Of a stretch of 50,927 bases of DNA, positions 1-50,927 are shown piece after piece. Source of the DNA: Nitrospinota bacterium (GTDB lineage Bacteria > 2-12-FULL-45-22 > JACOWJ01); NCBI GenBank assembly GCA_016176845.1, contig JACOWJ010000006.1, forward strand, positions 1-50,927, in the 5' to 3' direction. The stretch's first letter is position 1. The number at the start of each line of letters is the position of its first letter. The notes under the pieces were generated by a model. That model was not told the DNA's origin, did not search any database, and saw only the letters and a program-made list of their open reading frames with translations. Made by a program: the position numbers and the translations under genes.

Positions 1-219
1 TTCATGATCGGCATCACAGCTGCAACCAGTGCAGGCGTCTACTTCTCCCGGGGCGACATTAACCCTTTCGTTGCCGCGCCCGTGGCAGTCGGGGTGCTGT
101 TGGGCTCGACCATTGGGTCTCACCTGCTGGCGCATCTGCGCAGTTCGGTGCTTCGTATTGCCTTCGTAGGGGTACTGCTGTGGATTTCCATCCAGATGCT
201 GTTGAAAGGGCTGCAGTGA
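1..219 (+). CDS. Sulfite exporter TauE/SafE family permease, C-terminal fragment
   Basis: The frame is open from the first base, so the gene begins before the window and only about 72 C-terminal residues are seen. They form a glycine-rich membrane segment (PVAVGVLLGSTIGSHLLAH) followed by a last hydrophobic helix ending WISIQMLLKGLQ. This is the usual end of TauE/SafE (UPF0721) anion permeases, which export sulfite or organosulfonates or act on related anions across the inner membrane. The stop codon overlaps the next gene, a DUF1634 protein, a pairing common for this permease family. Closeness to sat-qmo makes a sulfur-oxyanion role plausible, but that is inference from context. Confidence 0.7.
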   Translation, partial: FMIGITAATSAGVYFSRGDINPFVAAPVAVGVLLGSTIGSHLLAHLRSSVLRIAFVGVLLWISIQMLLKGLQ

Positions 220-770
220 TTGAATCAGTTCAAACAGGCAATGCGCAATCTGGAACAATCACCGATCAAAAGGTGCGTAGCATAGAACTGCTGATCAGCG
301 GCCTTTTGCGCGGCGGCGCGCTTGCCAGTCTGGTGTTCATTTTTGCCGGCGCCCTCTTAATCTTCATCGATCACCCCAATTACCTCCGTTCACCGGAGAA
401 GCTTCATCAGTTGCTCCTCCCGGGCGCCATCTTTCCTCATACCATCGCCGATGTCGGTAGGGAGGTCTTGCAACTGCGTGGCCCGGCCTTGGTCATGGTG
501 GGATTACTGTTGCTGATCGTTACCCCGGTTCTGCTCGTTGCAGTGTCCATTCTCATGTTTGCCTATCAACGGGATCGAGATTTCGTGATGATTACCTTTC
601 TGGTTCTGATGCTGCTGGTAACGTCGTTTCTTCTCGGCACGACCGAGCATAGCCCTACATCAGCTCCGGCAAATCAGAGGGGGAAAGGGATGGATGTGAA
701 AGTAGGAAGCGCAGTGGGCAGTGGGCAGTGGGCAGAAAATCCCCGGCAAATCAGAGGGGGAAAGGGATAG
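216..770 (+). CDS. DUF1634 membrane protein paired with TauE/SafE permease
   Basis: A GTG start at 216 overlaps the TauE stop (GTGA), which I prefer to the upstream GTG at 180 because that would overlap more. The product is about 184 residues with three hydrophobic segments (near residues 30-50, 88-110 and 120-140). This matches DUF1634 proteins, which typically follow a TauE/SafE gene and may be an accessory subunit. The C-terminal tail from about residue 145 reads through a 32-bp direct repeat and a CAGTGGG heptad array, so the last 35-40 residues (low-complexity, Gly/Gln-rich) are probably repeat-derived and not part of the ancestral protein. The biochemical role is unknown. Confidence 0.6.
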   Translation: MIESVQTGNAQSGTITDQKVRSIELLISGLLRGGALASLVFIFAGALLIFIDHPNYLRSPEKLHQLLLPGAIFPHTIADVGREVLQLRGPALVMVGLLLLIVTPVLLVAVSILMFAYQRDRDFVMITFLVLMLLVTSFLLGTTEHSPTSAPANQRGKGMDVKVGSAVGSGQWAENPRQIRGGKG

Positions 771-774
771 ATGT
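666..774 (+). repeat. 32-bp direct repeat flanking a CAGTGGG heptad array
   Basis: Positions 666-697 and 743-774 match at 31 of 32 bases, starting CCGGCAAATCAGAGG. Between them, 711-735 is a tandem array of the 7-bp unit CAGTGGG, a little over three copies. The arrangement lies over the 3' end of the DUF1634 gene and supplies its stop codon. It could be a tandem duplication of about 77 bp or the footprint of an insertion. Confidence 0.85.
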
Positions 775-915
775 CAAAGAGAACCGGGTTGCGCTCTCGT
801 CCAATGGCCCCGAGATGGATCAACGACCGCTCGCTCTAAACACCTCTGGGAAGCCTGCAAGATTGCCCTAAGGCCACCGGCTGCATAGAGCGGGTAAGTC
901 CCAAAGGAGGAGAGG

Positions 916-2094
916 ATGTCCAAAATGGTTCCACCCCATGGGGGAGCACTGAAGTCGCTCAAGCTGGAGGGGGCGGCCCTCGCACAGGCGAGGGAGAGGG
1001 CGAGGTCGTTGAAATCGATCCGGATGACGACGCGTGAGCGAGACGACCTGATCATGATGGGAATCGGCGCCTTCAGCCCGTTGCGTGGGTTCATGGGGAG
1101 GGAGGACTGGAAGGGGGTCTGCGAGGAGATGCGGATGGCCGATGGGACTTTTTGGCCCATCCCCATTACCCTATCTACCGATCAAGAGGGAGCCGACCGC
1201 CTCCGGGAAAGGGAAGAGGTCGCCCTGGTGGACGGGGAGACCGGGGAGATCATGGGCAGCCTGGTGGTGGAGGAGAAGTACACCATCGACAAGGGCTACG
1301 AATGCCAGGAGGTCTTCAAGACGGAAGATCCTGCCCATCCCGGCGTGAAGAAGGTCATGGCGCAGGCTGGGGTGAACTTGAGCGGGCCAGTGCAGGTTTT
1401 TAGCGAGGGGGAATATGCCGTCAAGTTCTCTGGAATCTATGCCACCCCCGCCGAGACCCGCGCCATTTTCGAGGAGAAGGGCTGGCGCACCGTGGCGGCC
1501 CTCCAGCTGCGAAATCCGATGCACCGATCCCACGAGTACCTGGCCAAGATCGCCCTCGAGGTGTTGGATGGCCTCTTCATCCATCAGCTGTTGGGGGCTC
1601 TCAAGCCGGGGGACATCCCCGCCAAGGTTCGCGTTCGTTGCATCGATGTGCTGGTGGAGCATTACTTTCCCAAGGAGCGGGTCGTCCAGAAGGGCTATCC
1701 CCTCGAGATGCGCTACGCCGGCCCCCGGGAGGCTCTGCTGCATGCCTGTTTTCGCCAAAATTATGGGGCCAGCCACCTGATCGTGGGCCGAGATCACGCC
1801 GGCGTGGGGAACTATTACGGGCCCTTCGAGGCACAGGAGATCTTCGACCAGCTCCCCGAGGGCGCCCTGGCCATTCGACCCCTCAAGATCGACTGGACAT
1901 TCCATTGTTACCAATGCGAGGGGATGGCCTCCTGGAAGACCTGTCCCCATGGCCCGGAGGAACACCTGAATGTGAGCGGGACGGAGCTGAGGAAGATTCT
2001 CTCGGAGGGGAAGAGGCCAGCCCGCGAGTTCAGCCGGCCCGAGGTCCTGGAGATCCTGGCCGAATATTATCGGGGCCTGGGGGGGAAGAGATGA
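916..2094 (+). CDS. sat: Sulfate adenylyltransferase (ATP sulfurylase)
   Basis: Catalyses ATP + sulfate = APS + pyrophosphate, the activation step of dissimilatory sulfate reduction (or its reverse in sulfur oxidation), in the cytoplasm. The 392-residue length fits the monofunctional bacterial/archaeal type. Signature motifs are present: [11 protein letters not shown] near residue 196 (nucleotide-binding QxRNPxHxxH) and GRDHAGVG near residue 290. A CYQCEG...CPHG cluster near residues 337-350 resembles the zinc-binding cysteines of this enzyme class. An AAAGGAGG ribosome site at 903-910 supports the ATG at 916. The stop overlaps the start of qmoA (ATGA), so sat and qmoABC are translationally coupled. 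The usual aprBA genes between sat and qmoA are missing here. Confidence 0.95.
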
Positions 2095-3416
2095 GGATCC
2101 TGGTCGTGGGCGGGGGGATCAGCGGGATCACCGCGGCGGTAGAGGTGGCGGAAGTAGGCCATGAGGTCACGCTGATCGAGAAGAATCCCTACCTGGGCGG
2201 AATGGTTGCCCGGATGAACCGTTACTTTCCCAAGCTCTGTCCCCCGAGCTGTGGGCTGGAGATCAATTTCAAGCGGATCCAACGCAATAAGAGGATCCGC
2301 GTTTACACCCTGGCGGAGGTGGAAAGGATCTCGGGCCGGGCAGGCGACCTGGAGCAGATCCGAAAACCTTCCCAAAACCCTCCCCTGGCCGAAAAGATAG
2401 AGGATAAAGGGGGATTTCCGGATCGACCGTTAGATGTCACGATCCGGCTGAATCCCCGGCATGTGAACGAGAAATGCACCGCCTGCGGCCAATGCGCGGA
2501 GGCCTGTTCACTGGAGATTCCCAACGAGCTCAACTATGGGATGGACAAGATTAAAGCGGCCTACCTGCCCCATGAGATGGCCTTCCCGATGAGGTACGTC
2601 CTGGACCCCCGGATCCTCGGGACCGACGATGCCCACAGATGCGCCCAGGCCTGCGCGTACCAGGCCATCGACCTCAGCATGCAGCCCAAGAGGCTGGAGA
2701 TCCAGGTTGACTCCATCGTCTGGGCCACGGGCTGGCAGCCTTACGATGCCACCAGGCTGGACAACCTGGGGTTTGGCAGGTACCCAAACGTCATCACCAA
2801 TGTGATGATGGAGCGGCTGGCCGCCCCCAACGGGCCCACGGGCGGGAGGATCGCGCGCCCATCCGACGGGAAAGCTGCCCTGAGCGTGGCCTTCGTCCAG
2901 TGCGCCGGATCGAGGGACACGAACCACCTGCCCTACTGCTCGGCGGTCTGCTGTCTGGCCTCCTTGAAGCAGACCACGTATCTCCGCGAACAAAACCCGG
3001 ATTCCCGGGTCCGGATCTTTTACATCGATGTCCGCGCGCCCGGCCGGTTGGAGGAGTTTTACGCGAAGGTAAAAAACGACGAGAAGGTCAAGCTCACCAA
3101 GGGGAAAGTCGCCCGGATCACCGAGGATCCGGCGACCCGGGACCCCGTCGTAGAGGCGGAGGACATCGTGTCCGGCGAGCGGGTCCGGGTGAGGGTGGAT
3201 CTGGCCGTCCTGGCGACGGGGATGGCTCCAACGCCCCTGAAATCGCAGATGCCCATGGAGGTGCGTTGCGATGAAAATGGGTTTATCGCCTCCGATCTTT
3301 CCGAGACGGGGATTTATCCCGTCGGATGCGTCAGGCGGCCCTCGGATGTCGCTTCATCCGTTCGAGAGGCCACCGCAGCGGCGCTCAAGGCGATTCAATC
3401 GGGAGCGAGGAAATAA
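2091..3416 (+). CDS. qmoA: Quinone-interacting oxidoreductase complex subunit QmoA
   Basis: HdrA-like flavoprotein of the Qmo complex, which passes electrons between the quinone pool and APS reductase at the inner face of the membrane. The 441-residue product starts with a FAD Rossmann motif (VGGGISG, residues 6-12). It carries a [11 protein letters not shown] cluster-binding motif near residue 129 and the HdrA-type segment FVQCAGSRD followed by CSAVCC near residues 270-290. The C-terminal [20 protein letters not shown] is typical of the HdrA FAD domain. ATG at 2091 overlaps the sat stop, and its own TAA overlaps the qmoB ATG (TAATG), giving tight coupling. A single HdrA-like protein of this size followed by a larger HdrA/MvhD fusion and a cytochrome-b/FeS protein distinguishes Qmo from true heterodisulfide reductase. 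Confidence 0.92.
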
Positions 3417-5818
3417 TGCCAGACCATAAGATCGGAGTTTTCCTCTGTACGGGTTGCGGCATTGGGGACTCCCTGGAAGGGGAGAAATTTTCGCGGATTG
3501 TCACCGGCAGATATAAGATCCCTCTCTTTCATTCCCATCCCTGCCTCTGCAGCGAGGAGGGAATCCAGCACATTCGAGGAGAACTGGAGGAGAAAGGCCT
3601 TCAGGGCCTGGTCGTCGCCGCCTGCTCCCCCCGGGCACACGCCGATCTCTTCGATTTCGGCCCTTCCATCCCCGTGGAACGGGTCAACCTGAGGGAGCAG
3701 GGGGTTTGGACCCATCCCCCCCAGGACGAAGACACGCAGATGCTGGCCGAGGACAACCTGAGGATGGGGATCGTCCGGGCCCAAAAGACCCAGCCTCCCG
3801 CACCCTATCTCCCCGAGGGCGTGGAAAGGAGCCTGCTGGTCGTGGGCGGCGGGATCGCCGGGATGACGGCCGCCCGGGAGGCGGCCCGGGCGGGCTATGA
3901 GGTGCTCCTGGTGGAGAGAGAGGCCTCCCTGGGCGGGCAGATGGCCCGGCTTCACCGGCAATTCCCCAAACACCCCCCCTACCGTGACCCGGAGGAGCCC
4001 GGCATCGAAGCGCTGATCCAAAAGATCCAGGGAGATCCCCAAATTCGAGTGTACACCTCCTCGGAGATCGAAAAGATCTCCGGCTCGCCGGGGATGTTCG
4101 AGGTCACGCTAAAATGCGTGGCTTCCGCGATCGGCATGCCCCCTCGGCCCCCTGAAGTGGAGGAGCGGAGGAGCGAGGGAGCGGGGGAGCGGGGGAGCGG
4201 AGGAAAGGAAGTGGTTCTCCCCATCTCTCCAGCACCCCTGCCCCCCAGCACCCCTGCCCAATTCCGCGTGGGGGCCATCGTCCTGGCTACGGGCTGGAGG
4301 CCTTACGATGCGACCCGGCTCGAGCCCCTGGGGTTTGGCCGATACCCCAACGTCGTGACCAGCCTCCAGATGGAAGAGATGGCCTTCCAGGGCAATGTCG
4401 CACGCCCTTCCGAGGGGAAGAAGGTTAGAAGCGTGGCTTTCGTCCAGTGCGCGGGCTCCAGGGACGCGAACCATCTCCCTTACTGCTCGGCCGCCTGTTG
4501 CATGACATCGCTTAAACAGGCGATCTACCTTCGGGAAAGGGACCCGGAAACGAAGGTCTACCTTTTCTATCAAGACATGCGAACGCCGGGGCCATACGAA
4601 AATTTTTACCAACGGGTACAGGAGGACCCAGGGATCTTCTTTGCCCAAGGGGACGTGCTCGATATTCGAGAGGACGGAGAGAAGAATCTCCTCGTCGAGG
4701 TGGACCATGCCCTGTTCGGGGAGAGGATCCAGGTAAAGGTGGACCTGGTGGTCCTGGCGACCGGGATGGTCCCGACCACCCTGGACGATTCCGCCTTCGG
4801 GAATGGGCCCCAGCCATCCGGCCCGGTCTCGGGGACCGGAGAAGACGCCAGCTCCCGGTCAACCTCGCACAAGGGAGAGTCCTCAGGATCACCCAGTCCT
4901 GCGGAAAATCCTCGTCCCAAGATCCTCCATCTGGACTACCGGCAGGGGCCGGAGCTCCCCATTCTCGGCTATGGGTTTCCGGACTCCAACTACCTCTGTT
5001 TCCCCTACGAGACCCAACGGACGGGGATCTACGCGGCCGGATGCGTCCGCCAGCCCATGGATAGCGCGGCCAGCATGGAGGATGGTATGGGGGCGGCCCT
5101 GAAGGCCATCCAGTGCATCGAGCTCACCGCCCGGGGAGAGGCGGCGCACCCCCGAGCGGGCGATCGCTCATACCCGGAGCTGTTCATGCACCGCTGCACC
5201 CAGTGCAAGCGATGCACCGAGGAATGTCCCTTCGGGATGTACAACGAGGACGGAAAGTACAACCCGCTCCCCAACCCGACCCGCTGCCGAAGATGCGGGA
5301 TCTGCATGGGCTCCTGCCCGGAGCGGATCATCTCCTTTAAGGATTACTCGGTGGATATGATCGGCTCCATGATCAAGGCGATCGAGGTGCCTGAGGAAGA
5401 GGAGGAGAAGCCGAGGATCTTGGCCCTCGTTTGCGAGAACGACGCCTACCCCGCCCTCGACATGGCGGGAATCCGCCGCCTGAGATATACCCCCTTTGTG
5501 CGGTTCATTCCCCTGAGATGCCTGGGATCGTTGAACCTGGTGTGGATCGCCGATGCCCTGGCGAAGGGCATCGATGGGGTCCTCCTGCTGGGGTGCAAGC
5601 ATGGCGAGGACTCCCAGTGCCACTTCATCAAGGGAAGCGAGCTGGCCGAGTATCGACTGGGGAAGGTCCAGGAGACCCTCCAGCGGCTGGTGCTCGGGCC
5701 GGAGCGGATCCGGTTCGTCCAGGTCTCCATCGCAGATTATCCCCAGCTGCCCGGGATCATTGACGAGTTCGCCGAGAAGATCAACGCGATCGGCCCCAAC
5801 CCTTACAAAGGCTTGTAA
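3416..5818 (+). CDS. qmoB: Quinone-interacting oxidoreductase complex subunit QmoB
   Basis: The larger HdrA-like flavoprotein of Qmo, fused to an MvhD-like domain; 800 residues. Seen in order: an N-terminal Cys-containing region (FLCTGCGIG), FAD motif VGGGIAGM near residue 143, FVQCAGSRD and CSAACC as in QmoA, two [4Fe-4S] motifs (CTQCKRCTEECP and CRRCGICMGSCP, residues about 594-640), and a C-terminal MvhD-type domain (about 665-800) with CLGS and GCKHGEDSQC. ATG at 3416 overlaps the qmoA stop. Two low-complexity inserts look foreign to the family: residues about 248-281 are encoded by a GC-rich array of GGGGAGC-like units, and residues about 459-502 form a Ser/Pro/Gly-rich stretch. Both keep the frame, so the protein is probably functional. 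Confidence 0.92.
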   Translation: MPDHKIGVFLCTGCGIGDSLEGEKFSRIVTGRYKIPLFHSHPCLCSEEGIQHIRGELEEKGLQGLVVAACSPRAHADLFDFGPSIPVERVNLREQGVWTHPPQDEDTQMLAEDNLRMGIVRAQKTQPPAPYLPEGVERSLLVVGGGIAGMTAAREAARAGYEVLLVEREASLGGQMARLHRQFPKHPPYRDPEEPGIEALIQKIQGDPQIRVYTSSEIEKISGSPGMFEVTLKCVASAIGMPPRPPEVEERRSEGAGERGSGGKEVVLPISPAPLPPSTPAQFRVGAIVLATGWRPYDATRLEPLGFGRYPNVVTSLQMEEMAFQGNVARPSEGKKVRSVAFVQCAGSRDANHLPYCSAACCMTSLKQAIYLRERDPETKVYLFYQDMRTPGPYENFYQRVQEDPGIFFAQGDVLDIREDGEKNLLVEVDHALFGERIQVKVDLVVLATGMVPTTLDDSAFGNGPQPSGPVSGTGEDASSRSTSHKGESSGSPSPAENPRPKILHLDYRQGPELPILGYGFPDSNYLCFPYETQRTGIYAAGCVRQPMDSAASMEDGMGAALKAIQCIELTARGEAAHPRAGDRSYPELFMHRCTQCKRCTEECPFGMYNEDGKYNPLPNPTRCRRCGICMGSCPERIISFKDYSVDMIGSMIKAIEVPEEEEEKPRILALVCENDAYPALDMAGIRRLRYTPFVRFIPLRCLGSLNLVWIADALAKGIDGVLLLGCKHGEDSQCHFIKGSELAEYRLGKVQETLQRLVLGPERIRFVQVSIADYPQLPGIIDEFAEKINAIGPNPYKGL
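4159..4203 (+). repeat. In-frame GGGGAGC-type short tandem array inside qmoB
   Basis: A purine-rich tandem array built from GAGCGG/GGGGAGC-like units of 7-8 bp lies within the qmoB reading frame. It is followed by a second short direct repeat of CCAGCACCCCTGCC at about 4231-4258. Together they encode a Glu/Gly/Ser- then Pro-rich loop. The unit length matches the heptad arrays found between genes elsewhere in this window. Confidence 0.65.
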
Positions 5819-5823
5819 AACAA

Positions 5824-5897
5824 GCTAAGTTTTAAGTTTTAGGTGTTAAGTTTTAGGTTTTTTGCTTAACACTTAAAACCTGAAACTTAAAACTTTC
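5824..5897 (+). repeat. TAAGTTT heptad array folded as an inverted repeat between qmoB and qmoC
   Basis: The left arm repeats TAAGTTT/TAGGTTT with a 7-bp period; the right arm (from about 5866) carries the complement, AACACTTAAAACC then AACTTAAAACTT. The short TTTTTTGC segment forms the loop. The hairpin could act as an RNA processing or attenuation signal between qmoB and qmoC. It is the same class as the arrays at 32.0 and 46.1 kb. Confidence 0.85.
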
Positions 5898-5928
5898 CCG
5901 TAAATCCTGTCTAAAAAGGGACCTGGAA

Positions 5929-7086
5929 ATGGCAGAGGCATACCTGGTGGAACCAGACCTGAAGTTTGTCCAACAGCTCATGGATCTGGGGGGTGGATCC
6001 CTGAAGAAGTGCTATCAGTGCGCGACCTGCTCGGTCGTGTGCAACTCCTCCCCGGACGCCCGGCCCTTTCCCCGCAAGGAGATGATCTGGGCCCAGTGGG
6101 GATTGAAGGATCGGTTGGTTAAAGATCCAGATGTCTGGCTCTGTCACCAGTGCAACGACTGCTCGGTCCGATGCCCCCGGGGTGCCCGGCCCGGCGACGT
6201 CCTGGCGGCAGTGAGAAATTACAGCTTCCTGCACTACGCCTTCCCGAGCTTTATGGGAAAGGCGGTGAGCGAGGTCAGGTATCTACCCCTCCTCTTCGCT
6301 CTTCCGATCCTCCTCCTGTTGGCCCTCCTCTCCCTGACCGGGAATCCGGCGGCCCTCGGAGGTGCCATTGTCTTCGAGGAGCTCATCCCACACGCTTACC
6401 TCGACGCCGGTTTTATCACACTGGGCCTCCTTTCCTTGGGCTCGATTGCGGTCGGAGCCCGCCGGTTCTGGAAAGACCTCCTCGAGAATTCGGCCTCGCA
6501 TGCCGCCGGATGCCTGGGGGATGGGGAGAAGGAGGCGCCCCGGACCGATCCCGGCAGCGAGGGATTCTCTCGTCACCTCCTTTCCGCCTTGAGCGAGATC
6601 TTGAGGCACAGCAAATTCAAGGATTGCGAGGCGAACCCGATCAGATATTACGCCCACCTGGCGATCTTCTACGGGTTCATGGGGCTTTTCCTCACCACCA
6701 CCCTCGTCTTCCTAGGCATCGTCCTGGGGGGGATCCGTCCGCCCTTGGCCCCTTTCAGTGCAGTGAAGGTATTGGGAAACCTGAGCGCATTGGCGGTCTT
6801 TGGGGGCCTCACGGTCGTCATTTATCAAAGAATCACACAAAAAGAGCAGATAGGTCGTAGCTCTTACTATGACTGGTTCTTTATCGGGTCGCTTTATGCC
6901 ATCACCATCACCGGGATCCTGACGGAGGGGGCCCGGATGGCGCGGATGGCCATGATGGCCTATCCCCTTTATGCGATCCACTTAATCTTCGTCTTCGTTC
7001 TCCTGGCCTGCCTTCCCTATTCCAAGTTCGCTCACCTGTTTTACCGGTCTGTAGCCATGGTCTATGCGAAATATTCGGGGAGGTAA
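5929..7086 (+). CDS. qmoC: Quinone-interacting oxidoreductase complex subunit QmoC
   Basis: Membrane subunit of Qmo, expected to oxidise menaquinol and deliver electrons to QmoAB and APS reductase. The N-terminal half is HdrC-like with two cluster motifs, CYQCATCSVVC (residues 28-38) and CHQCNDCSVRCP (about 72-83). The C-terminal half has about six hydrophobic helices of a cytochrome-b/NarI-like domain, with histidines in YYAHLAIF and YAIHLIF as candidate haem ligands. Length 385 is normal for QmoC. It follows qmoB after a 110-bp gap filled by a hairpin repeat, so expression may be partly uncoupled from sat-qmoAB. Confidence 0.92.
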   Translation: MAEAYLVEPDLKFVQQLMDLGGGSLKKCYQCATCSVVCNSSPDARPFPRKEMIWAQWGLKDRLVKDPDVWLCHQCNDCSVRCPRGARPGDVLAAVRNYSFLHYAFPSFMGKAVSEVRYLPLLFALPILLLLALLSLTGNPAALGGAIVFEELIPHAYLDAGFITLGLLSLGSIAVGARRFWKDLLENSASHAAGCLGDGEKEAPRTDPGSEGFSRHLLSALSEILRHSKFKDCEANPIRYYAHLAIFYGFMGLFLTTTLVFLGIVLGGIRPPLAPFSAVKVLGNLSALAVFGGLTVVIYQRITQKEQIGRSSYYDWFFIGSLYAITITGILTEGARMARMAMMAYPLYAIHLIFVFVLLACLPYSKFAHLFYRSVAMVYAKYSGR

Positions 7087-7148
7087 GCAGGCCGATGAGA
7101 GGAGCCGAATACCGCGAGCAGGTGATCCGGCTGATCCGGCTGATACAA

Positions 7149-7277
7149 GTTAGGGGCTAGGGATTAGGGATTAGGGATTAGGGATTAGGGATTAGGGATT
7201 AGGGGCTAGTAAGAAAGAAGAGCTTTCGCTGATCCCTAGCCCCTAGCCCCTAGAAATGGAAATTCCTATACGATCAA
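7149..7277 (+). repeat. AGGGATT/AGGGGCT heptad foldback element with AAATTCCTATA tag
   Basis: The left arm (7150-7210) is a run of GATTAGG units with a 7-bp period bounded by GGCTAG. The loop contains AAGAAAGAAGAG. The right arm (7231-7253) is the complement, CCCTAGCCCCTAGCCCCTAG. It is followed by AAATGGAAATTCCTATACGA. The gap 7087-7335 holds this element and, before it, a short GGCTGATCC direct repeat; I see no gene there. Confidence 0.9.
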
Positions 7278-7335
7278 GATAGCGGCATGGAGTTACAACT
7301 TCGACGAGATTCTCTTTGATCCTGGAAAGTAAGCC

Positions 7336-7364
7336 TTGACGGAATCCCGGAAACGTGCTATAAA
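7336..7364 (+). promoter_or_regulatory. Sigma70-type promoter for the tRNA-Arg transcript
   Basis: TTGACG at 7336-7341 and TATAAA at 7359-7364 are separated by exactly 17 bp. Transcription would begin near 7371, about 170 nt before the tRNA, leaving a long leader with a CCCCGA/TCGGGG stem. No gene is recognised in the leader. Confidence 0.6.
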
Positions 7365-7542
7365 AAGCTCACTTTGCCCATCCATGATCTCTTTTTCCCC
7401 GAGGATAGTCCTCCAATCGGGGAGACCAAGGGGGGTGGGGGGGCGGCTCCAAAAAGGGTCTGCTGCGTATTTCAGTCGCGGCGGCATTGCGGAAGCGCTG
7501 GAGAGAAAAAAGCAATCTCAAAAAAGCCTTAAAATCAGGTGT

Positions 7543-7619
7543 GGGCGAGTAGCTCAGGTGGATAGAGCGTTGGTCTCCGGAACCAAAGGCCGTGGGTTCG
7601 AGTCCCGCCTCGCCCACCA
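7543..7619 (+). tRNA. tRNA-Arg (anticodon CCG)
   Basis: A complete 77-nt cloverleaf is readable: acceptor GGGCGAG pairing with CTCGCCC (7609-7615), discriminator A and an encoded CCA at 7617-7619. The D arm has GCTC...GAGC, the anticodon stem is TTGGT/ACCAA with loop CTCCGGA, and the T arm has loop TTCGAGT. Anticodon CCG reads the CGG arginine codon, frequent in these GC-rich genes. A promoter-like sequence lies upstream and a terminator directly downstream, so it is a stand-alone transcript. Confidence 0.96.
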
Positions 7620-7631
7620 TACAATTTAGCG

Positions 7632-7659
7632 AAAGGGGCCGGTACACGGCCCCTTTTTC
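7632..7659 (+). terminator. Intrinsic terminator of tRNA-Arg
   Basis: Stem AAGGGGCCG / CGGCCCCTT with a 5-nt GTACA loop, followed by a T run (7651-7658). It starts 13 nt after the tRNA CCA end. Confidence 0.9.
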
Positions 7660-7761
7660 ATTTCCGAAAAAAGATGAAATTCTTGGGGGATAAATAGAGG
7701 ACATTATCGCGAATAAAACCTCACAATGAATGTCATTTCGAAGGAGCAAAAGGGGGTGCCT

Positions 7762-8457
7762 ATGAGAACAAAAAGACGTTGGTTATTCCTTCCGGTCTTT
7801 CTCACGCTGGTCTTGTCCATGGGGCGGTGGGCTGCCGCCGAGGAGTGGTCGATCGCCGGCCACTACGCCGAGGCCTGCAGCTGCGATGCGGCCTGCCCTT
7901 GCGTTTACGGCTCCCCACCCACGATGGGCCACTGTCACGAGGCCCTGGCCTTTGACATCACCAAGGGAAAGTATGGCCAGACCAACCTCTCCGGCCTGAA
8001 GTTTGTCTCCACCATGGAGATGGGCAAGGGAACCTGGATCGCCTACTACCTGGACGAGAAGAGCACCCCGGACCAGCGGCAGGCCCTGGAGTCGATCTTC
8101 AAGAAGCTGCTGGGAGGATTCGCCAAGGAGGACCTTGGAGCCAAGGCCGTCCGCATCTCCATGGCCTCCGAGGATAAGGGCAAGGCCCGGGCGGTGGCTA
8201 TCCCGAATGTCCTGAAGTTCCGGGTCGAGAAGCCCGCCGGCCTGGATGGGGAGAGCCCGGTGGTGATCGCCAACCCTGGCCGACACTTTATCCCCATGCT
8301 GACCGTGGCCCGCTCGACCCAGGACGAATTCAGCGACCACGGGAAGAACTGGTCCTACAAGGACAAGAGCGGCTTTCATGGGGAATTCTCCTTCTCCAGC
8401 AGCCAGCCGGAGCAGACGAGAAGTGACTGGCAAATCGGCATACCCAAGCTGCCATGA
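7762..8457 (+). CDS. DUF1326 domain protein, exported (first copy)
   Basis: Predicted exported protein of 231 residues. The start MRTKRRW at 7762 is preferred over an upstream in-frame ATG at 7726 because it follows a GGAG/AGGGGG ribosome site and opens a clean signal peptide (cleavage near WAAA-EE). The DUF1326 domain begins with the Cys-rich motif EACSCDAACPC followed by a Cys at MGHC (residues about 37-58) and ends with GFHGEFSFSSS. DUF1326 has no established function to my knowledge; the clustered cysteines suggest metal or cofactor binding. It leads a cassette with a gluconate-dehydrogenase-like subunit, a GMC flavoprotein and a second DUF1326 protein. The stop lies inside a GAGCGAT tandem repeat. 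Confidence 0.85.
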   Translation: MRTKRRWLFLPVFLTLVLSMGRWAAAEEWSIAGHYAEACSCDAACPCVYGSPPTMGHCHEALAFDITKGKYGQTNLSGLKFVSTMEMGKGTWIAYYLDEKSTPDQRQALESIFKKLLGGFAKEDLGAKAVRISMASEDKGKARAVAIPNVLKFRVEKPAGLDGESPVVIANPGRHFIPMLTVARSTQDEFSDHGKNWSYKDKSGFHGEFSFSSSQPEQTRSDWQIGIPKLP

Positions 8458-8485
8458 GCGATGAGCGATCTTAGAGGGGAAATCG

Positions 8486-9034
8486 ATGAGAGAGCTAACC
8501 AAAAGAGAGTTCCTGGAGTTGAGTTTGAAGGGAGCGCTGATCTTGACGGCGGGCGGACTGGTGGACCTGCCGCGTCCCTCAGGGGCCCAGTCCATTCCGC
8601 CTTACCTCTCCCCCTCCGAACGGGGGGCCCTACGGGCCATGGCTGCTCGCCTGATTCCCCAGGATAGCGACCCAGGGTTCCTGGAGTTGGAGCTGGGGAG
8701 CCTGATGGAGACGATGATGCGGGTGACTCCCGAGACGAGGCCCCTGGTCCCCTTGGGCCTCAAGGGGCTGGACGAGTCCGCTCGGGCAATGTTTCACAAG
8801 GAATTCGTGGGCCTTGCCCCGGCTCAGCAGGACGAGATCCTGCGGGCCCTGGAGGGGGGGACGGCCTCGGGGGAGGCCTGGAAGGCCCTGCCCAGCTCGC
8901 GCTTTTTCCGGCTGGTGCGGATGTTCACCGTGGGGCTCTACTACTCCCATTCCACGGCACGGCGGATGATCGCTTACCCCGGACCGGGCCAGCCTCACGG
9001 CTACCCCGATTACGCGGACCTGAACTGGAGTTAG
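8486..9034 (+). CDS. Gluconate 2-dehydrogenase subunit 3 family protein
   Basis: 182 residues, resembling the small subunit 3 of membrane gluconate/sugar dehydrogenases, thought to help export or mature the GMC flavoprotein subunit. The N terminus (LTKREFLELSLKGALILTAGG) looks like a degenerate Tat signal with KR in place of RR, followed by a hydrophobic stretch. The body contains LSPSERGALRAMAARLIPQD and the C-terminal GLYYSHSTARRMIAYPGPGQPHGYPDY, typical of the family. The gene ends 21 bp before the GMC gene, the standard order. No cytochrome c subunit, the usual third partner, is found nearby. Confidence 0.8.
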   Translation: MRELTKREFLELSLKGALILTAGGLVDLPRPSGAQSIPPYLSPSERGALRAMAARLIPQDSDPGFLELELGSLMETMMRVTPETRPLVPLGLKGLDESARAMFHKEFVGLAPAQQDEILRALEGGTASGEAWKALPSSRFFRLVRMFTVGLYYSHSTARRMIAYPGPGQPHGYPDYADLNWS

Positions 9035-9055
9035 CTCATTCAAGGAGAAGACGCG

Positions 9056-10597
9056 ATGGCTGAAAAGGTCTACGACGTCCTGATCGTGGGGACGGGGGCG
9101 GCCGGCGGGGTGCTGGCCAAACAGCTGGCCGAGGGAGGCCTGTCGGTCCTGATCCTGGAGGGGGGCGGCCGCCTCGATCCCAAGACCGACTTCCGCAACG
9201 ACGAGCTCTTCATGGGCAAGCTCCACGGCTGGCCCTGGCCCATCGAGGGCCCCTGGGCCCCCATCACTTCCTATGGCCTGGGGGGCTCCATGCTCCATTA
9301 TGCAGGCTGGTCGGTTCGCTTCCACCCCAGCGACTTCCGGACCCGCAGTCGCGATGGGGTGGGGGATGACTGGCCCATGGAATGGAAGGATCTGGAGCCT
9401 TACTACCAAAAGGTGGAGGAGATGATCGGCGTGGCGGGCGCCAATGATAACCCCTTCGAGCCTCCCAAAGAGCCCTATCCCCTGCCTGCGCACAAACTCA
9501 ACCGCAATGCCCAGGTCGTTCGCCTGGGCGCCCAGAAGCTGGGCCTGAAGCTCCTCACGGCCCCGCTGGCCATCAACTCCATGCCCTACGATGGCCGCCC
9601 CCCTTGCAGCTACTGCGGCTTTTGCACCAACGGGTGCATGACCGGGGCCAAGGGGGAGTCGCTTGTCAGTTACATCCCCAAGGCTCTGGACAAAGGGGCC
9701 GAGCTGCGCCTCCAGGCCTTCGTCACCCGGGTGAACCTCGACAACGACGGCAAGGCCTCCGGGGTGTCCTACATCGATCAGCGGACCGGCCAGGAGGCCG
9801 AGGCCCGGGCCAAAGCGGTGGTGCTCGCGGCCAACGGCATCCAGAACCCCCGGCTCCTGCTCCACTCCACCTCGAACCGTTTTCCCCAGGGGTTGGCCAA
9901 CTCGAGCGGCCTGGTGGGCAAGTACCTGACCATCCACCTCAACCCGGGCGCCTGGGGGACCTTCGAGCGGCCGATTCAGTTCTACAAGGGGACTCAAGTG
10001 GGGGCCATGATCCAGGACTTCTACGAGACCGACCCTAAACGGGGCTTCGCCCGGGGCTACATCCTGGTAGCGGCCGGCTTTGGCCCCGTGGGGATGGCAA
10101 CCATCTCGGGCCTATGGGGAGAGGAGCTCAAGGGGCTCATGCGCCATTACGACCACGTAGCCGGATTTTGGAGCATGGGAGAGGACTTGCCCCAGGAGGG
10201 CAACGGCGTAACCCTGGATCCCCAACAGAAGGATGAGTTCGGGGTCCCCTTCCCCCGGATCACCTATCGTCATTCGGAGAACGACCTGGCTATGCGCCGC
10301 CACTTCCACCAGAAGGCCCGAGAGATCCTAGAGGCCGCCGGGGCCAGGAAGGTTTACGTAGATAAGAGCCAACAGGTTGCCATCCATTTCATCGGGACCA
10401 CCCGGATGGGCAAGGACCCCAAGAGCTCCGTGGTCAACTCCTTCGGCCAGGCCCACGAGGTCAAGAACCTCTTCCTGGCCGGCAGCAGCATTTTCGTCAC
10501 TTCCGCGCCGGCCCCGCCGACGCTGACCATCCAGGCCCTGTCCGCCCGAACGGCCGACTACATCCTGTCGGAGGGAAAGAAAGGGAACCTGGGATAG
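9056..10597 (+). CDS. GMC-family flavoprotein oxidoreductase (gluconate-dehydrogenase type)
   Basis: 513-residue FAD-dependent oxidoreductase related to the large subunit of gluconate/fructose/sorbitol dehydrogenases. The FAD-binding GTGAAGG motif is at residues 12-18, a Cys cluster CSYCGFCTNGC near residue 183 and the conserved HFIGTTRMG segment near residue 443. The C-terminal segment reads APAPPTLTIQALSARTADY, where relatives usually have NPTLTI; the Asn/His expected as the second active-site residue seems replaced by Pro, which may alter chemistry. No signal peptide is seen, consistent with export via the subunit 3 partner. Substrate unknown. RBS AAGGAG at 9041-9046 supports the start. 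Confidence 0.85.
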   Translation: MAEKVYDVLIVGTGAAGGVLAKQLAEGGLSVLILEGGGRLDPKTDFRNDELFMGKLHGWPWPIEGPWAPITSYGLGGSMLHYAGWSVRFHPSDFRTRSRDGVGDDWPMEWKDLEPYYQKVEEMIGVAGANDNPFEPPKEPYPLPAHKLNRNAQVVRLGAQKLGLKLLTAPLAINSMPYDGRPPCSYCGFCTNGCMTGAKGESLVSYIPKALDKGAELRLQAFVTRVNLDNDGKASGVSYIDQRTGQEAEARAKAVVLAANGIQNPRLLLHSTSNRFPQGLANSSGLVGKYLTIHLNPGAWGTFERPIQFYKGTQVGAMIQDFYETDPKRGFARGYILVAAGFGPVGMATISGLWGEELKGLMRHYDHVAGFWSMGEDLPQEGNGVTLDPQQKDEFGVPFPRITYRHSENDLAMRRHFHQKAREILEAAGARKVYVDKSQQVAIHFIGTTRMGKDPKSSVVNSFGQAHEVKNLFLAGSSIFVTSAPAPPTLTIQALSARTADYILSEGKKGNLG

Positions 10598-10613
10598 AAC
10601 CGGCGGGGCGATA

Positions 10614-10707
10614 AATTAGGGGACAGGGTACAGGGAACAGGGGACAGGGATGGGCTATCAGAGAAATGATGGCCCCTCCAAAAAGGAAATTCCTATATGA
10701 TCAAGTT
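10614..10707 (+). repeat. ACAGGGG heptad array with AAATTCCTATA tag
   Basis: AAATTAGGGGACAGGG followed by imperfect 7-bp repeats of ACAGGGG, then a small GGGC/GCCC stem and the tag AAGGAAATTCCTATATGATC. Same architecture as the element at 7149 but with a different unit sequence. Confidence 0.85.
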
Positions 10708-10752
10708 AGCTCATAAAAAATTAAGCTCCAGGCTCTCAGGAGAATTAGACCC

Positions 10753-11679
10753 ATGAGAAATCACCTTGCCTTTTGCCGTTTGTCTTCGTCCTCGGAGCAG
10801 CGAGGAGCGATCCGTCCGGTCCCCTTGATCCTGCTGATCCTGCTGGGCGCTGCCCTGGCAGGATGGGTGGGAGGGAATCCTTTGGGGGCAGGGCCCCTCC
10901 AGGGGCAGGCCCCTGGCGCCCTCTGCGAGATCCATCCCTTGGAGAAGGGAGAAGGGCAGGGGAGGGAACCCCTAAGGGGAAAGCCTTCTGCTCCCATCTC
11001 GCAACAAGAGGGGGCGGGCTGCCACTGGATGGTGGCGAGCGCAGAATCTACTCCCCATTCTCACCCTTCCGCCCAGGGATCTTCCTCGGCTCCACCCCCC
11101 GAATGGGAGGTCCTGGGACATTACGCCGAGGCCTGCAACTGTGAGGTGGGCTGCCCCTGTATTTACAAGTCCCCGGCCTCCCATGGGGAGTGTGAGGCCA
11201 CGTTGGCCTTCTCCATCACCAAGGGCCACTTGGGGGCCGTGGGTCTGTCGGGGCTCAATACGGTCGTGGTGGCGGAGGCTGCCAAGGGAGGGTTCGTTTC
11301 CTACTACCTGGACGACCGGGCCACCCCTCAGCAGCGGGAGGCCCTGGCCGGAATCTTTCGTGGGATTTTCGGGATCCTCTCCAAGAACGACCTGGGAATG
11401 AAGATCGTCCCCATCCGGATGGACGCCTCGAGCCAGGACTCCACCCGGCGGACCCGAGGGGTAACCATCCCGGACGTCCTGCTGCTAGAGGTGGAGAAGG
11501 TAATCGGCCTGGACGGGCAAGGGCCTACCGTGGTCCAGAATCCCGTCCACTCCATCAACGAGCTGCTGGTAGCCAAATCGAAGATCTATCGGTTCAAGGA
11601 CCATGGCAAGTCCTGGGAGTATACCGGCCGGAGCGGGTTCCACGGGGAGTTCTTCTTCTCCAGCCTTTACTTCAAGTAG
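10753..11679 (+). CDS. DUF1326 domain protein, exported (second copy, long linker)
   Basis: 308 residues. The C-terminal 190 residues are a paralogue of the first DUF1326 protein, with the same motif layout (HYAEACNCEVGCPC, later GEC, and GFHGEFFFSS at the end). The N terminus differs: a hydrophobic segment near residues 23-42 (signal or anchor) is followed by about 70 residues of Gly/Pro/Ser-rich linker before the domain starts near residue 122. The linker DNA is GC-rich and repetitive, so repeat expansion is possible. Identity between the two copies is moderate, so the duplication is not recent. It closes the DUF1326/GMC cassette. Confidence 0.82.
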   Translation: MRNHLAFCRLSSSSEQRGAIRPVPLILLILLGAALAGWVGGNPLGAGPLQGQAPGALCEIHPLEKGEGQGREPLRGKPSAPISQQEGAGCHWMVASAESTPHSHPSAQGSSSAPPPEWEVLGHYAEACNCEVGCPCIYKSPASHGECEATLAFSITKGHLGAVGLSGLNTVVVAEAAKGGFVSYYLDDRATPQQREALAGIFRGIFGILSKNDLGMKIVPIRMDASSQDSTRRTRGVTIPDVLLLEVEKVIGLDGQGPTVVQNPVHSINELLVAKSKIYRFKDHGKSWEYTGRSGFHGEFFFSSLYFK

Positions 11680-12096
11680 TTCGATTTCGGAGAGGCCAGG
11701 GATTAGAGGCTATACGACAAAGAAATTCCTCTGCGATGAAGTTTCAAAGGCCAGCGTCCGGGGTCGGAGGGAGGGAGCCGCTTCTGTCTCCCGAAGGCCG
11801 ACCCCTGACCCCTTTACGCCATAGTATACCGTTCCCGATGACCCACCGCGCCCGGCTGTCGAGTGCTGACCTGGGTGCCACGGTTCCCCTTGAAATCCCC
11901 CCCGCCCACGTGCTATTTTTTGTTGTCAGATCCGGCGCTCCAACAACGAGGAAGCCATCGATATTCCATGAAGCCCATACATAACCGCTATGAGGGAATT
12001 GATACGAAAATAGCCCCTCACCCCACCCCTCTCCCCCGAAGGGAGAGGGAGCCTCACAGGCCATTTTCATGGGCTTGGGTGTCCCAAGGGGCATGG
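11680..12096 (+). other. Intergenic region before gltX, repeat remnants only
   Basis: Holds a short relic of the heptad/tag element at 11697-11740 (AGGGATTAGAGG, then AAGAAATTCCTCTGCGATGA). An inverted repeat GTCCGGGGTCGG / CCGACCCCTGAC lies near 11757-11811 and a CCCCTCTCCC/GGGAGAGG stem near 12020-12050. I see no gene and no convincing promoter. Confidence 0.6.
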
Positions 12097-13569
12097 ATGA
12101 TTATTGCGTGGGCCCGATTCGCTCCCAGCCCCACGGGATACCTGCACCTGGGTGGGGTGCGGACGGCCCTGTTCAACTGGCTCTTCGCCCGGCACCATGG
12201 AGGAAAGCTCATCCTGCGAATCGAGGACACCGACCGGACCCGTTCCACCGAGGAGTACATCCAGGCCATCCTGGAAGGACTCCGCTGGCTGGGGATGGAT
12301 TGGGACGAGGGGCCTTTCCGGCAGACCGACCGGATGGAGCTTTACCGCCAGCATGCGGAGAAGCTGCTGGCCGAGGGCAAGGCCTATCCCTGTTATTGCC
12401 TGCCCGAGGAGCTGGAGGCCAAAAGGAAGGAAGCCATGCAGCGGGGGGAGGTCCCCAAATACGATGGCAAATGCCGCCAGGGGGTCCCGCCCGTCCCCGG
12501 CCGCCCGCCGGCGATCCGCTTCAAAACCCCTCACGAGGGGAAGACGGCCTTCGACGACCTGATCCATGGCCCCATCGAGGTGGACAACGCCCAGCTGGAT
12601 GACCTGATCATCGTCCGTTCCGACGGCACCCCCACCTACAACTTCAGCGTGGTGGTGGATGATGTCACCATGGAGATCACCCATGTGATCCGGGGGGATG
12701 ACCATATCGCCAACACGCCGCGCCAGATCCAACTCTATCGAGGATTGGGCTATCCCTTGCCCACCTTCACCCATATGCCGATGATCTTGGGCCCCGATCG
12801 GGCCCGGCTCAGCAAACGCCATGGGGCCGAATCCATCCTGGTCTACCGCCAGTGGGGATACCTCCCAGAGGCCATGGTCAATTACCTGGCCCGGCTGGGC
12901 TGGTCTTACGGCGACCAGGAGATCTTCTCCCTGGAGGAGATGGTGCGGCTTTTCGATATCCGCAAGGTGAACAAGTCCGCGGCAATCTTCAACCCGGAGA
13001 AGCTCCTCTGGCTCAACGGGTATTACATCCGGGCCTGCGACCGGGCGCGCCTGGCCGCCCTGCTGCAGGAACAGCTGCGGGCTGCCGGCCTCCTGTCAGC
13101 GGATGCGCAGGTCCATCCCGAGACCCTCCAGAAGATTGCCCATTGCCTGGCCGATCGGGCGAAGACCCTGGTGGAGATGGCCGAGCTGTCTCGGTATTTC
13201 CTGGTCGAGGAGATTCGCTATGACTATGTTCAGTCTTCTACGGAACTAAAGGTCGAGGAGACCCATGGTAACCCCCAGGCGGCCGAGAAGTTTCTGCAGC
13301 CGGAGGTGGTCCCCCTCTTCGAGGAGCTGATCGCGAAGCTGGAGGAGCTCCAGGAGCTCGATCAGGCCCGGGTCGAGGAGATTTTCACCTCCTTGACTGC
13401 CCCGAGGGGACTCAAGCTCGTCAAGCTGGCCCAGCCCGTCCGGGTAGCCCTCACCGGGACCACGGTAAGCCCCGGGCTGTTCGAGGTGATGTCCATCCTG
13501 GGCAAGGAGAAGGTGCTAAAGCGATTGAGGGCCGCCCTCTCCTACATCGGGAAACGCTCTTGCACTTAG
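12097..13569 (+). CDS. gltX: Glutamate--tRNA ligase
   Basis: Charges tRNA-Glu with glutamate in the cytoplasm; class I synthetase, 490 residues. The HIGH-type motif is in RFAPSPTGYLHLGG (residues about 6-19) and the KMSKS-type motif is LSKRHGA near residue 238. The zinc-region cysteines CYC and KCRQG are present near residues 98-130, and the C-terminal anticodon-binding domain is complete. I start at ATG 12097 (MIIAWARFAPSPTG), just after AAGGGGC, because the open frame upstream is repeat-rich DNA without family similarity. Confidence 0.93.
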   Translation: MIIAWARFAPSPTGYLHLGGVRTALFNWLFARHHGGKLILRIEDTDRTRSTEEYIQAILEGLRWLGMDWDEGPFRQTDRMELYRQHAEKLLAEGKAYPCYCLPEELEAKRKEAMQRGEVPKYDGKCRQGVPPVPGRPPAIRFKTPHEGKTAFDDLIHGPIEVDNAQLDDLIIVRSDGTPTYNFSVVVDDVTMEITHVIRGDDHIANTPRQIQLYRGLGYPLPTFTHMPMILGPDRARLSKRHGAESILVYRQWGYLPEAMVNYLARLGWSYGDQEIFSLEEMVRLFDIRKVNKSAAIFNPEKLLWLNGYYIRACDRARLAALLQEQLRAAGLLSADAQVHPETLQKIAHCLADRAKTLVEMAELSRYFLVEEIRYDYVQSSTELKVEETHGNPQAAEKFLQPEVVPLFEELIAKLEELQELDQARVEEIFTSLTAPRGLKLVKLAQPVRVALTGTTVSPGLFEVMSILGKEKVLKRLRAALSYIGKRSCT

Positions 13570-13613
13570 AGCTCTTTCTCTTTACCCTGGACCCATGAAG
13601 TGGTAGGACAGCA

Positions 13614-14765
13614 ATGGTGTTATTATTGAGAGATATCCTGTACGAGATCGCGAGGGTCTTCAACGATACGGCGGTCTATATCCTGTTTGGATTTCTAATC
13701 GCGGGACTGCTCAAATTCGTGCTCTCCCCCGAACGGATCCGAAAGTACATGGGCCAACGAGACACCCGATCCGTCCTGTATGCCTCCCTGTTGGGCATCC
13801 CTTTGCCCCTTTGCTCCTGCGGGGTCCTGCCCACGGCCCTCTCCCTGAAGAAGGAGGGGGCTGCCAGGGGCTCTACGGTCTCCTTCCTCATTTCTACGCC
13901 GGAGACGGGGATGGATTCCATCTCGGTCACGTATGGCCTGATGGACCCTCTGATGGCCGCCTTCCGCCCGCTGGCGGCCTTCTCCACCGCGATCACGGCG
14001 GGCATCCTGTCCAATGTCCTGGACGGGAAACCGGAGGTCGAGGAACACCCCCACGCGGACTGTAGTTGCCATGCCATGCCGATCAACTCCAGCAACGGCC
14101 AAGGGCATCAAGGACCCGGACCGAACGGCCAGCCGATCTGCTGTCCCGCCTGTGCCCGCCCGGATTTGAGCCTGAAGGAGAAGACGAAATTGCTCTTCCG
14201 TTACTCTTTCCAGGAGTTGGTCGATGAGATCGCCGGCTGGCTGATGGCCAGCCTATGGATTGCCGGCCTGATCTCGGCCCTGATCCCCGACGCCTTCGTT
14301 CGAGAATACCTGGGCAGCGGGATGGGCTCGATGCTCATCATGGCGGCGGTGGGAGCGCCCCTGTACATGTGCGCCACCTCGTCCACCCCGATCGCCGCCG
14401 CGCTGGTTCTGAAAGGTCTCAACCCGGGGGCCGCCCTGGTCTTCCTGCTGACGGGGCCAGCCACCAATGCCGGCGCTCTGGCGATGATCGCCCGGTTCCT
14501 GGGGGGAAGGACGGCCGCCATCTACTTAGGCAGCATCATCCTGATGAGCCTGTTTTTCGGGCTGCTGATCAACCAGGTTTACGCCTTCCTGGGATGGAAT
14601 CCCATGGCGACCATGGGTCAGGCCACGGAATGGTTGCCCGGGCCCGTAAAGCTGGCAAGCTCGTTCGTTCTGGCACTCTTGCTCTTGGGAAGCCTGAGGC
14701 GGACGGGAGGGCGGAGCTTCTGGAGGGCTTATAGGAGAGTGGTATGGCGAAAAGGTCGGCGCTAG
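13614..14765 (+). CDS. SO_0444/ArsP-like permease, putative Cu/Zn transporter
   Basis: 383-residue inner-membrane permease of the DUF318/ArsP_1 group, close to the SO_0444-type proteins annotated as Cu/Zn efflux. Two homologous membrane halves carry the family signatures: GIPLPLCSCGVLPTALSLKKEGAARG (split here around residues 62-87) and PLYMCATSSTPIAAALVLKG near residue 252. The central loop (about 140-185) is His/Cys-rich with HPHADCSCH and ICCPACARP, a likely metal-binding hinge. It overlaps znuA by 22 bp and so is co-transcribed with a zinc importer, an unexpected pairing for an exporter. Direction of transport and metal cannot be told from sequence. Confidence 0.82.
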   Translation: MVLLLRDILYEIARVFNDTAVYILFGFLIAGLLKFVLSPERIRKYMGQRDTRSVLYASLLGIPLPLCSCGVLPTALSLKKEGAARGSTVSFLISTPETGMDSISVTYGLMDPLMAAFRPLAAFSTAITAGILSNVLDGKPEVEEHPHADCSCHAMPINSSNGQGHQGPGPNGQPICCPACARPDLSLKEKTKLLFRYSFQELVDEIAGWLMASLWIAGLISALIPDAFVREYLGSGMGSMLIMAAVGAPLYMCATSSTPIAAALVLKGLNPGAALVFLLTGPATNAGALAMIARFLGGRTAAIYLGSIILMSLFFGLLINQVYAFLGWNPMATMGQATEWLPGPVKLASSFVLALLLLGSLRRTGGRSFWRAYRRVVWRKGRR

Positions 14766-15697
14766 TCCTGGCGCCTTTCCTGTGCTGGCTCCTCTGTACG
14801 ATGGCCGTCCAGGAGGCGGGGGCTGGAAGGCCAGGCTCTATCGGGGGAAGCGCGGGTGCGGACGGCGGGAGGGCGCGGCTGGTTGTGGTCGCCAGCATCT
14901 TCCCCCTGGCCGACCTGGTCAGGCAGATCGGAGGAGAGCAGGTGGAAGTGGAGACGCTGCTCCCCCCGGGGGCCAGCCCTCACACCTTCGAGCCCACACC
15001 CCGTCAGGTCCAAAGGTTTTCCCGGGCCCAGGTCTTCGCCCGGATCGGGGCCGGCCTGGAGCTTTGGGCAGAGAAGCTGTTGGGAAGCCGGAAGCCGAGC
15101 CCTCGGGTCATGACCGCCGCGGAGGGGATCCCGTTATTCAAGGGCACCGAGGGAGTCGATCCGCACCAGAGCTTCGGCGATCCCCATATCTGGCTGGATC
15201 CGGTCCTGGTCCGCACCGCGATCCTGCCCCGTATCGTGGAAACGCTGGGGGCAGCCGCCCCCCAGCACGTGGCGACCTTTCGGGAGCGCGCCCGTCGCTA
15301 CTCCGTCGAGCTGGAGCAACTGGACCGGCAGATCCGAGAACGGGTCTCTCATTGGCAGGGACGGAAATTCATCGTCTTCCATTCCGCGTGGCGCTATTTT
15401 GGCAGGCGCTATGGCCTCCAACAGATATCGGCCATCGTGGAGTCCCCCGGCAAGGAGCCCTCGGCCAGGGATATTGCCCATTTGGTGGATGTGGCCCGAG
15501 CTCATGGCGTTCACGTCATCTTTTGCGAACCGCAATTTAACCCCAAGCCGGCCCAGGTGATTGCCCAGGAGATGAAAGGCAGGGTCCTCACCCTGGACCC
15601 CTTGGGAGGAGAAGGGCTGCCGGGACGGAATACGTACATTGGCCTGATGAATTATAACCTGAGAGCCTTGGAAGCAGGGCTGAAGGTCTCAGGGTAA
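14744..15697 (+). CDS. znuA: Zinc ABC transporter substrate-binding protein
   Basis: Periplasmic metal-binding protein that captures Zn(II) (or Mn(II)) for ZnuBC; 317 residues with an N-terminal signal peptide (cleavage near AVQEAGA). The cluster A-I metal ligands are readable: His in GASPHTFEPTP, His in FGDPHIWLDP, His in FHSAWRYF and an acidic residue in TLDPLGG. The His-rich flexible loop of many ZnuA proteins is reduced to a short DPHQSFGDPH segment. The start overlaps the permease gene by 22 bp. ZnuC and ZnuB follow directly. Confidence 0.88.
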   Translation: MAKRSALVLAPFLCWLLCTMAVQEAGAGRPGSIGGSAGADGGRARLVVVASIFPLADLVRQIGGEQVEVETLLPPGASPHTFEPTPRQVQRFSRAQVFARIGAGLELWAEKLLGSRKPSPRVMTAAEGIPLFKGTEGVDPHQSFGDPHIWLDPVLVRTAILPRIVETLGAAAPQHVATFRERARRYSVELEQLDRQIRERVSHWQGRKFIVFHSAWRYFGRRYGLQQISAIVESPGKEPSARDIAHLVDVARAHGVHVIFCEPQFNPKPAQVIAQEMKGRVLTLDPLGGEGLPGRNTYIGLMNYNLRALEAGLKVSG

Positions 15698-15711
15698 CGA
15701 AGGAGATCCCC

Positions 15712-16491
15712 CTGAAAGGGAACGCTTATCCCCTTAACAACCGCCCCGTGGTGGAACTGCGGGATGTCTGGGTCTCCCTCCATAGGAGATCCGTATTGGA
15801 GGGCATCAGTTTTTCCGTGGGCGAAGGGAAGTTCGTCGGGGTCATCGGTCCCAACGGGGCCGGCAAGACCTCCCTGCTGAAGGCGGTCCTGGGGCTGATT
15901 AAGCCGGACCGGGGGGAGGTCTTCGTCTTCGGGACCCCTCCGTCAGGGCTGGGGAAGAAGGCCCATCATATCGGCTACGTCCCGCAGAAGAGCCGCTTTG
16001 ACCCCCGTTTCCCCATCTCGGTATACGATGTGGTCATGATGGGAAGGGTCTGCTGCATTGGGCTGTTCCGATTCCCCGGGAAAAGGGATCGGGAGCTGGT
16101 GGCAGAAAGCCTCAAGCGGGTCGGGCTGGAAGGCTACGAGCACCGGCCCATCGGAGAGCTCTCGGGTGGAGAGCAGCAGCGGGCCTTCCTGGCCAGGGCC
16201 CTATGCAGCCAGACCCGGCTGCTGATCCTGGACGAGCCTACCACCGCCCTGGACATGCCGGCCCGACAGGAGTTCTATCGACTGCTGAAAGAGCTAAAAG
16301 ATGAAATGGGGCTCACGGTGATCATGGTCTGCCACGATCTGCAATCCCTGGCCGTCCATTCGGATGAGCTGATCTGTATCAACCGCACCATGCACCTGCA
16401 CGGCCGTCCCCAGGAGGTCTTGAAGAGCACCCACCTGCTGGAGGCCTATCATTGCGAGTTCGATTTCCTGTCGCAGGTGAAGGAGTGCTAA
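15712..16491 (+). CDS. znuC: Zinc ABC transporter ATP-binding protein, probable CTG start
   Basis: ATPase of the Znu importer. Walker A is GPNGAGKTS, the signature is LSGGEQQRAFLARAL and Walker B is LLILDEPTTALD. The first conventional start in frame is GTG at 15748 (MVELRDVW), which has no ribosome site. A strong AAGGAG at 15700-15705 instead sits 6 nt before an in-frame CTG at 15712, giving MKGNAYPLNNRPVVELRDVW, so CTG initiation is likely. With that start the protein is about 259 residues. It lies 14 bp after znuA. Confidence 0.88.
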   Translation: MKGNAYPLNNRPVVELRDVWVSLHRRSVLEGISFSVGEGKFVGVIGPNGAGKTSLLKAVLGLIKPDRGEVFVFGTPPSGLGKKAHHIGYVPQKSRFDPRFPISVYDVVMMGRVCCIGLFRFPGKRDRELVAESLKRVGLEGYEHRPIGELSGGEQQRAFLARALCSQTRLLILDEPTTALDMPARQEFYRLLKELKDEMGLTVIMVCHDLQSLAVHSDELICINRTMHLHGRPQEVLKSTHLLEAYHCEFDFLSQVKEC

Positions 16492-16547
16492 AAACGAGCT
16501 CGAAGCCTTTCGTACTCCTAAACTTTGAGCGATGAGCGATGAGCTAA

Positions 16548-17384
16548 ATGATGGAAATCCTCTCTTACGACTTCATGCAACGGGCCCTGATGGCGGGAAT
16601 CATGGTGAGCCTCCTGTGCTCCTTCATCGCCTTCTTTGTGATCCTGAGGCGGCTGGCCTTCATCGGCGTGGGGATCTCTCATTCGGCCTTCGGAGGCGTT
16701 GCTATGGGGGTGGTGATGGGCATCAATCCCATCTTCACGGCGGCCCTTTTCTCCATCCTGGTCGCCTGGCTGATCGGGGTGGTCAGTAAAAAGGGGCAGA
16801 TCCACGAGGATGCTGCCATCGGCATCTTCTTCTCGGCGGCCATGGCCCTGGGGGTGGCCTTGATCAGCCTTTCCCACAGTTACAACATCGACCTCTTCGG
16901 CTACCTCTTCGGGAATATCCTCTCGGTCAGCGTGGAAGACCTGTGGACCGTGGGGATCCTGGGGGCTATCACCCTCCTGACGCTGATCCTCTTCTTCAAG
17001 GAGCTGCTTTTCATCAGCTTCGATGAAGAGGTGGCGCGGGTGAGCGGCCTCCCCGTCGAGCTCCTCAACTACCTGCTGTTGATCCTGATGGCACTGACCA
17101 TTGTGGTCTCCATCAAGGTGGTAGGCCTGGTCCTGGCCTCTGCCCTGCTGGTGATCCCCGCGGCCACCGGCTACCAGCTGGCCCGGAACTACCGGCTCAT
17201 GCTGGCCATCTCTCTGCTGTGCGGGGTCTCCTCTTCGATTCTGGGCCTGTGGCTCTCCTACCAATATGACCTCGCCTCGGGGGCCACCATCGTCCTCTGC
17301 TCCACGCTCTTCTTCTTCCTCTCCATGATCTTCTCTCCCCGTCAGAAGTTGATCGGCCGGCTGATCCGATCGCGGCTCGGTTGA
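16548..17384 (+). CDS. znuB: Zinc ABC transporter permease
   Basis: ABC-3 family integral membrane permease of the Znu/Mnt type, 278 residues with about eight hydrophobic helices. The family segment RRLAFIGVGISHSAFGGVAMG is present near residues 34-54 (read in two parts) and KVVGLVLASALLVIPAATGYQLA near 190-212. It receives metal from ZnuA and couples to ZnuC. The 56-bp gap after znuC carries GAGCGAT repeated in tandem. ATG 16548 and ATG 16551 are both possible starts. Confidence 0.88.
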   Translation: MMEILSYDFMQRALMAGIMVSLLCSFIAFFVILRRLAFIGVGISHSAFGGVAMGVVMGINPIFTAALFSILVAWLIGVVSKKGQIHEDAAIGIFFSAAMALGVALISLSHSYNIDLFGYLFGNILSVSVEDLWTVGILGAITLLTLILFFKELLFISFDEEVARVSGLPVELLNYLLLILMALTIVVSIKVVGLVLASALLVIPAATGYQLARNYRLMLAISLLCGVSSSILGLWLSYQYDLASGATIVLCSTLFFFLSMIFSPRQKLIGRLIRSRLG

Positions 17385-17392
17385 GGGCCGCC

Positions 17393-17440
17393 TCACCGCC
17401 GGTTCACGACCTCGGCCACCTCCCCATACGAAATCCCATC
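17393..17440 (-). pseudogene. Remnant of the 3' end of a NosL-like gene
   Basis: Reading the minus strand gives GISYGEVAEVVNRR followed by a stop, resembling the end of the intact NosL-like protein at 21370-21867 (VLSYREAVESVKRW). The surrounding DNA is also similar, with TTCACG...CTC...CTCCC...ATACGA in both. Only about 14 codons survive; upstream the frame soon meets a stop, and a foldback element lies 27 bp away. Probably a decayed duplicate. Confidence 0.4.
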
Positions 17441-17466
17441 CATCACATCAGCTCATGCGCGCTAAG

Positions 17467-17626
17467 TACACCTCCACAGAATTCAGTGCTCAGTGGGGGG
17501 GATTGCTTCGCTTCGCTCGCAATGACAAAATCAGGTCATTGCGAGGAGCGCTGTGAGCCGAAGCCCAGAGCGAAGCGAAGGGGACGAAGCAATCTCTAAC
17601 TGGGCACCCTTTTACGTGGAGTTGTA
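17467..17626. mobile_element. MITE-like foldback element, copy 1
   Basis: 160 bp bounded by TACACCTCCAC at the left and GTGGAGTTGTA at the right, the terminal inverted repeat of the family (consensus TACAACTCCAC). The core is a long palindrome (GATTGCTTCG...CGAAGCAATC). This copy has about 26 extra bp near 17550-17580 compared with the others. TA at both ends is consistent with a TA target duplication. The rest of the gap 17385-17768 has no gene. Confidence 0.8.
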
Positions 17627-17768
17627 CTAAGAAATTTTTTTGCTTAAGGATAAAGAGCCCAAGCCGATACCTATCTACAAATGGCAAGAAACCCAAAAAA
17701 TGGAGAATCAAAACCCCCGAAGGGCTGAAGAAAGGAAGAGATAAGGAAAAGAGGAGAGCGGAAGAGCT

Positions 17769-19052
17769 ATGAGAAAAATTTCATTTTTCCTGATCGCTAC
17801 GTTCTGGATGATTGTCGGGGCAAGCCTGACCAGTTGGGCCTTAGACCTCGATTCGGAGACCCTGGCCAAACTGAAGGCAGAGTTGAAGAAGGAGCTGAGA
17901 GAGGAAATCAAAAAGGAGCTAAGGGACGAGATCAAGCAGGAGCTGCAGGAGGAACAAGCCAGGTCGCTCAAAGAGGCCTTTGCCAGGGAAGCGGAGGCCG
18001 AGCACGCCAGACACGAGGAGCCCCTGATCACTTACGAGCGGGGAGAAGGGCTGGCCATCAACGATCAGAGGCTGGTATTCCGGGGGTTCGGGGATGTCTC
18101 CTTCGGCGCCCAGGACGATCGGAATGGCCCCAAGGACGACCATAACCAGTTCGCAGTGGGGGATTTTGATCTCTTCTTCAACACCCGCCTGACCGACCGG
18201 ATCAGCGGGCTGGGGGAGATCTTCTTTGAGTTTGGAGAGGACGGGGAGCTGGTTACGGACTTCGAGCGATTGGTGATCCAGTATTCCCTCCGGGATTGGC
18301 TCAACCTTTCCGCAGGAAGGCACCACACCCCCATGGGCTATTGGAACGCCGCCTTCCATCATGGAAAGTTTTTCCAGACGCCGATCGACCGCCCTTTGGT
18401 GGTGGAGTTCGAGGACGATGGAGGACTCTTGCCGGTCCATGCCCTCGGGGTCGAGGTCTTCGGCAAGAAGGACTTCCGCCTCTTCAATCTCGGCTACTCC
18501 TTCGACATATCCAACGGGAGAGGACCCGGGATCGACGTGATTCAGAACTCGAAGGACTTCAACGACAACAAGGCCCTCGCCTTCCAGGTGTCCCTCAGCC
18601 CGAACCCCATCCCCGGCCTTCGGATTGGCAGCAACCTCTACCTTGACCGGATCCCCGCCAATCGCGACGTCCCTGGCGGGACCAGGAGGATCAAGGAAAG
18701 GATCCTCGGGGGCCACCTGGCCTATCTGGAGAACAACTGGGAGCTCATCTCCGAAGTCTTCCACATCCAGCACAAGGAGCGCTCCTTGTCGAAGAAGTTC
18801 AAAACCACCGGTTTCTACCTCCTGGCGGCCTACCAATGGAACAAGTTCAAACCCTTCTACCTCTTCGAGAACATCAACTTCGACGAGGGAGACCCCTTCT
18901 ATGCCCCCAACGATAGCGACCGCAGCAAGCACGCCTTCGGCCTTAAGTACGACCTGACGCTTTACAACAACCTCAAGTTCCAATATTCTTACATCGATGG
19001 AGACGACAAGGACTCCCACCTGTTCCAGTTCGCCACCTCGTTCAGCTTCTAG
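17769..19052 (+). CDS. Outer-membrane porin with N-terminal coiled coil
   Basis: 427 residues with a signal peptide (cleavage near SWA-LD). A strongly charged coiled coil follows (residues about 28-75, repeated KKELREEIKKEL-like heptads). The rest has beta-barrel character: alternating aromatic strands, RGFGDVSFGAQDD, and a C-terminal strand ending ATSFSF with the terminal Phe typical of outer-membrane porins. The coiled coil may bind peptidoglycan or trimerise the barrel. Lying next to the Znu operon, it could serve metal or anion uptake, but specificity is not visible. The related family is phosphate/carboxylate-type or OprB/P-like porins. Confidence 0.75.
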   Translation: MRKISFFLIATFWMIVGASLTSWALDLDSETLAKLKAELKKELREEIKKELRDEIKQELQEEQARSLKEAFAREAEAEHARHEEPLITYERGEGLAINDQRLVFRGFGDVSFGAQDDRNGPKDDHNQFAVGDFDLFFNTRLTDRISGLGEIFFEFGEDGELVTDFERLVIQYSLRDWLNLSAGRHHTPMGYWNAAFHHGKFFQTPIDRPLVVEFEDDGGLLPVHALGVEVFGKKDFRLFNLGYSFDISNGRGPGIDVIQNSKDFNDNKALAFQVSLSPNPIPGLRIGSNLYLDRIPANRDVPGGTRRIKERILGGHLAYLENNWELISEVFHIQHKERSLSKKFKTTGFYLLAAYQWNKFKPFYLFENINFDEGDPFYAPNDSDRSKHAFGLKYDLTLYNNLKFQYSYIDGDDKDSHLFQFATSFSF

Positions 19053-19065
19053 GGAGATTGGAGAG

Positions 19066-19569
19066 ATGAAGATGAAGAAGTTCGTGGCCACCGGCCCAAA
19101 TCGGCTCCTGAGGTGGGTCATTCGGCTGGCCTTGATGGGTTGGGTTTTGGCCGGTCTGGAAGGGTTTCCCGTTCCATTCGCATCCGGCGAAGAGCTCAAG
19201 GTGATCGTCCACAAGTCGAACCCGGTGGATTCCCTCTCTTTTTACGACCTCGTCAAGATCTTCAAAGGCGACAAGCAGTTCTGGCCCAATGGGGAGAAGG
19301 TCGTGCTCCTGATGAGAGAGTCGGGATCGCCGGAAAAGGAGGTGATCTTGCGCTCGTTCTACAAGATGTCGGAGGAGAAACAGAAACAGTACTGGCTGGA
19401 GAAGGTATTCCGGGGAGAGGCGACCGGCCTGCCCAAGATCTTGAATTCAAGCAGCGCCATGAAGAAGGTGCTCTCCAATACCCCCAACGCGATCGGCTAT
19501 CTCCTCGCCGGCGAGGCGGACGGCAGCGTGAAGGCCGTGAAGATCGAGGGCGCCGAGGCCTTGAAATGA
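19066..19569 (+). CDS. PstS-like periplasmic substrate-binding protein, short form
   Basis: 167 residues with a signal peptide (cleavage near PFASG-EE). It resembles the short phosphate-ABC-type substrate-binding domain: VIVHKSNPVDSLSFYDLVKIFKGDKQFWPNG (in two parts) followed by RESGSPEKEVILRSFY and a C-terminal NAIGYLLAG. Such single-domain PBP-like proteins often accompany porins or sensors and not a full Pst transporter; none is present here. It follows the porin by 13 bp and precedes a chemoreceptor by 84 bp, so the three may form a sensing/uptake operon. The ATG at 19066 follows GGAGAG. Confidence 0.75.
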   Translation: MKMKKFVATGPNRLLRWVIRLALMGWVLAGLEGFPVPFASGEELKVIVHKSNPVDSLSFYDLVKIFKGDKQFWPNGEKVVLLMRESGSPEKEVILRSFYKMSEEKQKQYWLEKVFRGEATGLPKILNSSSAMKKVLSNTPNAIGYLLAGEADGSVKAVKIEGAEALK

Positions 19570-19653
19570 AACGCTCAGCGATCCGCGGTCAGCTGGCTGA
19601 AGTGGAAAGCTGACGCAAATCACTGATTTCCCAAGATGGAGGAAGGGTGAACC

Positions 19654-21357
19654 ATGCGATCCTGGCTGTTGCGGTTGAGCGTGCGCCCCAAGATCCTGGG
19701 CGGGTTCTTGATGGTCTTACTCCTTCTCATGGGCTCTGCCCTCTATTCCTTTCACAACGGCGGGCAAATCCTGCGCTATTCCACCCGCCTGAAAGAGAAG
19801 ACCTACCCGGCCCTGGAGAAGACGGGTCTCCTGATCGACCTCCTCCGGCAGACCAAGGAGGCCTTCATGGCGGCCGTTGCCGAATCGGACCGGGATCGGC
19901 TGACCAGGGCGGAGAAAGCCGCCGTCGGCTTTTCTGTCGAGATCGGCCAGCTCAGCGCGCTGATCGGAGAGAAGGAACCGGACCTGCAAGAGATCCAGCA
20001 GCTCTACGACGACTACTTTAGGAGAGGCAAGGGGGTCATCGATCAGGTCCTGGCAGGGAAGGAGCTGGCGACGCTGGCGGAGGAGCTCAACTGGGTCAAT
20101 GCAACCGCCGGCACGCTCAACGAGAAGCTGAAGCGCTACCATGACAAGAAACACGCGGAGCTCACCGGCAGCGTTGCCAGCATTCAGGATTTTACCCGGA
20201 AGTCTCGTTCCCTTACCCTGCTCTTTGCCCTGGTCCCCCTTCTTCCCAGCGTGCTGATCTCGATCTTGATCTCTCGTAGGATCATCACCCCCCTCAAACG
20301 GGCGAAAGGCCTGCTCCAGGAGATCGCCCAGGGGGATTTCTCCCAACAGATGGAGGGACGGTACGAGGGAGAGCTGGGAGAGTTGGCCGAGGCAATCAAC
20401 GGGATGACGGCCGACATCAATGAGGCCCTGAGGCGCGTAGCGGAGGCCTCTCAGCGGGTGACGGCCTCGGCCGAGATGCTCTCGGTGGTCGCACGGGAGA
20501 CGGCGAACGGGGTCGAAGGGCAGACCCAGCAGACCGAGCAGATCGCAGCCGCCATCGAGGAGATGTCGGCCTCGATCATGGAGGTGGCCGGCAACTCCAG
20601 GCAGGTGGAGGAATCGGCCCGGGAGGCCGTCCGGAAGGCCGCTCAGGGAGTCGAGTCGGTTAAGGCGACCATCGAAGGGATGGGGCGGATCGCCGAAGCG
20701 GTGAGACGGTCTGCCGGGACAATCACTACCCTGGGCCAGTCCTCTGGCCAGATCGGGGAGATCATCTCGGTAATCGACGAGATCGCCGACCAGACGAACC
20801 TGTTGGCACTGAATGCCGCCATCGAGGCGGCCCGGGCAGGGGAGCACGGCCGGGGGTTTGCCGTGGTGTCCGATGAGGTCCGAAAGCTTTCCGAGCGGAC
20901 CACCACGGCGACCAAAGAGATCGCCAAGACGATCAAAACGATCCAGATAGACACGGGAGAGGCCGTGGCCTCCATGGCGGTGGGAACCCAAGAGGTCGAG
21001 GCGGGGGTGAAGCTGGCTACCCGGGCGGGCGAGGTCCTGTCCCAAATCGCCGAGACGGTGCAGGGCGTTACCGAAAGGGTCCAGCAGGTTGCGGCCACCA
21101 CGGGGGAGCAGACCCGGGTGGTGGAGCAGGTCGCTGCCGGAATCGAGACGGTAGCCCGGGTGAGCGAGCAAACGGCCGCCGGCGCCCAGCAGTCCCTCTC
21201 TGCCAGCCAGGAGCTGAGCTCACTGGCTCTGGCCCTCCAGGAAATGTTAAGCGGGTTCAATCTGGGACAGGACGGGGGGAGACCCTCCTCGCAGGAGACC
21301 CTGCCCGTCCGGTTCGCGCCGTTCTCTTCCCAAACCTCTTTGTCCCTGAAGGGCTAG
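19654..21357 (+). CDS. Methyl-accepting chemotaxis protein
   Basis: 567-residue transmembrane chemoreceptor. A first TM helix (about 13-33), a periplasmic helical sensor domain (about 35-185), a second TM helix (about 190-210), a HAMP domain ([19 protein letters not shown], about 213-265) and a long cytoplasmic signalling coil are seen. The conserved hairpin tip reads [21 protein letters not shown] and then [18 protein letters not shown] near residues 380-420. No C-terminal NWETF-type tether is present. No other chemotaxis gene is in the window, so its partners lie elsewhere. Its position after a PstS-like protein suggests that protein may present a ligand to it (inference). Confidence 0.93.
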
Positions 21358-21369
21358 GCCGAGCTCCCC

Positions 21370-21867
21370 TCACCACCGTTTCACGCTCTCGACTGCCTCC
21401 CGATACGAGAGCACACGTCCGCCGTGTCGGGCATGAAAGGCCTGAGCCTCCCGATCGGTCCTGAAGGCGATCAGACTCGGCAGGCACCGATCAAACGTCA
21501 TCTCATAAACCACCCCGGGCTCCCTGAGTGGCGCCGGGTGCGGGTTGCAGTACCTGGCATCGCTGCCCTCGACATAATAGGCCCTCTCCGCCGCCACCCG
21601 CTCCCGGGTGGCGTGATCGGTGGCCCAGGCCTGAGCGACCCTCGCGACGTGCTCTAGCTGATGGTGAATGCCGCATCGGGGGCAACAGGAGGTCGCCCCA
21701 CTGCCATCTGTGAGCTCTACCCGGTAGGCCTGGCCCTCATGAATCGGTCGCGTGCACACCTCGCACGCCAACGGCTTCGACCGCTCGATCCGATGGTAGG
21801 CAACATAGCCACCCAGGCCGACTGATGCCAGAATAATCAGGGAAAAGATGGTCGCTCTTTTCGACAT
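21370..21867 (-). CDS. NosL-like lipoprotein/anchored protein
   Basis: 165 residues with an N-terminal hydrophobic anchor (SKRATIFSLIILASVGLGGYV). Two Cys pairs, CEVCTRPIHEGQ and SCCPRCGIHH, and a C-terminal FRTDREAQAFHARHGG...LSYREAVE segment resemble the NosL family of copper-binding accessory proteins, although the classical Cys-lipobox is not seen. I choose ATG at 21867, which follows GGTGGGAG, over ATG 21903, since the predicted -10 box lies at 21911-21916 and would leave no leader for the latter. Convergent with the chemoreceptor. A metal (copper or zinc) delivery role is inferred. Confidence 0.65.
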   Translation of the reverse strand: MSKRATIFSLIILASVGLGGYVAYHRIERSKPLACEVCTRPIHEGQAYRVELTDGSGATSCCPRCGIHHQLEHVARVAQAWATDHATRERVAAERAYYVEGSDARYCNPHPAPLREPGVVYEMTFDRCLPSLIAFRTDREAQAFHARHGGRVLSYREAVESVKRW

Positions 21868-21910
21868 GGTCTCCCACCCAGAACCTGGTTCCGCAAATCC
21901 CATTATGTCT

Positions 21911-21939
21911 AATATAAACCGCCTTCAAAGCGTTGTCAA
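21911..21939 (-). promoter_or_regulatory. Sigma70-type promoter of the NosL-like gene
   Basis: On the minus strand TTGACA (21934-21939) and TATATT (21911-21916) are separated by exactly 17 bp, near consensus. Transcription would start around 21904, giving a leader of about 37 nt. The rest of the gap up to 22207 shows no convincing promoter for the divergent FadL gene. Confidence 0.75.
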
Positions 21940-22207
21940 AACCCACCAGAGCCATCCCTTGGGACGGCCACTTTTCCTGGACGGAGAAAGGTAAAAATGC
22001 CATACCCACCGGTTGATTTTATGTAATAATTTCATTCTTCGCCCCTTTCCCGCATTCAGGGTTGCAGCGATGTTATCTCCCTCTTTTGCTCGGCATGCAG
22101 CAGGATCGGCGGGCAGCACAAATCTTGCATTAGTGCTAAAATAGAAAATTTACCAGGTCTTAAGTTTTGCGCTCTGGCTAAATGGACTAGAAGGGGTCGA
22201 GACCTCC

Positions 22208-23467
22208 GTGAGAAAGCGAACCATCGCACTATGGATGAATCTCCTTTTGATGTTTTGGCCAATTTGTCAGAGCTTCGCCGGAGGCTTTTTGCTCCTGAGC
22301 CAGGGAGCCTCTCCCCTGGGAGAAGTGGGCGCCTTCTCAGCCCAGGCCAATGACCCTTCAGCAGTCTTTTTCAATCCAGCCGGCATCACCCAGCTGGAAG
22401 GGACCCACCTCCTTTCCGGAACGACCTTGATCGCACCCTCCACCTTTTTCAAAGACCTTGGGGGCCTGAAGAGAACCAGTATGAATCGCAAGGTCTTCTT
22501 CCCCCCCAATTTTTATCTTACCCATCAAATGAATGACCACTTCAGCGCGGGATTGGGGGCTTTTTCCCCTTTTGCCCTTTCCACGGAATGGCCAGATAGG
22601 TGGGCGGGTCGGTTTATCGCCACCTTCGCATCTATCAACACGATCTACGTGAACCCCGTCCTCGCATGGCGGATCACCCCTCAGATATCCCTGGCCGCCG
22701 GGATCGATTATCTCTATTCCGAGGTTGAGTTGAAACGAGCGATCGATCCCACACCCCTCTCTCCTCTCTTCCCCGAGGGAGTGGCCAAGTTAGAGGCGGA
22801 TGGCAGCGCCATAGGGTATAATTTGGGGCTCCTGTTTCACCCTTTTGAGAATCTCTCCTTGGGCGTTTCGTATCGCAGTGGCATCAAGGTGAATTATCAT
22901 GGAGAGGTAGACTTCAGGTTTCCGGCAACGGGTCTGGCACCTGTTGACCAACCCTTGCGAACCCTTTTCCCGGATAACGACGTATCCACAACCATTAACC
23001 TCCCACGCCTGTTATCGGTCGGGGTCGCTGTCACCCCTTTTGAACATTGGACCTTTGCCTTCGAGCTCCGCTGGACCGGTTGGTCCTCTTTCGACAAGCT
23101 GACAGTCAATTTCCGGAAAAATACGGTGGCGGTCTCGACGATAACCCTTCCTCAGAATTATAATGACGTCTTTTCCTATAATCTGGGGGTCAATTATCGT
23201 TGGAATGAGAGACTGACCTTGAGGTCGGGGTATTCCTTTGATCAATCGCCGGTTCCGGACGAGACCCTTGATCCCATCCTCCCCGATTCGGATAGACACT
23301 GGGTATCCTTAGGGGCCGACTATCAAGTCGGCCCCTTGACCTTTTCGTTCGCCTATCAGGCCGGATTCTCCGAAGCTCGTTCCACCGATAAAAATCAATT
23401 TGGGTTTAACGGGAAATACAGGACCTTCACCCATGTAGCCGGGATCAACCTGGGATATCGCTTTTAA
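22208..23467 (+). CDS. FadL/TodX-family outer-membrane hydrophobic-compound channel
   Basis: 419 residues starting at GTG 22208, with a signal peptide (cleavage near SFA-GG). The mature N terminus GGFLLLSQGASPLGEVGAF, followed by NDPSAVFFNPAGITQL, is the hallmark of FadL plug domains. The remainder is beta-barrel-like and ends in GYRF with a terminal Phe. FadL proteins move long-chain fatty acids or aromatic hydrocarbons across the outer membrane by lateral diffusion. The acyl-CoA dehydrogenase and dienoyl-CoA-reductase-like gene further on would fit hydrophobic substrate use, but they are 12 kb away. Confidence 0.9.
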   Translation: MRKRTIALWMNLLLMFWPICQSFAGGFLLLSQGASPLGEVGAFSAQANDPSAVFFNPAGITQLEGTHLLSGTTLIAPSTFFKDLGGLKRTSMNRKVFFPPNFYLTHQMNDHFSAGLGAFSPFALSTEWPDRWAGRFIATFASINTIYVNPVLAWRITPQISLAAGIDYLYSEVELKRAIDPTPLSPLFPEGVAKLEADGSAIGYNLGLLFHPFENLSLGVSYRSGIKVNYHGEVDFRFPATGLAPVDQPLRTLFPDNDVSTTINLPRLLSVGVAVTPFEHWTFAFELRWTGWSSFDKLTVNFRKNTVAVSTITLPQNYNDVFSYNLGVNYRWNERLTLRSGYSFDQSPVPDETLDPILPDSDRHWVSLGADYQVGPLTFSFAYQAGFSEARSTDKNQFGFNGKYRTFTHVAGINLGYRF

Positions 23468-23822
23468 CCCAGCGGGATGCTTTTTGAGGATTCCTGTATT
23501 ATCTTTTCCTGTAGAGGTTCTTGGCTATAGCTCCTCTCGCTCATTTCCTGTATAATAAAACCAAGGCTTATCCTGCCCGAAGGAACGGGCAGGGAAGAGG
23601 GGTTTCCCGATGCGAAGCTCTCATAGCCCTGCCCCACGAGGACCTCGCGGGAGTGGTTCGGGTTGCGGGGGTGATAGCCGGCGATGGGAATCCTTCCGGA
23701 GGGAGAAAAGGGAGGGCCACTTTGGGGCGATGCCCTTTAGAGCCTATCCGAAAACCTTTGCCGAAGGGACTCCCTCGACCGAAAAACCAGCGGAGAGAAG
23801 GAAGTTTGAGGAGGTTGTAGGG
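23468..23822 (+). other. Structured 5' leader region before an unknown secreted protein
   Basis: A perfect -10 hexamer TATAAT is at 23551-23556, but no good -35 is at the right distance. Downstream comes a stable hairpin CCTGCCCG/CGGGCAGG (23572-23593), then about 230 nt of GC-rich sequence with several short complementary blocks before the GGAGG at about 23810. I compared it by eye with cobalamin, TPP, c-di-GMP and molybdenum-cofactor motifs and found no match. An open frame runs through part of it but has no protein-like features. Confidence 0.45.
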
Positions 23823-24674
23823 ATGAAGAGGAAATTTGTTGCTTTATCGACCATGGTTTTTTTACTGCTTTTGACCAGTCATTTCGCTAAGGCCATGGCG
23901 GGATGCGGTTGTGAACATCCCCTACCACTGCCGGCAGCGGTCATTCCGTCAGTCATCTATCCTGGCATGCCTGTCAAACTGTATAGCGATAATTTTGTCC
24001 CAGGAGAAAATTATATTGTATGGTTTGGTGCGGTAAAAGTACAGGCTACGGCCGATATGGATCGTGAATCGAAAAGAAGGATTAAAGTGACTTTACTTCA
24101 TTGGTCGTTGCCATTTGGCCCTACAATGATAAATGTTCGAGATTCATCACATAATTCAGTGTTATCAATCCCATCCTCAGACTTCACCGTTATTCCGCCA
24201 CCCTATACCCTACCTTCGAGAGGCGAGAACCAATACCACTATCAAAAACTTACGGTGGGCGCCGATGGGACCCTATACTGCGCACTGAATATGGAATGGG
24301 TGAGGCAGGCCGTTCACATCGAGGGGCAGCTCCTGGGGTATCCGTTGCGTATTGACGATTTTACCGTATTGAACGTTCAGGGGTACAATATGGAAACGGT
24401 GGGTCTTTGGCGTATCGATCCAACCGGATCCGATAAAAGCGACGAGATACTCTATGACCGGCACTCTTTCGAGCTTTACTACCAGGATCATGCTGAGAGG
24501 AGACCGCATGAGGTCGATTCAGCGGATCCGGACTATCATCTGGATGGAACACGCCACATCGACCACGAACATCTTATCTTGGCAATATCGGGCCATCTTG
24601 GAAGGACAACGACGCCTCTCCCACCCGGACCTACACGCGAGTTAAAGGTGGAGTTCCGTCTCCATCTGGAGTAG
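23823..24674 (+). CDS. Secreted protein of unknown function with IPT/TIG-like domain
   Basis: 283 residues; signal peptide MKRKFVALSTMVFLLLLTSH (residues 1-20) with cleavage near KAMA-GC. If Cys after Gly is the +1 or +2 residue, it could instead be a lipoprotein. Residues about 38-125 (VIPSVIYPGMPVKLYSDNF ... SSDFTVIPPP) have the pattern of an IPT/TIG immunoglobulin-like domain, often found in cell-surface proteins. The C-terminal half is rich in His/Asp/Tyr (RHIDHEHLILAISGHL) and unrecognised. GGAGG about 8 nt before the ATG at 23823 sets the start. Function not known. Confidence 0.65.
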   Translation: MKRKFVALSTMVFLLLLTSHFAKAMAGCGCEHPLPLPAAVIPSVIYPGMPVKLYSDNFVPGENYIVWFGAVKVQATADMDRESKRRIKVTLLHWSLPFGPTMINVRDSSHNSVLSIPSSDFTVIPPPYTLPSRGENQYHYQKLTVGADGTLYCALNMEWVRQAVHIEGQLLGYPLRIDDFTVLNVQGYNMETVGLWRIDPTGSDKSDEILYDRHSFELYYQDHAERRPHEVDSADPDYHLDGTRHIDHEHLILAISGHLGRTTTPLPPGPTRELKVEFRLHLE

Positions 24675-24721
24675 AGAGATTTCCTGGTGTTCCAGGATCG
24701 GTTATGGGAGACCAGGAAAAC

Positions 24722-24801
24722 TTTACCGTGAAAATGCCCAAGTCCCCAGGGAACCTGTTTTCATGCTTGGGGGCGGCCAACTCAATTTGGCCGTGTCGGT
24801 T
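24722..24801 (+). repeat. Dispersed about 80-bp repeat, copy 1
   Basis: Begins TTTACCGTGAAAATG and ends in a GGCCAA/TTGGCC stem followed by TGTCGGTT. A similar copy lies at 34123-34201. It contains the upstream in-frame start of lnt, which is why I do not use that start. Confidence 0.8.
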
Positions 24802-24825
24802 AGGCTGAATAAGTTGAAGACGAAT

Positions 24826-26397
24826 ATGTTTGGCCACAGGGAAGAGCACAGCGGGCTGAAAGGCTCGTTTTTAACTCTGCTGTCGGGCCTTTTCCACGTC
24901 CTCCTATTTCCCCAATTCAGTTACAGCTTCCTGGCCTGGTTTGCCCTCGTCCCATTATTTTTAGCCCTCAACCGGAAAAAACTCTTCTCTTCCTTCCTGT
25001 TGGGGATGCTCTTTGGGATGATTTCCTTCCTGGGAATCCTCCATTGGCTATACCCTACCGTGATTCATTATTTTCAACGACCTCCCCTTTTCGGGGCCCT
25101 CTTTCTCCTCCTGGGGATCCTGCTCCCGGCCGGGATCATCTATGGTCTTTTTGCCCTCTCTTACTCTTACATCCATCTGAGAGCAAAAAAGATCTGCTGG
25201 GTTGCGATTCCATCCCTGTGGGTTTCGGTAGAGTGGCTCCGGTCTCATCCTTTGACAGGGATACCGCCGTGGGAGCTCCTTGGGCACTCCCAATACGAAA
25301 TACTGCCCTTGATCCAGATATCCGATATCACGGGGGTTTACGGCATATCTTTTATGATCGTGGCCGTAAATTATCTATTGGCCCGGATCATGATCCATTC
25401 TCTGGAGACCAAAAGGTTCAAATTCGCAGAAGTGATCGATTTTCAGTTTATTTTTACCTCAATATTATTGTCCATTTTCTTGCTTTACGGCTATCATAGG
25501 ATAAATAGCTTTAAATCTCCTTACATCGGTAAAACCCTTCATGTCTCTGTAATACAGGGAAACATAAAGAGCAGATATCGATGGAAAAACATCTATTATG
25601 GGAGAAATTTAGGAAAATATCTAAAAATGACCAATGAAGCCTTGAAAAACCAGACCGATCTAATAGTTTGGCCTGAAAATGCCGTTGACTTTTATCTAGA
25701 AAGAGAAAGTTATTATTTAACCCTTATACAGAATCTCCTAACCCAAACCAATGCTTATCTAGTTTTAGGGGGTCCTCGTTATGAAGAGCGGGAAGAGAAG
25801 GATAAAGCTTTCTACAACTCTTCTTACCTGTTTTCTCCAATTAGCGGAATAAGCGGAGTCTATGACAAGATTCGCCTCTTGCCCATGTCCGAATACAATC
25901 CCCTTGAAATGATAAACCTTTATAATGCTGCTACCAGGTTTCCTTCTAAATTTAGTCCCGGTGATAAGCTAAGCGTTTTCGAAATCCCCAAAGGGAAATT
26001 CAGCATTACCATATGTTACGAAATTATCTATCCCGATCTTATTAGAAAATTTGTTAACCGGGGAGCCCAATTTTTAATTAACCTATCCAACGATTCATGG
26101 CTTGGGTCCGGTCCTGGGCCGTATCAGCATTTATCCATCGCCCTCTTCAGGGCGGTAGAGAATCGGACGTACCTGGTGCGAGCAACCAGTACGGGAATTT
26201 CCGCCATTATCGACCCTTTGGGAAGAATCATCCGGGCATCTTCCCTTTTCGAGAGTAGCATCCTCCAGGAAGATATCCGCCTTAAAACAGAGACGACCCT
26301 TTATACAGAATGGGGAGAGTTATTCGCCTATCTGTGTATTCTAACCACCTTGATCTCTTTGATTTACTCAGTTTGTTTAAAGAGAAACAGTGAATGA
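24826..26397 (+). CDS. lnt: Apolipoprotein N-acyltransferase
   Basis: Transfers an acyl chain to the N-terminal Cys of apolipoproteins in the inner membrane; about 523 residues. Hydrophobic helices occupy the first 220 residues and the last 25; the periplasmic carbon-nitrogen hydrolase domain lies between. The catalytic triad is readable: Glu in VWPENAVDF (about 283), Lys in YDKIRLLP (about 349) and Cys in TICYEIIYP (about 396), with the second Glu in MSEYNP. I start at MFGHREE because the frame upstream is repeat DNA. From about residue 210 the codons turn clearly AT-rich. Its stop overlaps the kinase gene start (ATGA). Confidence 0.88.
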   Translation: MFGHREEHSGLKGSFLTLLSGLFHVLLFPQFSYSFLAWFALVPLFLALNRKKLFSSFLLGMLFGMISFLGILHWLYPTVIHYFQRPPLFGALFLLLGILLPAGIIYGLFALSYSYIHLRAKKICWVAIPSLWVSVEWLRSHPLTGIPPWELLGHSQYEILPLIQISDITGVYGISFMIVAVNYLLARIMIHSLETKRFKFAEVIDFQFIFTSILLSIFLLYGYHRINSFKSPYIGKTLHVSVIQGNIKSRYRWKNIYYGRNLGKYLKMTNEALKNQTDLIVWPENAVDFYLERESYYLTLIQNLLTQTNAYLVLGGPRYEEREEKDKAFYNSSYLFSPISGISGVYDKIRLLPMSEYNPLEMINLYNAATRFPSKFSPGDKLSVFEIPKGKFSITICYEIIYPDLIRKFVNRGAQFLINLSNDSWLGSGPGPYQHLSIALFRAVENRTYLVRATSTGISAIIDPLGRIIRASSLFESSILQEDIRLKTETTLYTEWGELFAYLCILTTLISLIYSVCLKRNSE

Positions 26398-29300
26398 TAA
26401 AAATTCGGCCAGTAACGCTAATATCCTTCTTTATAGTGGTATGCATTGCCATCATTAGCCTTATTAATTCACTAAGATGGATCAATGAACCCTTTGCAGG
26501 GTTTTTCTTTATGAAAAATTCCATTGTGGCTTCCTCGGGACTTTCTCGTTGGCCCGGAACGAAGGATGGAAAAATCTTTCAAGCGAAAATTATTGAAGTA
26601 GAGGGGCAAAAGGTTCAGAATTCGGAACAAATAAAAGAGATTATTCAAAAAAAATCCGTTGGCGATAATATTTCTTATTTATTTTTCAAAGATAATCAGC
26701 TATTTAGCAGAAGAATACCTTTAATCAATTTTATGTACATAGATTTTCTTTTAATATTTGGCATCTACATTTTAAATGGATTGATTTATGCTTTTGTCGG
26801 CATAAGCGTTTATCATTTAAAACCAGATATGAGTGCCAGCAAGGCGTTATTTATATTTTGCTTAATTTCTTCTTTGTTTGGGCTTACCGCCTGCGATCTT
26901 TATTCTCCATATTGGTTTTTTCGCTTCCACGTTATTTTTGAGGCCTTCTTGCCGGCCACCCTCATTCATTCTGTGCTCACTTTTCCTGAAAAGAAAAGTA
27001 TTATCCATAAACATCCTTCAATTCTATTCAGTCCTTACCTTATATCTTTCATTGCATCGATATTTTATGAAATCTTTTTATACTCCCATTCAGGTTACGT
27101 CTTGATTCATAATTTCAGCGTCTTCTATTTAGGAACGGCTGCCGTTGTTTTTATGATTTTCTCTGCATCTACTTACCTGAAAACGGAATCTGCCCTGATC
27201 AAACAGAAGATCAGGGTGGTTATTTTGGGCTCAGGCATCGCTTTTTTTATTCCCGCCGTAATCATGATCACCTCTGCTATCACAAAGGGAGAAATTGCCT
27301 TAAATACTATTGGCTTCACCGCTTTCATTTTTCCGGTAGCATTAGGATATGCCACGGTAAAACACAATCTATTTGAAGTTGATGTGGTTATCCAACGAAG
27401 TTTATATTATCTATCTCTTACAACTTTAATAATTATTATTTATTTTGGCATGATTATTTCGTTCAATATAGTGTTTTATAGTTCAAATGTGGTTGGAGAT
27501 GTAATTAAATCTCCTGTGGTTTCGTTGTTTTTTATCATCTTTATCCTCCTTCTGCTCAATCCCTTGAAAGAAAGAGCCCAAAGAATCGTAGATCGATTAT
27601 TTTATCGAATAAACTATGATTATCGCACGATCATCGAGAAAGTGAGCTCGGATTTAACGACCCTCTTGAATTTAGAGGAGATCACCGAAAGGATCGTCCA
27701 AACGCTCTCCGAAGTTTTGTTTGCCGAGAGGTGTCTCGTTGTGCTGCGAGAACCAAAGGTCAACGAATACCGCGTCTTTAAATCCAAGGGTTTCGAGGGT
27801 AACGGGTGGGAAAATTTGAAGATTAACCAGAATCACCCCTTAATCGAGAGAATCCGACAAAAAAAACGGGAGATCACCTATTATGATTTTGAACAAGGGA
27901 ATGAGGATCAGCCCATACGAGGAGCAGAGCTGGAAGTCCTGAATCAATTACAAGCCCAACTCATCCTCCCCATATTTTTCAAAGAAGAGTTGGAAGGATT
28001 GTTAATCTTAGGCAGAAAGAAATCAGGAATCTTTTATACCGCAGAGGATCTAGGACTCCTCAAGATCTTAGCTACCGAGGGTGCCATATCCATAGCCAAC
28101 GCCAGGTCATATGAGGAGATTCAGCAGCTGAATTTTAATTTAGAGGATAAAGTCAAACAAAGGACGGAGGAATTGAACAGTAGTAACCAAAAATTGCTGG
28201 AATCTCTTATCAAATTACAGGAGCTCGATAGCCTTAAATCTAAATTCCTGTCCAACGTTAGTCACGAGCTTAGGACACCTCTGACTCTGAACTTAACTCC
28301 AATAAGTTCTATATTGAGAGAAGAAATAGGAAAATTAAACCAAGAGCAAAAAAGCTATTTAGAAGTAATATATCGGAATTCTCTTATCCTTTTAAGACTT
28401 ATCAATGATCTATTGGATATCGCCAAGATTGAAGCGGGAAGTATGAGATTAAATCTCCAAAGGACTGATATCGTTGCCTTTACCCGGAAAATCATTGACT
28501 ATGTGAGGCCGGCGGCAGAACAGAGAGGGATCCCGATCGAATTAAATGCCCCTCCTTCTGCCCTTCCTCTTGAGATCTATTTCGATCCGGGAAAGTTGGA
28601 AAAGGTCTTTCTGAATTTATTGTCGAATGCCTTGAAGTTTACTTCCCGAAATGGCAAAATTCGCGTTGACTTTCTGGAAGACCATCAGGGAGTTTATATT
28701 GGATTCATGGATACGGGAATTGGGATCCCCGAGACGGCGCTGGAAAAAATATTCGATCGGTTTTATCAGGTAGAGGATGCCGATTCTCGGCGAAACCAGG
28801 GAACGGGAATTGGGCTGGCCTTGGCGAAAGAGCTGGTTGATTTACATCAGGGAGAGATCTCGGTAAAGAGCAAAGTGGGCGAGGGAACGACCTTTACGAT
28901 TAAGCTCTTAAAAGGGTTCGATCATTTCCCTTCGGATCAAAGGTCGGATCAAAGGAAGGTAGAGATTGCAGAAACTGAAGGGTCTTACCAGATTCAGGGG
29001 GAAATCCCTATGGAAATTATGGTCCCATCAGAGGAACCTTATTCATTTTCATCCGAAGGGGAAATCTCAGGAGAGAGACGAGATATCCGCCACAAACTGC
29101 TGGTAGTAGAGGACAATCCAGAGATGGCGAAAATAATCATCTCGTTTTTGCAAGATAAATATAAGGTCTTGTGGGCCCAAGATGGTGCTGCGGGTTTGGA
29201 AATGGCACGCAAAGAAGAACCTGATTTGATTATTTCGGATGTCATGATGCCCGTTAAAGATGGCTACCAACTTTGTAAAGAGATCAAAGAGGATGAGAAA

Positions 29301-30326
29301 TTGAGGTTTACTCCAGTAATCCTATTAACCGCCCGTGAAGACATGGTCTCTAAAATTGAGGGCTTAGAATCTGGGGCAAATGACTATTTGCTGAAACCTT
29401 TTGATTCCCGGGAATTGTTAGCGAGAGTCAAGTCTCTTCTGAATCTTCGAGCATTGGAAAAAGAGCTCTATAAATCATATCACGAGATCCAAAAGACCCA
29501 CCAAGAGCTAAAAGCGACTCAAGTACAGTTGCTACATTCCGCTAAGATGTCCTCTTTAGGTCAATTAGTAGCTGGAGTGGCCCATGAACTGAATAACCCT
29601 CTGAGTTTCGTTTATGGTAATCTTCATTTTTTAAAAGAATATGCCAATAACGTGAAAGAGGCCTTACAGGCGCTGGTTGGATTAAATTTTTCTCATAGCG
29701 AAGATCTTGAAAAGATAAAGAAGTTGCGTGAAGAATTCTCTCTCGATTACATCTTAGCAGATCTGGATGAAGTAGTGAAAGGTTGCTATGAAGGAGCCCA
29801 AAGAGCAAAAGAGATCGTGCAGGATCTGAGGACTTTTTCGAGATCGGATGAGGCAGAGGCAAAGCGGATCGATATTCACCAGACAATGAACACTACCCTA
29901 AAATTTCTCGGTAAGACATATAAGAACAAAATAACGCTCCACCTGGACTATGGAGATATTCCCAAAATAGAATGTTACGCTGGACAATTAAATCAGGTTT
30001 TTATGAATATTCTTAGCAATGCAGCCGATGCCATTCAAGGTAAAGGAGATGTATGGATCTCGACCCGCCTTCTCGATGAGTGGGTTGAAATCAAAATAAA
30101 AGATAATGGAATAGGAATTCCTTCAGAACATTTGGACAAGATCTTCGATCCCTTTTTTACGACCAAGGAGGTAGGGAAAGGAACCGGTTTGGGACTCAGT
30201 ATCAGCTACGGAATTATCCAAAAACATGGAGGAAACATCCAGGTGGATAGCCAGGTCGGGGTCGGTACGACGGTCACGATCCAACTACCCATGAAAATAA
30301 CCAGCCAGAGCCTTATTTGTGCTTAG
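26394..30326 (+). CDS. Large hybrid sensor kinase with two kinase cores and a receiver
   Basis: 1310 residues. Seen in order: TM helix (8-26); PDZ-like extracytoplasmic segment (about 60-108, [20 protein letters not shown]); eight or nine further TM helices (about 112-392); GAF-type domain (about 422-570); coiled coil (575-612); HisKA with SHELRTP (His near 623) and ATPase with DTGIGIP and GTGIGLAL; receiver (about 900-1015) with phospho-Asp in LIISDVMMP near 949; a second HisKA with AHELNNP (His near 1064) and second ATPase with DNGIGIP and GTGLGLSI. The two kinases belong to different subtypes. It overlaps lnt by 4 bp and is followed 11 bp later by a sigma54 regulator, its probable target. 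AT-rich codon use. Signal unknown. Confidence 0.88.
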
Positions 30327-30337
30327 GAAAACAGCAT

Positions 30338-31762
30338 ATGGAAAAGAAATATTCGATTCTCATTGTAGATGATGAAATACGAAGTTTAGAGCTATTAGAA
30401 AGGCTTTTGGTTCATGATTATCGCATATTAAAGGCAAAAAACGGCAAGGAAGCTTTAAGAGCTCTTGAGCAGGAAAAGGTCGAAATGGCCATTGTCGATC
30501 AAAGAATGCCGGAGATGACGGGGATCGAATTTTTTGAAAAGACTTTAGAGCAACATCCTTATATGATAAAAATTCTTCTAACTGCCTATACCGATGTCGA
30601 TGCCTTGATAGATGCGATAAATAAAGGTAGAGTATACAAATATATCACCAAGCCATGGGATCCCAATGAGTTTAAAGTTATCGTTAAAAGGGCTTTAGAA
30701 TATTATGATTTAACTTTGGAAAATATCCGATTGAATGAGGAGCTGACGATAGCCTATGAAAAACTCAAGAAGGATTATAATTATTTGCAAAAGGAACTGG
30801 AAGGCACTCATAAGTTTGATCAAATCATAACCGTCAGCCCCACCATGCAGAAGATCTTTAGGGAATTGGAGAAGATCATCGATTCGTCGATAACGGTGTT
30901 GATTCTGGGAGAGACTGGAACGGGAAAGGAGCTGGTTGCCCAGACGATTCACTACAATAGCCCCCGGAAGAGCCAAAAATTTGTGGCTCAAAACTGTGGA
31001 AGTTTGCCCGAGACTCTTTTGGAAAGCGAGCTCTTTGGCTATAAAAAGGGATCGTTCACCGGAGCCGTAGCGGATAAGAAGGGGCTGTTGGAAATAGCCG
31101 ATAAGGGGACTGTCTTCTTGGATGAGATTGGAGAAACCTCTCCCGCCATGCAGGTAAGATTGCTAAGGTTCCTTGAAGAAGGGGAGATAAGACCGATCGG
31201 TAGTGAAAGCGTTAAAAAGCTCGATGTTAGAGTGATCTCCGCGACCAATAAAGATCTTTTTGAAGAAGTCGCGGCAGGAAGATTTCGCAAAGATTTATAC
31301 TATCGGTTGAGCACCTTTCCGATCATACTTCCCCCTTTAAGGGAGCGGAAAGAGGATATCCCTCTTTTATCCGAGCATTTTTTACTGAAGTACAGCCGGA
31401 AAACCCAAAAATACTTGCACGGATTCAGCCCGGAGGCCTTGTCTTTCTTAGAAATGTACGATTTTCCCGGCAATATCCGTGAATTAGAAAATGAGGTTGA
31501 AAGGGCGGTAGCTTTGGCTGAACCGGGAACTTTCATCAGTCCGGACCTTTTATCGGATCGCGTTCGAGGCCATCAGAAAGAGATTGACTGGCTCCTAAAC
31601 AAAGAAGGCAAGCTCACTGAAAAGGTAGAATTGCTTGAGCGGAGAATCATTGAAAAGCTCCTCAATGATTTTCATGGGAACAAAAGCGAAGTGGCCCGGC
31701 AACTTGGCCTCAGTCGGCTGGGGTTAAGAAAGAAAATGGCCCGATATGGCTTGAAAAAATGA
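30338..31762 (+). CDS. Sigma54-dependent response regulator (NtrC family)
   Basis: 474 residues: receiver (1-120) with VDD acidic pair, phospho-Asp in MAIVDQRMPEM near 53 and Lys in YITKPW; a connecting coiled coil; AAA+ domain with Walker A GETGTGKE near 191; and a Fis-type helix-turn-helix at the C terminus (NKSEVARQLGLSRLGLRKKMARYG in two parts). The sigma54-contact loop reads GSFTGA in place of GAFTGA, a variant known in some members. ATG at 30338 follows AGGA; a TTG 21 bp upstream is less likely. Encoded with the double-core kinase. It should activate sigma54 promoters, none of which I could identify in this window. Confidence 0.9.
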   Translation: MEKKYSILIVDDEIRSLELLERLLVHDYRILKAKNGKEALRALEQEKVEMAIVDQRMPEMTGIEFFEKTLEQHPYMIKILLTAYTDVDALIDAINKGRVYKYITKPWDPNEFKVIVKRALEYYDLTLENIRLNEELTIAYEKLKKDYNYLQKELEGTHKFDQIITVSPTMQKIFRELEKIIDSSITVLILGETGTGKELVAQTIHYNSPRKSQKFVAQNCGSLPETLLESELFGYKKGSFTGAVADKKGLLEIADKGTVFLDEIGETSPAMQVRLLRFLEEGEIRPIGSESVKKLDVRVISATNKDLFEEVAAGRFRKDLYYRLSTFPIILPPLRERKEDIPLLSEHFLLKYSRKTQKYLHGFSPEALSFLEMYDFPGNIRELENEVERAVALAEPGTFISPDLLSDRVRGHQKEIDWLLNKEGKLTEKVELLERRIIEKLLNDFHGNKSEVARQLGLSRLGLRKKMARYGLKK

Positions 31763-31988
31763 CCCGGATTGATCGGTCAATCTGCAACTCTCCCTCCCAA
31801 CCCTGCCCTGGTTACTTGATTACCAAACCCGAGCCTCAAAAAGTTCTTCTCGCTGAAAAAAGCCGCGAGAGGGCCGTGCCGCAAGCGAGGCATCTCAACT
31901 GCTAACCTTCATACCATCCCAAACTGGCAACCAAGTTGCCATCCCTAAAACAGTTCAAAGTCTCGAATCCCGCACCCACTAAGGACTG
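31763..31988 (+). other. Gene-free spacer after the response regulator
   Basis: Contains a small GATTGA/TCAATC stem (near 31768), a TGGCAA/TTGCCA hairpin (near 31924) and a segment near 31951-31977 (TTCAAAGTCTCGAATCCC, then GCACCCAC) that looks like a degenerate tRNA T-arm and acceptor end. No terminator with a T run and no gene are seen. Confidence 0.4.
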
Positions 31989-32075
31989 GCGACCAAATAA
32001 CTTTCCCATGGTCGAATGGGATAATAGGTTTTAAGTTTTAAGTTTTAGGTTTTAGGGCTTAAAACTTAAAACCTA
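31989..32075 (+). repeat. 87-bp dispersed repeat, copy 1, with TAAGTTT foldback
   Basis: Identical over 87 bp to 46070-46156. It contains a TCCCAT/ATGGGA stem and then a longer inverted repeat built of TAAGTTT/TAGGTTT heptads (TAGGTTTTAAG...CTTAAAACCTA). It is followed by GC-rich CCGCAGAG/CTCTGCGG inverted sequence to 32140. The remaining gap to 32323 has no recognised feature. Confidence 0.92.
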
Positions 32076-32323
32076 AAGGCCGCAGAGAAGAGGGAAAGCG
32101 GGTTGTCTCTGCGCTCTCCGCGCCCTCTGCGGTTTAATTGGACACCCTACAAACCATTAGAAGTTATGGCACGCAATATGCTCTTATAGGTTGAAGGCTG
32201 CTGGCAAAAATGAAGAATCAATGGCTGTATTCAACCATCGCTCGGTCACCGGACCAACGGAATGGAATCCGGGCGCGGACGAGGTAGGCTCTCCGCAAAC
32301 TTTTGCACAGGGAGGTTCCGACC

Positions 32324-34073
32324 ATGGATCTGTCATCCAGTGATCTCACTCATAGCACACCCGGTCTTCAGCTAGAAGGGGAGGGGATGCCCTACCCCCT
32401 CTTTGCCGGAAAACTGATCCGACCCCGGGAGGATCTGCTCCGACCGCCAGTCTTCCATTCCGACCGTGCAGAGGACATCCACCAGCTCATCCACCAACAA
32501 CGAGAGATGTGCGTGGATGCGATCATCGACGAGGTCCTTCCCGTCCCTCATGGCAACCGGCAGGGATTGACCTACGGCCAGCTGGCCATGGGCCTCCTGG
32601 CCTATATCCTGACCCAACGTGACCATCGGATCTCGACCCTGGAGGCGTGGGCCCGGCCTCGACTGCGCTGTCTCAGCCTGGCCTTTGGGGCCCCTGTTGG
32701 GCCCAAGGACTTCACGGATGACCGCATCGAAGACCTGCTGGCCCGGCTGGGAGACCGCAAGGCTCGCCCCTGGGAGCAGATCGAAGAGCGGCTCGGACAA
32801 CATCTGGTTCGGGCCTACCCCCTGCCCATGGAGACGGGCCATCTCGATGGGGCCGACGCTCCGATCCATTCCCGGATCGAAGCAGAGCGGGCGCCGATCC
32901 GATTCGGCCGGTTCGTTGAACTGTTGGGGAAGCTCGATCCGGCCGGCATTCCCCTGGCGACCGCAATGCTTCCGAGCGGCCAAGTCGATGCTCCCCCTTA
33001 TCTGCCGGCCTGGCGGAGGATGGTAGATGGGATCGGGCGGCCTGACTTCCTGTTGGTGGCCGATGGCAAGTTCTCCAGCCTCTCCAATCGCGCCCAGGTC
33101 CAAGAGGGCGGGGGCTTTTATCTGGCGCCCATGCCAGCCACCGGCGAGGTCCCGGACCTGCTTCGCCGGTGGGTGCTCGATCCTCCCTGCTCCATCCAGT
33201 CCCTGCGTCCATCGGAGGAGTCCGCCGACACTGGGGAGAGATGGCACGGCTTGGAGCTCTGCCGGCCGATGCGATGGCAAGGCCTCCACGCCGGGAAGGG
33301 CGTGGAGTGGACCGAGCGATGGCTGCTCATCCATGACCAGGCCTCTGCCGACAGAGAGCTGGCGGGATTCCGGGACCGCCTGAATCGGGCCGAGGAGGCC
33401 CTGGAGAAGCTGGCCCAGCGGCCCGGCACAGACCCCGATCTCCTGGCCTGGAAGGCCCAGGCCGTTTTGTATCACTTCGGGATGGTCCCCTTCCTGTCTA
33501 TCAACCTGGAGGAGCAGGTCGAACGAGCGCAACGTTACCTGGGACGGGGGAGGCCGGGCCCCAACCGCCCAACGCGCTGGGTGGAAGAGCGTGTCCTGCG
33601 GCTGGGCTTCAGCCGAAAGAGCGCTGCCCTGGAAGAGTTTGGAAGGCTGGCCGGCTGGGGCATCTATGTGACCAACGCCCCGGCCGAGCGGTTGAGCCTG
33701 TCGGAGGTCCTTCGTTATTGGGCCCACTGGCAGCCGGAGCGAGGGTTCTATCGGCTTAAGGGACGCCCGTTGTCCGCTGCCCCCCTCTACCTGAGAGACC
33801 CGGGGCACATCCGAGGCCTGATGGTGCTGCTGGAGATTGCCCTTCGAGTGCTGCCGCTGGTCGAGCTCGAGCATCGTCGCCCACGACAGGCCGTCCCTAA
33901 GTACAACTCCCCAGAATTCAGTGCTCAGGAGGGTGAGATTGCTTCGCTTCGCTCGCAATGACAAAATCAGGTCATTGCGAGGAGCGCCAGCGACGAAGCA
34001 ATCTCTAACCGGACACCATCTTGCGTGGAGTTGTACCAAGACTTTGGCTGGCCTTTACGAAGTAAACCCATAA
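32324..34073 (+). pseudogene. IS1634-like transposase, split by a foldback element
   Basis: ATG at 32324 follows AGGGAGG. About 526 residues of an IS4-superfamily, IS1634-like DDE transposase are readable with candidate Asp in GHLDGAD, Asp in LLVADGKF and Glu in PERGFYRLKG near the C-terminal YLRDPGHIRGLMVLLEIAL. At 33902 the frame runs into a MITE copy and ends with non-family residues at 33961. Beyond the element (34036-34073) the sequence reads TKTLAGLYEVNP, resembling the family's TLAGLYxGNP end, though in a frame shifted by one base. So the gene is interrupted and decayed, not active. The terminal inverted repeats of the original IS were not found. Confidence 0.75.
33902..34035. mobile_element. 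MITE-like foldback element, copy 2, inside transposase gene
   Basis: 134 bp with ends TACAACTCC and GTGGAGTTGTA and the same palindromic core as copy 1. Left flank CCTAAG and right flank CCAAGACTTTGG are joined across a TA. It disrupts the 3' end of the IS1634-like transposase gene. Confidence 0.88.
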
Positions 34074-34122
34074 TATCGATCCGCGCGATAAAATACCCGT
34101 TTAGCCACAGAGGCGCAGAGAT

Positions 34123-34201
34123 TTTACCGTGAAAATGTCCGAGTCTTCCGGGAGCCATTTTCATTCCCGGGGGCGGCCAATTTCGGTTGGCCATGTCGGT
34201 T
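34123..34201 (+). repeat. Dispersed about 80-bp repeat, copy 2, nested in CAGAGG inverted repeat
   Basis: Second copy of the 24722-24801 repeat (starts TTTACCGTGAAAATG, ends GGCCAA/TTGGCC stem and TGTCGGTT). Here it sits between the arms of another inverted repeat: CCACAGAGGCGCAGAG (34105-34120) and CTCTGCGTCTCTGTGCCTC (34215-34233). No gene lies in 34074-34509. Confidence 0.78.
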
Positions 34202-34326
34202 TCAAAAGTTTTCCCTCTGCGTCTCTGTGCCTCTGCGGTTACCCCAATAGGCCTCTGACCTCTGCCCCCTCATCTCTTAAATTATAATTGAGGACATGGA
34301 TCTTTACCGATTTTGAGGGCTTGGCG

Positions 34327-34403
34327 CCAGGGATTAGGGAAAACTCTTCTTCACGAGCCCCTAATCCCTGATCCCTAATTCGACCCTATAGGAATTTCTT
34401 TTT
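34327..34403 (-). repeat. AGGGATT heptad foldback with AAATTCCTATA tag, minus orientation
   Basis: Read on the minus strand: AAGAAATTCCTATAGGG tag first, then TTAGGGATCAGGGATTAGG, loop GTGAAGAAGAG and CCCTAATCCCTGG. The loop matches that of the element at 43634. It is followed at 34418-34480 by C-run/G-run stems and a CAAGGGGGGGTAATT direct repeat. Confidence 0.82.
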
Positions 34404-34509
34404 TCAGCGAAGACTCCCCCATCCCTCCCCCCTTACGAAGGGGGGGCAAGGGGGGGTAATTCAAGGGGGGGTAATTCAAGGAGAGCCTGAAAGGGAGGTT
34501 TGCCGTGAG

Positions 34510-35157
34510 ATGCAGCCCGTATTTAGAGACAGAGAAGAGGCCGGAGAAAAGCTGGCGGAAAGGCTAGCCGGGTATGAGGAGGGCGAGGTCATCGTGTTGG
34601 CCATCCCTCGGGGAGGGGTGCCGGTCGCTTATCAGATTGTCAAGAGACTGAAGGTCCCTCTGGATCTGATCCTCCTGCGGAAACTGCCCATCCCGTGGGA
34701 GCCGGAAGCCGGCTTTGGCGCTATCGCCGCCGATGGGACATGGGTCCTGAACCAGTCCATGGTCAAGCAATTGGGGCTTACGGACGCCCAGATCGAAAGG
34801 ATTGCCGCCAGGGTCCTGGAAGAGGTCGAACGGCGGAGGGATAAATACCTGCAGGGCCGGGAACCCCTCGAGATCCAAGACAGGATGGTTATCCTGGTGG
34901 ATGACGGCCTGGCCACCGGTTATACTATGATTGCAGCGATCGAAGTGGCAAGGAAGAAAGGGGCCCGGAAGGTGATCGTGGCCACCCCGGTTAGCCCTCT
35001 CAGCACCTATCATCGGGTGGCCTCTCGGGCCGATGAGCTCGTCTGCTTGATGATCACCGAGGCCTCTCCCTTCGCCGTTGCCAGCTTCTATCAAAGCTTT
35101 CCGGACATGACCGACGATGAAGTTCTGGAATACTTGAAACCGACATGCCCAAGTTAG
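34510..35157 (+). CDS. Phosphoribosyltransferase family protein
   Basis: 215 residues, type I PRTase fold. The PRPP-binding loop VILVDDGLATGYTM is near residues 127-140, and the N-terminal IPRGGVPVAYQI matches the stand-alone PRT proteins often encoded beside stress or dienelactone-hydrolase genes. The acceptor base is unknown. A GGGAGG ribosome site lies 12 nt before the ATG. The last codons (PTCPS) and TAG stop fall into the start of an AAGTTAGGGG repeat element, so the natural C terminus may have been altered. Confidence 0.82.
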   Translation: MQPVFRDREEAGEKLAERLAGYEEGEVIVLAIPRGGVPVAYQIVKRLKVPLDLILLRKLPIPWEPEAGFGAIAADGTWVLNQSMVKQLGLTDAQIERIAARVLEEVERRRDKYLQGREPLEIQDRMVILVDDGLATGYTMIAAIEVARKKGARKVIVATPVSPLSTYHRVASRADELVCLMITEASPFAVASFYQSFPDMTDDEVLEYLKPTCPS

Positions 35158-35322
35158 GGGACAGGTCACAGGGGACAGGGGATCGTCACTCCTTCCCCTT
35201 GTCCTTTGCCTCTTGTCTCCCGTTCATTTTCTCATCCTGTCCATACAGATTATTGGGACCCTATCCCCTGTCCCCTGTCCCCTGTTCCCTGTCCCCTGTC
35301 CCCTGTTCCCTGTCCCCTAACT
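35151..35322 (+). repeat. ACAGGGG heptad foldback element
   Basis: Left arm AAGTTAGGGGACAGG (35151-35165) continues with GACAGGGGA units; right arm 35265-35322 is a long array of CCCTGTC/CCCTGTT heptads ending CCTGTCCCCTAACTT, the exact complement of the left end. The loop of about 80 bp has no gene. The element provides the stop codon of the phosphoribosyltransferase gene. Confidence 0.92.
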
Positions 35323-35362
35323 TGATCCGTCCCCGGGAATGAAAATGGCCCGACCGGCAGCG

Positions 35363-36550
35363 TCACTCGGACGGCCACGGGGGCAATGTGCAGCGCAGGG
35401 GCTTATCTTGCCGATACCCCAGGGCGTACTGGGCCTGGAGGAGCTCGTGGATCTCGTTGGTCCCCTCGTAGATCGTAGTCCCTCGGGCATTGCGGAAATA
35501 ACGCTCTACCGGGTAACGGCTGAAGTAGCCGTTCGCTCCATGGATCTGGATGGCATCGTTGGCGGCCTCGAAGGCCGCATTGCAGTTGACCCACTTGGCC
35601 AGGGCGGTCTCGCGGGTGTGACGGATCCCCTGGTTCTTGAGCCAGCCCGCGTGATAATAGAGCAGCCTGCCCGAGTCGCGGGCGGCCACCATCTTGGCGA
35701 TCATTCGCTGCACCAGTTGGTGCTCCCCAATGGGACGACCAAAGGTCTTCCGCTCGTTGGCATATTGGACGCTTGCCTCCAGGCAGGCGCAAATGATCCC
35801 CACGGCCCCCGAGGCCAGGGTGTAACGGCCGTTATCCAGAGCCGACATGGCGATCTTGAAGCCTTCCCCCTCTTGCCCCAAGAGGTTCTCCGCGGGCACG
35901 GGGACATCCTTCAAAAAGAGCCCGCCCGTGTTGCCCGCCCGGACGCCCAGCTTGCCTTTGATGGTCCCGCTGGAGATCCCAAAGCCCCTCTCGACGATAA
36001 AGGCCGAAATGCCATGATGCCCCTTGGATTTGTCGGTATAAGCGAAGACCAGAAAATGATCTGCCACATCGGCCAGGGAGATCCAGAACTTGGATCCGTT
36101 GAGGAGGTAATGATCTCCCTGCCGGCAGGCCGTGCTCTCGATCGCCGCCGCATCGCTTCCCGCCCCCGGCTCGGTCAGGGCGTAGGCCGCGATCTTCTCT
36201 CCCCGGGCCTGCGGGACGAGGTAGCGATGTTTCTGCTCTTCGGTGCCCCATTGGAGGAGGGTCAGGCTGTTGAGGGCCGTATGGACTGCCAGGACCACCC
36301 GGGCCGAGGTATCCACCCGCTCGAGCTCCTCGCAGGCCAGGCCAAAGCTGATGTAATCCTCCCCCAGCCCCCCGTACCTCTCGGGCAGGCAGATCCCCAG
36401 CAGGCCCCGTTTTCCCATGGACCGGATCATCGGGGTGCTGTGCTCACCCCTGGCATCTAGCTCGGGGATCAGAGGGGCGATCTCCTTTTCGGCGAACTCC
36501 CGGACAGTGGTCCGCATTCGTTGGTGGGCCTCGGTCAGCGTGAAATCCAT
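35363..36550 (-). CDS. Acyl-CoA dehydrogenase
   Basis: 395-residue FAD-dependent acyl-CoA dehydrogenase that introduces the alpha,beta double bond into acyl-CoA and passes electrons to ETF. Family motifs: YALTEPGAGSDAAAI near residue 125 (flavin/substrate loop), FWISLADVADHFLVFA, and the C-terminal RNARGTTIYEGTNEIHELL in which Glu of YEGTNE is the usual catalytic base. AAGGGGGAG lies just before the ATG. The gene is 12 bp downstream of the nicotinamidase gene, probably co-transcribed. Chain-length specificity cannot be told. Confidence 0.92.
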   Translation of the reverse strand: MDFTLTEAHQRMRTTVREFAEKEIAPLIPELDARGEHSTPMIRSMGKRGLLGICLPERYGGLGEDYISFGLACEELERVDTSARVVLAVHTALNSLTLLQWGTEEQKHRYLVPQARGEKIAAYALTEPGAGSDAAAIESTACRQGDHYLLNGSKFWISLADVADHFLVFAYTDKSKGHHGISAFIVERGFGISSGTIKGKLGVRAGNTGGLFLKDVPVPAENLLGQEGEGFKIAMSALDNGRYTLASGAVGIICACLEASVQYANERKTFGRPIGEHQLVQRMIAKMVAARDSGRLLYYHAGWLKNQGIRHTRETALAKWVNCNAAFEAANDAIQIHGANGYFSRYPVERYFRNARGTTIYEGTNEIHELLQAQYALGYRQDKPLRCTLPPWPSE

Positions 36551-36562
36551 GGGCTCCCCCTT

Positions 36563-37141
36563 TCAAAAAATCGTCTCCAGCGTGGCCGTTCTGGCGCCGG
36601 CCCTCAACATCTCATCCATTGCCCGGGCGGAATCGCGCGGGTCGAGATCTACCCCTCGCACCGCGTCCAGCAAGAGGGTAACCTGGAAACCTTGCGCCAG
36701 GGCGTCCAACACCGTGGAGCGCACGCAATAGTCTGTGGCCAGCCCGCCCACGTACAGGTGATTCACGCCCATCTGCCGGAGGAGCGTGGCCGCCTCCGTC
36801 CCTTGTGGATCGTAAGCCTGAAAGCATGAGTAGCTGTCCTCCTGTGGGTCCATCCCCTTAGAGAGGATGATCGCGTCCGTTGGCAGCCGGAGGGCCGGGT
36901 GGAGCTCGGCGCCTCGGCTCCCCTGAACACAGTGGGACGGCCAGAGGCCTCCGAGCTCCTTGAAGTGTCGGGTCTCAGGGGGATGGCAGTCCCGAGAGGC
37001 CAGGACAGGCAACCCCTTCGCCGTAAACTTTTCGATGTACTGGTTGAGCACCGGCACCACCCGATCTCCCTCCGGGACGGGAAGGGAGCCTCCCGGGCAA
37101 AAGTCGTTTTGGACATCGACGATCACCAATGCTTCTGCCAT
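36563..37141 (-). CDS. pncA: Nicotinamidase / isochorismatase-family hydrolase
   Basis: 192 residues. Likely hydrolyses nicotinamide to nicotinate for NAD salvage. The triad is readable: Asp in VDVQNDFCPGGSL (about 9), Lys in ILSKGMDP and Cys in LATDYCVRSTV. The metal-site region reads SRDCHPPETRHF, with the customary aromatic of the DWHP motif replaced by Cys. GGAGGG lies upstream of the ATG. nadB, for de novo NAD synthesis, is 5 kb away. Confidence 0.85.
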   Translation of the reverse strand: MAEALVIVDVQNDFCPGGSLPVPEGDRVVPVLNQYIEKFTAKGLPVLASRDCHPPETRHFKELGGLWPSHCVQGSRGAELHPALRLPTDAIILSKGMDPQEDSYSCFQAYDPQGTEAATLLRQMGVNHLYVGGLATDYCVRSTVLDALAQGFQVTLLLDAVRGVDLDPRDSARAMDEMLRAGARTATLETIF

Positions 37142-37245
37142 CGTTTTTGCCCTCCGTTGATCACCCAGGCCACAACATTGGCATTTTCATGGTAAAAGTG
37201 TAGATGGGGGGAGGGGCTCCTGTCAAGCCTTGATCCAAGGCTTAC

Positions 37246-37379
37246 TACAACTCCACAGAATTCAGTGCTCAGGGGGATCGGATTGCTTCGCTTCGCTCGC
37301 AATGACAAAATCAGGTCATTGCGAGGAGCGCAGGCGACGAAGCAATCTCTAACTGGACACCCTCTTGCGTGGAGTTGTA
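37246..37379. mobile_element. MITE-like foldback element, copy 3
   Basis: 134 bp from TACAACTCCACAG to GCGTGGAGTTGTA with the same palindromic core (GATTGCTTCG...GAAGCAATC). Nearly identical to copy 2. The flanks read CTTAC on the left and CTTACGG on the right. It lies 62 bp beyond the stop of a broken oxidoreductase gene. Confidence 0.88.
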
Positions 37380-37440
37380 CTTACGGCCCTGCCCCCATTT
37401 TGCGGAAGGGAATGCAGGGTTTCGCCAGAGGCCTCGAGGG

Positions 37441-39301
37441 TCAGATCTCTCGGGCCCAGAAGGCGGCCTCGTGGATGGCGGCGGCCATCCGGCGGGGCTC
37501 TACGCCGTCTCCCACCTGGTAGAGCTCTGCCACCGGCCACCACCTCCTGTCGGCCATCGGCGTGGGTCAGCTCCACCCCCTCCTTCGTGATCCCCTTGAC
37601 CTGAACCTGAGTGAGGACGTTCACCTTGGCCTCCTGGAGGTAGCCCTGGAGGACTACACGGCGGACCATATCCATGTACGGGGCCGAAGCGATCAATTCG
37701 GGGGGACCGCTCTCCAGCAGGGCGACTGTTTTCCCCTCTCGCCCCAAGGAGACAGCCACCTCCGACCCATGCGCCCCCCCAATGACTGCCACCCTCTGCC
37801 CCACCTGCACCCCTCCGGCCAGGTATTCGTCCAGGGTAATGACCTGAGGCCCGGGAGCGATGGGAAGATCCAGGGGAACAGGCTTAGAGCCGGTGGCCAG
37901 CACCACCGCGTCGGCCTGGAACGCCTCCACGGCCTGAACGGTGGCCTCCTTGCCCATCTCCATCTGGACCGAAAGTCGCTTCAACTGATCAGGCAACCAC
38001 TCGACGATGTTGGCCAACTCCTTGACGTAGAGGCGGGGCAACGAGGCGGCCCGGTGGGTCAGCCCCCCCAACTGCTTCTCCTTCTCCCAGAGGGTTACCT
38101 GATGCCCCCGAAGGGCTGCCACCCGAGCGGCCTCCATTCCCCCCACACCGCCGCCCACCACCAGCACCTTTTTGCGCTTTAGGGCCGGCTGGATCCGGTA
38201 GGCCCGCTCATTGCCAAAATCGGGGTTGACGGCGCACTTGACGGTCCGCTGGCCGAAGGTCCGATCGGTGCAATAGTTGCAAGCGATGCACTTGCGGATC
38301 TCACGCTCCCGTCCCTCCAGCATCTTCCGGGGGAAGGCGGGGTCGGCCAGCAGGGCCCGGCACAGGGCCACCATGTCGGCCCGGCCGTCCTCGACAATCT
38401 TCTCGGCCAGCCGTGGATCGTTGATGCGACCTACCGCCACCACCGGGACGTTGCTCACCTCCTTGATCCCTTCGGCCAGGTGGACGATGCAGCCGCGGGG
38501 GAAGTAGATAGGTTGGATGATCCAGTGGAAGGACTCGAGCGTGGCCACGGAGATATCCAGGCAGTCCACGCCCGCCTTGAGCAGTGCCGGGACGATCTCC
38601 TTCTGGTTCATCTCCAGCGTGATCCCCTGGTCCCCGAGAAACTCGTCGCCGCTGATGCGGAAGATGATGGGAAAATCGGACCCCACGGCGGCGCGGGTCT
38701 TCTGAATCACCTCAGTGGGGAAAGCCATCCGGTCACCGTACTGGTCCTTCCGGTCGTTGGTATAGGGAGACATGAACTGCTGGATGACGAAGCCGTGGGT
38801 GGCATGGAACATCACCGCGTCGAACCCCGCCTCCTTGACTCGGAGACAGGCGTTGGCAAAGTCGTCGGCCAGCTGCGTGCACTCCTCGGTGGTCATCACC
38901 CGGGGCCTGTCGCCCATCCAGGGGGAGTAGGCCCTGTCGGAAGGGGCGATGGGCTGACAGCCGGAGAAGCGGGAGTTCGCCTGCCGTCCTCCGTGCATTA
39001 CCTGAAGGGCTGCCTTGGCCCCTGCCTGATGGATGGCGTCGGCCAGTTCACTCAGGCCGATGGTATGGTAATTGGTGTGGACGCCCACCTGTCGGGCGAA
39101 CATGCGGCCATCCTGTCGGATGAAGCTGGCCTCCACCACGACCAGCCCGGCCCCACCTTTCGCCCGCTCCTCGTAAAGATCGATCAAACGTTGGGTGACG
39201 TAGCCATCCTCATCCGCATAGCAGACGACGGTCGGAGCGGCTACGATACGGTTCTTTACCTCCATCTTGCCGATCTGGATGGGTTCAAATATCCTGGCCA
39301 T
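37441..39301 (-). pseudogene. 2,4-dienoyl-CoA reductase / old-yellow-enzyme-type oxidoreductase, frameshifted near the 3' end
   Basis: About 585 residues are intact: an FMN-binding TIM barrel (1 to about 330, IFEPIQIGKMEVKNRI), an iron-sulfur motif CIACNYCTDRTFGQRTVKC near 345 and a FAD/NAD domain (VVGGGVGGMEAARVAALRG near 385). After DGRQEVVA (about 37535) the frame continues into non-family Arg-rich sequence. One base over, the expected end AELYQVGDGVEPRR and AIHEAAFWAREI appears with a stop at 37441. Roughly 40 residues between the two parts are missing, so an out-of-frame deletion has removed part of the NAD domain. AGAGGAGAG supports the ATG at 39301. Confidence 0.8.
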
Positions 39302-39364
39302 GATCTCTCTCCTCTGGAAAGGTAACCGCCTTGAATCTTGCCCGGAGGCGACTCTACCGGGCTC

Positions 39365-39583
39365 ATTCGTGTCAACTTAAGGTTTAGTCCTGGGAGAAGA
39401 GCGGCCATCCTGGCCGCTCTTTGTGGGCAGGGACGCCCGCTCTCCCAGGGGTTAAGGGACTCAAAAATAATTAAACATCCCAGATAACGGTTGTAGGGGC
39501 GACCCGGCGGGTCGCCCCTACGCTGGCCTGCAGGCGTTGTCTGGTACAGTTTAATTTTACAGAGTCCCTAAGTTGACACGAAT
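39365..39583. repeat. Nested inverted-repeat element of about 219 bp
   Basis: Outer arms ATTCGTGTCAACTTA (39365-39379) and TAAGTTGACACGAAT (39569-39583) are exact complements. Inside are a hairpin AGAGCGGCCA/TGGCCGCTCT (39398-39420) within CCTGGGAGA/TCTCCCAGG, a second arm pair GGGACTC...AATTAAAC / GTTTAATT...GAGTCCC, and a perfect GTAGGGGCGACC/GGTCGCCCCTAC stem (39493-39521). It fills most of the gap 39302-39765; no gene is seen there. Confidence 0.82.
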
Positions 39584-39765
39584 GCTACCGGCTTATCATC
39601 CTGCGAAAGAAACGGCCCTATTTTCCCCCAATTCTCGGGCGAGGTCAAGCTGGTTGTTGGAGAAAAAAGTATTGACGCATGGAGGTCCGCTGTAATACAA
39701 TAATCAAATCTCTTTTGAAGTTTTTTGAATTTCTATCCGGGAAGAAACGGTTCGGAAGGTCCCTG

Positions 39766-40851
39766 ATGAATTATGGGCGAAAGCTCGATCCCCGTCCGCT
39801 TCGGGCCGATGTGACAGTTACCGAGCTCGTTGATGATTTCCTCCTGGCATACAACGCCGCGCGCCTGCGGGAGGCCTGTCACCTGCTGGTCCAGAAGATG
39901 CTGCGGCCGGAAGTGACGGTCGGGCTAACGCTATCGGGGGCGTTGACGCCAGCCGGCTTGGGTTACGCCGCGGTTGTGCCCCTCATCGAGTCGGGGTTCA
40001 TCGACTGGATCGTCTCCACGGGTGCCAACCTCTACCATGACCTCCACCGATCGCTTGGCTTCGAGTTATACCAGACGAACCCGTTCGTTGACGACGTGGC
40101 CTTGCGCGAGCAGAAGATTATCCGCATCTACGATATCGTTTTCCACCAGGACGTCCTGCTCAAGTCCGACGCCTTCCTCTATCGCGTCCTCTCGGCGGAT
40201 GAATTTCAGCAGCGGATGGGCACTGCGGAGCTCCACTACCGGCTCGGGAGGTATGTGGCCGAGCGCGAGCAGTTGCTGGGCGGTCGGTATCGCTCCATCC
40301 TGTCCGCCGCCTATAAGGCCGCGGTTCCTGTTTATACCTCCAGTCCAGGCGACAGCACCATCGGCATGAACATCGCGGCACTGCGGATGGTCGGGTGCAA
40401 GTTGGCGATCGACGTAGAGTTGGATGTCAATGAGACCACGGCGATCGTTTACCACGCCAAGACCACCGGCGGCCGGAGTGGTCTGCTCATCTTCGGGGGC
40501 GGTAGCCCCAAGAACTTCGCCTTGCAGACGGAGCCCCAGATCCAGGAGGTCTTGGGCCTTGACGAAAAGGGGCACGATTACTTCATTCAGGTGACCGATG
40601 CGCGGCCCGATACGGGCGGCTTGTCCGGCGCCACCCCATCGGAGGCCATAACCTGGGGAAAGGTCGATCCCGAACAACTGCCCGACACGATCGCCTGTTA
40701 TCTGGACAGCACGGTGGCCATGCCCATCATCACGGCTTACGCCCTGGCGCGTGCCGAGCCGCGCCCCCATAAGCGACTGTACGAGCGCCGGGCGGAGATG
40801 CTGGAGGCACTGAGCCGGAGCTATAAAGGAAAGATCTTAGATAAATCGTGA
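39766..40851 (+). CDS. Deoxyhypusine-synthase-like protein
   Basis: About 361 residues, NAD-dependent deoxyhypusine synthase family. Bacteria lack eIF5A, and bacterial members are thought to act in polyamine metabolism such as homospermidine synthesis. Family blocks: LTLSGALTPAGLG, WIVSTGANLYHDLHRSLG, YTSSPGDSTIGMN and GGGSPKNFALQTEP, where Lys of GGGSPKN aligns with the active-site lysine, so catalysis is probably retained. I start at ATG 39766 (MNYGRKLDPRPL), 6 nt after GGAAGG; an upstream ATG at 39679 would add 29 residues without family character. It is followed by a 29-codon remnant and an epimerase gene. Confidence 0.8.
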   Translation: MNYGRKLDPRPLRADVTVTELVDDFLLAYNAARLREACHLLVQKMLRPEVTVGLTLSGALTPAGLGYAAVVPLIESGFIDWIVSTGANLYHDLHRSLGFELYQTNPFVDDVALREQKIIRIYDIVFHQDVLLKSDAFLYRVLSADEFQQRMGTAELHYRLGRYVAEREQLLGGRYRSILSAAYKAAVPVYTSSPGDSTIGMNIAALRMVGCKLAIDVELDVNETTAIVYHAKTTGGRSGLLIFGGGSPKNFALQTEPQIQEVLGLDEKGHDYFIQVTDARPDTGGLSGATPSEAITWGKVDPEQLPDTIACYLDSTVAMPIITAYALARAEPRPHKRLYERRAEMLEALSRSYKGKILDKS

Positions 40852-40867
40852 AAGCAAGGGCAAACCG

Positions 40868-40957
40868 ATGGGATTCGTGAGGACCCAAGAGGAAATCGCC
40901 CGCATTCGGGCCACTCTGTCCGAGCCCCGATTTAACAAGCAAGAGGAGCAGACATGA
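40868..40957 (+). pseudogene. Remnant of the 5' end of an acetoacetate-decarboxylase-like gene
   Basis: ATG at 40868 opens 29 codons reading MGFVRTQEEIARIRATLSEP and then RFNKQEEQT before a TGA that overlaps the epimerase ATG. The first 22 residues resemble the N terminus of acetoacetate-decarboxylase-family proteins (MGFVKTPEEIARI pattern), from which about 230 residues would be missing. The truncated end merges with the AGAGGAG ribosome site of the epimerase, suggesting a deletion. It may still be translated as a coupling leader. Confidence 0.45.
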
Positions 40958-41886
40958 AGATCCTGGTTACGGGGGGAGCGGGGTTCATTGGCTCTCAGGT
41001 GGCAGATCGCTACCTGGAGTTAGGCCATGACGTGGTGATTGTCGATGACCTGTCCACCGGAAAGGAGAGGAACGTCAACCCCCGGGCACGTTTCTACCGG
41101 ATGGACATTCGGGATCGTGCCCTCAGAGAAGTCTTTGAGAGGGAAAGACCGGAGGTCATCAACCATCACGCGGCCCAGGTCGACTTACGGCGATCCGTGG
41201 GGGAGCCCTCCTGGGATGCGGGGATCAATATTTTGGGCTCGCTTCACCTGCTGGAGTTAGCACAGGCCTTCGAGGTTCACCGGCTCATCTACATCTCCAC
41301 CGGCGGGGCTGTTTACGGGGAGCCGGAATACCGCCCGGTGGACGAACGGCACCGGATCAAGCCCCTCTCTCCTTATGGGATTAGCAAACACACCGTGGAG
41401 CGCTACCTGACCCTCTATGGCAAAAGCCATGGGCTTCCTTACACCATCTTACGCTATCCCAATGTCTATGGCCCCCGTCAGGACCCTAAAGGCGAGGCGG
41501 GGGTGGTGGCCATCTTCAGCCAGAGGATGCTTTCGGGCCTCCGGCCCACCATCTTTGGGGATGGCTCCAAGACCCGAGACTATGTTTATGTGCAGGACAT
41601 CGCGGAGGCCAACGTCCTGGCCCTCACCGCCGAGACCGGAGAGGTCTTTAACCTGGGCTGGGGCCGGGAGGTGCGGGATATCGAGGTCTTCGAGGCCATC
41701 CGGAGGGCGGTGGGCCAGCAGATCGAGCCCGTTTATTCGGAGAAGAGGCCGGGCGAGGTCGATCGCATCTGTCTGGATAGTTCCAAGGCCCGTCGGATTC
41801 TAGGCTGGGAGCCCAAGGTCACGTTGGAGGAAGGCATCCGGAGGACGGTGTCCTTTTACCGGCTTGCTGCGCAAGCCGAATTGTAA
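40954..41886 (+). CDS. NAD-dependent sugar-nucleotide epimerase (UDP-glucose 4-epimerase type)
   Basis: 310-residue extended short-chain dehydrogenase. NAD motif TGGAGFIGS is at residues 6-14, the catalytic Ser/Thr region is YISTGGAVYGE, and Tyr-Lys are in SPYGISKHTVE near residues 149-153. RYPNVYGPRQ and the C-terminal LGWEPKVTLEEGI are typical of GalE-like/UDP-sugar epimerases. Substrate is uncertain. AGAGGAG precedes the ATG. The TAA stop lies in the left arm of an inverted heptad repeat. Confidence 0.87.
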   Translation: MKILVTGGAGFIGSQVADRYLELGHDVVIVDDLSTGKERNVNPRARFYRMDIRDRALREVFERERPEVINHHAAQVDLRRSVGEPSWDAGINILGSLHLLELAQAFEVHRLIYISTGGAVYGEPEYRPVDERHRIKPLSPYGISKHTVERYLTLYGKSHGLPYTILRYPNVYGPRQDPKGEAGVVAIFSQRMLSGLRPTIFGDGSKTRDYVYVQDIAEANVLALTAETGEVFNLGWGREVRDIEVFEAIRRAVGQQIEPVYSEKRPGEVDRICLDSSKARRILGWEPKVTLEEGIRRTVSFYRLAAQAEL

Positions 41887-41997
41887 AATGGAAATTGCAA
41901 AGTGCAAAGTGCAAAATAGAACAAAATGGAATTTATCAATTTAAATTTCCAATTTCCAATTTCCAATTTCCATTTTGCATTTTGCATTTTACAATTC
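41881..41997. repeat. GCAAAGT/TTCCAAT heptad inverted repeat
   Basis: Left arm TTGTAAAATGGAAATTGC followed by GCAAAGT units (41881-41917); right arm 41945-41996 with TTCCAAT, TTCCATT and TTGCATT units of 7 bp, ending TTTTACAATT, the complement of the left end. Sits between the epimerase and nadB, and may act as a 3' RNA stabiliser. Confidence 0.88.
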
Positions 41998-42014
41998 CCC
42001 GACGGGGGTAAGGG

Positions 42015-43640
42015 ATGTCTGAGGCGAACCGAAGCGACTTCTTAGTGATAGGCAGCGGCATTGCGGGGTTAACCTTCGCCCTGAAGGCTGCGGAATATGG
42101 CGACGTGATCATCCTCTGCAAGAAAGAGATGGCCGAGGGCAGCACCAACTATGCCCAGGGGGGCATTGCCTCGGTCCTCAGCGAGGAGGACTCCTATGAG
42201 CTCCATATCCGAGATACCCTGGAGGCAGGGGGAGGACTGTGCAAGGAGGAGGTGGTGCGGATCCTGGTAGAGAACGGACCCGCTCGGATACGGGAACTGA
42301 TGGCGTGGGGAGTAAACTTCACCTTCCGCCGGACGGGAAGCGATATTGCCCACCTCGACCTGGGAAAGGAGGGGGGCCACTCGAAGCGGCGGATCGTCCA
42401 TGCGGACGACCTGACCGGCCGGGAGGTAGAGCGGGCCTTGCTGGAGCTGGTCCGCTCGCGGGGCAACATCGAGATCTGCGAGCACCACATCGCCATCGAT
42501 CTGATCACCCGGGGGAAGCTGGACAAGAAGGTCCAGCTCGGGGGAGAGGAGGACCTCTGCCTGGGGGCCTATGCACTGGACTGCACCACGGGCGAGGTGA
42601 AGACTTTCCTGGGAAAGATCACCCTGCTGTCCACCGGTGGGGCGGGAAAGGTTTACCTCTACACCAGCAATCCCGATATCGCCACCGGCGATGGGGTGGC
42701 CATGGCCTACCGGGCTGGGGCCCGGGTGGGCAACCTGGAGTTCATCCAGTTCCATCCCACCTGCCTCTATCACCCGGAGGCGAAATCCTTCCTGATTTCC
42801 GAGGCAGTACGCGGGGAAGGGGGGATCCTGCGGCTCCGGGACGGGACCCCCTTCATGGAGCGGTATCATCCCCGGGGCTGCCTGGCCCCCCGGGACGTGG
42901 TGGCCCAGGCGATCGACAGTGAGATGAAAAAGCGGGGGGACGACTTCGTCTACCTGGACGTCACCCACCTGGGACGGGAGCGCATCCAGGAGCGATTCCC
43001 CAACATCTACCAGCAGTGCATCTCCTTTGGCCACGACATTGCCGAGGAGCCCATCCCGGTGGTCCCGGCGGCCCATTACCTGTGTGGCGGGGTGATCACG
43101 GATACTTATGGCCGCACCAATATCGACCGGCTCTACGCCTGCGGCGAGGTGGCCTGCACGGGGGTCCATGGCGCCAACCGCCTGGCCAGCAATTCGCTGC
43201 TGGAGGCCCTGGTCTTTTCCCACCGGGCCTGTCAGCGAACCCGGGAGGAGATTCATTGCCGCCCAGTCTGGGAGACCAGGGAGATTCCCCGATGGGATAT
43301 CGGCAACGCCGTCGATAGCGACGAGTCGGTGGTGGTGGCCCACAACTGGGACGAGATCCGCCGGACGATGTGGAACTACGTGGGGATCGTCCGGTCGAAC
43401 AAACGGCTGAACCGGGCCAGGAGACGTATCGAGATCCTGCAGGAGGAGATCCGGGACTACTACTGGGACTTCCTGGTGACCAGCGACCTGGTCGAGCTCC
43501 GCAACATCGCCACCGTGGCCGAGTTGATCATCCGCTCGGCCATCCTGCGCCAGGAAAGCCGCGGACTTCACTATAACCTGGATTACCCCTCCCGGGACGA
43601 TGTCCACTGGCTGAAGGATACTGTCCTTCAAGTAAGTTAG
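42015..43640 (+). CDS. nadB: L-aspartate oxidase
   Basis: 541-residue FAD enzyme that converts L-aspartate to iminoaspartate, the first step of de novo NAD synthesis; it can use fumarate as acceptor in anaerobes. FAD motif [11 protein letters not shown] is near residues 11-21, YAQGGIASV near 46-54, EFIQFHPT near 242 and [15 protein letters not shown] near 380. The C-terminal helical domain is complete. nadA and nadC are not in the window. The TAG stop is part of the AAGTTAGGG start of the next repeat. Confidence 0.93.
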
Positions 43641-43737
43641 GGATTAGGGGTTAGGGATTAGGGGCTAGTGAAGAAGAATTTTTGCTAACACTTACCCTCT
43701 AGCCACTTAAAAATGGAAATTCCCATACGAGTAAATT
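43634..43737 (+). repeat. AGGGATT heptad element with AAATTCC tag
   Basis: Starts AAGTTAGGGATTAGGGG, runs in 7-bp steps to GGCTAGT, has the loop GAAGAAGAATTTTTGC, a degenerate right arm ACCCTCTAGCC and the tag AAATGGAAATTCCCATACGA. It supplies the nadB stop codon (43638-43640). Confidence 0.88.
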
Positions 43738-43759
43738 AAGATTCCATAACGAGCAGAGA

Positions 43760-46042
43760 ATGGGAAGGAAAAAACGAAGCCAACCCTCCCCGCCCAGGCG
43801 CCCGACAGTGAACCGCCGGCGGCGGACGGTCCTGCGGGAGGTCCTGGGCGTCTTCCTCTGGGCGGGGGCCCTTTACCTCTTGCTCAGCCTTCTTTCCTTT
43901 CATCCGACCGATCCATCCTTCAACCGCTACCTTGACCCGGCACCGCCAGTCCAAAACCTTGGGGGAGGGGCGGGGGCTTATCTATCCGACGCCCTGGTCG
44001 TCTTTGGCGGGGCGGGAGCCTATCTCTTTCCTCTTTTCCTGGTCCTTTTCGGCATTGCCCTCTGTTGGGGCGATCGGTTTGGCCGGGGGCCGCTGGCGAT
44101 CCTGTCGGGCGCCCTAATGCTGCTCCTTTCCGTGTGTGGCCTCCTGGGGCTCTCCCTGAAGAGCGATCCGCTCTTCTCCTCTCAGCCCATGAGCGGAGGG
44201 ATCCTGGGAGACCTCATTGCCCGGGGCCTTGAGGGATCTCTGAACACCGGTGGGGCTTACCTGGTCCTGGGGGCCTTCCTCCTCGTCTCCTTCCTCCTGG
44301 CTACCCCTCTGAGCCTGGGATCGGCCCTATCGGCCATCCGAAGGGGATGGGTCCATTTCCTTCAATACGTGAAGGACCGCTCGCCACGAGGGGCCGCGGC
44401 CTCCTCGAAGAGGCGAGCGAAAAACCGACCTTCCTCCGCCGGGGAGGGAGGGGCCGACGTGGCAGAAAGGCCCGATTTCCCCGACGGGCCGATCCCCAAA
44501 AAGAGGAAGGCATCCCCTTCAGCGGAGGAGACCGAGCTCTCCGAGCCCCCTAAACGGCCGGATGGGACCCCGGGATGGTATCGACTCCCAGCCCTCTCCC
44601 TGCTAGATGACCCTCCTCCCCTCACCCAGTCTCACGACGAGAAGGAGTTACGGAGCAAGGGAGATCTGCTGGAGAAGAAGCTGATGGACTTTGGCATCCA
44701 GGGCCAGGTGTTGCAGATCCTGCGCGGTCCGGTGATCACCACGTACGAGTTCGAGCCCGCCTCTGGGATCAAGGTCAGCCGGATCATGAACCTCAGCGAT
44801 GACCTGGCCCTGGCGATGAAAGCCCTGAGCGTGAGGATCTTGGCCCCAGTGCCCCGGAAGGCCGTGGTCGGCATCGAGATCCCCAATGACCAGCGCGAGC
44901 CGGTCTGCCTCAAGGAGATCCTCACCTCCCCGGCCTTCTCCCAGGGGCAGTCGAAGCTGACGATCGCCCTGGGGAAGGACGTCTCAGGAAAGCCCGTGGC
45001 CACCGACCTGGCCCAGATCCCCCACTTGCTGATTGCGGGGGCAACCGGCTCCGGCAAGAGCGTAGGGCTGAACTGCATCATCTGCAGCCTCTTGTTTAGC
45101 GCCACCCCCGAGGAAGTCCGGCTGATCATGATCGATCCCAAAATGCTGGAGTTGTCGGTTTACGACGGCATCCCTCATCTGATCTCCCCGGTGGTGACCG
45201 ATCCCAAGAAGGCCGCCGTCGCCCTCAAGTGGGCCGTGGCGGAGATGGAGCGAAGATACCGGCTGATGGCGGAGAAGGGGGTGCGAGGCATCGCCCATTA
45301 CAACCAATGGGTCAAGGAGAGCGCTGCCGACTGGATCCCAACCGAGGGAAAGGAGGAGCCCGACTCGCTGTCTCAGTCAGAAATCAGGCTCCCTTATCTC
45401 CATTATATCGTGGTGGTCATCGATGAGTTGGCCGATTTGATGATGGTCTCCTCGAAGGAGGTGGAAACTTCCCTGGCTCGCCTGGCCCAAATGGCGCGTG
45501 CCGCCGGCATTCACCTGCTGGTGGCCACGCAGAGGCCCTCCGTGGACGTCCTCACGGGAGTGATCAAGGCCAATTTCCCCTCCCGCATCTCCTTCCAGGT
45601 CTCCTCGCGGGTGGATTCCCGCACCATCCTGGATAGCATCGGGGCCGAGAGGTTGCTGGGAAAGGGGGACCTCCTCTTCTTGCCGCCCGGCACCTCCCAG
45701 CTCGTGCGGGTGCATGGGGCCTATGTTTCAGAGAAGGAGATCAAGCGCCTGGTGGACTTCCTGAAGCAGCAGCAGGCCCCCACCTACGACGAGTCGGTGC
45801 TGCGGGCCGGGACGGAGGAGGGGGACGTGGAGGAGGGGGAGTACGACGAAAAATATGAAGAGGCGGTCCAATTGGTGGCCCAAACCCGGCAGGCCTCCAT
45901 CTCCATGATCCAGCGGCGCCTGAGGATTGGTTATAACCGGGCCGCGCGCATCATCGAGATCATGGAAAAGGAAGGCCTCGTCGGGCCTGCTGACGGAGCA
46001 AAGCCTCGAGAGGTCTATATCAAGCGGGAGGACTTCTTTTAG
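43760..46042 (+). CDS. ftsK: DNA translocase FtsK/SpoIIIE
   Basis: 760 residues. Pumps chromosome ends through the division septum and helps activate XerCD recombination. Four hydrophobic segments lie between about residues 30 and 190, then a charged Pro/Arg/Lys-rich linker (about 200-275), the alpha/beta motor domains with Walker A GATGSGKS near 427 and Walker B VVVIDELADLMM near 553, and a C-terminal winged-helix gamma domain (MIQRRLRIGYNRAARIIEIM). The linker is short, as in SpoIIIE-sized proteins. No xer gene is adjacent. Confidence 0.94.
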   Translation: MGRKKRSQPSPPRRPTVNRRRRTVLREVLGVFLWAGALYLLLSLLSFHPTDPSFNRYLDPAPPVQNLGGGAGAYLSDALVVFGGAGAYLFPLFLVLFGIALCWGDRFGRGPLAILSGALMLLLSVCGLLGLSLKSDPLFSSQPMSGGILGDLIARGLEGSLNTGGAYLVLGAFLLVSFLLATPLSLGSALSAIRRGWVHFLQYVKDRSPRGAAASSKRRAKNRPSSAGEGGADVAERPDFPDGPIPKKRKASPSAEETELSEPPKRPDGTPGWYRLPALSLLDDPPPLTQSHDEKELRSKGDLLEKKLMDFGIQGQVLQILRGPVITTYEFEPASGIKVSRIMNLSDDLALAMKALSVRILAPVPRKAVVGIEIPNDQREPVCLKEILTSPAFSQGQSKLTIALGKDVSGKPVATDLAQIPHLLIAGATGSGKSVGLNCIICSLLFSATPEEVRLIMIDPKMLELSVYDGIPHLISPVVTDPKKAAVALKWAVAEMERRYRLMAEKGVRGIAHYNQWVKESAADWIPTEGKEEPDSLSQSEIRLPYLHYIVVVIDELADLMMVSSKEVETSLARLAQMARAAGIHLLVATQRPSVDVLTGVIKANFPSRISFQVSSRVDSRTILDSIGAERLLGKGDLLFLPPGTSQLVRVHGAYVSEKEIKRLVDFLKQQQAPTYDESVLRAGTEEGDVEEGEYDEKYEEAVQLVAQTRQASISMIQRRLRIGYNRAARIIEIMEKEGLVGPADGAKPREVYIKREDFF

Positions 46043-46069
46043 TTGAATATACCTTTCCCTTAAGGAATA

Positions 46070-46156
46070 GCGACCAAATAACTTTCCCATGGTCGAATGG
46101 GATAATAGGTTTTAAGTTTTAAGTTTTAGGTTTTAGGGCTTAAAACTTAAAACCTA
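46070..46156 (+). repeat. 87-bp dispersed repeat, copy 2
   Basis: Identical to 31989-32075 over 87 bp, including the TCCCAT/ATGGGA stem and the TAAGTTT foldback. It lies in the convergent gap between ftsK and the DUF151 gene, where it could work as a bidirectional 3' structure. Confidence 0.92.
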
Positions 46157-46174
46157 CTTCAGAAGGCGAAAGCG

Positions 46175-46675
46175 TCACACCTCATATTTGCCAAAGTCCT
46201 CCGGCTTCAGGTTCTCCAGCCACTCCTTCCACTTCTCGGAATCGTCCCTTCCCTCCTTGCCCTCCACGGTAAGATCGATGCTCTTGGCCTCATCGAGAAC
46301 CTTCTTGGCCACGTAAATGGGAGCATTGACCCGCAGGGCGATGGCGATGGCATCGCTGGGTCTGGAATCGATGATCACCTCGCTGTGATTGATATTCAGT
46401 GAGATAATAGCATAGAAGGTATTGTCCTTGAGGTCGTTCACCACGATCCGATTTACTTTGGCCTTGATCCCATCCAGGATATTCTTGATCAGGTCATGCG
46501 TCATTGGCCGGGGGGTAGGCACCTTCTCCATTTCCAGGGCAATGGCGTTGGCCTCGAAAATTCCGACCCAAATGGGCAAGGCCCTTTGCTCTTCTAGGTC
46601 TTTCAATATCACGATGGGCATGTTGGTTAACGGATCCAGGGTTAACCCTTTGACCTTCATTTCGATCTCTGCCAT
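46175..46675 (-). CDS. Bifunctional nuclease family protein (DUF151)
   Basis: 166 residues. DUF151/BFN domain with the conserved core [18 protein letters not shown] and [26 protein letters not shown] (read in parts, residues about 34-130). Family members have been described as nucleases or regulatory proteins. The start [15 protein letters not shown] at 46675 follows GGAGGGG; the upstream ATG at 46723 lacks such a site. A charged C-terminal tail ends in GKYEV. Confidence 0.85.
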
Positions 46676-46786
46676 GTTGCGCCCCTCCTCTCCCTCGAGT
46701 GCCCCATCAGCCTTGGGGTACATCTTTTCTCATCTCAAAAATGCCGTCAACGACTATTGAGAAATAACCTCTTCGCCAGCATTTCG

Positions 46787-48115
46787 CTATCTGGGCTCTT
46801 TTAGAGCGAGTCTACCCTCCAGGCTATACAACTTCCCCTGGATGACCTCCAGCTCCACCAAGTGTCCAACAAGACCTTCCGGTCCACGAAAGTTAACGAT
46901 CTTGTGGGTTCGGGTCCTCCCCGTCAACTTGGCTGGATCTTTCTTGCTCGCGCCTTCTACCAAAACCTCAACTCGCTTCCCCTCCAGCTCCTGATTTTTT
47001 CTCAGGGTGATCCCCTTCTGAAGGGCCAGGATCTCCTCGAATCGTTCTTGCTTGACCTCCTCGGGCACCTGGTCGGAGAGGGTAGCTGCCACCGTCTCTG
47101 GCCTGGCTGAATACTTAAAGAGGAAGAGGCTATCGTACTCGACCTCCTCGATCAACTCCCTGGTCCTCGCGTAATCTTCCTGGCTCTCCCCAGGAAAGCC
47201 TACGATCACATCCGTAGAGATCCCTATGCTCGGAAGTAAGGCCCGCAGCCGGGCGATCTTGGCCCGGTACTCCCCCGCGGTGTACCTGCGGTTCATCCGG
47301 TCCAGGACGGAATCGGACCCGGCTTGAACGGGTAGGTGAATGTGCTCGCAGACTTTGGCCAACCTGGCCATCGCTCCCATTAATTCTTCGGATAGGTCCT
47401 TGGGATGGGAGGTGGTGAAACGAATCCGTTCGATCCCATCCAGGTCATCGACCCGAGATAAAAGGCCGGGAAAGGCGCCCTCGTCGACCAGGTCTTTCCC
47501 ATAGGCATTCACGTTTTGGCCCAACAAGGTGACCTCCTTATAACCCTGGCGGGCCAGCCCCCGGATTTCATCCAGGATCATCTCCCCAGGCACGCTTCGC
47601 TCAGGACCTCGTGTGTAAGGAACGACACAAAATGAACAGAAATTATTGCAGCCCTGCATGATGGTCACCCAGGCCTTGACCGTGCTCTCTCTCCGGATGT
47701 GCGGGGATACAAACTCTCCTTTGACCTGAGCGACATCGGCCACCTTGCCCTTCCCTTGCCTTAACTGCCGCAACAACTCAGGCAGACGACTGATATTTTG
47801 GGTGCCGAAAACCAAATCGACCTGAGGGGCCCGTTCAAAGATCCTCTTCCCTTCCCGCTGGGCGATGCAACCTCCGACGCCAATCGCCAACGATGGGTTC
47901 TTCTTTTTTAATCCGGCCAACCGGCCCAGCTGGCTGTAAAATTTTTGCTCCGCTTTCTCCCGGATGCAACAAGTGTTCACCAAGATCAGCTGGGCCTCCT
48001 CCAGGTTATCGGTCAGTTGATAGCCCTCCCCCTGTAAGATTCCACCGATCTTCTCGGAGTCATACTCGTTCATCTGACAGCCGTAAGTCAACAAAGCCAG
48101 GTTCTTGTTAGGCAT
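46787..48115 (-). CDS. miaB: tRNA-2-methylthio-N6-dimethylallyladenosine synthase
   Basis: 442-residue radical-SAM methylthiotransferase that modifies A37 of tRNAs reading UNN codons. The N-terminal UPF0004 domain has the three cluster cysteines (TYGCQMNEYDS, NTCCIREKAE and GVGGCIAQREG). The radical SAM motif is CNNFCSFCVVPYTRG near residue 155, and a TRAM domain closes the protein. MiaB is preferred over RimO/MtaB by the CCIREKA and CVVPYTRG patterns. Confidence 0.93.
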   Translation of the reverse strand: MPNKNLALLTYGCQMNEYDSEKIGGILQGEGYQLTDNLEEAQLILVNTCCIREKAEQKFYSQLGRLAGLKKKNPSLAIGVGGCIAQREGKRIFERAPQVDLVFGTQNISRLPELLRQLRQGKGKVADVAQVKGEFVSPHIRRESTVKAWVTIMQGCNNFCSFCVVPYTRGPERSVPGEMILDEIRGLARQGYKEVTLLGQNVNAYGKDLVDEGAFPGLLSRVDDLDGIERIRFTTSHPKDLSEELMGAMARLAKVCEHIHLPVQAGSDSVLDRMNRRYTAGEYRAKIARLRALLPSIGISTDVIVGFPGESQEDYARTRELIEEVEYDSLFLFKYSARPETVAATLSDQVPEEVKQERFEEILALQKGITLRKNQELEGKRVEVLVEGASKKDPAKLTGRTRTHKIVNFRGPEGLVGHLVELEVIQGKLYSLEGRLALKEPR

Positions 48116-48131
48116 CGCTCCATCTGACCCT

Positions 48132-48161
48132 TTTATATCCCTTTACGCCCTGTTTTATCAA
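48132..48161 (-). promoter_or_regulatory. Probable sigma70 promoter of miaB
   Basis: On the minus strand TTGATA (48156-48161) and TATAAA (48132-48137) are 18 bp apart. The start point would fall near 48125, leaving a very short leader that still contains the GGAG before the ATG at 48115. Confidence 0.5.
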
Positions 48162-48223
48162 GGGCCTCCGTACCATCAATTAGCTCTAAAAATATATTAT
48201 CCCGCCCCGGATGTCAAGGATGG

Positions 48224-49138
48224 TCAGCCATGTCGGGTCTCGATGAACCTTAAGGTCCGGGACCGGGATTGCATGACCAGGGAATAGGTGGTAGCTCCAC
48301 CGCTATAGAACCGCACCCCTTTCAGGATGTCCCCATCGGTGATCCCCGTGGCGACGAACATCACGTTCTCCTTTCGAACCATCTGCTGGATGGTTAAGAT
48401 CGACGAAGCCGAGCCCCTCGTAAGCTCCTGCTCCCTGGGCAGCAGCCGACCCTGAATATCTCCCCGGGTACATTGGAGTGCCGCAGCCGCCAGGATTCCT
48501 TCTTTGGCCCCGCCAATTCCCATCAGGACTTCAACCCCCGACCCCTCGATGGAGGGGGCGATCGCCGCTGAGACATCGCCATCCCCGATGAGCTTGATGC
48601 GGGCCCCGGTCTCCCGGACCTCCCGGATCAGGGAGGCATGGCGCGGCCGATCGAGGATCACCACCGTGAGGTCCTCCAGATAGCACCCCAGGGCATCGGC
48701 GATATTGCTCAGGTTCTGCTGAGGGGAGAGGTTCAAGTCGATCGCCCCCCGGGCCTTCGGTCCCACAGCGATCTTCTCCATATAGCCATCCGGGCAGGGA
48801 AGGAAACAGCCTTTCTCGCCGATGGCGATGATGGAGATGGAGTTGGGACCGCCCGTGGCGCAGATGGTGGTTCCCTCCAGAGGGTCCAGGGCAATGTCCA
48901 CCTGAGGAAGATCTCCCGTCCCGATCCGCTGTCCATTGAATAGCTCTGGCGTCTCCCCTTTTTCGCCTTCGCCCAGCATGATCCTCCCATCCATACGTAC
49001 CGCGTCCAGCGCCTTTTTCATGGCCTCCATAGCCTTGTGATAGGCCAGATGCTCGTCCCCCAGACCCATAATACGGGCGCAGGCCATGGCCGCCGCCTCG
49101 GTGACGTGAAGGACTTCCAGCGCCAGGTTCCTTTCCAT
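48224..49138 (-). CDS. glpX: Class II fructose-1,6-bisphosphatase
   Basis: 304 residues. Hydrolyses fructose 1,6-bisphosphate in gluconeogenesis. GlpX-type metal and substrate motifs: MLGEGEKGETPELF (about 75-88), DIALDPLEGTTICATGGPNS (about 100-119), GDGDVSAAI near 204 and MGIGGAKEGILAAAAL near 225. The start MERNLALEVLHVTEAAA at 49138 follows AGAGGAG; the upstream in-frame ATGs add only basic, non-family residues. Confidence 0.9.
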   Translation of the reverse strand: MERNLALEVLHVTEAAAMACARIMGLGDEHLAYHKAMEAMKKALDAVRMDGRIMLGEGEKGETPELFNGQRIGTGDLPQVDIALDPLEGTTICATGGPNSISIIAIGEKGCFLPCPDGYMEKIAVGPKARGAIDLNLSPQQNLSNIADALGCYLEDLTVVILDRPRHASLIREVRETGARIKLIGDGDVSAAIAPSIEGSGVEVLMGIGGAKEGILAAAALQCTRGDIQGRLLPREQELTRGSASSILTIQQMVRKENVMFVATGITDGDILKGVRFYSGGATTYSLVMQSRSRTLRFIETRHG

Positions 49139-49250
49139 TTGTCTATCGCTCCTCTTCAATAGCCCGATGGGATGGTTCGCTCCTCCCCTCGCCATTCTCA
49201 TCCATCAACTTAGCACAACCTCCGCTCCCCTTCAAGGGAGAATACCAAAA

Positions 49251-49309
49251 GCAGGGATTAGGGACTAGGGATTAGGGGCTAGGGGCTAGGGGGCAGGGAT
49301 TAGGGCATG
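49251..49309 (+). repeat. AGGGATT/AGGGGCT heptad array
   Basis: Seven to eight 7-bp units of AGGGATT, AGGGACT and AGGGGCT, slightly out of phase near the end (GGGGGCAGGG). No complementary right arm and no AAATTCC tag are present, so it is a single-arm example. The remainder of 49139-49372 has no gene. Confidence 0.88.
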
Positions 49310-49372
49310 GAGGTTTCGTACACAGCCCAGGCAAAAAACCAGGGTTCTGGGCGGGGGGAGGTTTAAGCTTGA

Positions 49373-49543
49373 CGCTACGTCATATGTCAGGAAGTAGCTA
49401 AGAGGGCAAAGGTCATGCAACAGCAGTTATCGAAGATCGAAAATGGCATCAATTGTAATTTGGCCACATTTTTAAAAGTCTGTAATGCACTGGGGCTAAA
49501 GATAGACCTGGATCAACCGAAGATTACACAGCTCGTCGGATAA
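49373..49543 (+). pseudogene. XRE-type helix-turn-helix regulator, N-terminally truncated remnant
   Basis: The frame is open from 49373 to a TAA at 49541-49543 and reads CQEVAKRAKVMQQQLSKIEN, then GINCNLATFLKVCNALGLKI. This is the second half of a Cro/C1-type HTH (QxQLSKIENG...TFLKVCNALGL) as in HipB-like antitoxins. No start codon precedes it apart from the internal ATG at 49415, and the first helices are missing. A toxin partner is not visible. Possibly a relic of a toxin-antitoxin pair. Confidence 0.5.
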
Positions 49544-49908
49544 CACCTTGCTGCCTCGCGCTGGCAAGGGCCGGCATCGCGGAAGACATGACCTGCCCAG
49601 AGTTGCTCAATGGGACGAAGGGAGATCTTGTCTTGCTTGAGGGACAGGGCCGTGCCAGCCGTTGGAAGCTCAACCCCAAGCCCTCATCGCGTCTCCGGTC
49701 AGGGCCAGCAGGTTCGCGGCCCGCAGGTGAAACAGGATCTTCAACGGGACACCGGTCTTCATCTCCTCCTCTGAGCATGAGGGACGTTTTGGACGCCTTT
49801 ACCTGTATCTTTGACAGGGCTAAAGGACAGGTGTTGTTATTAGATCCGCCTGATCGGTATGAACTGGTCCGTGGCTGAGATGGAGTTTCTCAGGTGAACG
49901 AAGAACGA
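49544..49908. other. Region of decayed coding sequence, unassigned
   Basis: On the minus strand around 49680-49765 a stretch reads MKTGVPLKILFHLRAANLLA then LTGDAMRAWG and a stop, while neighbouring pieces stay open in other frames. On the plus strand an open frame (49588-49878) has no family pattern. This suggests a frameshifted relic, but I cannot name it. Confidence 0.3.
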
Positions 49909-50737
49909 TGAGAAAGCGCAGAAAGAGACCCCCTCGTTCCGGCACGACCTCAGGTCGTCCACCAGAGGCCAGCGATCTGAAAGAACAGCTGAAGCAGTTT
50001 TCCCTCGACCAGCTCATTGAGATCGTGGAGAAGTTTCTTGCCCGGCTTGGCGAGAGGCAACGACTGGAATTTCTGAACCTCCTGCCCTCCGTCCGTTCCA
50101 AAGACCTGGAGAGCCAGCTCCCCTATCGCCCTTTTGGCTCACCGCTATCAGACCGCCAAGAAGGCCTATGAGTTGCTCTTCGACTGTCTAGAGATCGAAT
50201 CGGGCGGCTACTACTTCACCACTTCCGACCCTCAGGCAGCCCTGAGCACGGACTTCTTGATGAAGGCCCGAAAGCGCTATTTCGAGTCGCTCTGCCATCT
50301 CTACACGGGGGAAACGCTGGCCAGGAAGATCATTGACGGCATCGGGGAATATCGCTATATCGGCAGGGAGCCGCCCGTTTTGAAGGATCTTTTCCCCGAA
50401 GGTGGCGAGATCATTGGGCTTCTGGAAGAGGTGCTGATCAGGATACCCTCGCGCGATGAGGCCGACACGATCCTGACGACGTTGGACCCGTTAGCGGAAC
50501 TGCTGAGGCAGATCTACACGTACTTCAGGAGCCTGGAGGAGCTGGATCGCTTTGCCCAGCAGCAATATGGCGAGAAGCATCCCTGGGCCTATGAGGACTT
50601 GGTCCGAGCCTATGCCAGGAAGAACAACTGGCAGAACGGAGAACATGGGCCGCCCGGCCCACGATCTCTTCGACACGCTCGCGCTCTCGGACCCTTTTCG
50701 GCGGGTGCATTCCCTATTTGTAAAAGAGAAAAAGTAG
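49909..50737 (+). pseudogene. Unrecognised gene broken by frameshifts
   Basis: Three pieces in different frames look like one protein. 49909 to about 50110 gives SDLKEQLKQFSLDQLIEIVE and RLEFLNLLPS. About 50134-50640 gives YQTAKKAYELLFDCLEIES, PLAELLRQIYTYFRSLEELD and PWAYEDLVRAYARKNNWQ, all helical and acidic. 50642-50737 gives MGRPAHDLFDTLALSDPFRR and VHSLFVKEKK with a stop. The middle frame itself remains open to 50796 but turns into Arg/Pro-rich sequence. At least two frameshifts are needed. I do not recognise the family; helical TPR-like repeats are possible. Confidence 0.45.
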
Positions 50738-50810
50738 AGGCGATATACGGACTCTTGACAGCTTTTCAAGAAAATGGACATCCGGTTACTCCTTGAGTTT
50801 GCGATAGCGC

Positions 50811-50905
50811 GGCGAGCGGGGGACGTGAGTCCCCCGTTAAGAAGGGGAACAACATACCAACAACGAAGCGCGGTAAAAACGGCGGGCTGACGCCCACCGC
50901 TCGCC
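50811..50905. repeat. Nested inverted repeat at the window end
   Basis: Outer arms GGCGAGCGG (50811-50819) and CCGCTCGCC (50897-50905) are exact complements. Inside, GGGGGAC-GTGA-GTCCCCC (50818-50835) forms a strong hairpin and GGGC/GCCC a weaker one. No gene is seen from 50797 to 50927. Confidence 0.75.
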
Positions 50906-50927
50906 CATCCGAAGTGAGTTTTATGAA

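Follow-up and report, generated by a model that had tools for sequence, protein, structure and literature searches.

Introduction

Bacterial intergenic repeats with a unit of seven bases have been reported for decades without a carrier or a cause. The closest described systems are the STRR of cyanobacteria, the GGGNATC repeats of Xanthomonas and Nostoc (PMC4692102), and the TAACTGA repeats (PMC4679880), all intergenic and made of several unit sequences that sometimes occur as inverted pairs. The excess of 7-nt repeats in bacteria is already known; both papers cite Mrazek 2007, in which a slippage mechanism based on the polymerase footprint was proposed. As far as consulted, these reports describe no link between the arrays and a mobile element with defined ends, whereas many of the arrays described here form the core of such an element.

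The other relevant system is the IS91 family of rolling-circle transposons (IS91, IS801, and ISCR, with Y2 HUH transposases), whose members share a TTCCTAT(A)C right end beside a CAAG-type target. Described right ends include ACTTCCTATACCC in ISCR1 (PMC13023784) and AACTTCCTATACC in ISCR27 (PMC8894482). IS801 uses GAAC, GGAC, CAAG, CGAC, and GCAC as targets and left ends, and its one-ended transposition produces miniature fragments in Pseudomonas syringae that have a constant right end and a left border set by nothing more than a tetranucleotide (PMC3189936).

Here we analyzed a window of 50,927 nucleotides from a Nitrospinota bacterium (contig JACOWJ010000006.1), for which the original prediction had described a family of intergenic arrays with a constant 7-bp step and changing units. 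Many of the arrays proved to be parts of dispersed elements with fixed ends, which that prediction had missed. Three element types hold arrays: IS91-type mini-elements, a miniature inverted-repeat element (MITE), and a third hairpin class. We consider it very probable that the best-defined group of arrays serves as exchangeable hairpin cores within non-autonomous mini-elements of the IS91 rolling-circle type.

Results

TRF recovered 7-bp-step arrays at all the main sites, starting at 711, 5826/5865, 7150/7234, 10618, 32025/32058, 34359, 35156/35259, 41892/41944, 43637, 46106/46139, and 49253. The GAGCGAT doublets and triplets were also detected, at 8454..8469 and 16526..16544 (both +), although they are short and marginal. 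Counting only intergenic arrays in which the period matched 11 or more times in a row, we found 26 at period 7 and none at periods 5, 6, 8, or 9 in 285 kb of unselected own-genome sequence, with 17 at period 14, a multiple of the step. Samples comprised 20 stretches picked by repeat hits and 20 unselected ones; the repeat-selected sample held 65–67 period-7 arrays against 0–1 at other periods, where dinucleotide shuffles expect 0.05. The constant step with changing units was borne out by about five clans, AGGGRYT, ACAGGGG, ARGTTTT, NCAATTT, and GAGCNAT, and the arrays are not peculiar to this contig, as TTAGGGATTAGGGA by itself was found at 45 sites spread over many contigs. The short GCAGTGG array at 711..735 (+), which we could tie to no element, falls within an ORF of a crude ORF caller. 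Period-7 peaks with other units also appeared in three unrelated genomes (G106, G108, and G099), where many arrays have no adjoining tail.

The best-defined group of arrays lies between YAARTTA or GAACTTA on the left and, on the right, an ori end that is constant, AAAWGGAAATTCCTATRCNWT, also written AAAAWGGAAATTCCTATRCNWT or GGAAATTCCTATAC. These mini-elements measure ~70–200 bp, carry no gene, and have a hairpin as their core, which here consists mostly of inverted heptamer arrays. An intact copy at 7146..7274 (+) has the left end CAAGTTA (7146–7152), an AGGGATT array (7150–7204), a loop, an inverted array (7234–7253), and the right end AAATGGAAATTCCTATACGAT (7254–7274), followed by the target-like flank CAAGATA. 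The second intact copy, at 10612..10701 (+), runs from TAAATTA through an ACAGGGG array (10618–10649) and a hairpin to the right end AAAAGGAAATTCCTATATGAT and the flank CAAGTTA. At 43633..43731 (+), the left end TAAGTTA overlaps the stop codon of nadB (L-aspartate oxidase), and an AGGGATT array with the loop GTGAAGAAGAA leads to a right end with one change, AAATGGAAATTCCCATACGAG, flanked by TAAATTA. The copy at 5821..5919 (+) is truncated: its left end CAAGCTA is followed by AAGTTTT hairpin arrays and the spacer TTTCCCGTAAATCCTGTCT, and its right end is cut after AAAAAGG, while other copies hold the same core with an intact tail. Less complete are a decayed AGGGATT-type core at 34327..34404 (−), stacked behind the tail remnant of a neighboring element, GAAATTCCTATAGGGT, and two ACAGGGG-type cores in opposite orientation at 35150..35220 (+; left end CAAGTTA) and 35253..35324 (−; left end CAAGTTA at 35318–35324), both of which have lost the right end.

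The constant right end occurs in 102 copies in the own genome (G000), usually next to a hairpin core that varies, compared with none for the reversed pattern. A sequence logo of 68 own and 43 foreign copies showed an invariant block whose boundary is the end of the YAARTTA flank; the tail AAATTCCTATRC is present in all copies, which were defined by searching for it, and the oriIS-like TTCCTATAC lies near the tip. The left motif was found in 43 of 53 own copies and in 11 of 53 downstream controls. Folding confirmed the inverted arms for cores upstream of the tail (mean z −3.2 in the own genome and −2.1 in other genomes; controls −0.25 downstream and −0.48, respectively), but the array at 49251 has none. 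Left-end-to-loop lengths were 12, 19, 26, 33, and 54, with 24 of 24 in one class modulo 7, and the two arms varied independently in length (r = −0.28, n = 16). The same right end was present in MAGs named as Deltaproteobacteria, Syntrophobacteraceae, Latescibacterota, Cloacimonadota, Desulfobacterales, and others, with up to 85 copies among 29 of the 395 genomes of the phylum of G106, and a ter-type left end (tetranucleotide plus stem-loop), GAACTTAGCGCCCTTCGGGCGG, was found in Latescibacterota and others. An Rfam search matched only the tRNA, searching plasmids and phages with the tail returned nothing useful, and a viral-contig scan gave no match.

The right end of the mini-elements matches oriIS of IS91-family transposons, represented by AAATTCCTATCGAT|CAAG in Escherichia coli IS91 (CP122838) and AATTTCCTATACGT|CAAG in CP113224. 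The left end of IS91 in CP122838, CGAG-TA-GGCAGCCTGGCGGCTGC, likewise combines a tetranucleotide with a stem-loop. In two other genomes (G327 and G127), an IS91 transposase gene (NF033538, 240 bits against a cut-off of 125 bits; Y2_Tnp; Zn_Tnp_IS91) lies beside the same end, with the tail ~95 bp upstream of the start codon and the gene reading away from the ori end. Reference IS91 elements have ori downstream of the transposase gene, as does ISCR, and we therefore describe these autonomous copies as IS91-type, with inverted gene. The own genome (68% complete) yielded only an IS91 transposase remnant and no intact autonomous copy, a Y2 transposase was not detected in several element-rich genomes, and none of the Y2 genes initially detected in G099, G100, G105, and G106 adjoins the tail.

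Seven empty-site tests gave three clean results, two messy alignments, and two unresolved cases. The clean sites, CTCT|CAAGCTA, ATTT|TAAATTA, and CT|TAAATTA, come from a ~94% identical sister genome and concern a G102 subfamily without a regular heptamer core, the window's own copies not being among them; they show precise insertion 5' of YAARNTA with no target duplication. The TAAA targets fall outside the published IS91-family tetranucleotide set. Target-site duplication was dropped as an interpretation, as flanks are similar and not identical and the empty sites show none. A classical MITE was ruled out for the tail elements, whose ends are not inverted repeats of each other and which lack target duplication. 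Tyrosine-recombinase sites were also dropped, since the tail's similarity to an FRT arm is taken as chance, as were, on a general comparison, integron attC sites.

Other arrays have other carriers. Those at 32025 and 46106 are not independent arrays; both belong to family I, a dispersed inverted-repeat MITE present in the window as two almost identical, right-truncated copies at 31982..32077 (+; AGGTTTT/AAGTTTT inverted arrays) and 46063..46154 (+). Its six full copies measure 138–202 bp and have imperfect terminal inverted repeats, AGGA..GGCGACCAAATAACTT and AAGTTATTTAGTCC..TCCT. In the third class, at 41879..41996 (+), a GC hairpin (CCCCGACGGGG) comes after an NCAATTT/GCAAAGT heptamer hairpin, and a solitary AGGGATT/AGGGGCT array at 49250..49305 (+) has neither an inverted arm nor element ends. 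A recognizable tail adjoined 31 of 102 strong period-7 arrays, compared with 12% of random intergenic points, and roughly half of the strong arrays could not be assigned to an element. Given that only 3 of 30 NCAATTT arrays adjoin a tail and that 13 arrays belong to the family I MITE, IS91-type mobility alone does not explain period 7.

Discussion

The two ends, the variable core, the precise empty sites in the subfamily of a relative, the match to the IS91 origin, and the IS91 transposase genes that share this right end in two further genomes are the observations behind our explanation. A Y2 HUH transposase acting in trans would nick at the ori end, and a single strand would be transferred until a stop at the hairpin and tetranucleotide, so that nearly any hairpin next to something resembling ter could be carried; insertion would take place directly 5' of a host YAARNTA target without target duplication, a property shared with the IS91 family. 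Unlike IS91 family members, the mini-elements are 70–200 bp long and gene-free, reach ~100 copies per genome, and have many unrelated hairpin cores, and their autonomous copies differ in gene orientation. Helitrons similarly combine one fixed start end with a hairpin and short terminal motif at the opposite end and a replaceable interior. However, these eukaryotic rolling-circle elements differ from the mini-elements, which have no RepHel protein and have other ends and another target. IS801 fragments derive from IS801 itself, while the mini-elements form stable, high-copy families in several phyla, and their hairpin cores bear no relation to the transposase gene.

The original prediction also invoked a mechanism that counts length. 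The constant step and whole-unit changes support this idea in part, although it had missed the carrier elements. Heptamer arrays in mini-elements and other elements may gain and lose whole units as strands slip in hairpin or single-strand intermediates. The main competing explanation, which we regard as a substantial possibility though short of an even chance, is that slippage favoring 7 nt, for example from a polymerase contact length, makes simple repeats and that element ends are incidental. Consistent with this, G106, G108, and G099 show period-7 peaks with other units, many of the arrays lying away from tails; copies that differ by whole units and arms that vary independently fit as well, and an earlier proposal of this kind is cited in PMC4679880. 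However, many arrays sit at fixed spots in dispersed elements, with flanks common to the copies, and hold a constant phase with respect to both left end and loop; those arrays therefore spread by copying and were not made in place. As a source of length change, slippage is compatible with the mini-element explanation. Given whole-unit change and independent arms, slippage or unequal exchange is favored over selection for matched arms, and the unmatched arm lengths also count against the view, which we judge unlikely, that arrays are kept for gene-end structure (terminator, RNA stabilizer, or G-quadruplex), like REP sequences. While intergenic position, strong hairpins, and the quadruplex folding of G-rich heptamer repeats in Xanthomonas and Nostoc (PMC4692102) fit that view, unrelated cores, A+T-rich ones included, fill the same slot, and G102 copies are missing from the sister genome and hence not generally required.

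Movement of REP-like or IS200/IS605-derived tail elements by a Y1 transposase would account for the hairpin and for the lack of target duplication and terminal inverted repeats, and Y1_Tnp genes occurred in six of eight genomes tested. Nevertheless, this origin seems highly improbable: Y1_Tnp was not found in the own genome, with its 102 copies, or in SZUA-191 (G000 and G101), the right end and the CAAG, GAAC, GGAC, and GCAC flanks match IS91 elements, and the tail-adjoining transposase is of the Y2/IS91 type. A bolder extension of the mini-element explanation, and a long shot in our estimation, is that rolling-circle transposition itself makes heptamers, with the transposase reading a 7-nt ter (CAAGTTA) and repeated or misplaced termination or restart at the hairpin adding or removing a 7-nt step. 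If so, units would be drifted ter copies, and a single machinery would fix the period but not the sequence. Slight support comes from arrays that directly follow the 7-nt ter, from the likeness of AAGTTTT and CAGTTTT units to it, and from lengths that are constant modulo 7; AGGGATT and GAGCNAT units without clear ter likeness and arrays outside IS91-type elements run counter to it.

A large share of the arrays here ride in mobile elements whose ends are defined, IS91-type mini-elements foremost. These reach ~100 copies per genome, occur in several phyla, and offer a concrete, testable carrier and a candidate transposase. IS91-type transposons, best known as movers of resistance genes, would also have given rise to numerous relatives that lack genes and whose hairpin cores can be replaced; these might otherwise be misread as regulatory repeats.

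Results

The original prediction, that the intergenic arrays keep a 7-bp step while their unit sequences change, proved real and general in period spectra of the window's own genome and of three other genomes (G106, G108, and G099), and nearly all of the 7-bp arrays it had located were recovered as period 7 by Tandem Repeats Finder. For the own genome, spectra covered the window and 40 further stretches, 20 selected for repeats and 20 not (285 kb). The unselected stretches contained 26 intergenic arrays of period 7 and 17 of period 14 with at least 11 period matches and none of periods 5, 6, 8, or 9, the coding/intergenic split being approximate since coding status followed a crude longest-ORF rule. 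In the repeat-selected sample, period-7 arrays numbered 65–67 against 0–1, and dinucleotide shuffling of that intergenic DNA gave 0.05. Own-genome units fell into a few clans (AGGGRYT, ACAGGGG, ARGTTTT, NCAATTT, and GAGCNAT), while the period-7 peaks of the other three genomes were built from quite different units (GACACCT, TTCGTTA, AAACGTG, and TTGTGAA), with additional peaks at period 8 in G106 and period 9 in G108. Bacterial over-representation of 7-nt repeats was already known (PMC4692102, PMC4679880).

Word counts beside the arrays revealed two fixed neighbours, AAAWGGAAATTCCTATRC and GGCGACCAAATAACTTTCCCATGGTCGAATGGGATAATA. The former, hereafter the tail, lay 3' of array cores from several clans and also 3' of non-heptamer palindromes such as GATTGCTTCGCTTCGCTCGCAATGAC. 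The latter was seen in 14 copies, each of them 5' of AGGTTTT/AAGTTTT arrays, and forms a MITE of 138–202 bp with imperfect inverted ends. A third set comprised NCAATTT arrays with small GC hairpins, CTCGCGAAGCGAG among them, on their flanks. Among 102 strong arrays, 31 were immediately 5' of a correctly oriented tail (random intergenic points, 12%), 4 were near a tail, 13 were inside a MITE, and 54 had neither. Tails accompanied 16 of 33 AGGGRYT, 3 of 5 ACAGGGG, 4 of 11 GAGCNAT, 5 of 21 ARGTTTT (another 13 being within a MITE), and 3 of 30 NCAATTT arrays. Several tail-less AGGGRYT arrays still started with CAAGTTA and look like truncated elements.

Three mini-elements in the window were complete by their ends: W1 (7146–7274), W2 (10612–10701), and W3 (43633–43731). 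W4 (5821–5919), a minus-strand element (34327–34404), and an element pair (35150–35324) were truncated or decayed. MITE copies occupied 31982–32077 and 46063–46154, a third-class element 41879–41996, and small or solitary arrays began at 711, 8454, 16526, and 49250; the array at 711 sat between two CAAATCAGAGGGGGAAAGGGATRGATGT copies about 70 bp apart (672–775). Two DUF1326 genes lay close together (7726–8454 and 10753–11676), each with a mini-element upstream. The third dispersed class, NCAATTT arrays terminating in a small GC hairpin (CTCGCGAAGCGAG or CCCCGAAGGGG), was seen at 41879–42010 of the window and in other stretches (L015 10290, L044 2132, and L054 13667).

Aligned tail copies shared the block AAAA[TA]GGAAATTCCTAT[AG]C and, after it, a less strictly kept NWT+YAARNTA that stopped abruptly. 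The own genome had 102 tail copies and no match to the reversed pattern. Upstream of the tail was a variable hairpin (mean z −3.16 in the own genome and −2.11 in others, against −0.25 and −0.48 for downstream controls), and the left motif, YAARNTA or GAACTTA, was enriched (43 of 53 own copies vs. 11 of 53 controls). Mini-elements stacked head to tail; one pair, at L058 5159–5193, stood tail to tail, so that GGAAATTCCTATRC formed inverted arms of 14 bp with a spacer of 7 bp between them. Non-heptamer palindromes of the GATTGCTTCGCTTCGCTCGCAATGAC and GATTCCTCGCTTCGCTCGGAATGAC type occupied the space between the same ends, with GAACTTA on the left, in L002, L004, L005, L013, L045, and L053 (e.g., L053 17462–17536), and in other genomes the core slot held 8–10-nt steps (CACGAAGGA, GCAGAGGAC, CAGGATTAA, and CACAGAG; L074, L076, L078, L092, and L220–L225). 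The tail also occurred in MAGs named Deltaproteobacteria, Syntrophobacteraceae, Latescibacterota, Cloacimonadota, and others; the genomes in which copies were counted had 5 to 67 each. Within the phylum of G106, 29 of 395 genomes matched, with a maximum of 85 copies in one; single matches among these are best disregarded, because the reversed control also matched singly in a number of genomes.

Seven copies of a 72–75-bp subfamily in G102 had a constant CAAGTTA start, whereas what stood to the right of the tail differed from copy to copy. The left motif is accordingly part of the element, and the right motif part of the host. When their flanks were joined and searched in the sister genome G104 (∼94% identical), three loci gave clean empty sites (GCTCTCT|CAAGCTA, ATCATTT|TAAATTA, and AGAGC/ACT|TAAATTA); at these, insertion was precise, 5' of YAARNTA, and without duplication.

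Discussion

A ∼1.5-kb IS91-type transposon was found in two other genomes (L290:1323–2868, contig C196 of G327; L289, contig C28 of G127), with a transposase gene, complete in G327 and cut by the contig end in G127, about 95 bp from CTGATGCCAAAAAAGGAAATTCCTATACAAT; across the gene in G327 was GAACATATCGCACCTTCGGTGCGGG, resembling left ends of mini-elements elsewhere. The protein matched Y2_Tnp, Zn_Tnp_IS91, and, with 240 bits against a cut-off of 125, NF033538 (IS91 family transposase), and by eye had NPHLH (HUH pattern) and YLAKY (YxxxY pattern). The two copies were 99.8% identical over 1135 bp, which suggests recent transfer, with mis-binning less likely. In the own genome (assembly 68% complete), we saw only a degraded remnant at a contig start (L234:100–420, contig C24; HPHLHCLV plus a C-terminal piece) and no intact IS91 transposase, and no Y2 gene was found in several element-rich genomes. 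Repeated genes breaking assemblies may account for this, which is still a real gap.

IS801 insertion sites adjoin GAAC, GGAC, CAAG, or CGAC, GCAC can serve as left border, and one-ended transposition requires the right end only (PMC3189936); CAAG, GAAC, GGAC, and GCAC likewise recur at tail elements. Published oriIS ends of ISCR1 (GTGGTTTATACTTCCTATACCC; PMC13023784) and ISCR27 (GCGGTTGAACTTCCTATACC; PMC8894482) have TTCCTATAC in common. The IS91 right end, read from an E. coli plasmid, was AAATTCCTATCGAT|CAAG and lay 177 bp beyond the transposase; that of a Klebsiella relative was AATTTCCTATACGT|CAAG, and the left ends of both contained the stem-loop GGCAGCCTGGCGGCTGC. Given that the G327/G127 gene has the ori end on its upstream side and is directed away from it, unlike in reference IS91 elements, we call the system IS91-type rather than plain IS91.

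Distances from left end to loop in AGGGRYT elements (12, 19, 26, 33, or 54) fell into one mod 7 class in 24 of 24 cases, as did MITE arrays (13/14 and 6/6) and AAGTTTT elements (7/7), while left and right arm lengths were uncorrelated (r = −0.28, n = 16). Arrays gain and lose entire units, independently in each arm, a pattern that fits slippage or unequal exchange but leaves the unit size of 7 unexplained. Because arrays are spread over three classes of element and are also present elsewhere, IS91-type transposition by itself is an unlikely cause of period 7.

We found no earlier description of the mini-elements in the part of the open literature that our search covered. The bigger result is what carries the arrays: a gene-free, cross-phylum family of IS91-type mini-elements with replaceable hairpin cores.

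Follow-up and report, generated by a model that had tools for sequence, protein, structure and literature searches.

A gamma-alpha flavin dehydrogenase gene pair with its own Fe-S motif between two predicted exported DUF1326 paralogues in a Nitrospinota bacterium

The locus and its surroundings

The cassette described here lies in a stretch of 50,927 nucleotides (contig JACOWJ010000006.1, hereafter the window) from the genome of a Nitrospinota bacterium, of which 68% is represented in the assembly. It is composed of four genes, all on the plus strand (Table 1): a DUF1326 gene (DUF1326-A), the gene of a gamma subunit (subunit 3), the gene of a GMC flavoprotein (the alpha subunit) and a second DUF1326 gene (DUF1326-B). 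All four open reading frames were confirmed with the boundaries assigned in an earlier interpretation of the same DNA, made from its letters only (the sequence-only reading), and the gaps between them are 28, 21 and 155 bp. For DUF1326-A, the start at 7762 is favoured over an in-frame ATG at 7726 because of a GGGGG upstream of the former. A tRNA-Arg gene (7543-7619) is found directly upstream of the cassette, whose G+C content, overall and at third positions, agrees with that of most of its neighbours.

The longest of the three gaps contains a copy of an interspersed element, AAAAATGGAAATTCCTATACGATnAAATTA, of which 114 kb of the genome contain 17 copies, each with at most two mismatches. In the window, copies lie at 7253, 10680 and 43710 on the plus strand and at 34388 on the minus strand; others are found in the stretches L049, L265, L266, L268 and L269. 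The copies are apparently intergenic, often a short way ahead of a gene, and the element looks like a promoter or a small mobile repeat. Because of the copy ahead of it, DUF1326-B probably has its own promoter and a separate transcript. DUF1326-A, in turn, may be co-transcribed with subunit 3 and the GMC gene.

Table 1. Coordinates of the genes, motifs and residues of the cassette in the window.
Feature	Position	Strand	Details
DUF1326-A	7762..8457	+	231 aa; PF07040 1.4e-28
DUF1326-A cysteine motif CSCDAACPCVYGSPPTMGHC, candidate metal site	7876..7935	+	conserved columns
Subunit 3, gluconate 2-dehydrogenase subunit 3-type gamma (hitchhiker)	8486..9034	+	182 aa; PF13618 1.9e-21
GMC flavoprotein, FAD-GDH/FDH alpha-subunit type	9056..10597	+	513 aa; PF05199 6.3e-22, PF00732 1.4e-18
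GMC Fe-S motif CSYCGFCTNGC, Cys184/187/190/194	9605..9637	+	alignment, 44-homologue comparison
Catalytic His444 QVAIHFIGTTRMG, equivalent to BcGDH His476	10385..10387	+	alignments
Pro487 (codon CCG) at second catalytic residue, BcGDH Asn519	10514..10516	+	alignments
Interspersed element copy AAAAAGGAAATTCCTATATGATCAAG	10680..10709	+	73 bp 5' of DUF1326-B
DUF1326-B, predicted exported or anchored paralogue	10753..11679	+	308 aa; PF07040 2.1e-30

Other features of the window include a sulphate-reduction block directly upstream (916-7086), with ATP sulphurylase and QmoA-, QmoB- and QmoC-like genes; AprAB was not noticed among the open reading frames of the window. Further away, a deoxyhypusine synthase-like protein (PF01916, 9.6e-70) is encoded at 39679-40851, in this case in a bacterium.

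The gamma-alpha dehydrogenase

Dehydrogenases composed of gamma and alpha subunits and wired through an Fe-S cluster are employed in biosensors. The GMC protein of the window has both the N and C domains of its family and an adjoining gamma subunit. Its best solved relatives are fructose dehydrogenase (FDH; 8k6k/7w2j, 2.3e-66) and FAD glucose dehydrogenase (6a2u, 2.2e-64), and on sequence grounds it is grouped with the alpha subunits of these enzymes. In the glucose dehydrogenase of Burkholderia cepacia (BcGDH), Cys212, Cys218 and Cys222 are the ligands of a 3Fe-4S cluster, while Cys213 is disulphide-bonded to a Cys of the gamma subunit; in addition, His105 binds FAD covalently, and the catalytic pair is His476/Asn519 (PMC6719666). 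As in BcGDH (6a2u) and FDH (7w2j/8k6k), the alpha subunit of the window has cysteines clustered at the Fe-S position, a His of the covalent-FAD type (His81, with GGSMLH81 aligned with GGTTWH of FDH) and the catalytic His, and the gamma gene stands alongside.

Nevertheless, several differences separate it from these enzymes. The Fe-S motif lines up with the one that forms the 3Fe-4S site in FDH (CCGNNNCMPIC), and C184, C190 and C194 align with the three cluster ligands of BcGDH, but C187 is extra. In effect, all four cysteines sit in C-x2-C-x2-C-x3-C, a motif that the sequence-only reading had overlooked, so that there are four possible ligands instead of three and a gamma-bound Cys. This four-Cys form is found in many of 44 GMC homologues, and its ligands would fit a 4Fe-4S cluster. 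Subunit 3 is free of Cys and thus forms no disulphide with the alpha subunit. Its N-terminus reads as Tat-like, with KR rather than RR (TKREFLELSLKG). Further differences are that Pro487 replaces Asn519 and Ile443 replaces the sugar-binding Asn475, that a beta cytochrome gene is not adjacent and that DUF1326 genes are present on both sides. An AlphaFold model of the GMC protein with three relatives, built on a shallow alignment, reached a pLDDT of 37, too low to be of use.

The same genome has a second GMC/subunit-3 pair (contig C22, L049 7538-10342), which is also without an adjoining cytochrome gene and has a GMC protein 41% identical to that of the window. In contrast to the window pair, it keeps NPTLT at the active site, has no DUF1326 gene nearby and is surrounded by apparent acyl-CoA and aromatic-degradation enzyme genes.

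The sequence-only reading had described a gluconate-dehydrogenase-type pair bracketed by DUF1326 genes and lacking its cytochrome c, and this description is correct: the membrane tri-heme beta subunit is not in the operon, and a search of the non-overlapping open reading frames of 90 aa or more across the 51-kb window turned up no CxxCH protein. Gamma-alpha pairs without an adjoining cytochrome are, nevertheless, usual in relatives (for instance, L008-L010, L037, L038 and most of the GMC loci surveyed). In addition, three c-type cytochromes are encoded elsewhere in the genome: a tri-heme one that has an ethylbenzene-dehydrogenase-type domain, a mono-heme one, and one with eight CxxCH motifs, next to which are apparent cytochrome b and Rieske protein genes, seemingly of a bc-type complex. 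Consequently, the absence of a cytochrome from the cassette is no evidence of its replacement, and the argument that something must replace it was rejected. Since the GMC protein carries an Fe-S motif of its own, no substitute electron carrier is needed.

The His-Pro active site

The proline that the sequence-only reading had noticed in place of an active-site residue is real. Across 44 aligned GMC sequences, the position of Pro487 is occupied by Asn in 36, Pro in five, Gln in two and Asp in one. The other four Pro sequences belong to a clade that lost the His too, and thus the window protein, on a branch of its own in the tree, is the only one of the 44 to combine His with Pro. A sequencing slip was discarded as an explanation, as at least two base changes separate an Asn codon from CCG and the reading frame is intact.

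A related observation concerns a clade of GMC proteins (L078, L083, L085 and L086) that have an Fe-S-type Cys motif and Leu/Pro in place of His/Asn; from these residues, they are possibly non-oxidising GMC proteins.

As the mark of an odd active site, the proline finds no support. A His-Pro pair is present in pyridoxine 4-oxidase (PNOX), a working enzyme, and the second residue of the pair is thought to have a minor, substrate-orienting role (PMC8171062). By the same precedent, Pro487 was rejected as proof of a dead enzyme. PNOX (3t37, 4ha6) is a GMC enzyme, but its match to the window protein is weak (2.7e-9), far weaker than those of FDH and FAD-GDH. To our knowledge, it lacks both a gamma subunit and an Fe-S cluster. 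As His444 is kept and Pro487 has this precedent, the enzyme, which lacks the substrate-binding Asn residues of the sugar dehydrogenases (P487, I443), is probably active, as far as its residues indicate, with an alcohol that is neither glucose nor fructose.

The DUF1326 proteins

Both DUF1326 proteins match PF07040 well above its gathering cut-off of 25 bits, with scores of 100.7 (A) and 106.6 (B). They are 50% identical across the domain and are each other's closest kin in both trees (support 98-100), so that a duplication within this lineage can be deduced. In the first tree, the pair lies inside the class linked to PpoB2 (see below), and in a larger one just outside it; both were built with FastTree, and their deep nodes are weakly supported.

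The sequence-only reading had described the two as exported paralogues with a common EAC(S/N)C...CPC motif. The paralogy and the motif are borne out, as EAC(S/N)C-x3-CPC is exact in both proteins and is followed by a fifth Cys, while export is a prediction. DUF1326-A begins with a clear Sec-type signal, MRTKRRWLFLPVFLTLVLSMGRWAAA, as read from its sequence, and its only five cysteines form C39-x-C41-x3-C45-x-C47-x10-C58. DUF1326-B has a hydrophobic N-terminus, then a low-complexity linker of about 70 residues; its motif is made of Cys128, 130, 134, 136 and 147, and three further cysteines are outside the domain. Among 23 diverse DUF1326 sequences, Cys39, Cys45 and Cys58 (A numbering) are invariant and Cys41 and Cys47 are conserved in at least 90%. 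The conservation of the cysteines, on which the sequence-only reading had staked its interpretation, was thus found. Together with the reality of the Asn-to-Pro change, it means that the earlier observation stands.

The motif is not uniform in the family. A side branch in the two sampled phyla has Gly for the fourth Cys (C-x-C-x3-CPGH), and a further set of exported members (G040, G317, G112 and others) is without any C-x-C-x3-C motif. By sequence or profile, no relative of DUF1326 was found among solved structures, and AlphaFold with DUF1326-A and its paralogue, a shallow alignment, gave a pLDDT of 32, likewise too low to be of use.

Some side observations can be added. The linker of DUF1326-B contains a low-complexity stretch rich in Pro, Ser and Gly (10880-11110), and a similar one is found in the QmoB-like gene (3326-5818), both within proteins that are conserved otherwise; no second copy of either was detected in the DNA of this genome that was searched (the window and further stretches). 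Three DUF1326 proteins elsewhere (L185, 4901-5581, plus strand; L186, 1892-2629, plus; L187, 4966-5592, minus) have Tat-like N-termini (MDRREF.., MKRRDF..), which suggests that they are exported folded and possibly metal-loaded. In another phylum (L014, 8839-10490), two tandem genes of exported DUF1326 proteins are followed by a flotillin/band-7 gene, an arrangement where duplicated exported DUF1326 recurs without GMC.

Genomic neighbours of DUF1326

DUF1326 was detected in 20 genomes of a broad sample of 386, including this one; in 64 of 346 genomes from the phylum of the nearest GMC match; in 58 of 208 genomes of a phylum sample centred on Acidobacteria; and in one of 82 more genomes. About 100 DUF1326 loci, together with as much as 6 kb of flanking DNA at either end, were searched with profiles for GMC, subunit 3, DUF1326 and PpoB2. 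The sequence-only reading had made its interpretation depend on a conserved neighbourhood. Such conservation was not observed, as only L172 and L174, of about 100 other DUF1326 loci, have a strong GMC match no further than 5-6 kb away. Both are from another phylum, and in each the GMC gene is on the same strand as DUF1326 and at most 1.2 kb from it; nevertheless, the GMC protein is of a different clade, the DUF1326 protein is of the non-exported kind with PpoB2 and the layout differs. At L172, subunit 3 was also detected, with a DUF4159 gene in between. The proximity of the two genes at these loci may be beyond chance, although it is not the arrangement of the window, which is unique among the roughly 100 DUF1326 loci and some 20 GMC loci. 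Additionally, a scan of contigs from 84,980 species with six GMC peptides returned only five relatives, at most 42% identical, and the three of them that bear subunit 3 (L008-L010) have no DUF1326 gene alongside. The adjacency of DUF1326 and GMC looks lineage-specific rather than the sign of a conserved new machine.

The recurring neighbour of the family is a different one. Non-exported DUF1326 proteins with the motif adjoin PpoB2/DUF2182 (PF09948, COG5486) in 61 of 70 cases (47 of 52 in the broad sample and the first phylum, 14 of 18 in the second phylum sample). By contrast, exported members, defined by a hydrophobic N-terminus and in some cases starting with a Tat-like MDRREF, were never found beside it (0/26, from 0/7 and 0/19). 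The loci of the two classes are among L050-L063, L148-L182 and L222-L260. Fisher tests of this difference give p values of 2e-6 and 5e-7; since the genes are related by descent, however, the effective number of events is small. The same adjacency is also observed in annotated plasmids and in a contig from a viral collection (L188). This division of exported and non-exported DUF1326 by their association with PpoB2 is new here, and a literature search returned no papers using the names DUF1326, DUF2182 or COG5588.

In Marinomonas mediterranea, tyrosinase receives copper from PpoB2, which was the first role assigned to the COG5486 group (PMC2855505). A metal role for DUF1326 is plausible because its recurring neighbour belongs to a family whose named member moves copper. 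Metal handling, with Cu(I) as the first guess, is therefore the best inference at the family level, by analogy with this partner. The window proteins share with the members paired with PpoB2 the family (PF07040) and the five-Cys motif, but they are exported, duplicated and without PpoB2, whereas the usual members are non-exported and have it alongside. Since the exported class is found without PpoB2, the copper argument extends to the window proteins by family only, and by this analogy they are probably binders of a soft metal, for example Cu(I). We know of no DUF1326 member with demonstrated metal binding. In this genome, as represented in the assembly (68% complete), there was no match to PF09948, while possible copper clients or handlers include a multicopper oxidase and SCO1/SenC. 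Further candidates of this kind are encoded in the window 2 kb downstream of the cassette, namely an SO_0444-family Cu/Zn efflux transporter and then ZnuA/ZnuC/ZnuB-like proteins (13614-17384).

Interpretation of the cassette

The explanation that we prefer, and to which we grant an even chance, is that the cassette encodes a Tat-exported, Fe-S-wired gamma-alpha flavin dehydrogenase and a separable exported pair of DUF1326 proteins that bind a soft metal. The gamma subunit would ferry the folded alpha subunit, with its FAD and Fe-S cluster, out via Tat. Once outside, His444 would take the proton from an alcohol-type substrate, which is not expected to be glucose or fructose, and FAD would accept the hydride. 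Electrons would then exit via the GMC protein's own surface cluster and reach cytochromes whose genes are in other parts of the genome. The DUF1326 proteins, exported via Sec, would bind a soft metal, most probably Cu(I), through CxCx3CxC-x10-C, and would serve as periplasmic metal carriers or buffers in the compartment of the dehydrogenase, not as its electron acceptor. Of this picture, what was observed directly is the gene content, the motifs and residue identities, the conservation of the DUF1326 cysteines, and the association of DUF1326 with PpoB2 and its lack in exported members; the route of export, the type of cluster, the metal, the path of the electrons and a putative functional link of the halves are inferred. 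Points against the explanation are the KR form of the gamma N-terminus and the lack of PpoB2 both in the exported class and in this genome as assembled.

A serious rival, although a somewhat unlikely one in our judgement, is that the halves are coincidental neighbours, that is, that the functions of the dehydrogenase and of the duplicated DUF1326 proteins are unconnected and their genes were joined by chance or by a local rearrangement. The uniqueness of the arrangement in the survey points in this direction, as do the separate upstream element of DUF1326-B and its 155-bp gap. Nevertheless, DUF1326-A, subunit 3 and GMC are operon-like (one strand, 28 and 21 bp apart), paralogues are found on both sides of the pair and the close same-strand genes at L172 and L174, in another phylum, also argue against mere chance.

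It is improbable that the DUF1326 proteins take the place of the cytochrome subunit and, via a copper or Fe-S centre, carry electrons in the periplasm for the GMC protein. The shared predicted compartment, the conserved Cys clusters of both proteins and the absence of a cytochrome gene nearby would agree with such a role, but a cluster motif is already present in the GMC protein, gamma-alpha pairs that lack a cytochrome are common where there is no DUF1326, cytochromes c are encoded in the genome, and DUF1326 is usually partnered by a membrane protein of the chaperone type instead of a dehydrogenase. The sequence-only reading had proposed electron or metal carriage in place of the cytochrome, and thus its metal part is plausible, given the PpoB2 neighbour, while its electron part is weakened by the Fe-S motif and by the cytochromes encoded elsewhere. 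Its observation is confirmed and its interpretation is partly supported. A broader reading, in which the exported pair are metal-centred partners, physical or redox, of the His-Pro Fe-S GMC protein in a periplasmic module and either replace its cytochrome or supply the metal required, is in our judgement likewise quite improbable. Finally, that the GMC protein oxidises or matures the DUF1326 proteins as its true substrates is very unlikely: adjacency and an active site without the Asn residues of sugar dehydrogenases could be read this way, but an enzyme of this kind is missing beside almost every other DUF1326 gene, and PNOX, a His-Pro oxidase of small molecules, accounts for the proline without a protein substrate.

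For the families involved, the cassette has two consequences. The GMC protein adds a His-Pro pair to the Fe-S-wired gamma-alpha dehydrogenases. In addition, DUF1326 is common yet has no assigned function, being present in about 5% of the genomes of the broad sample and in 18% and 28% of those of the two sampled phyla, and the survey gives it a specific, testable hypothesis of metal handling.
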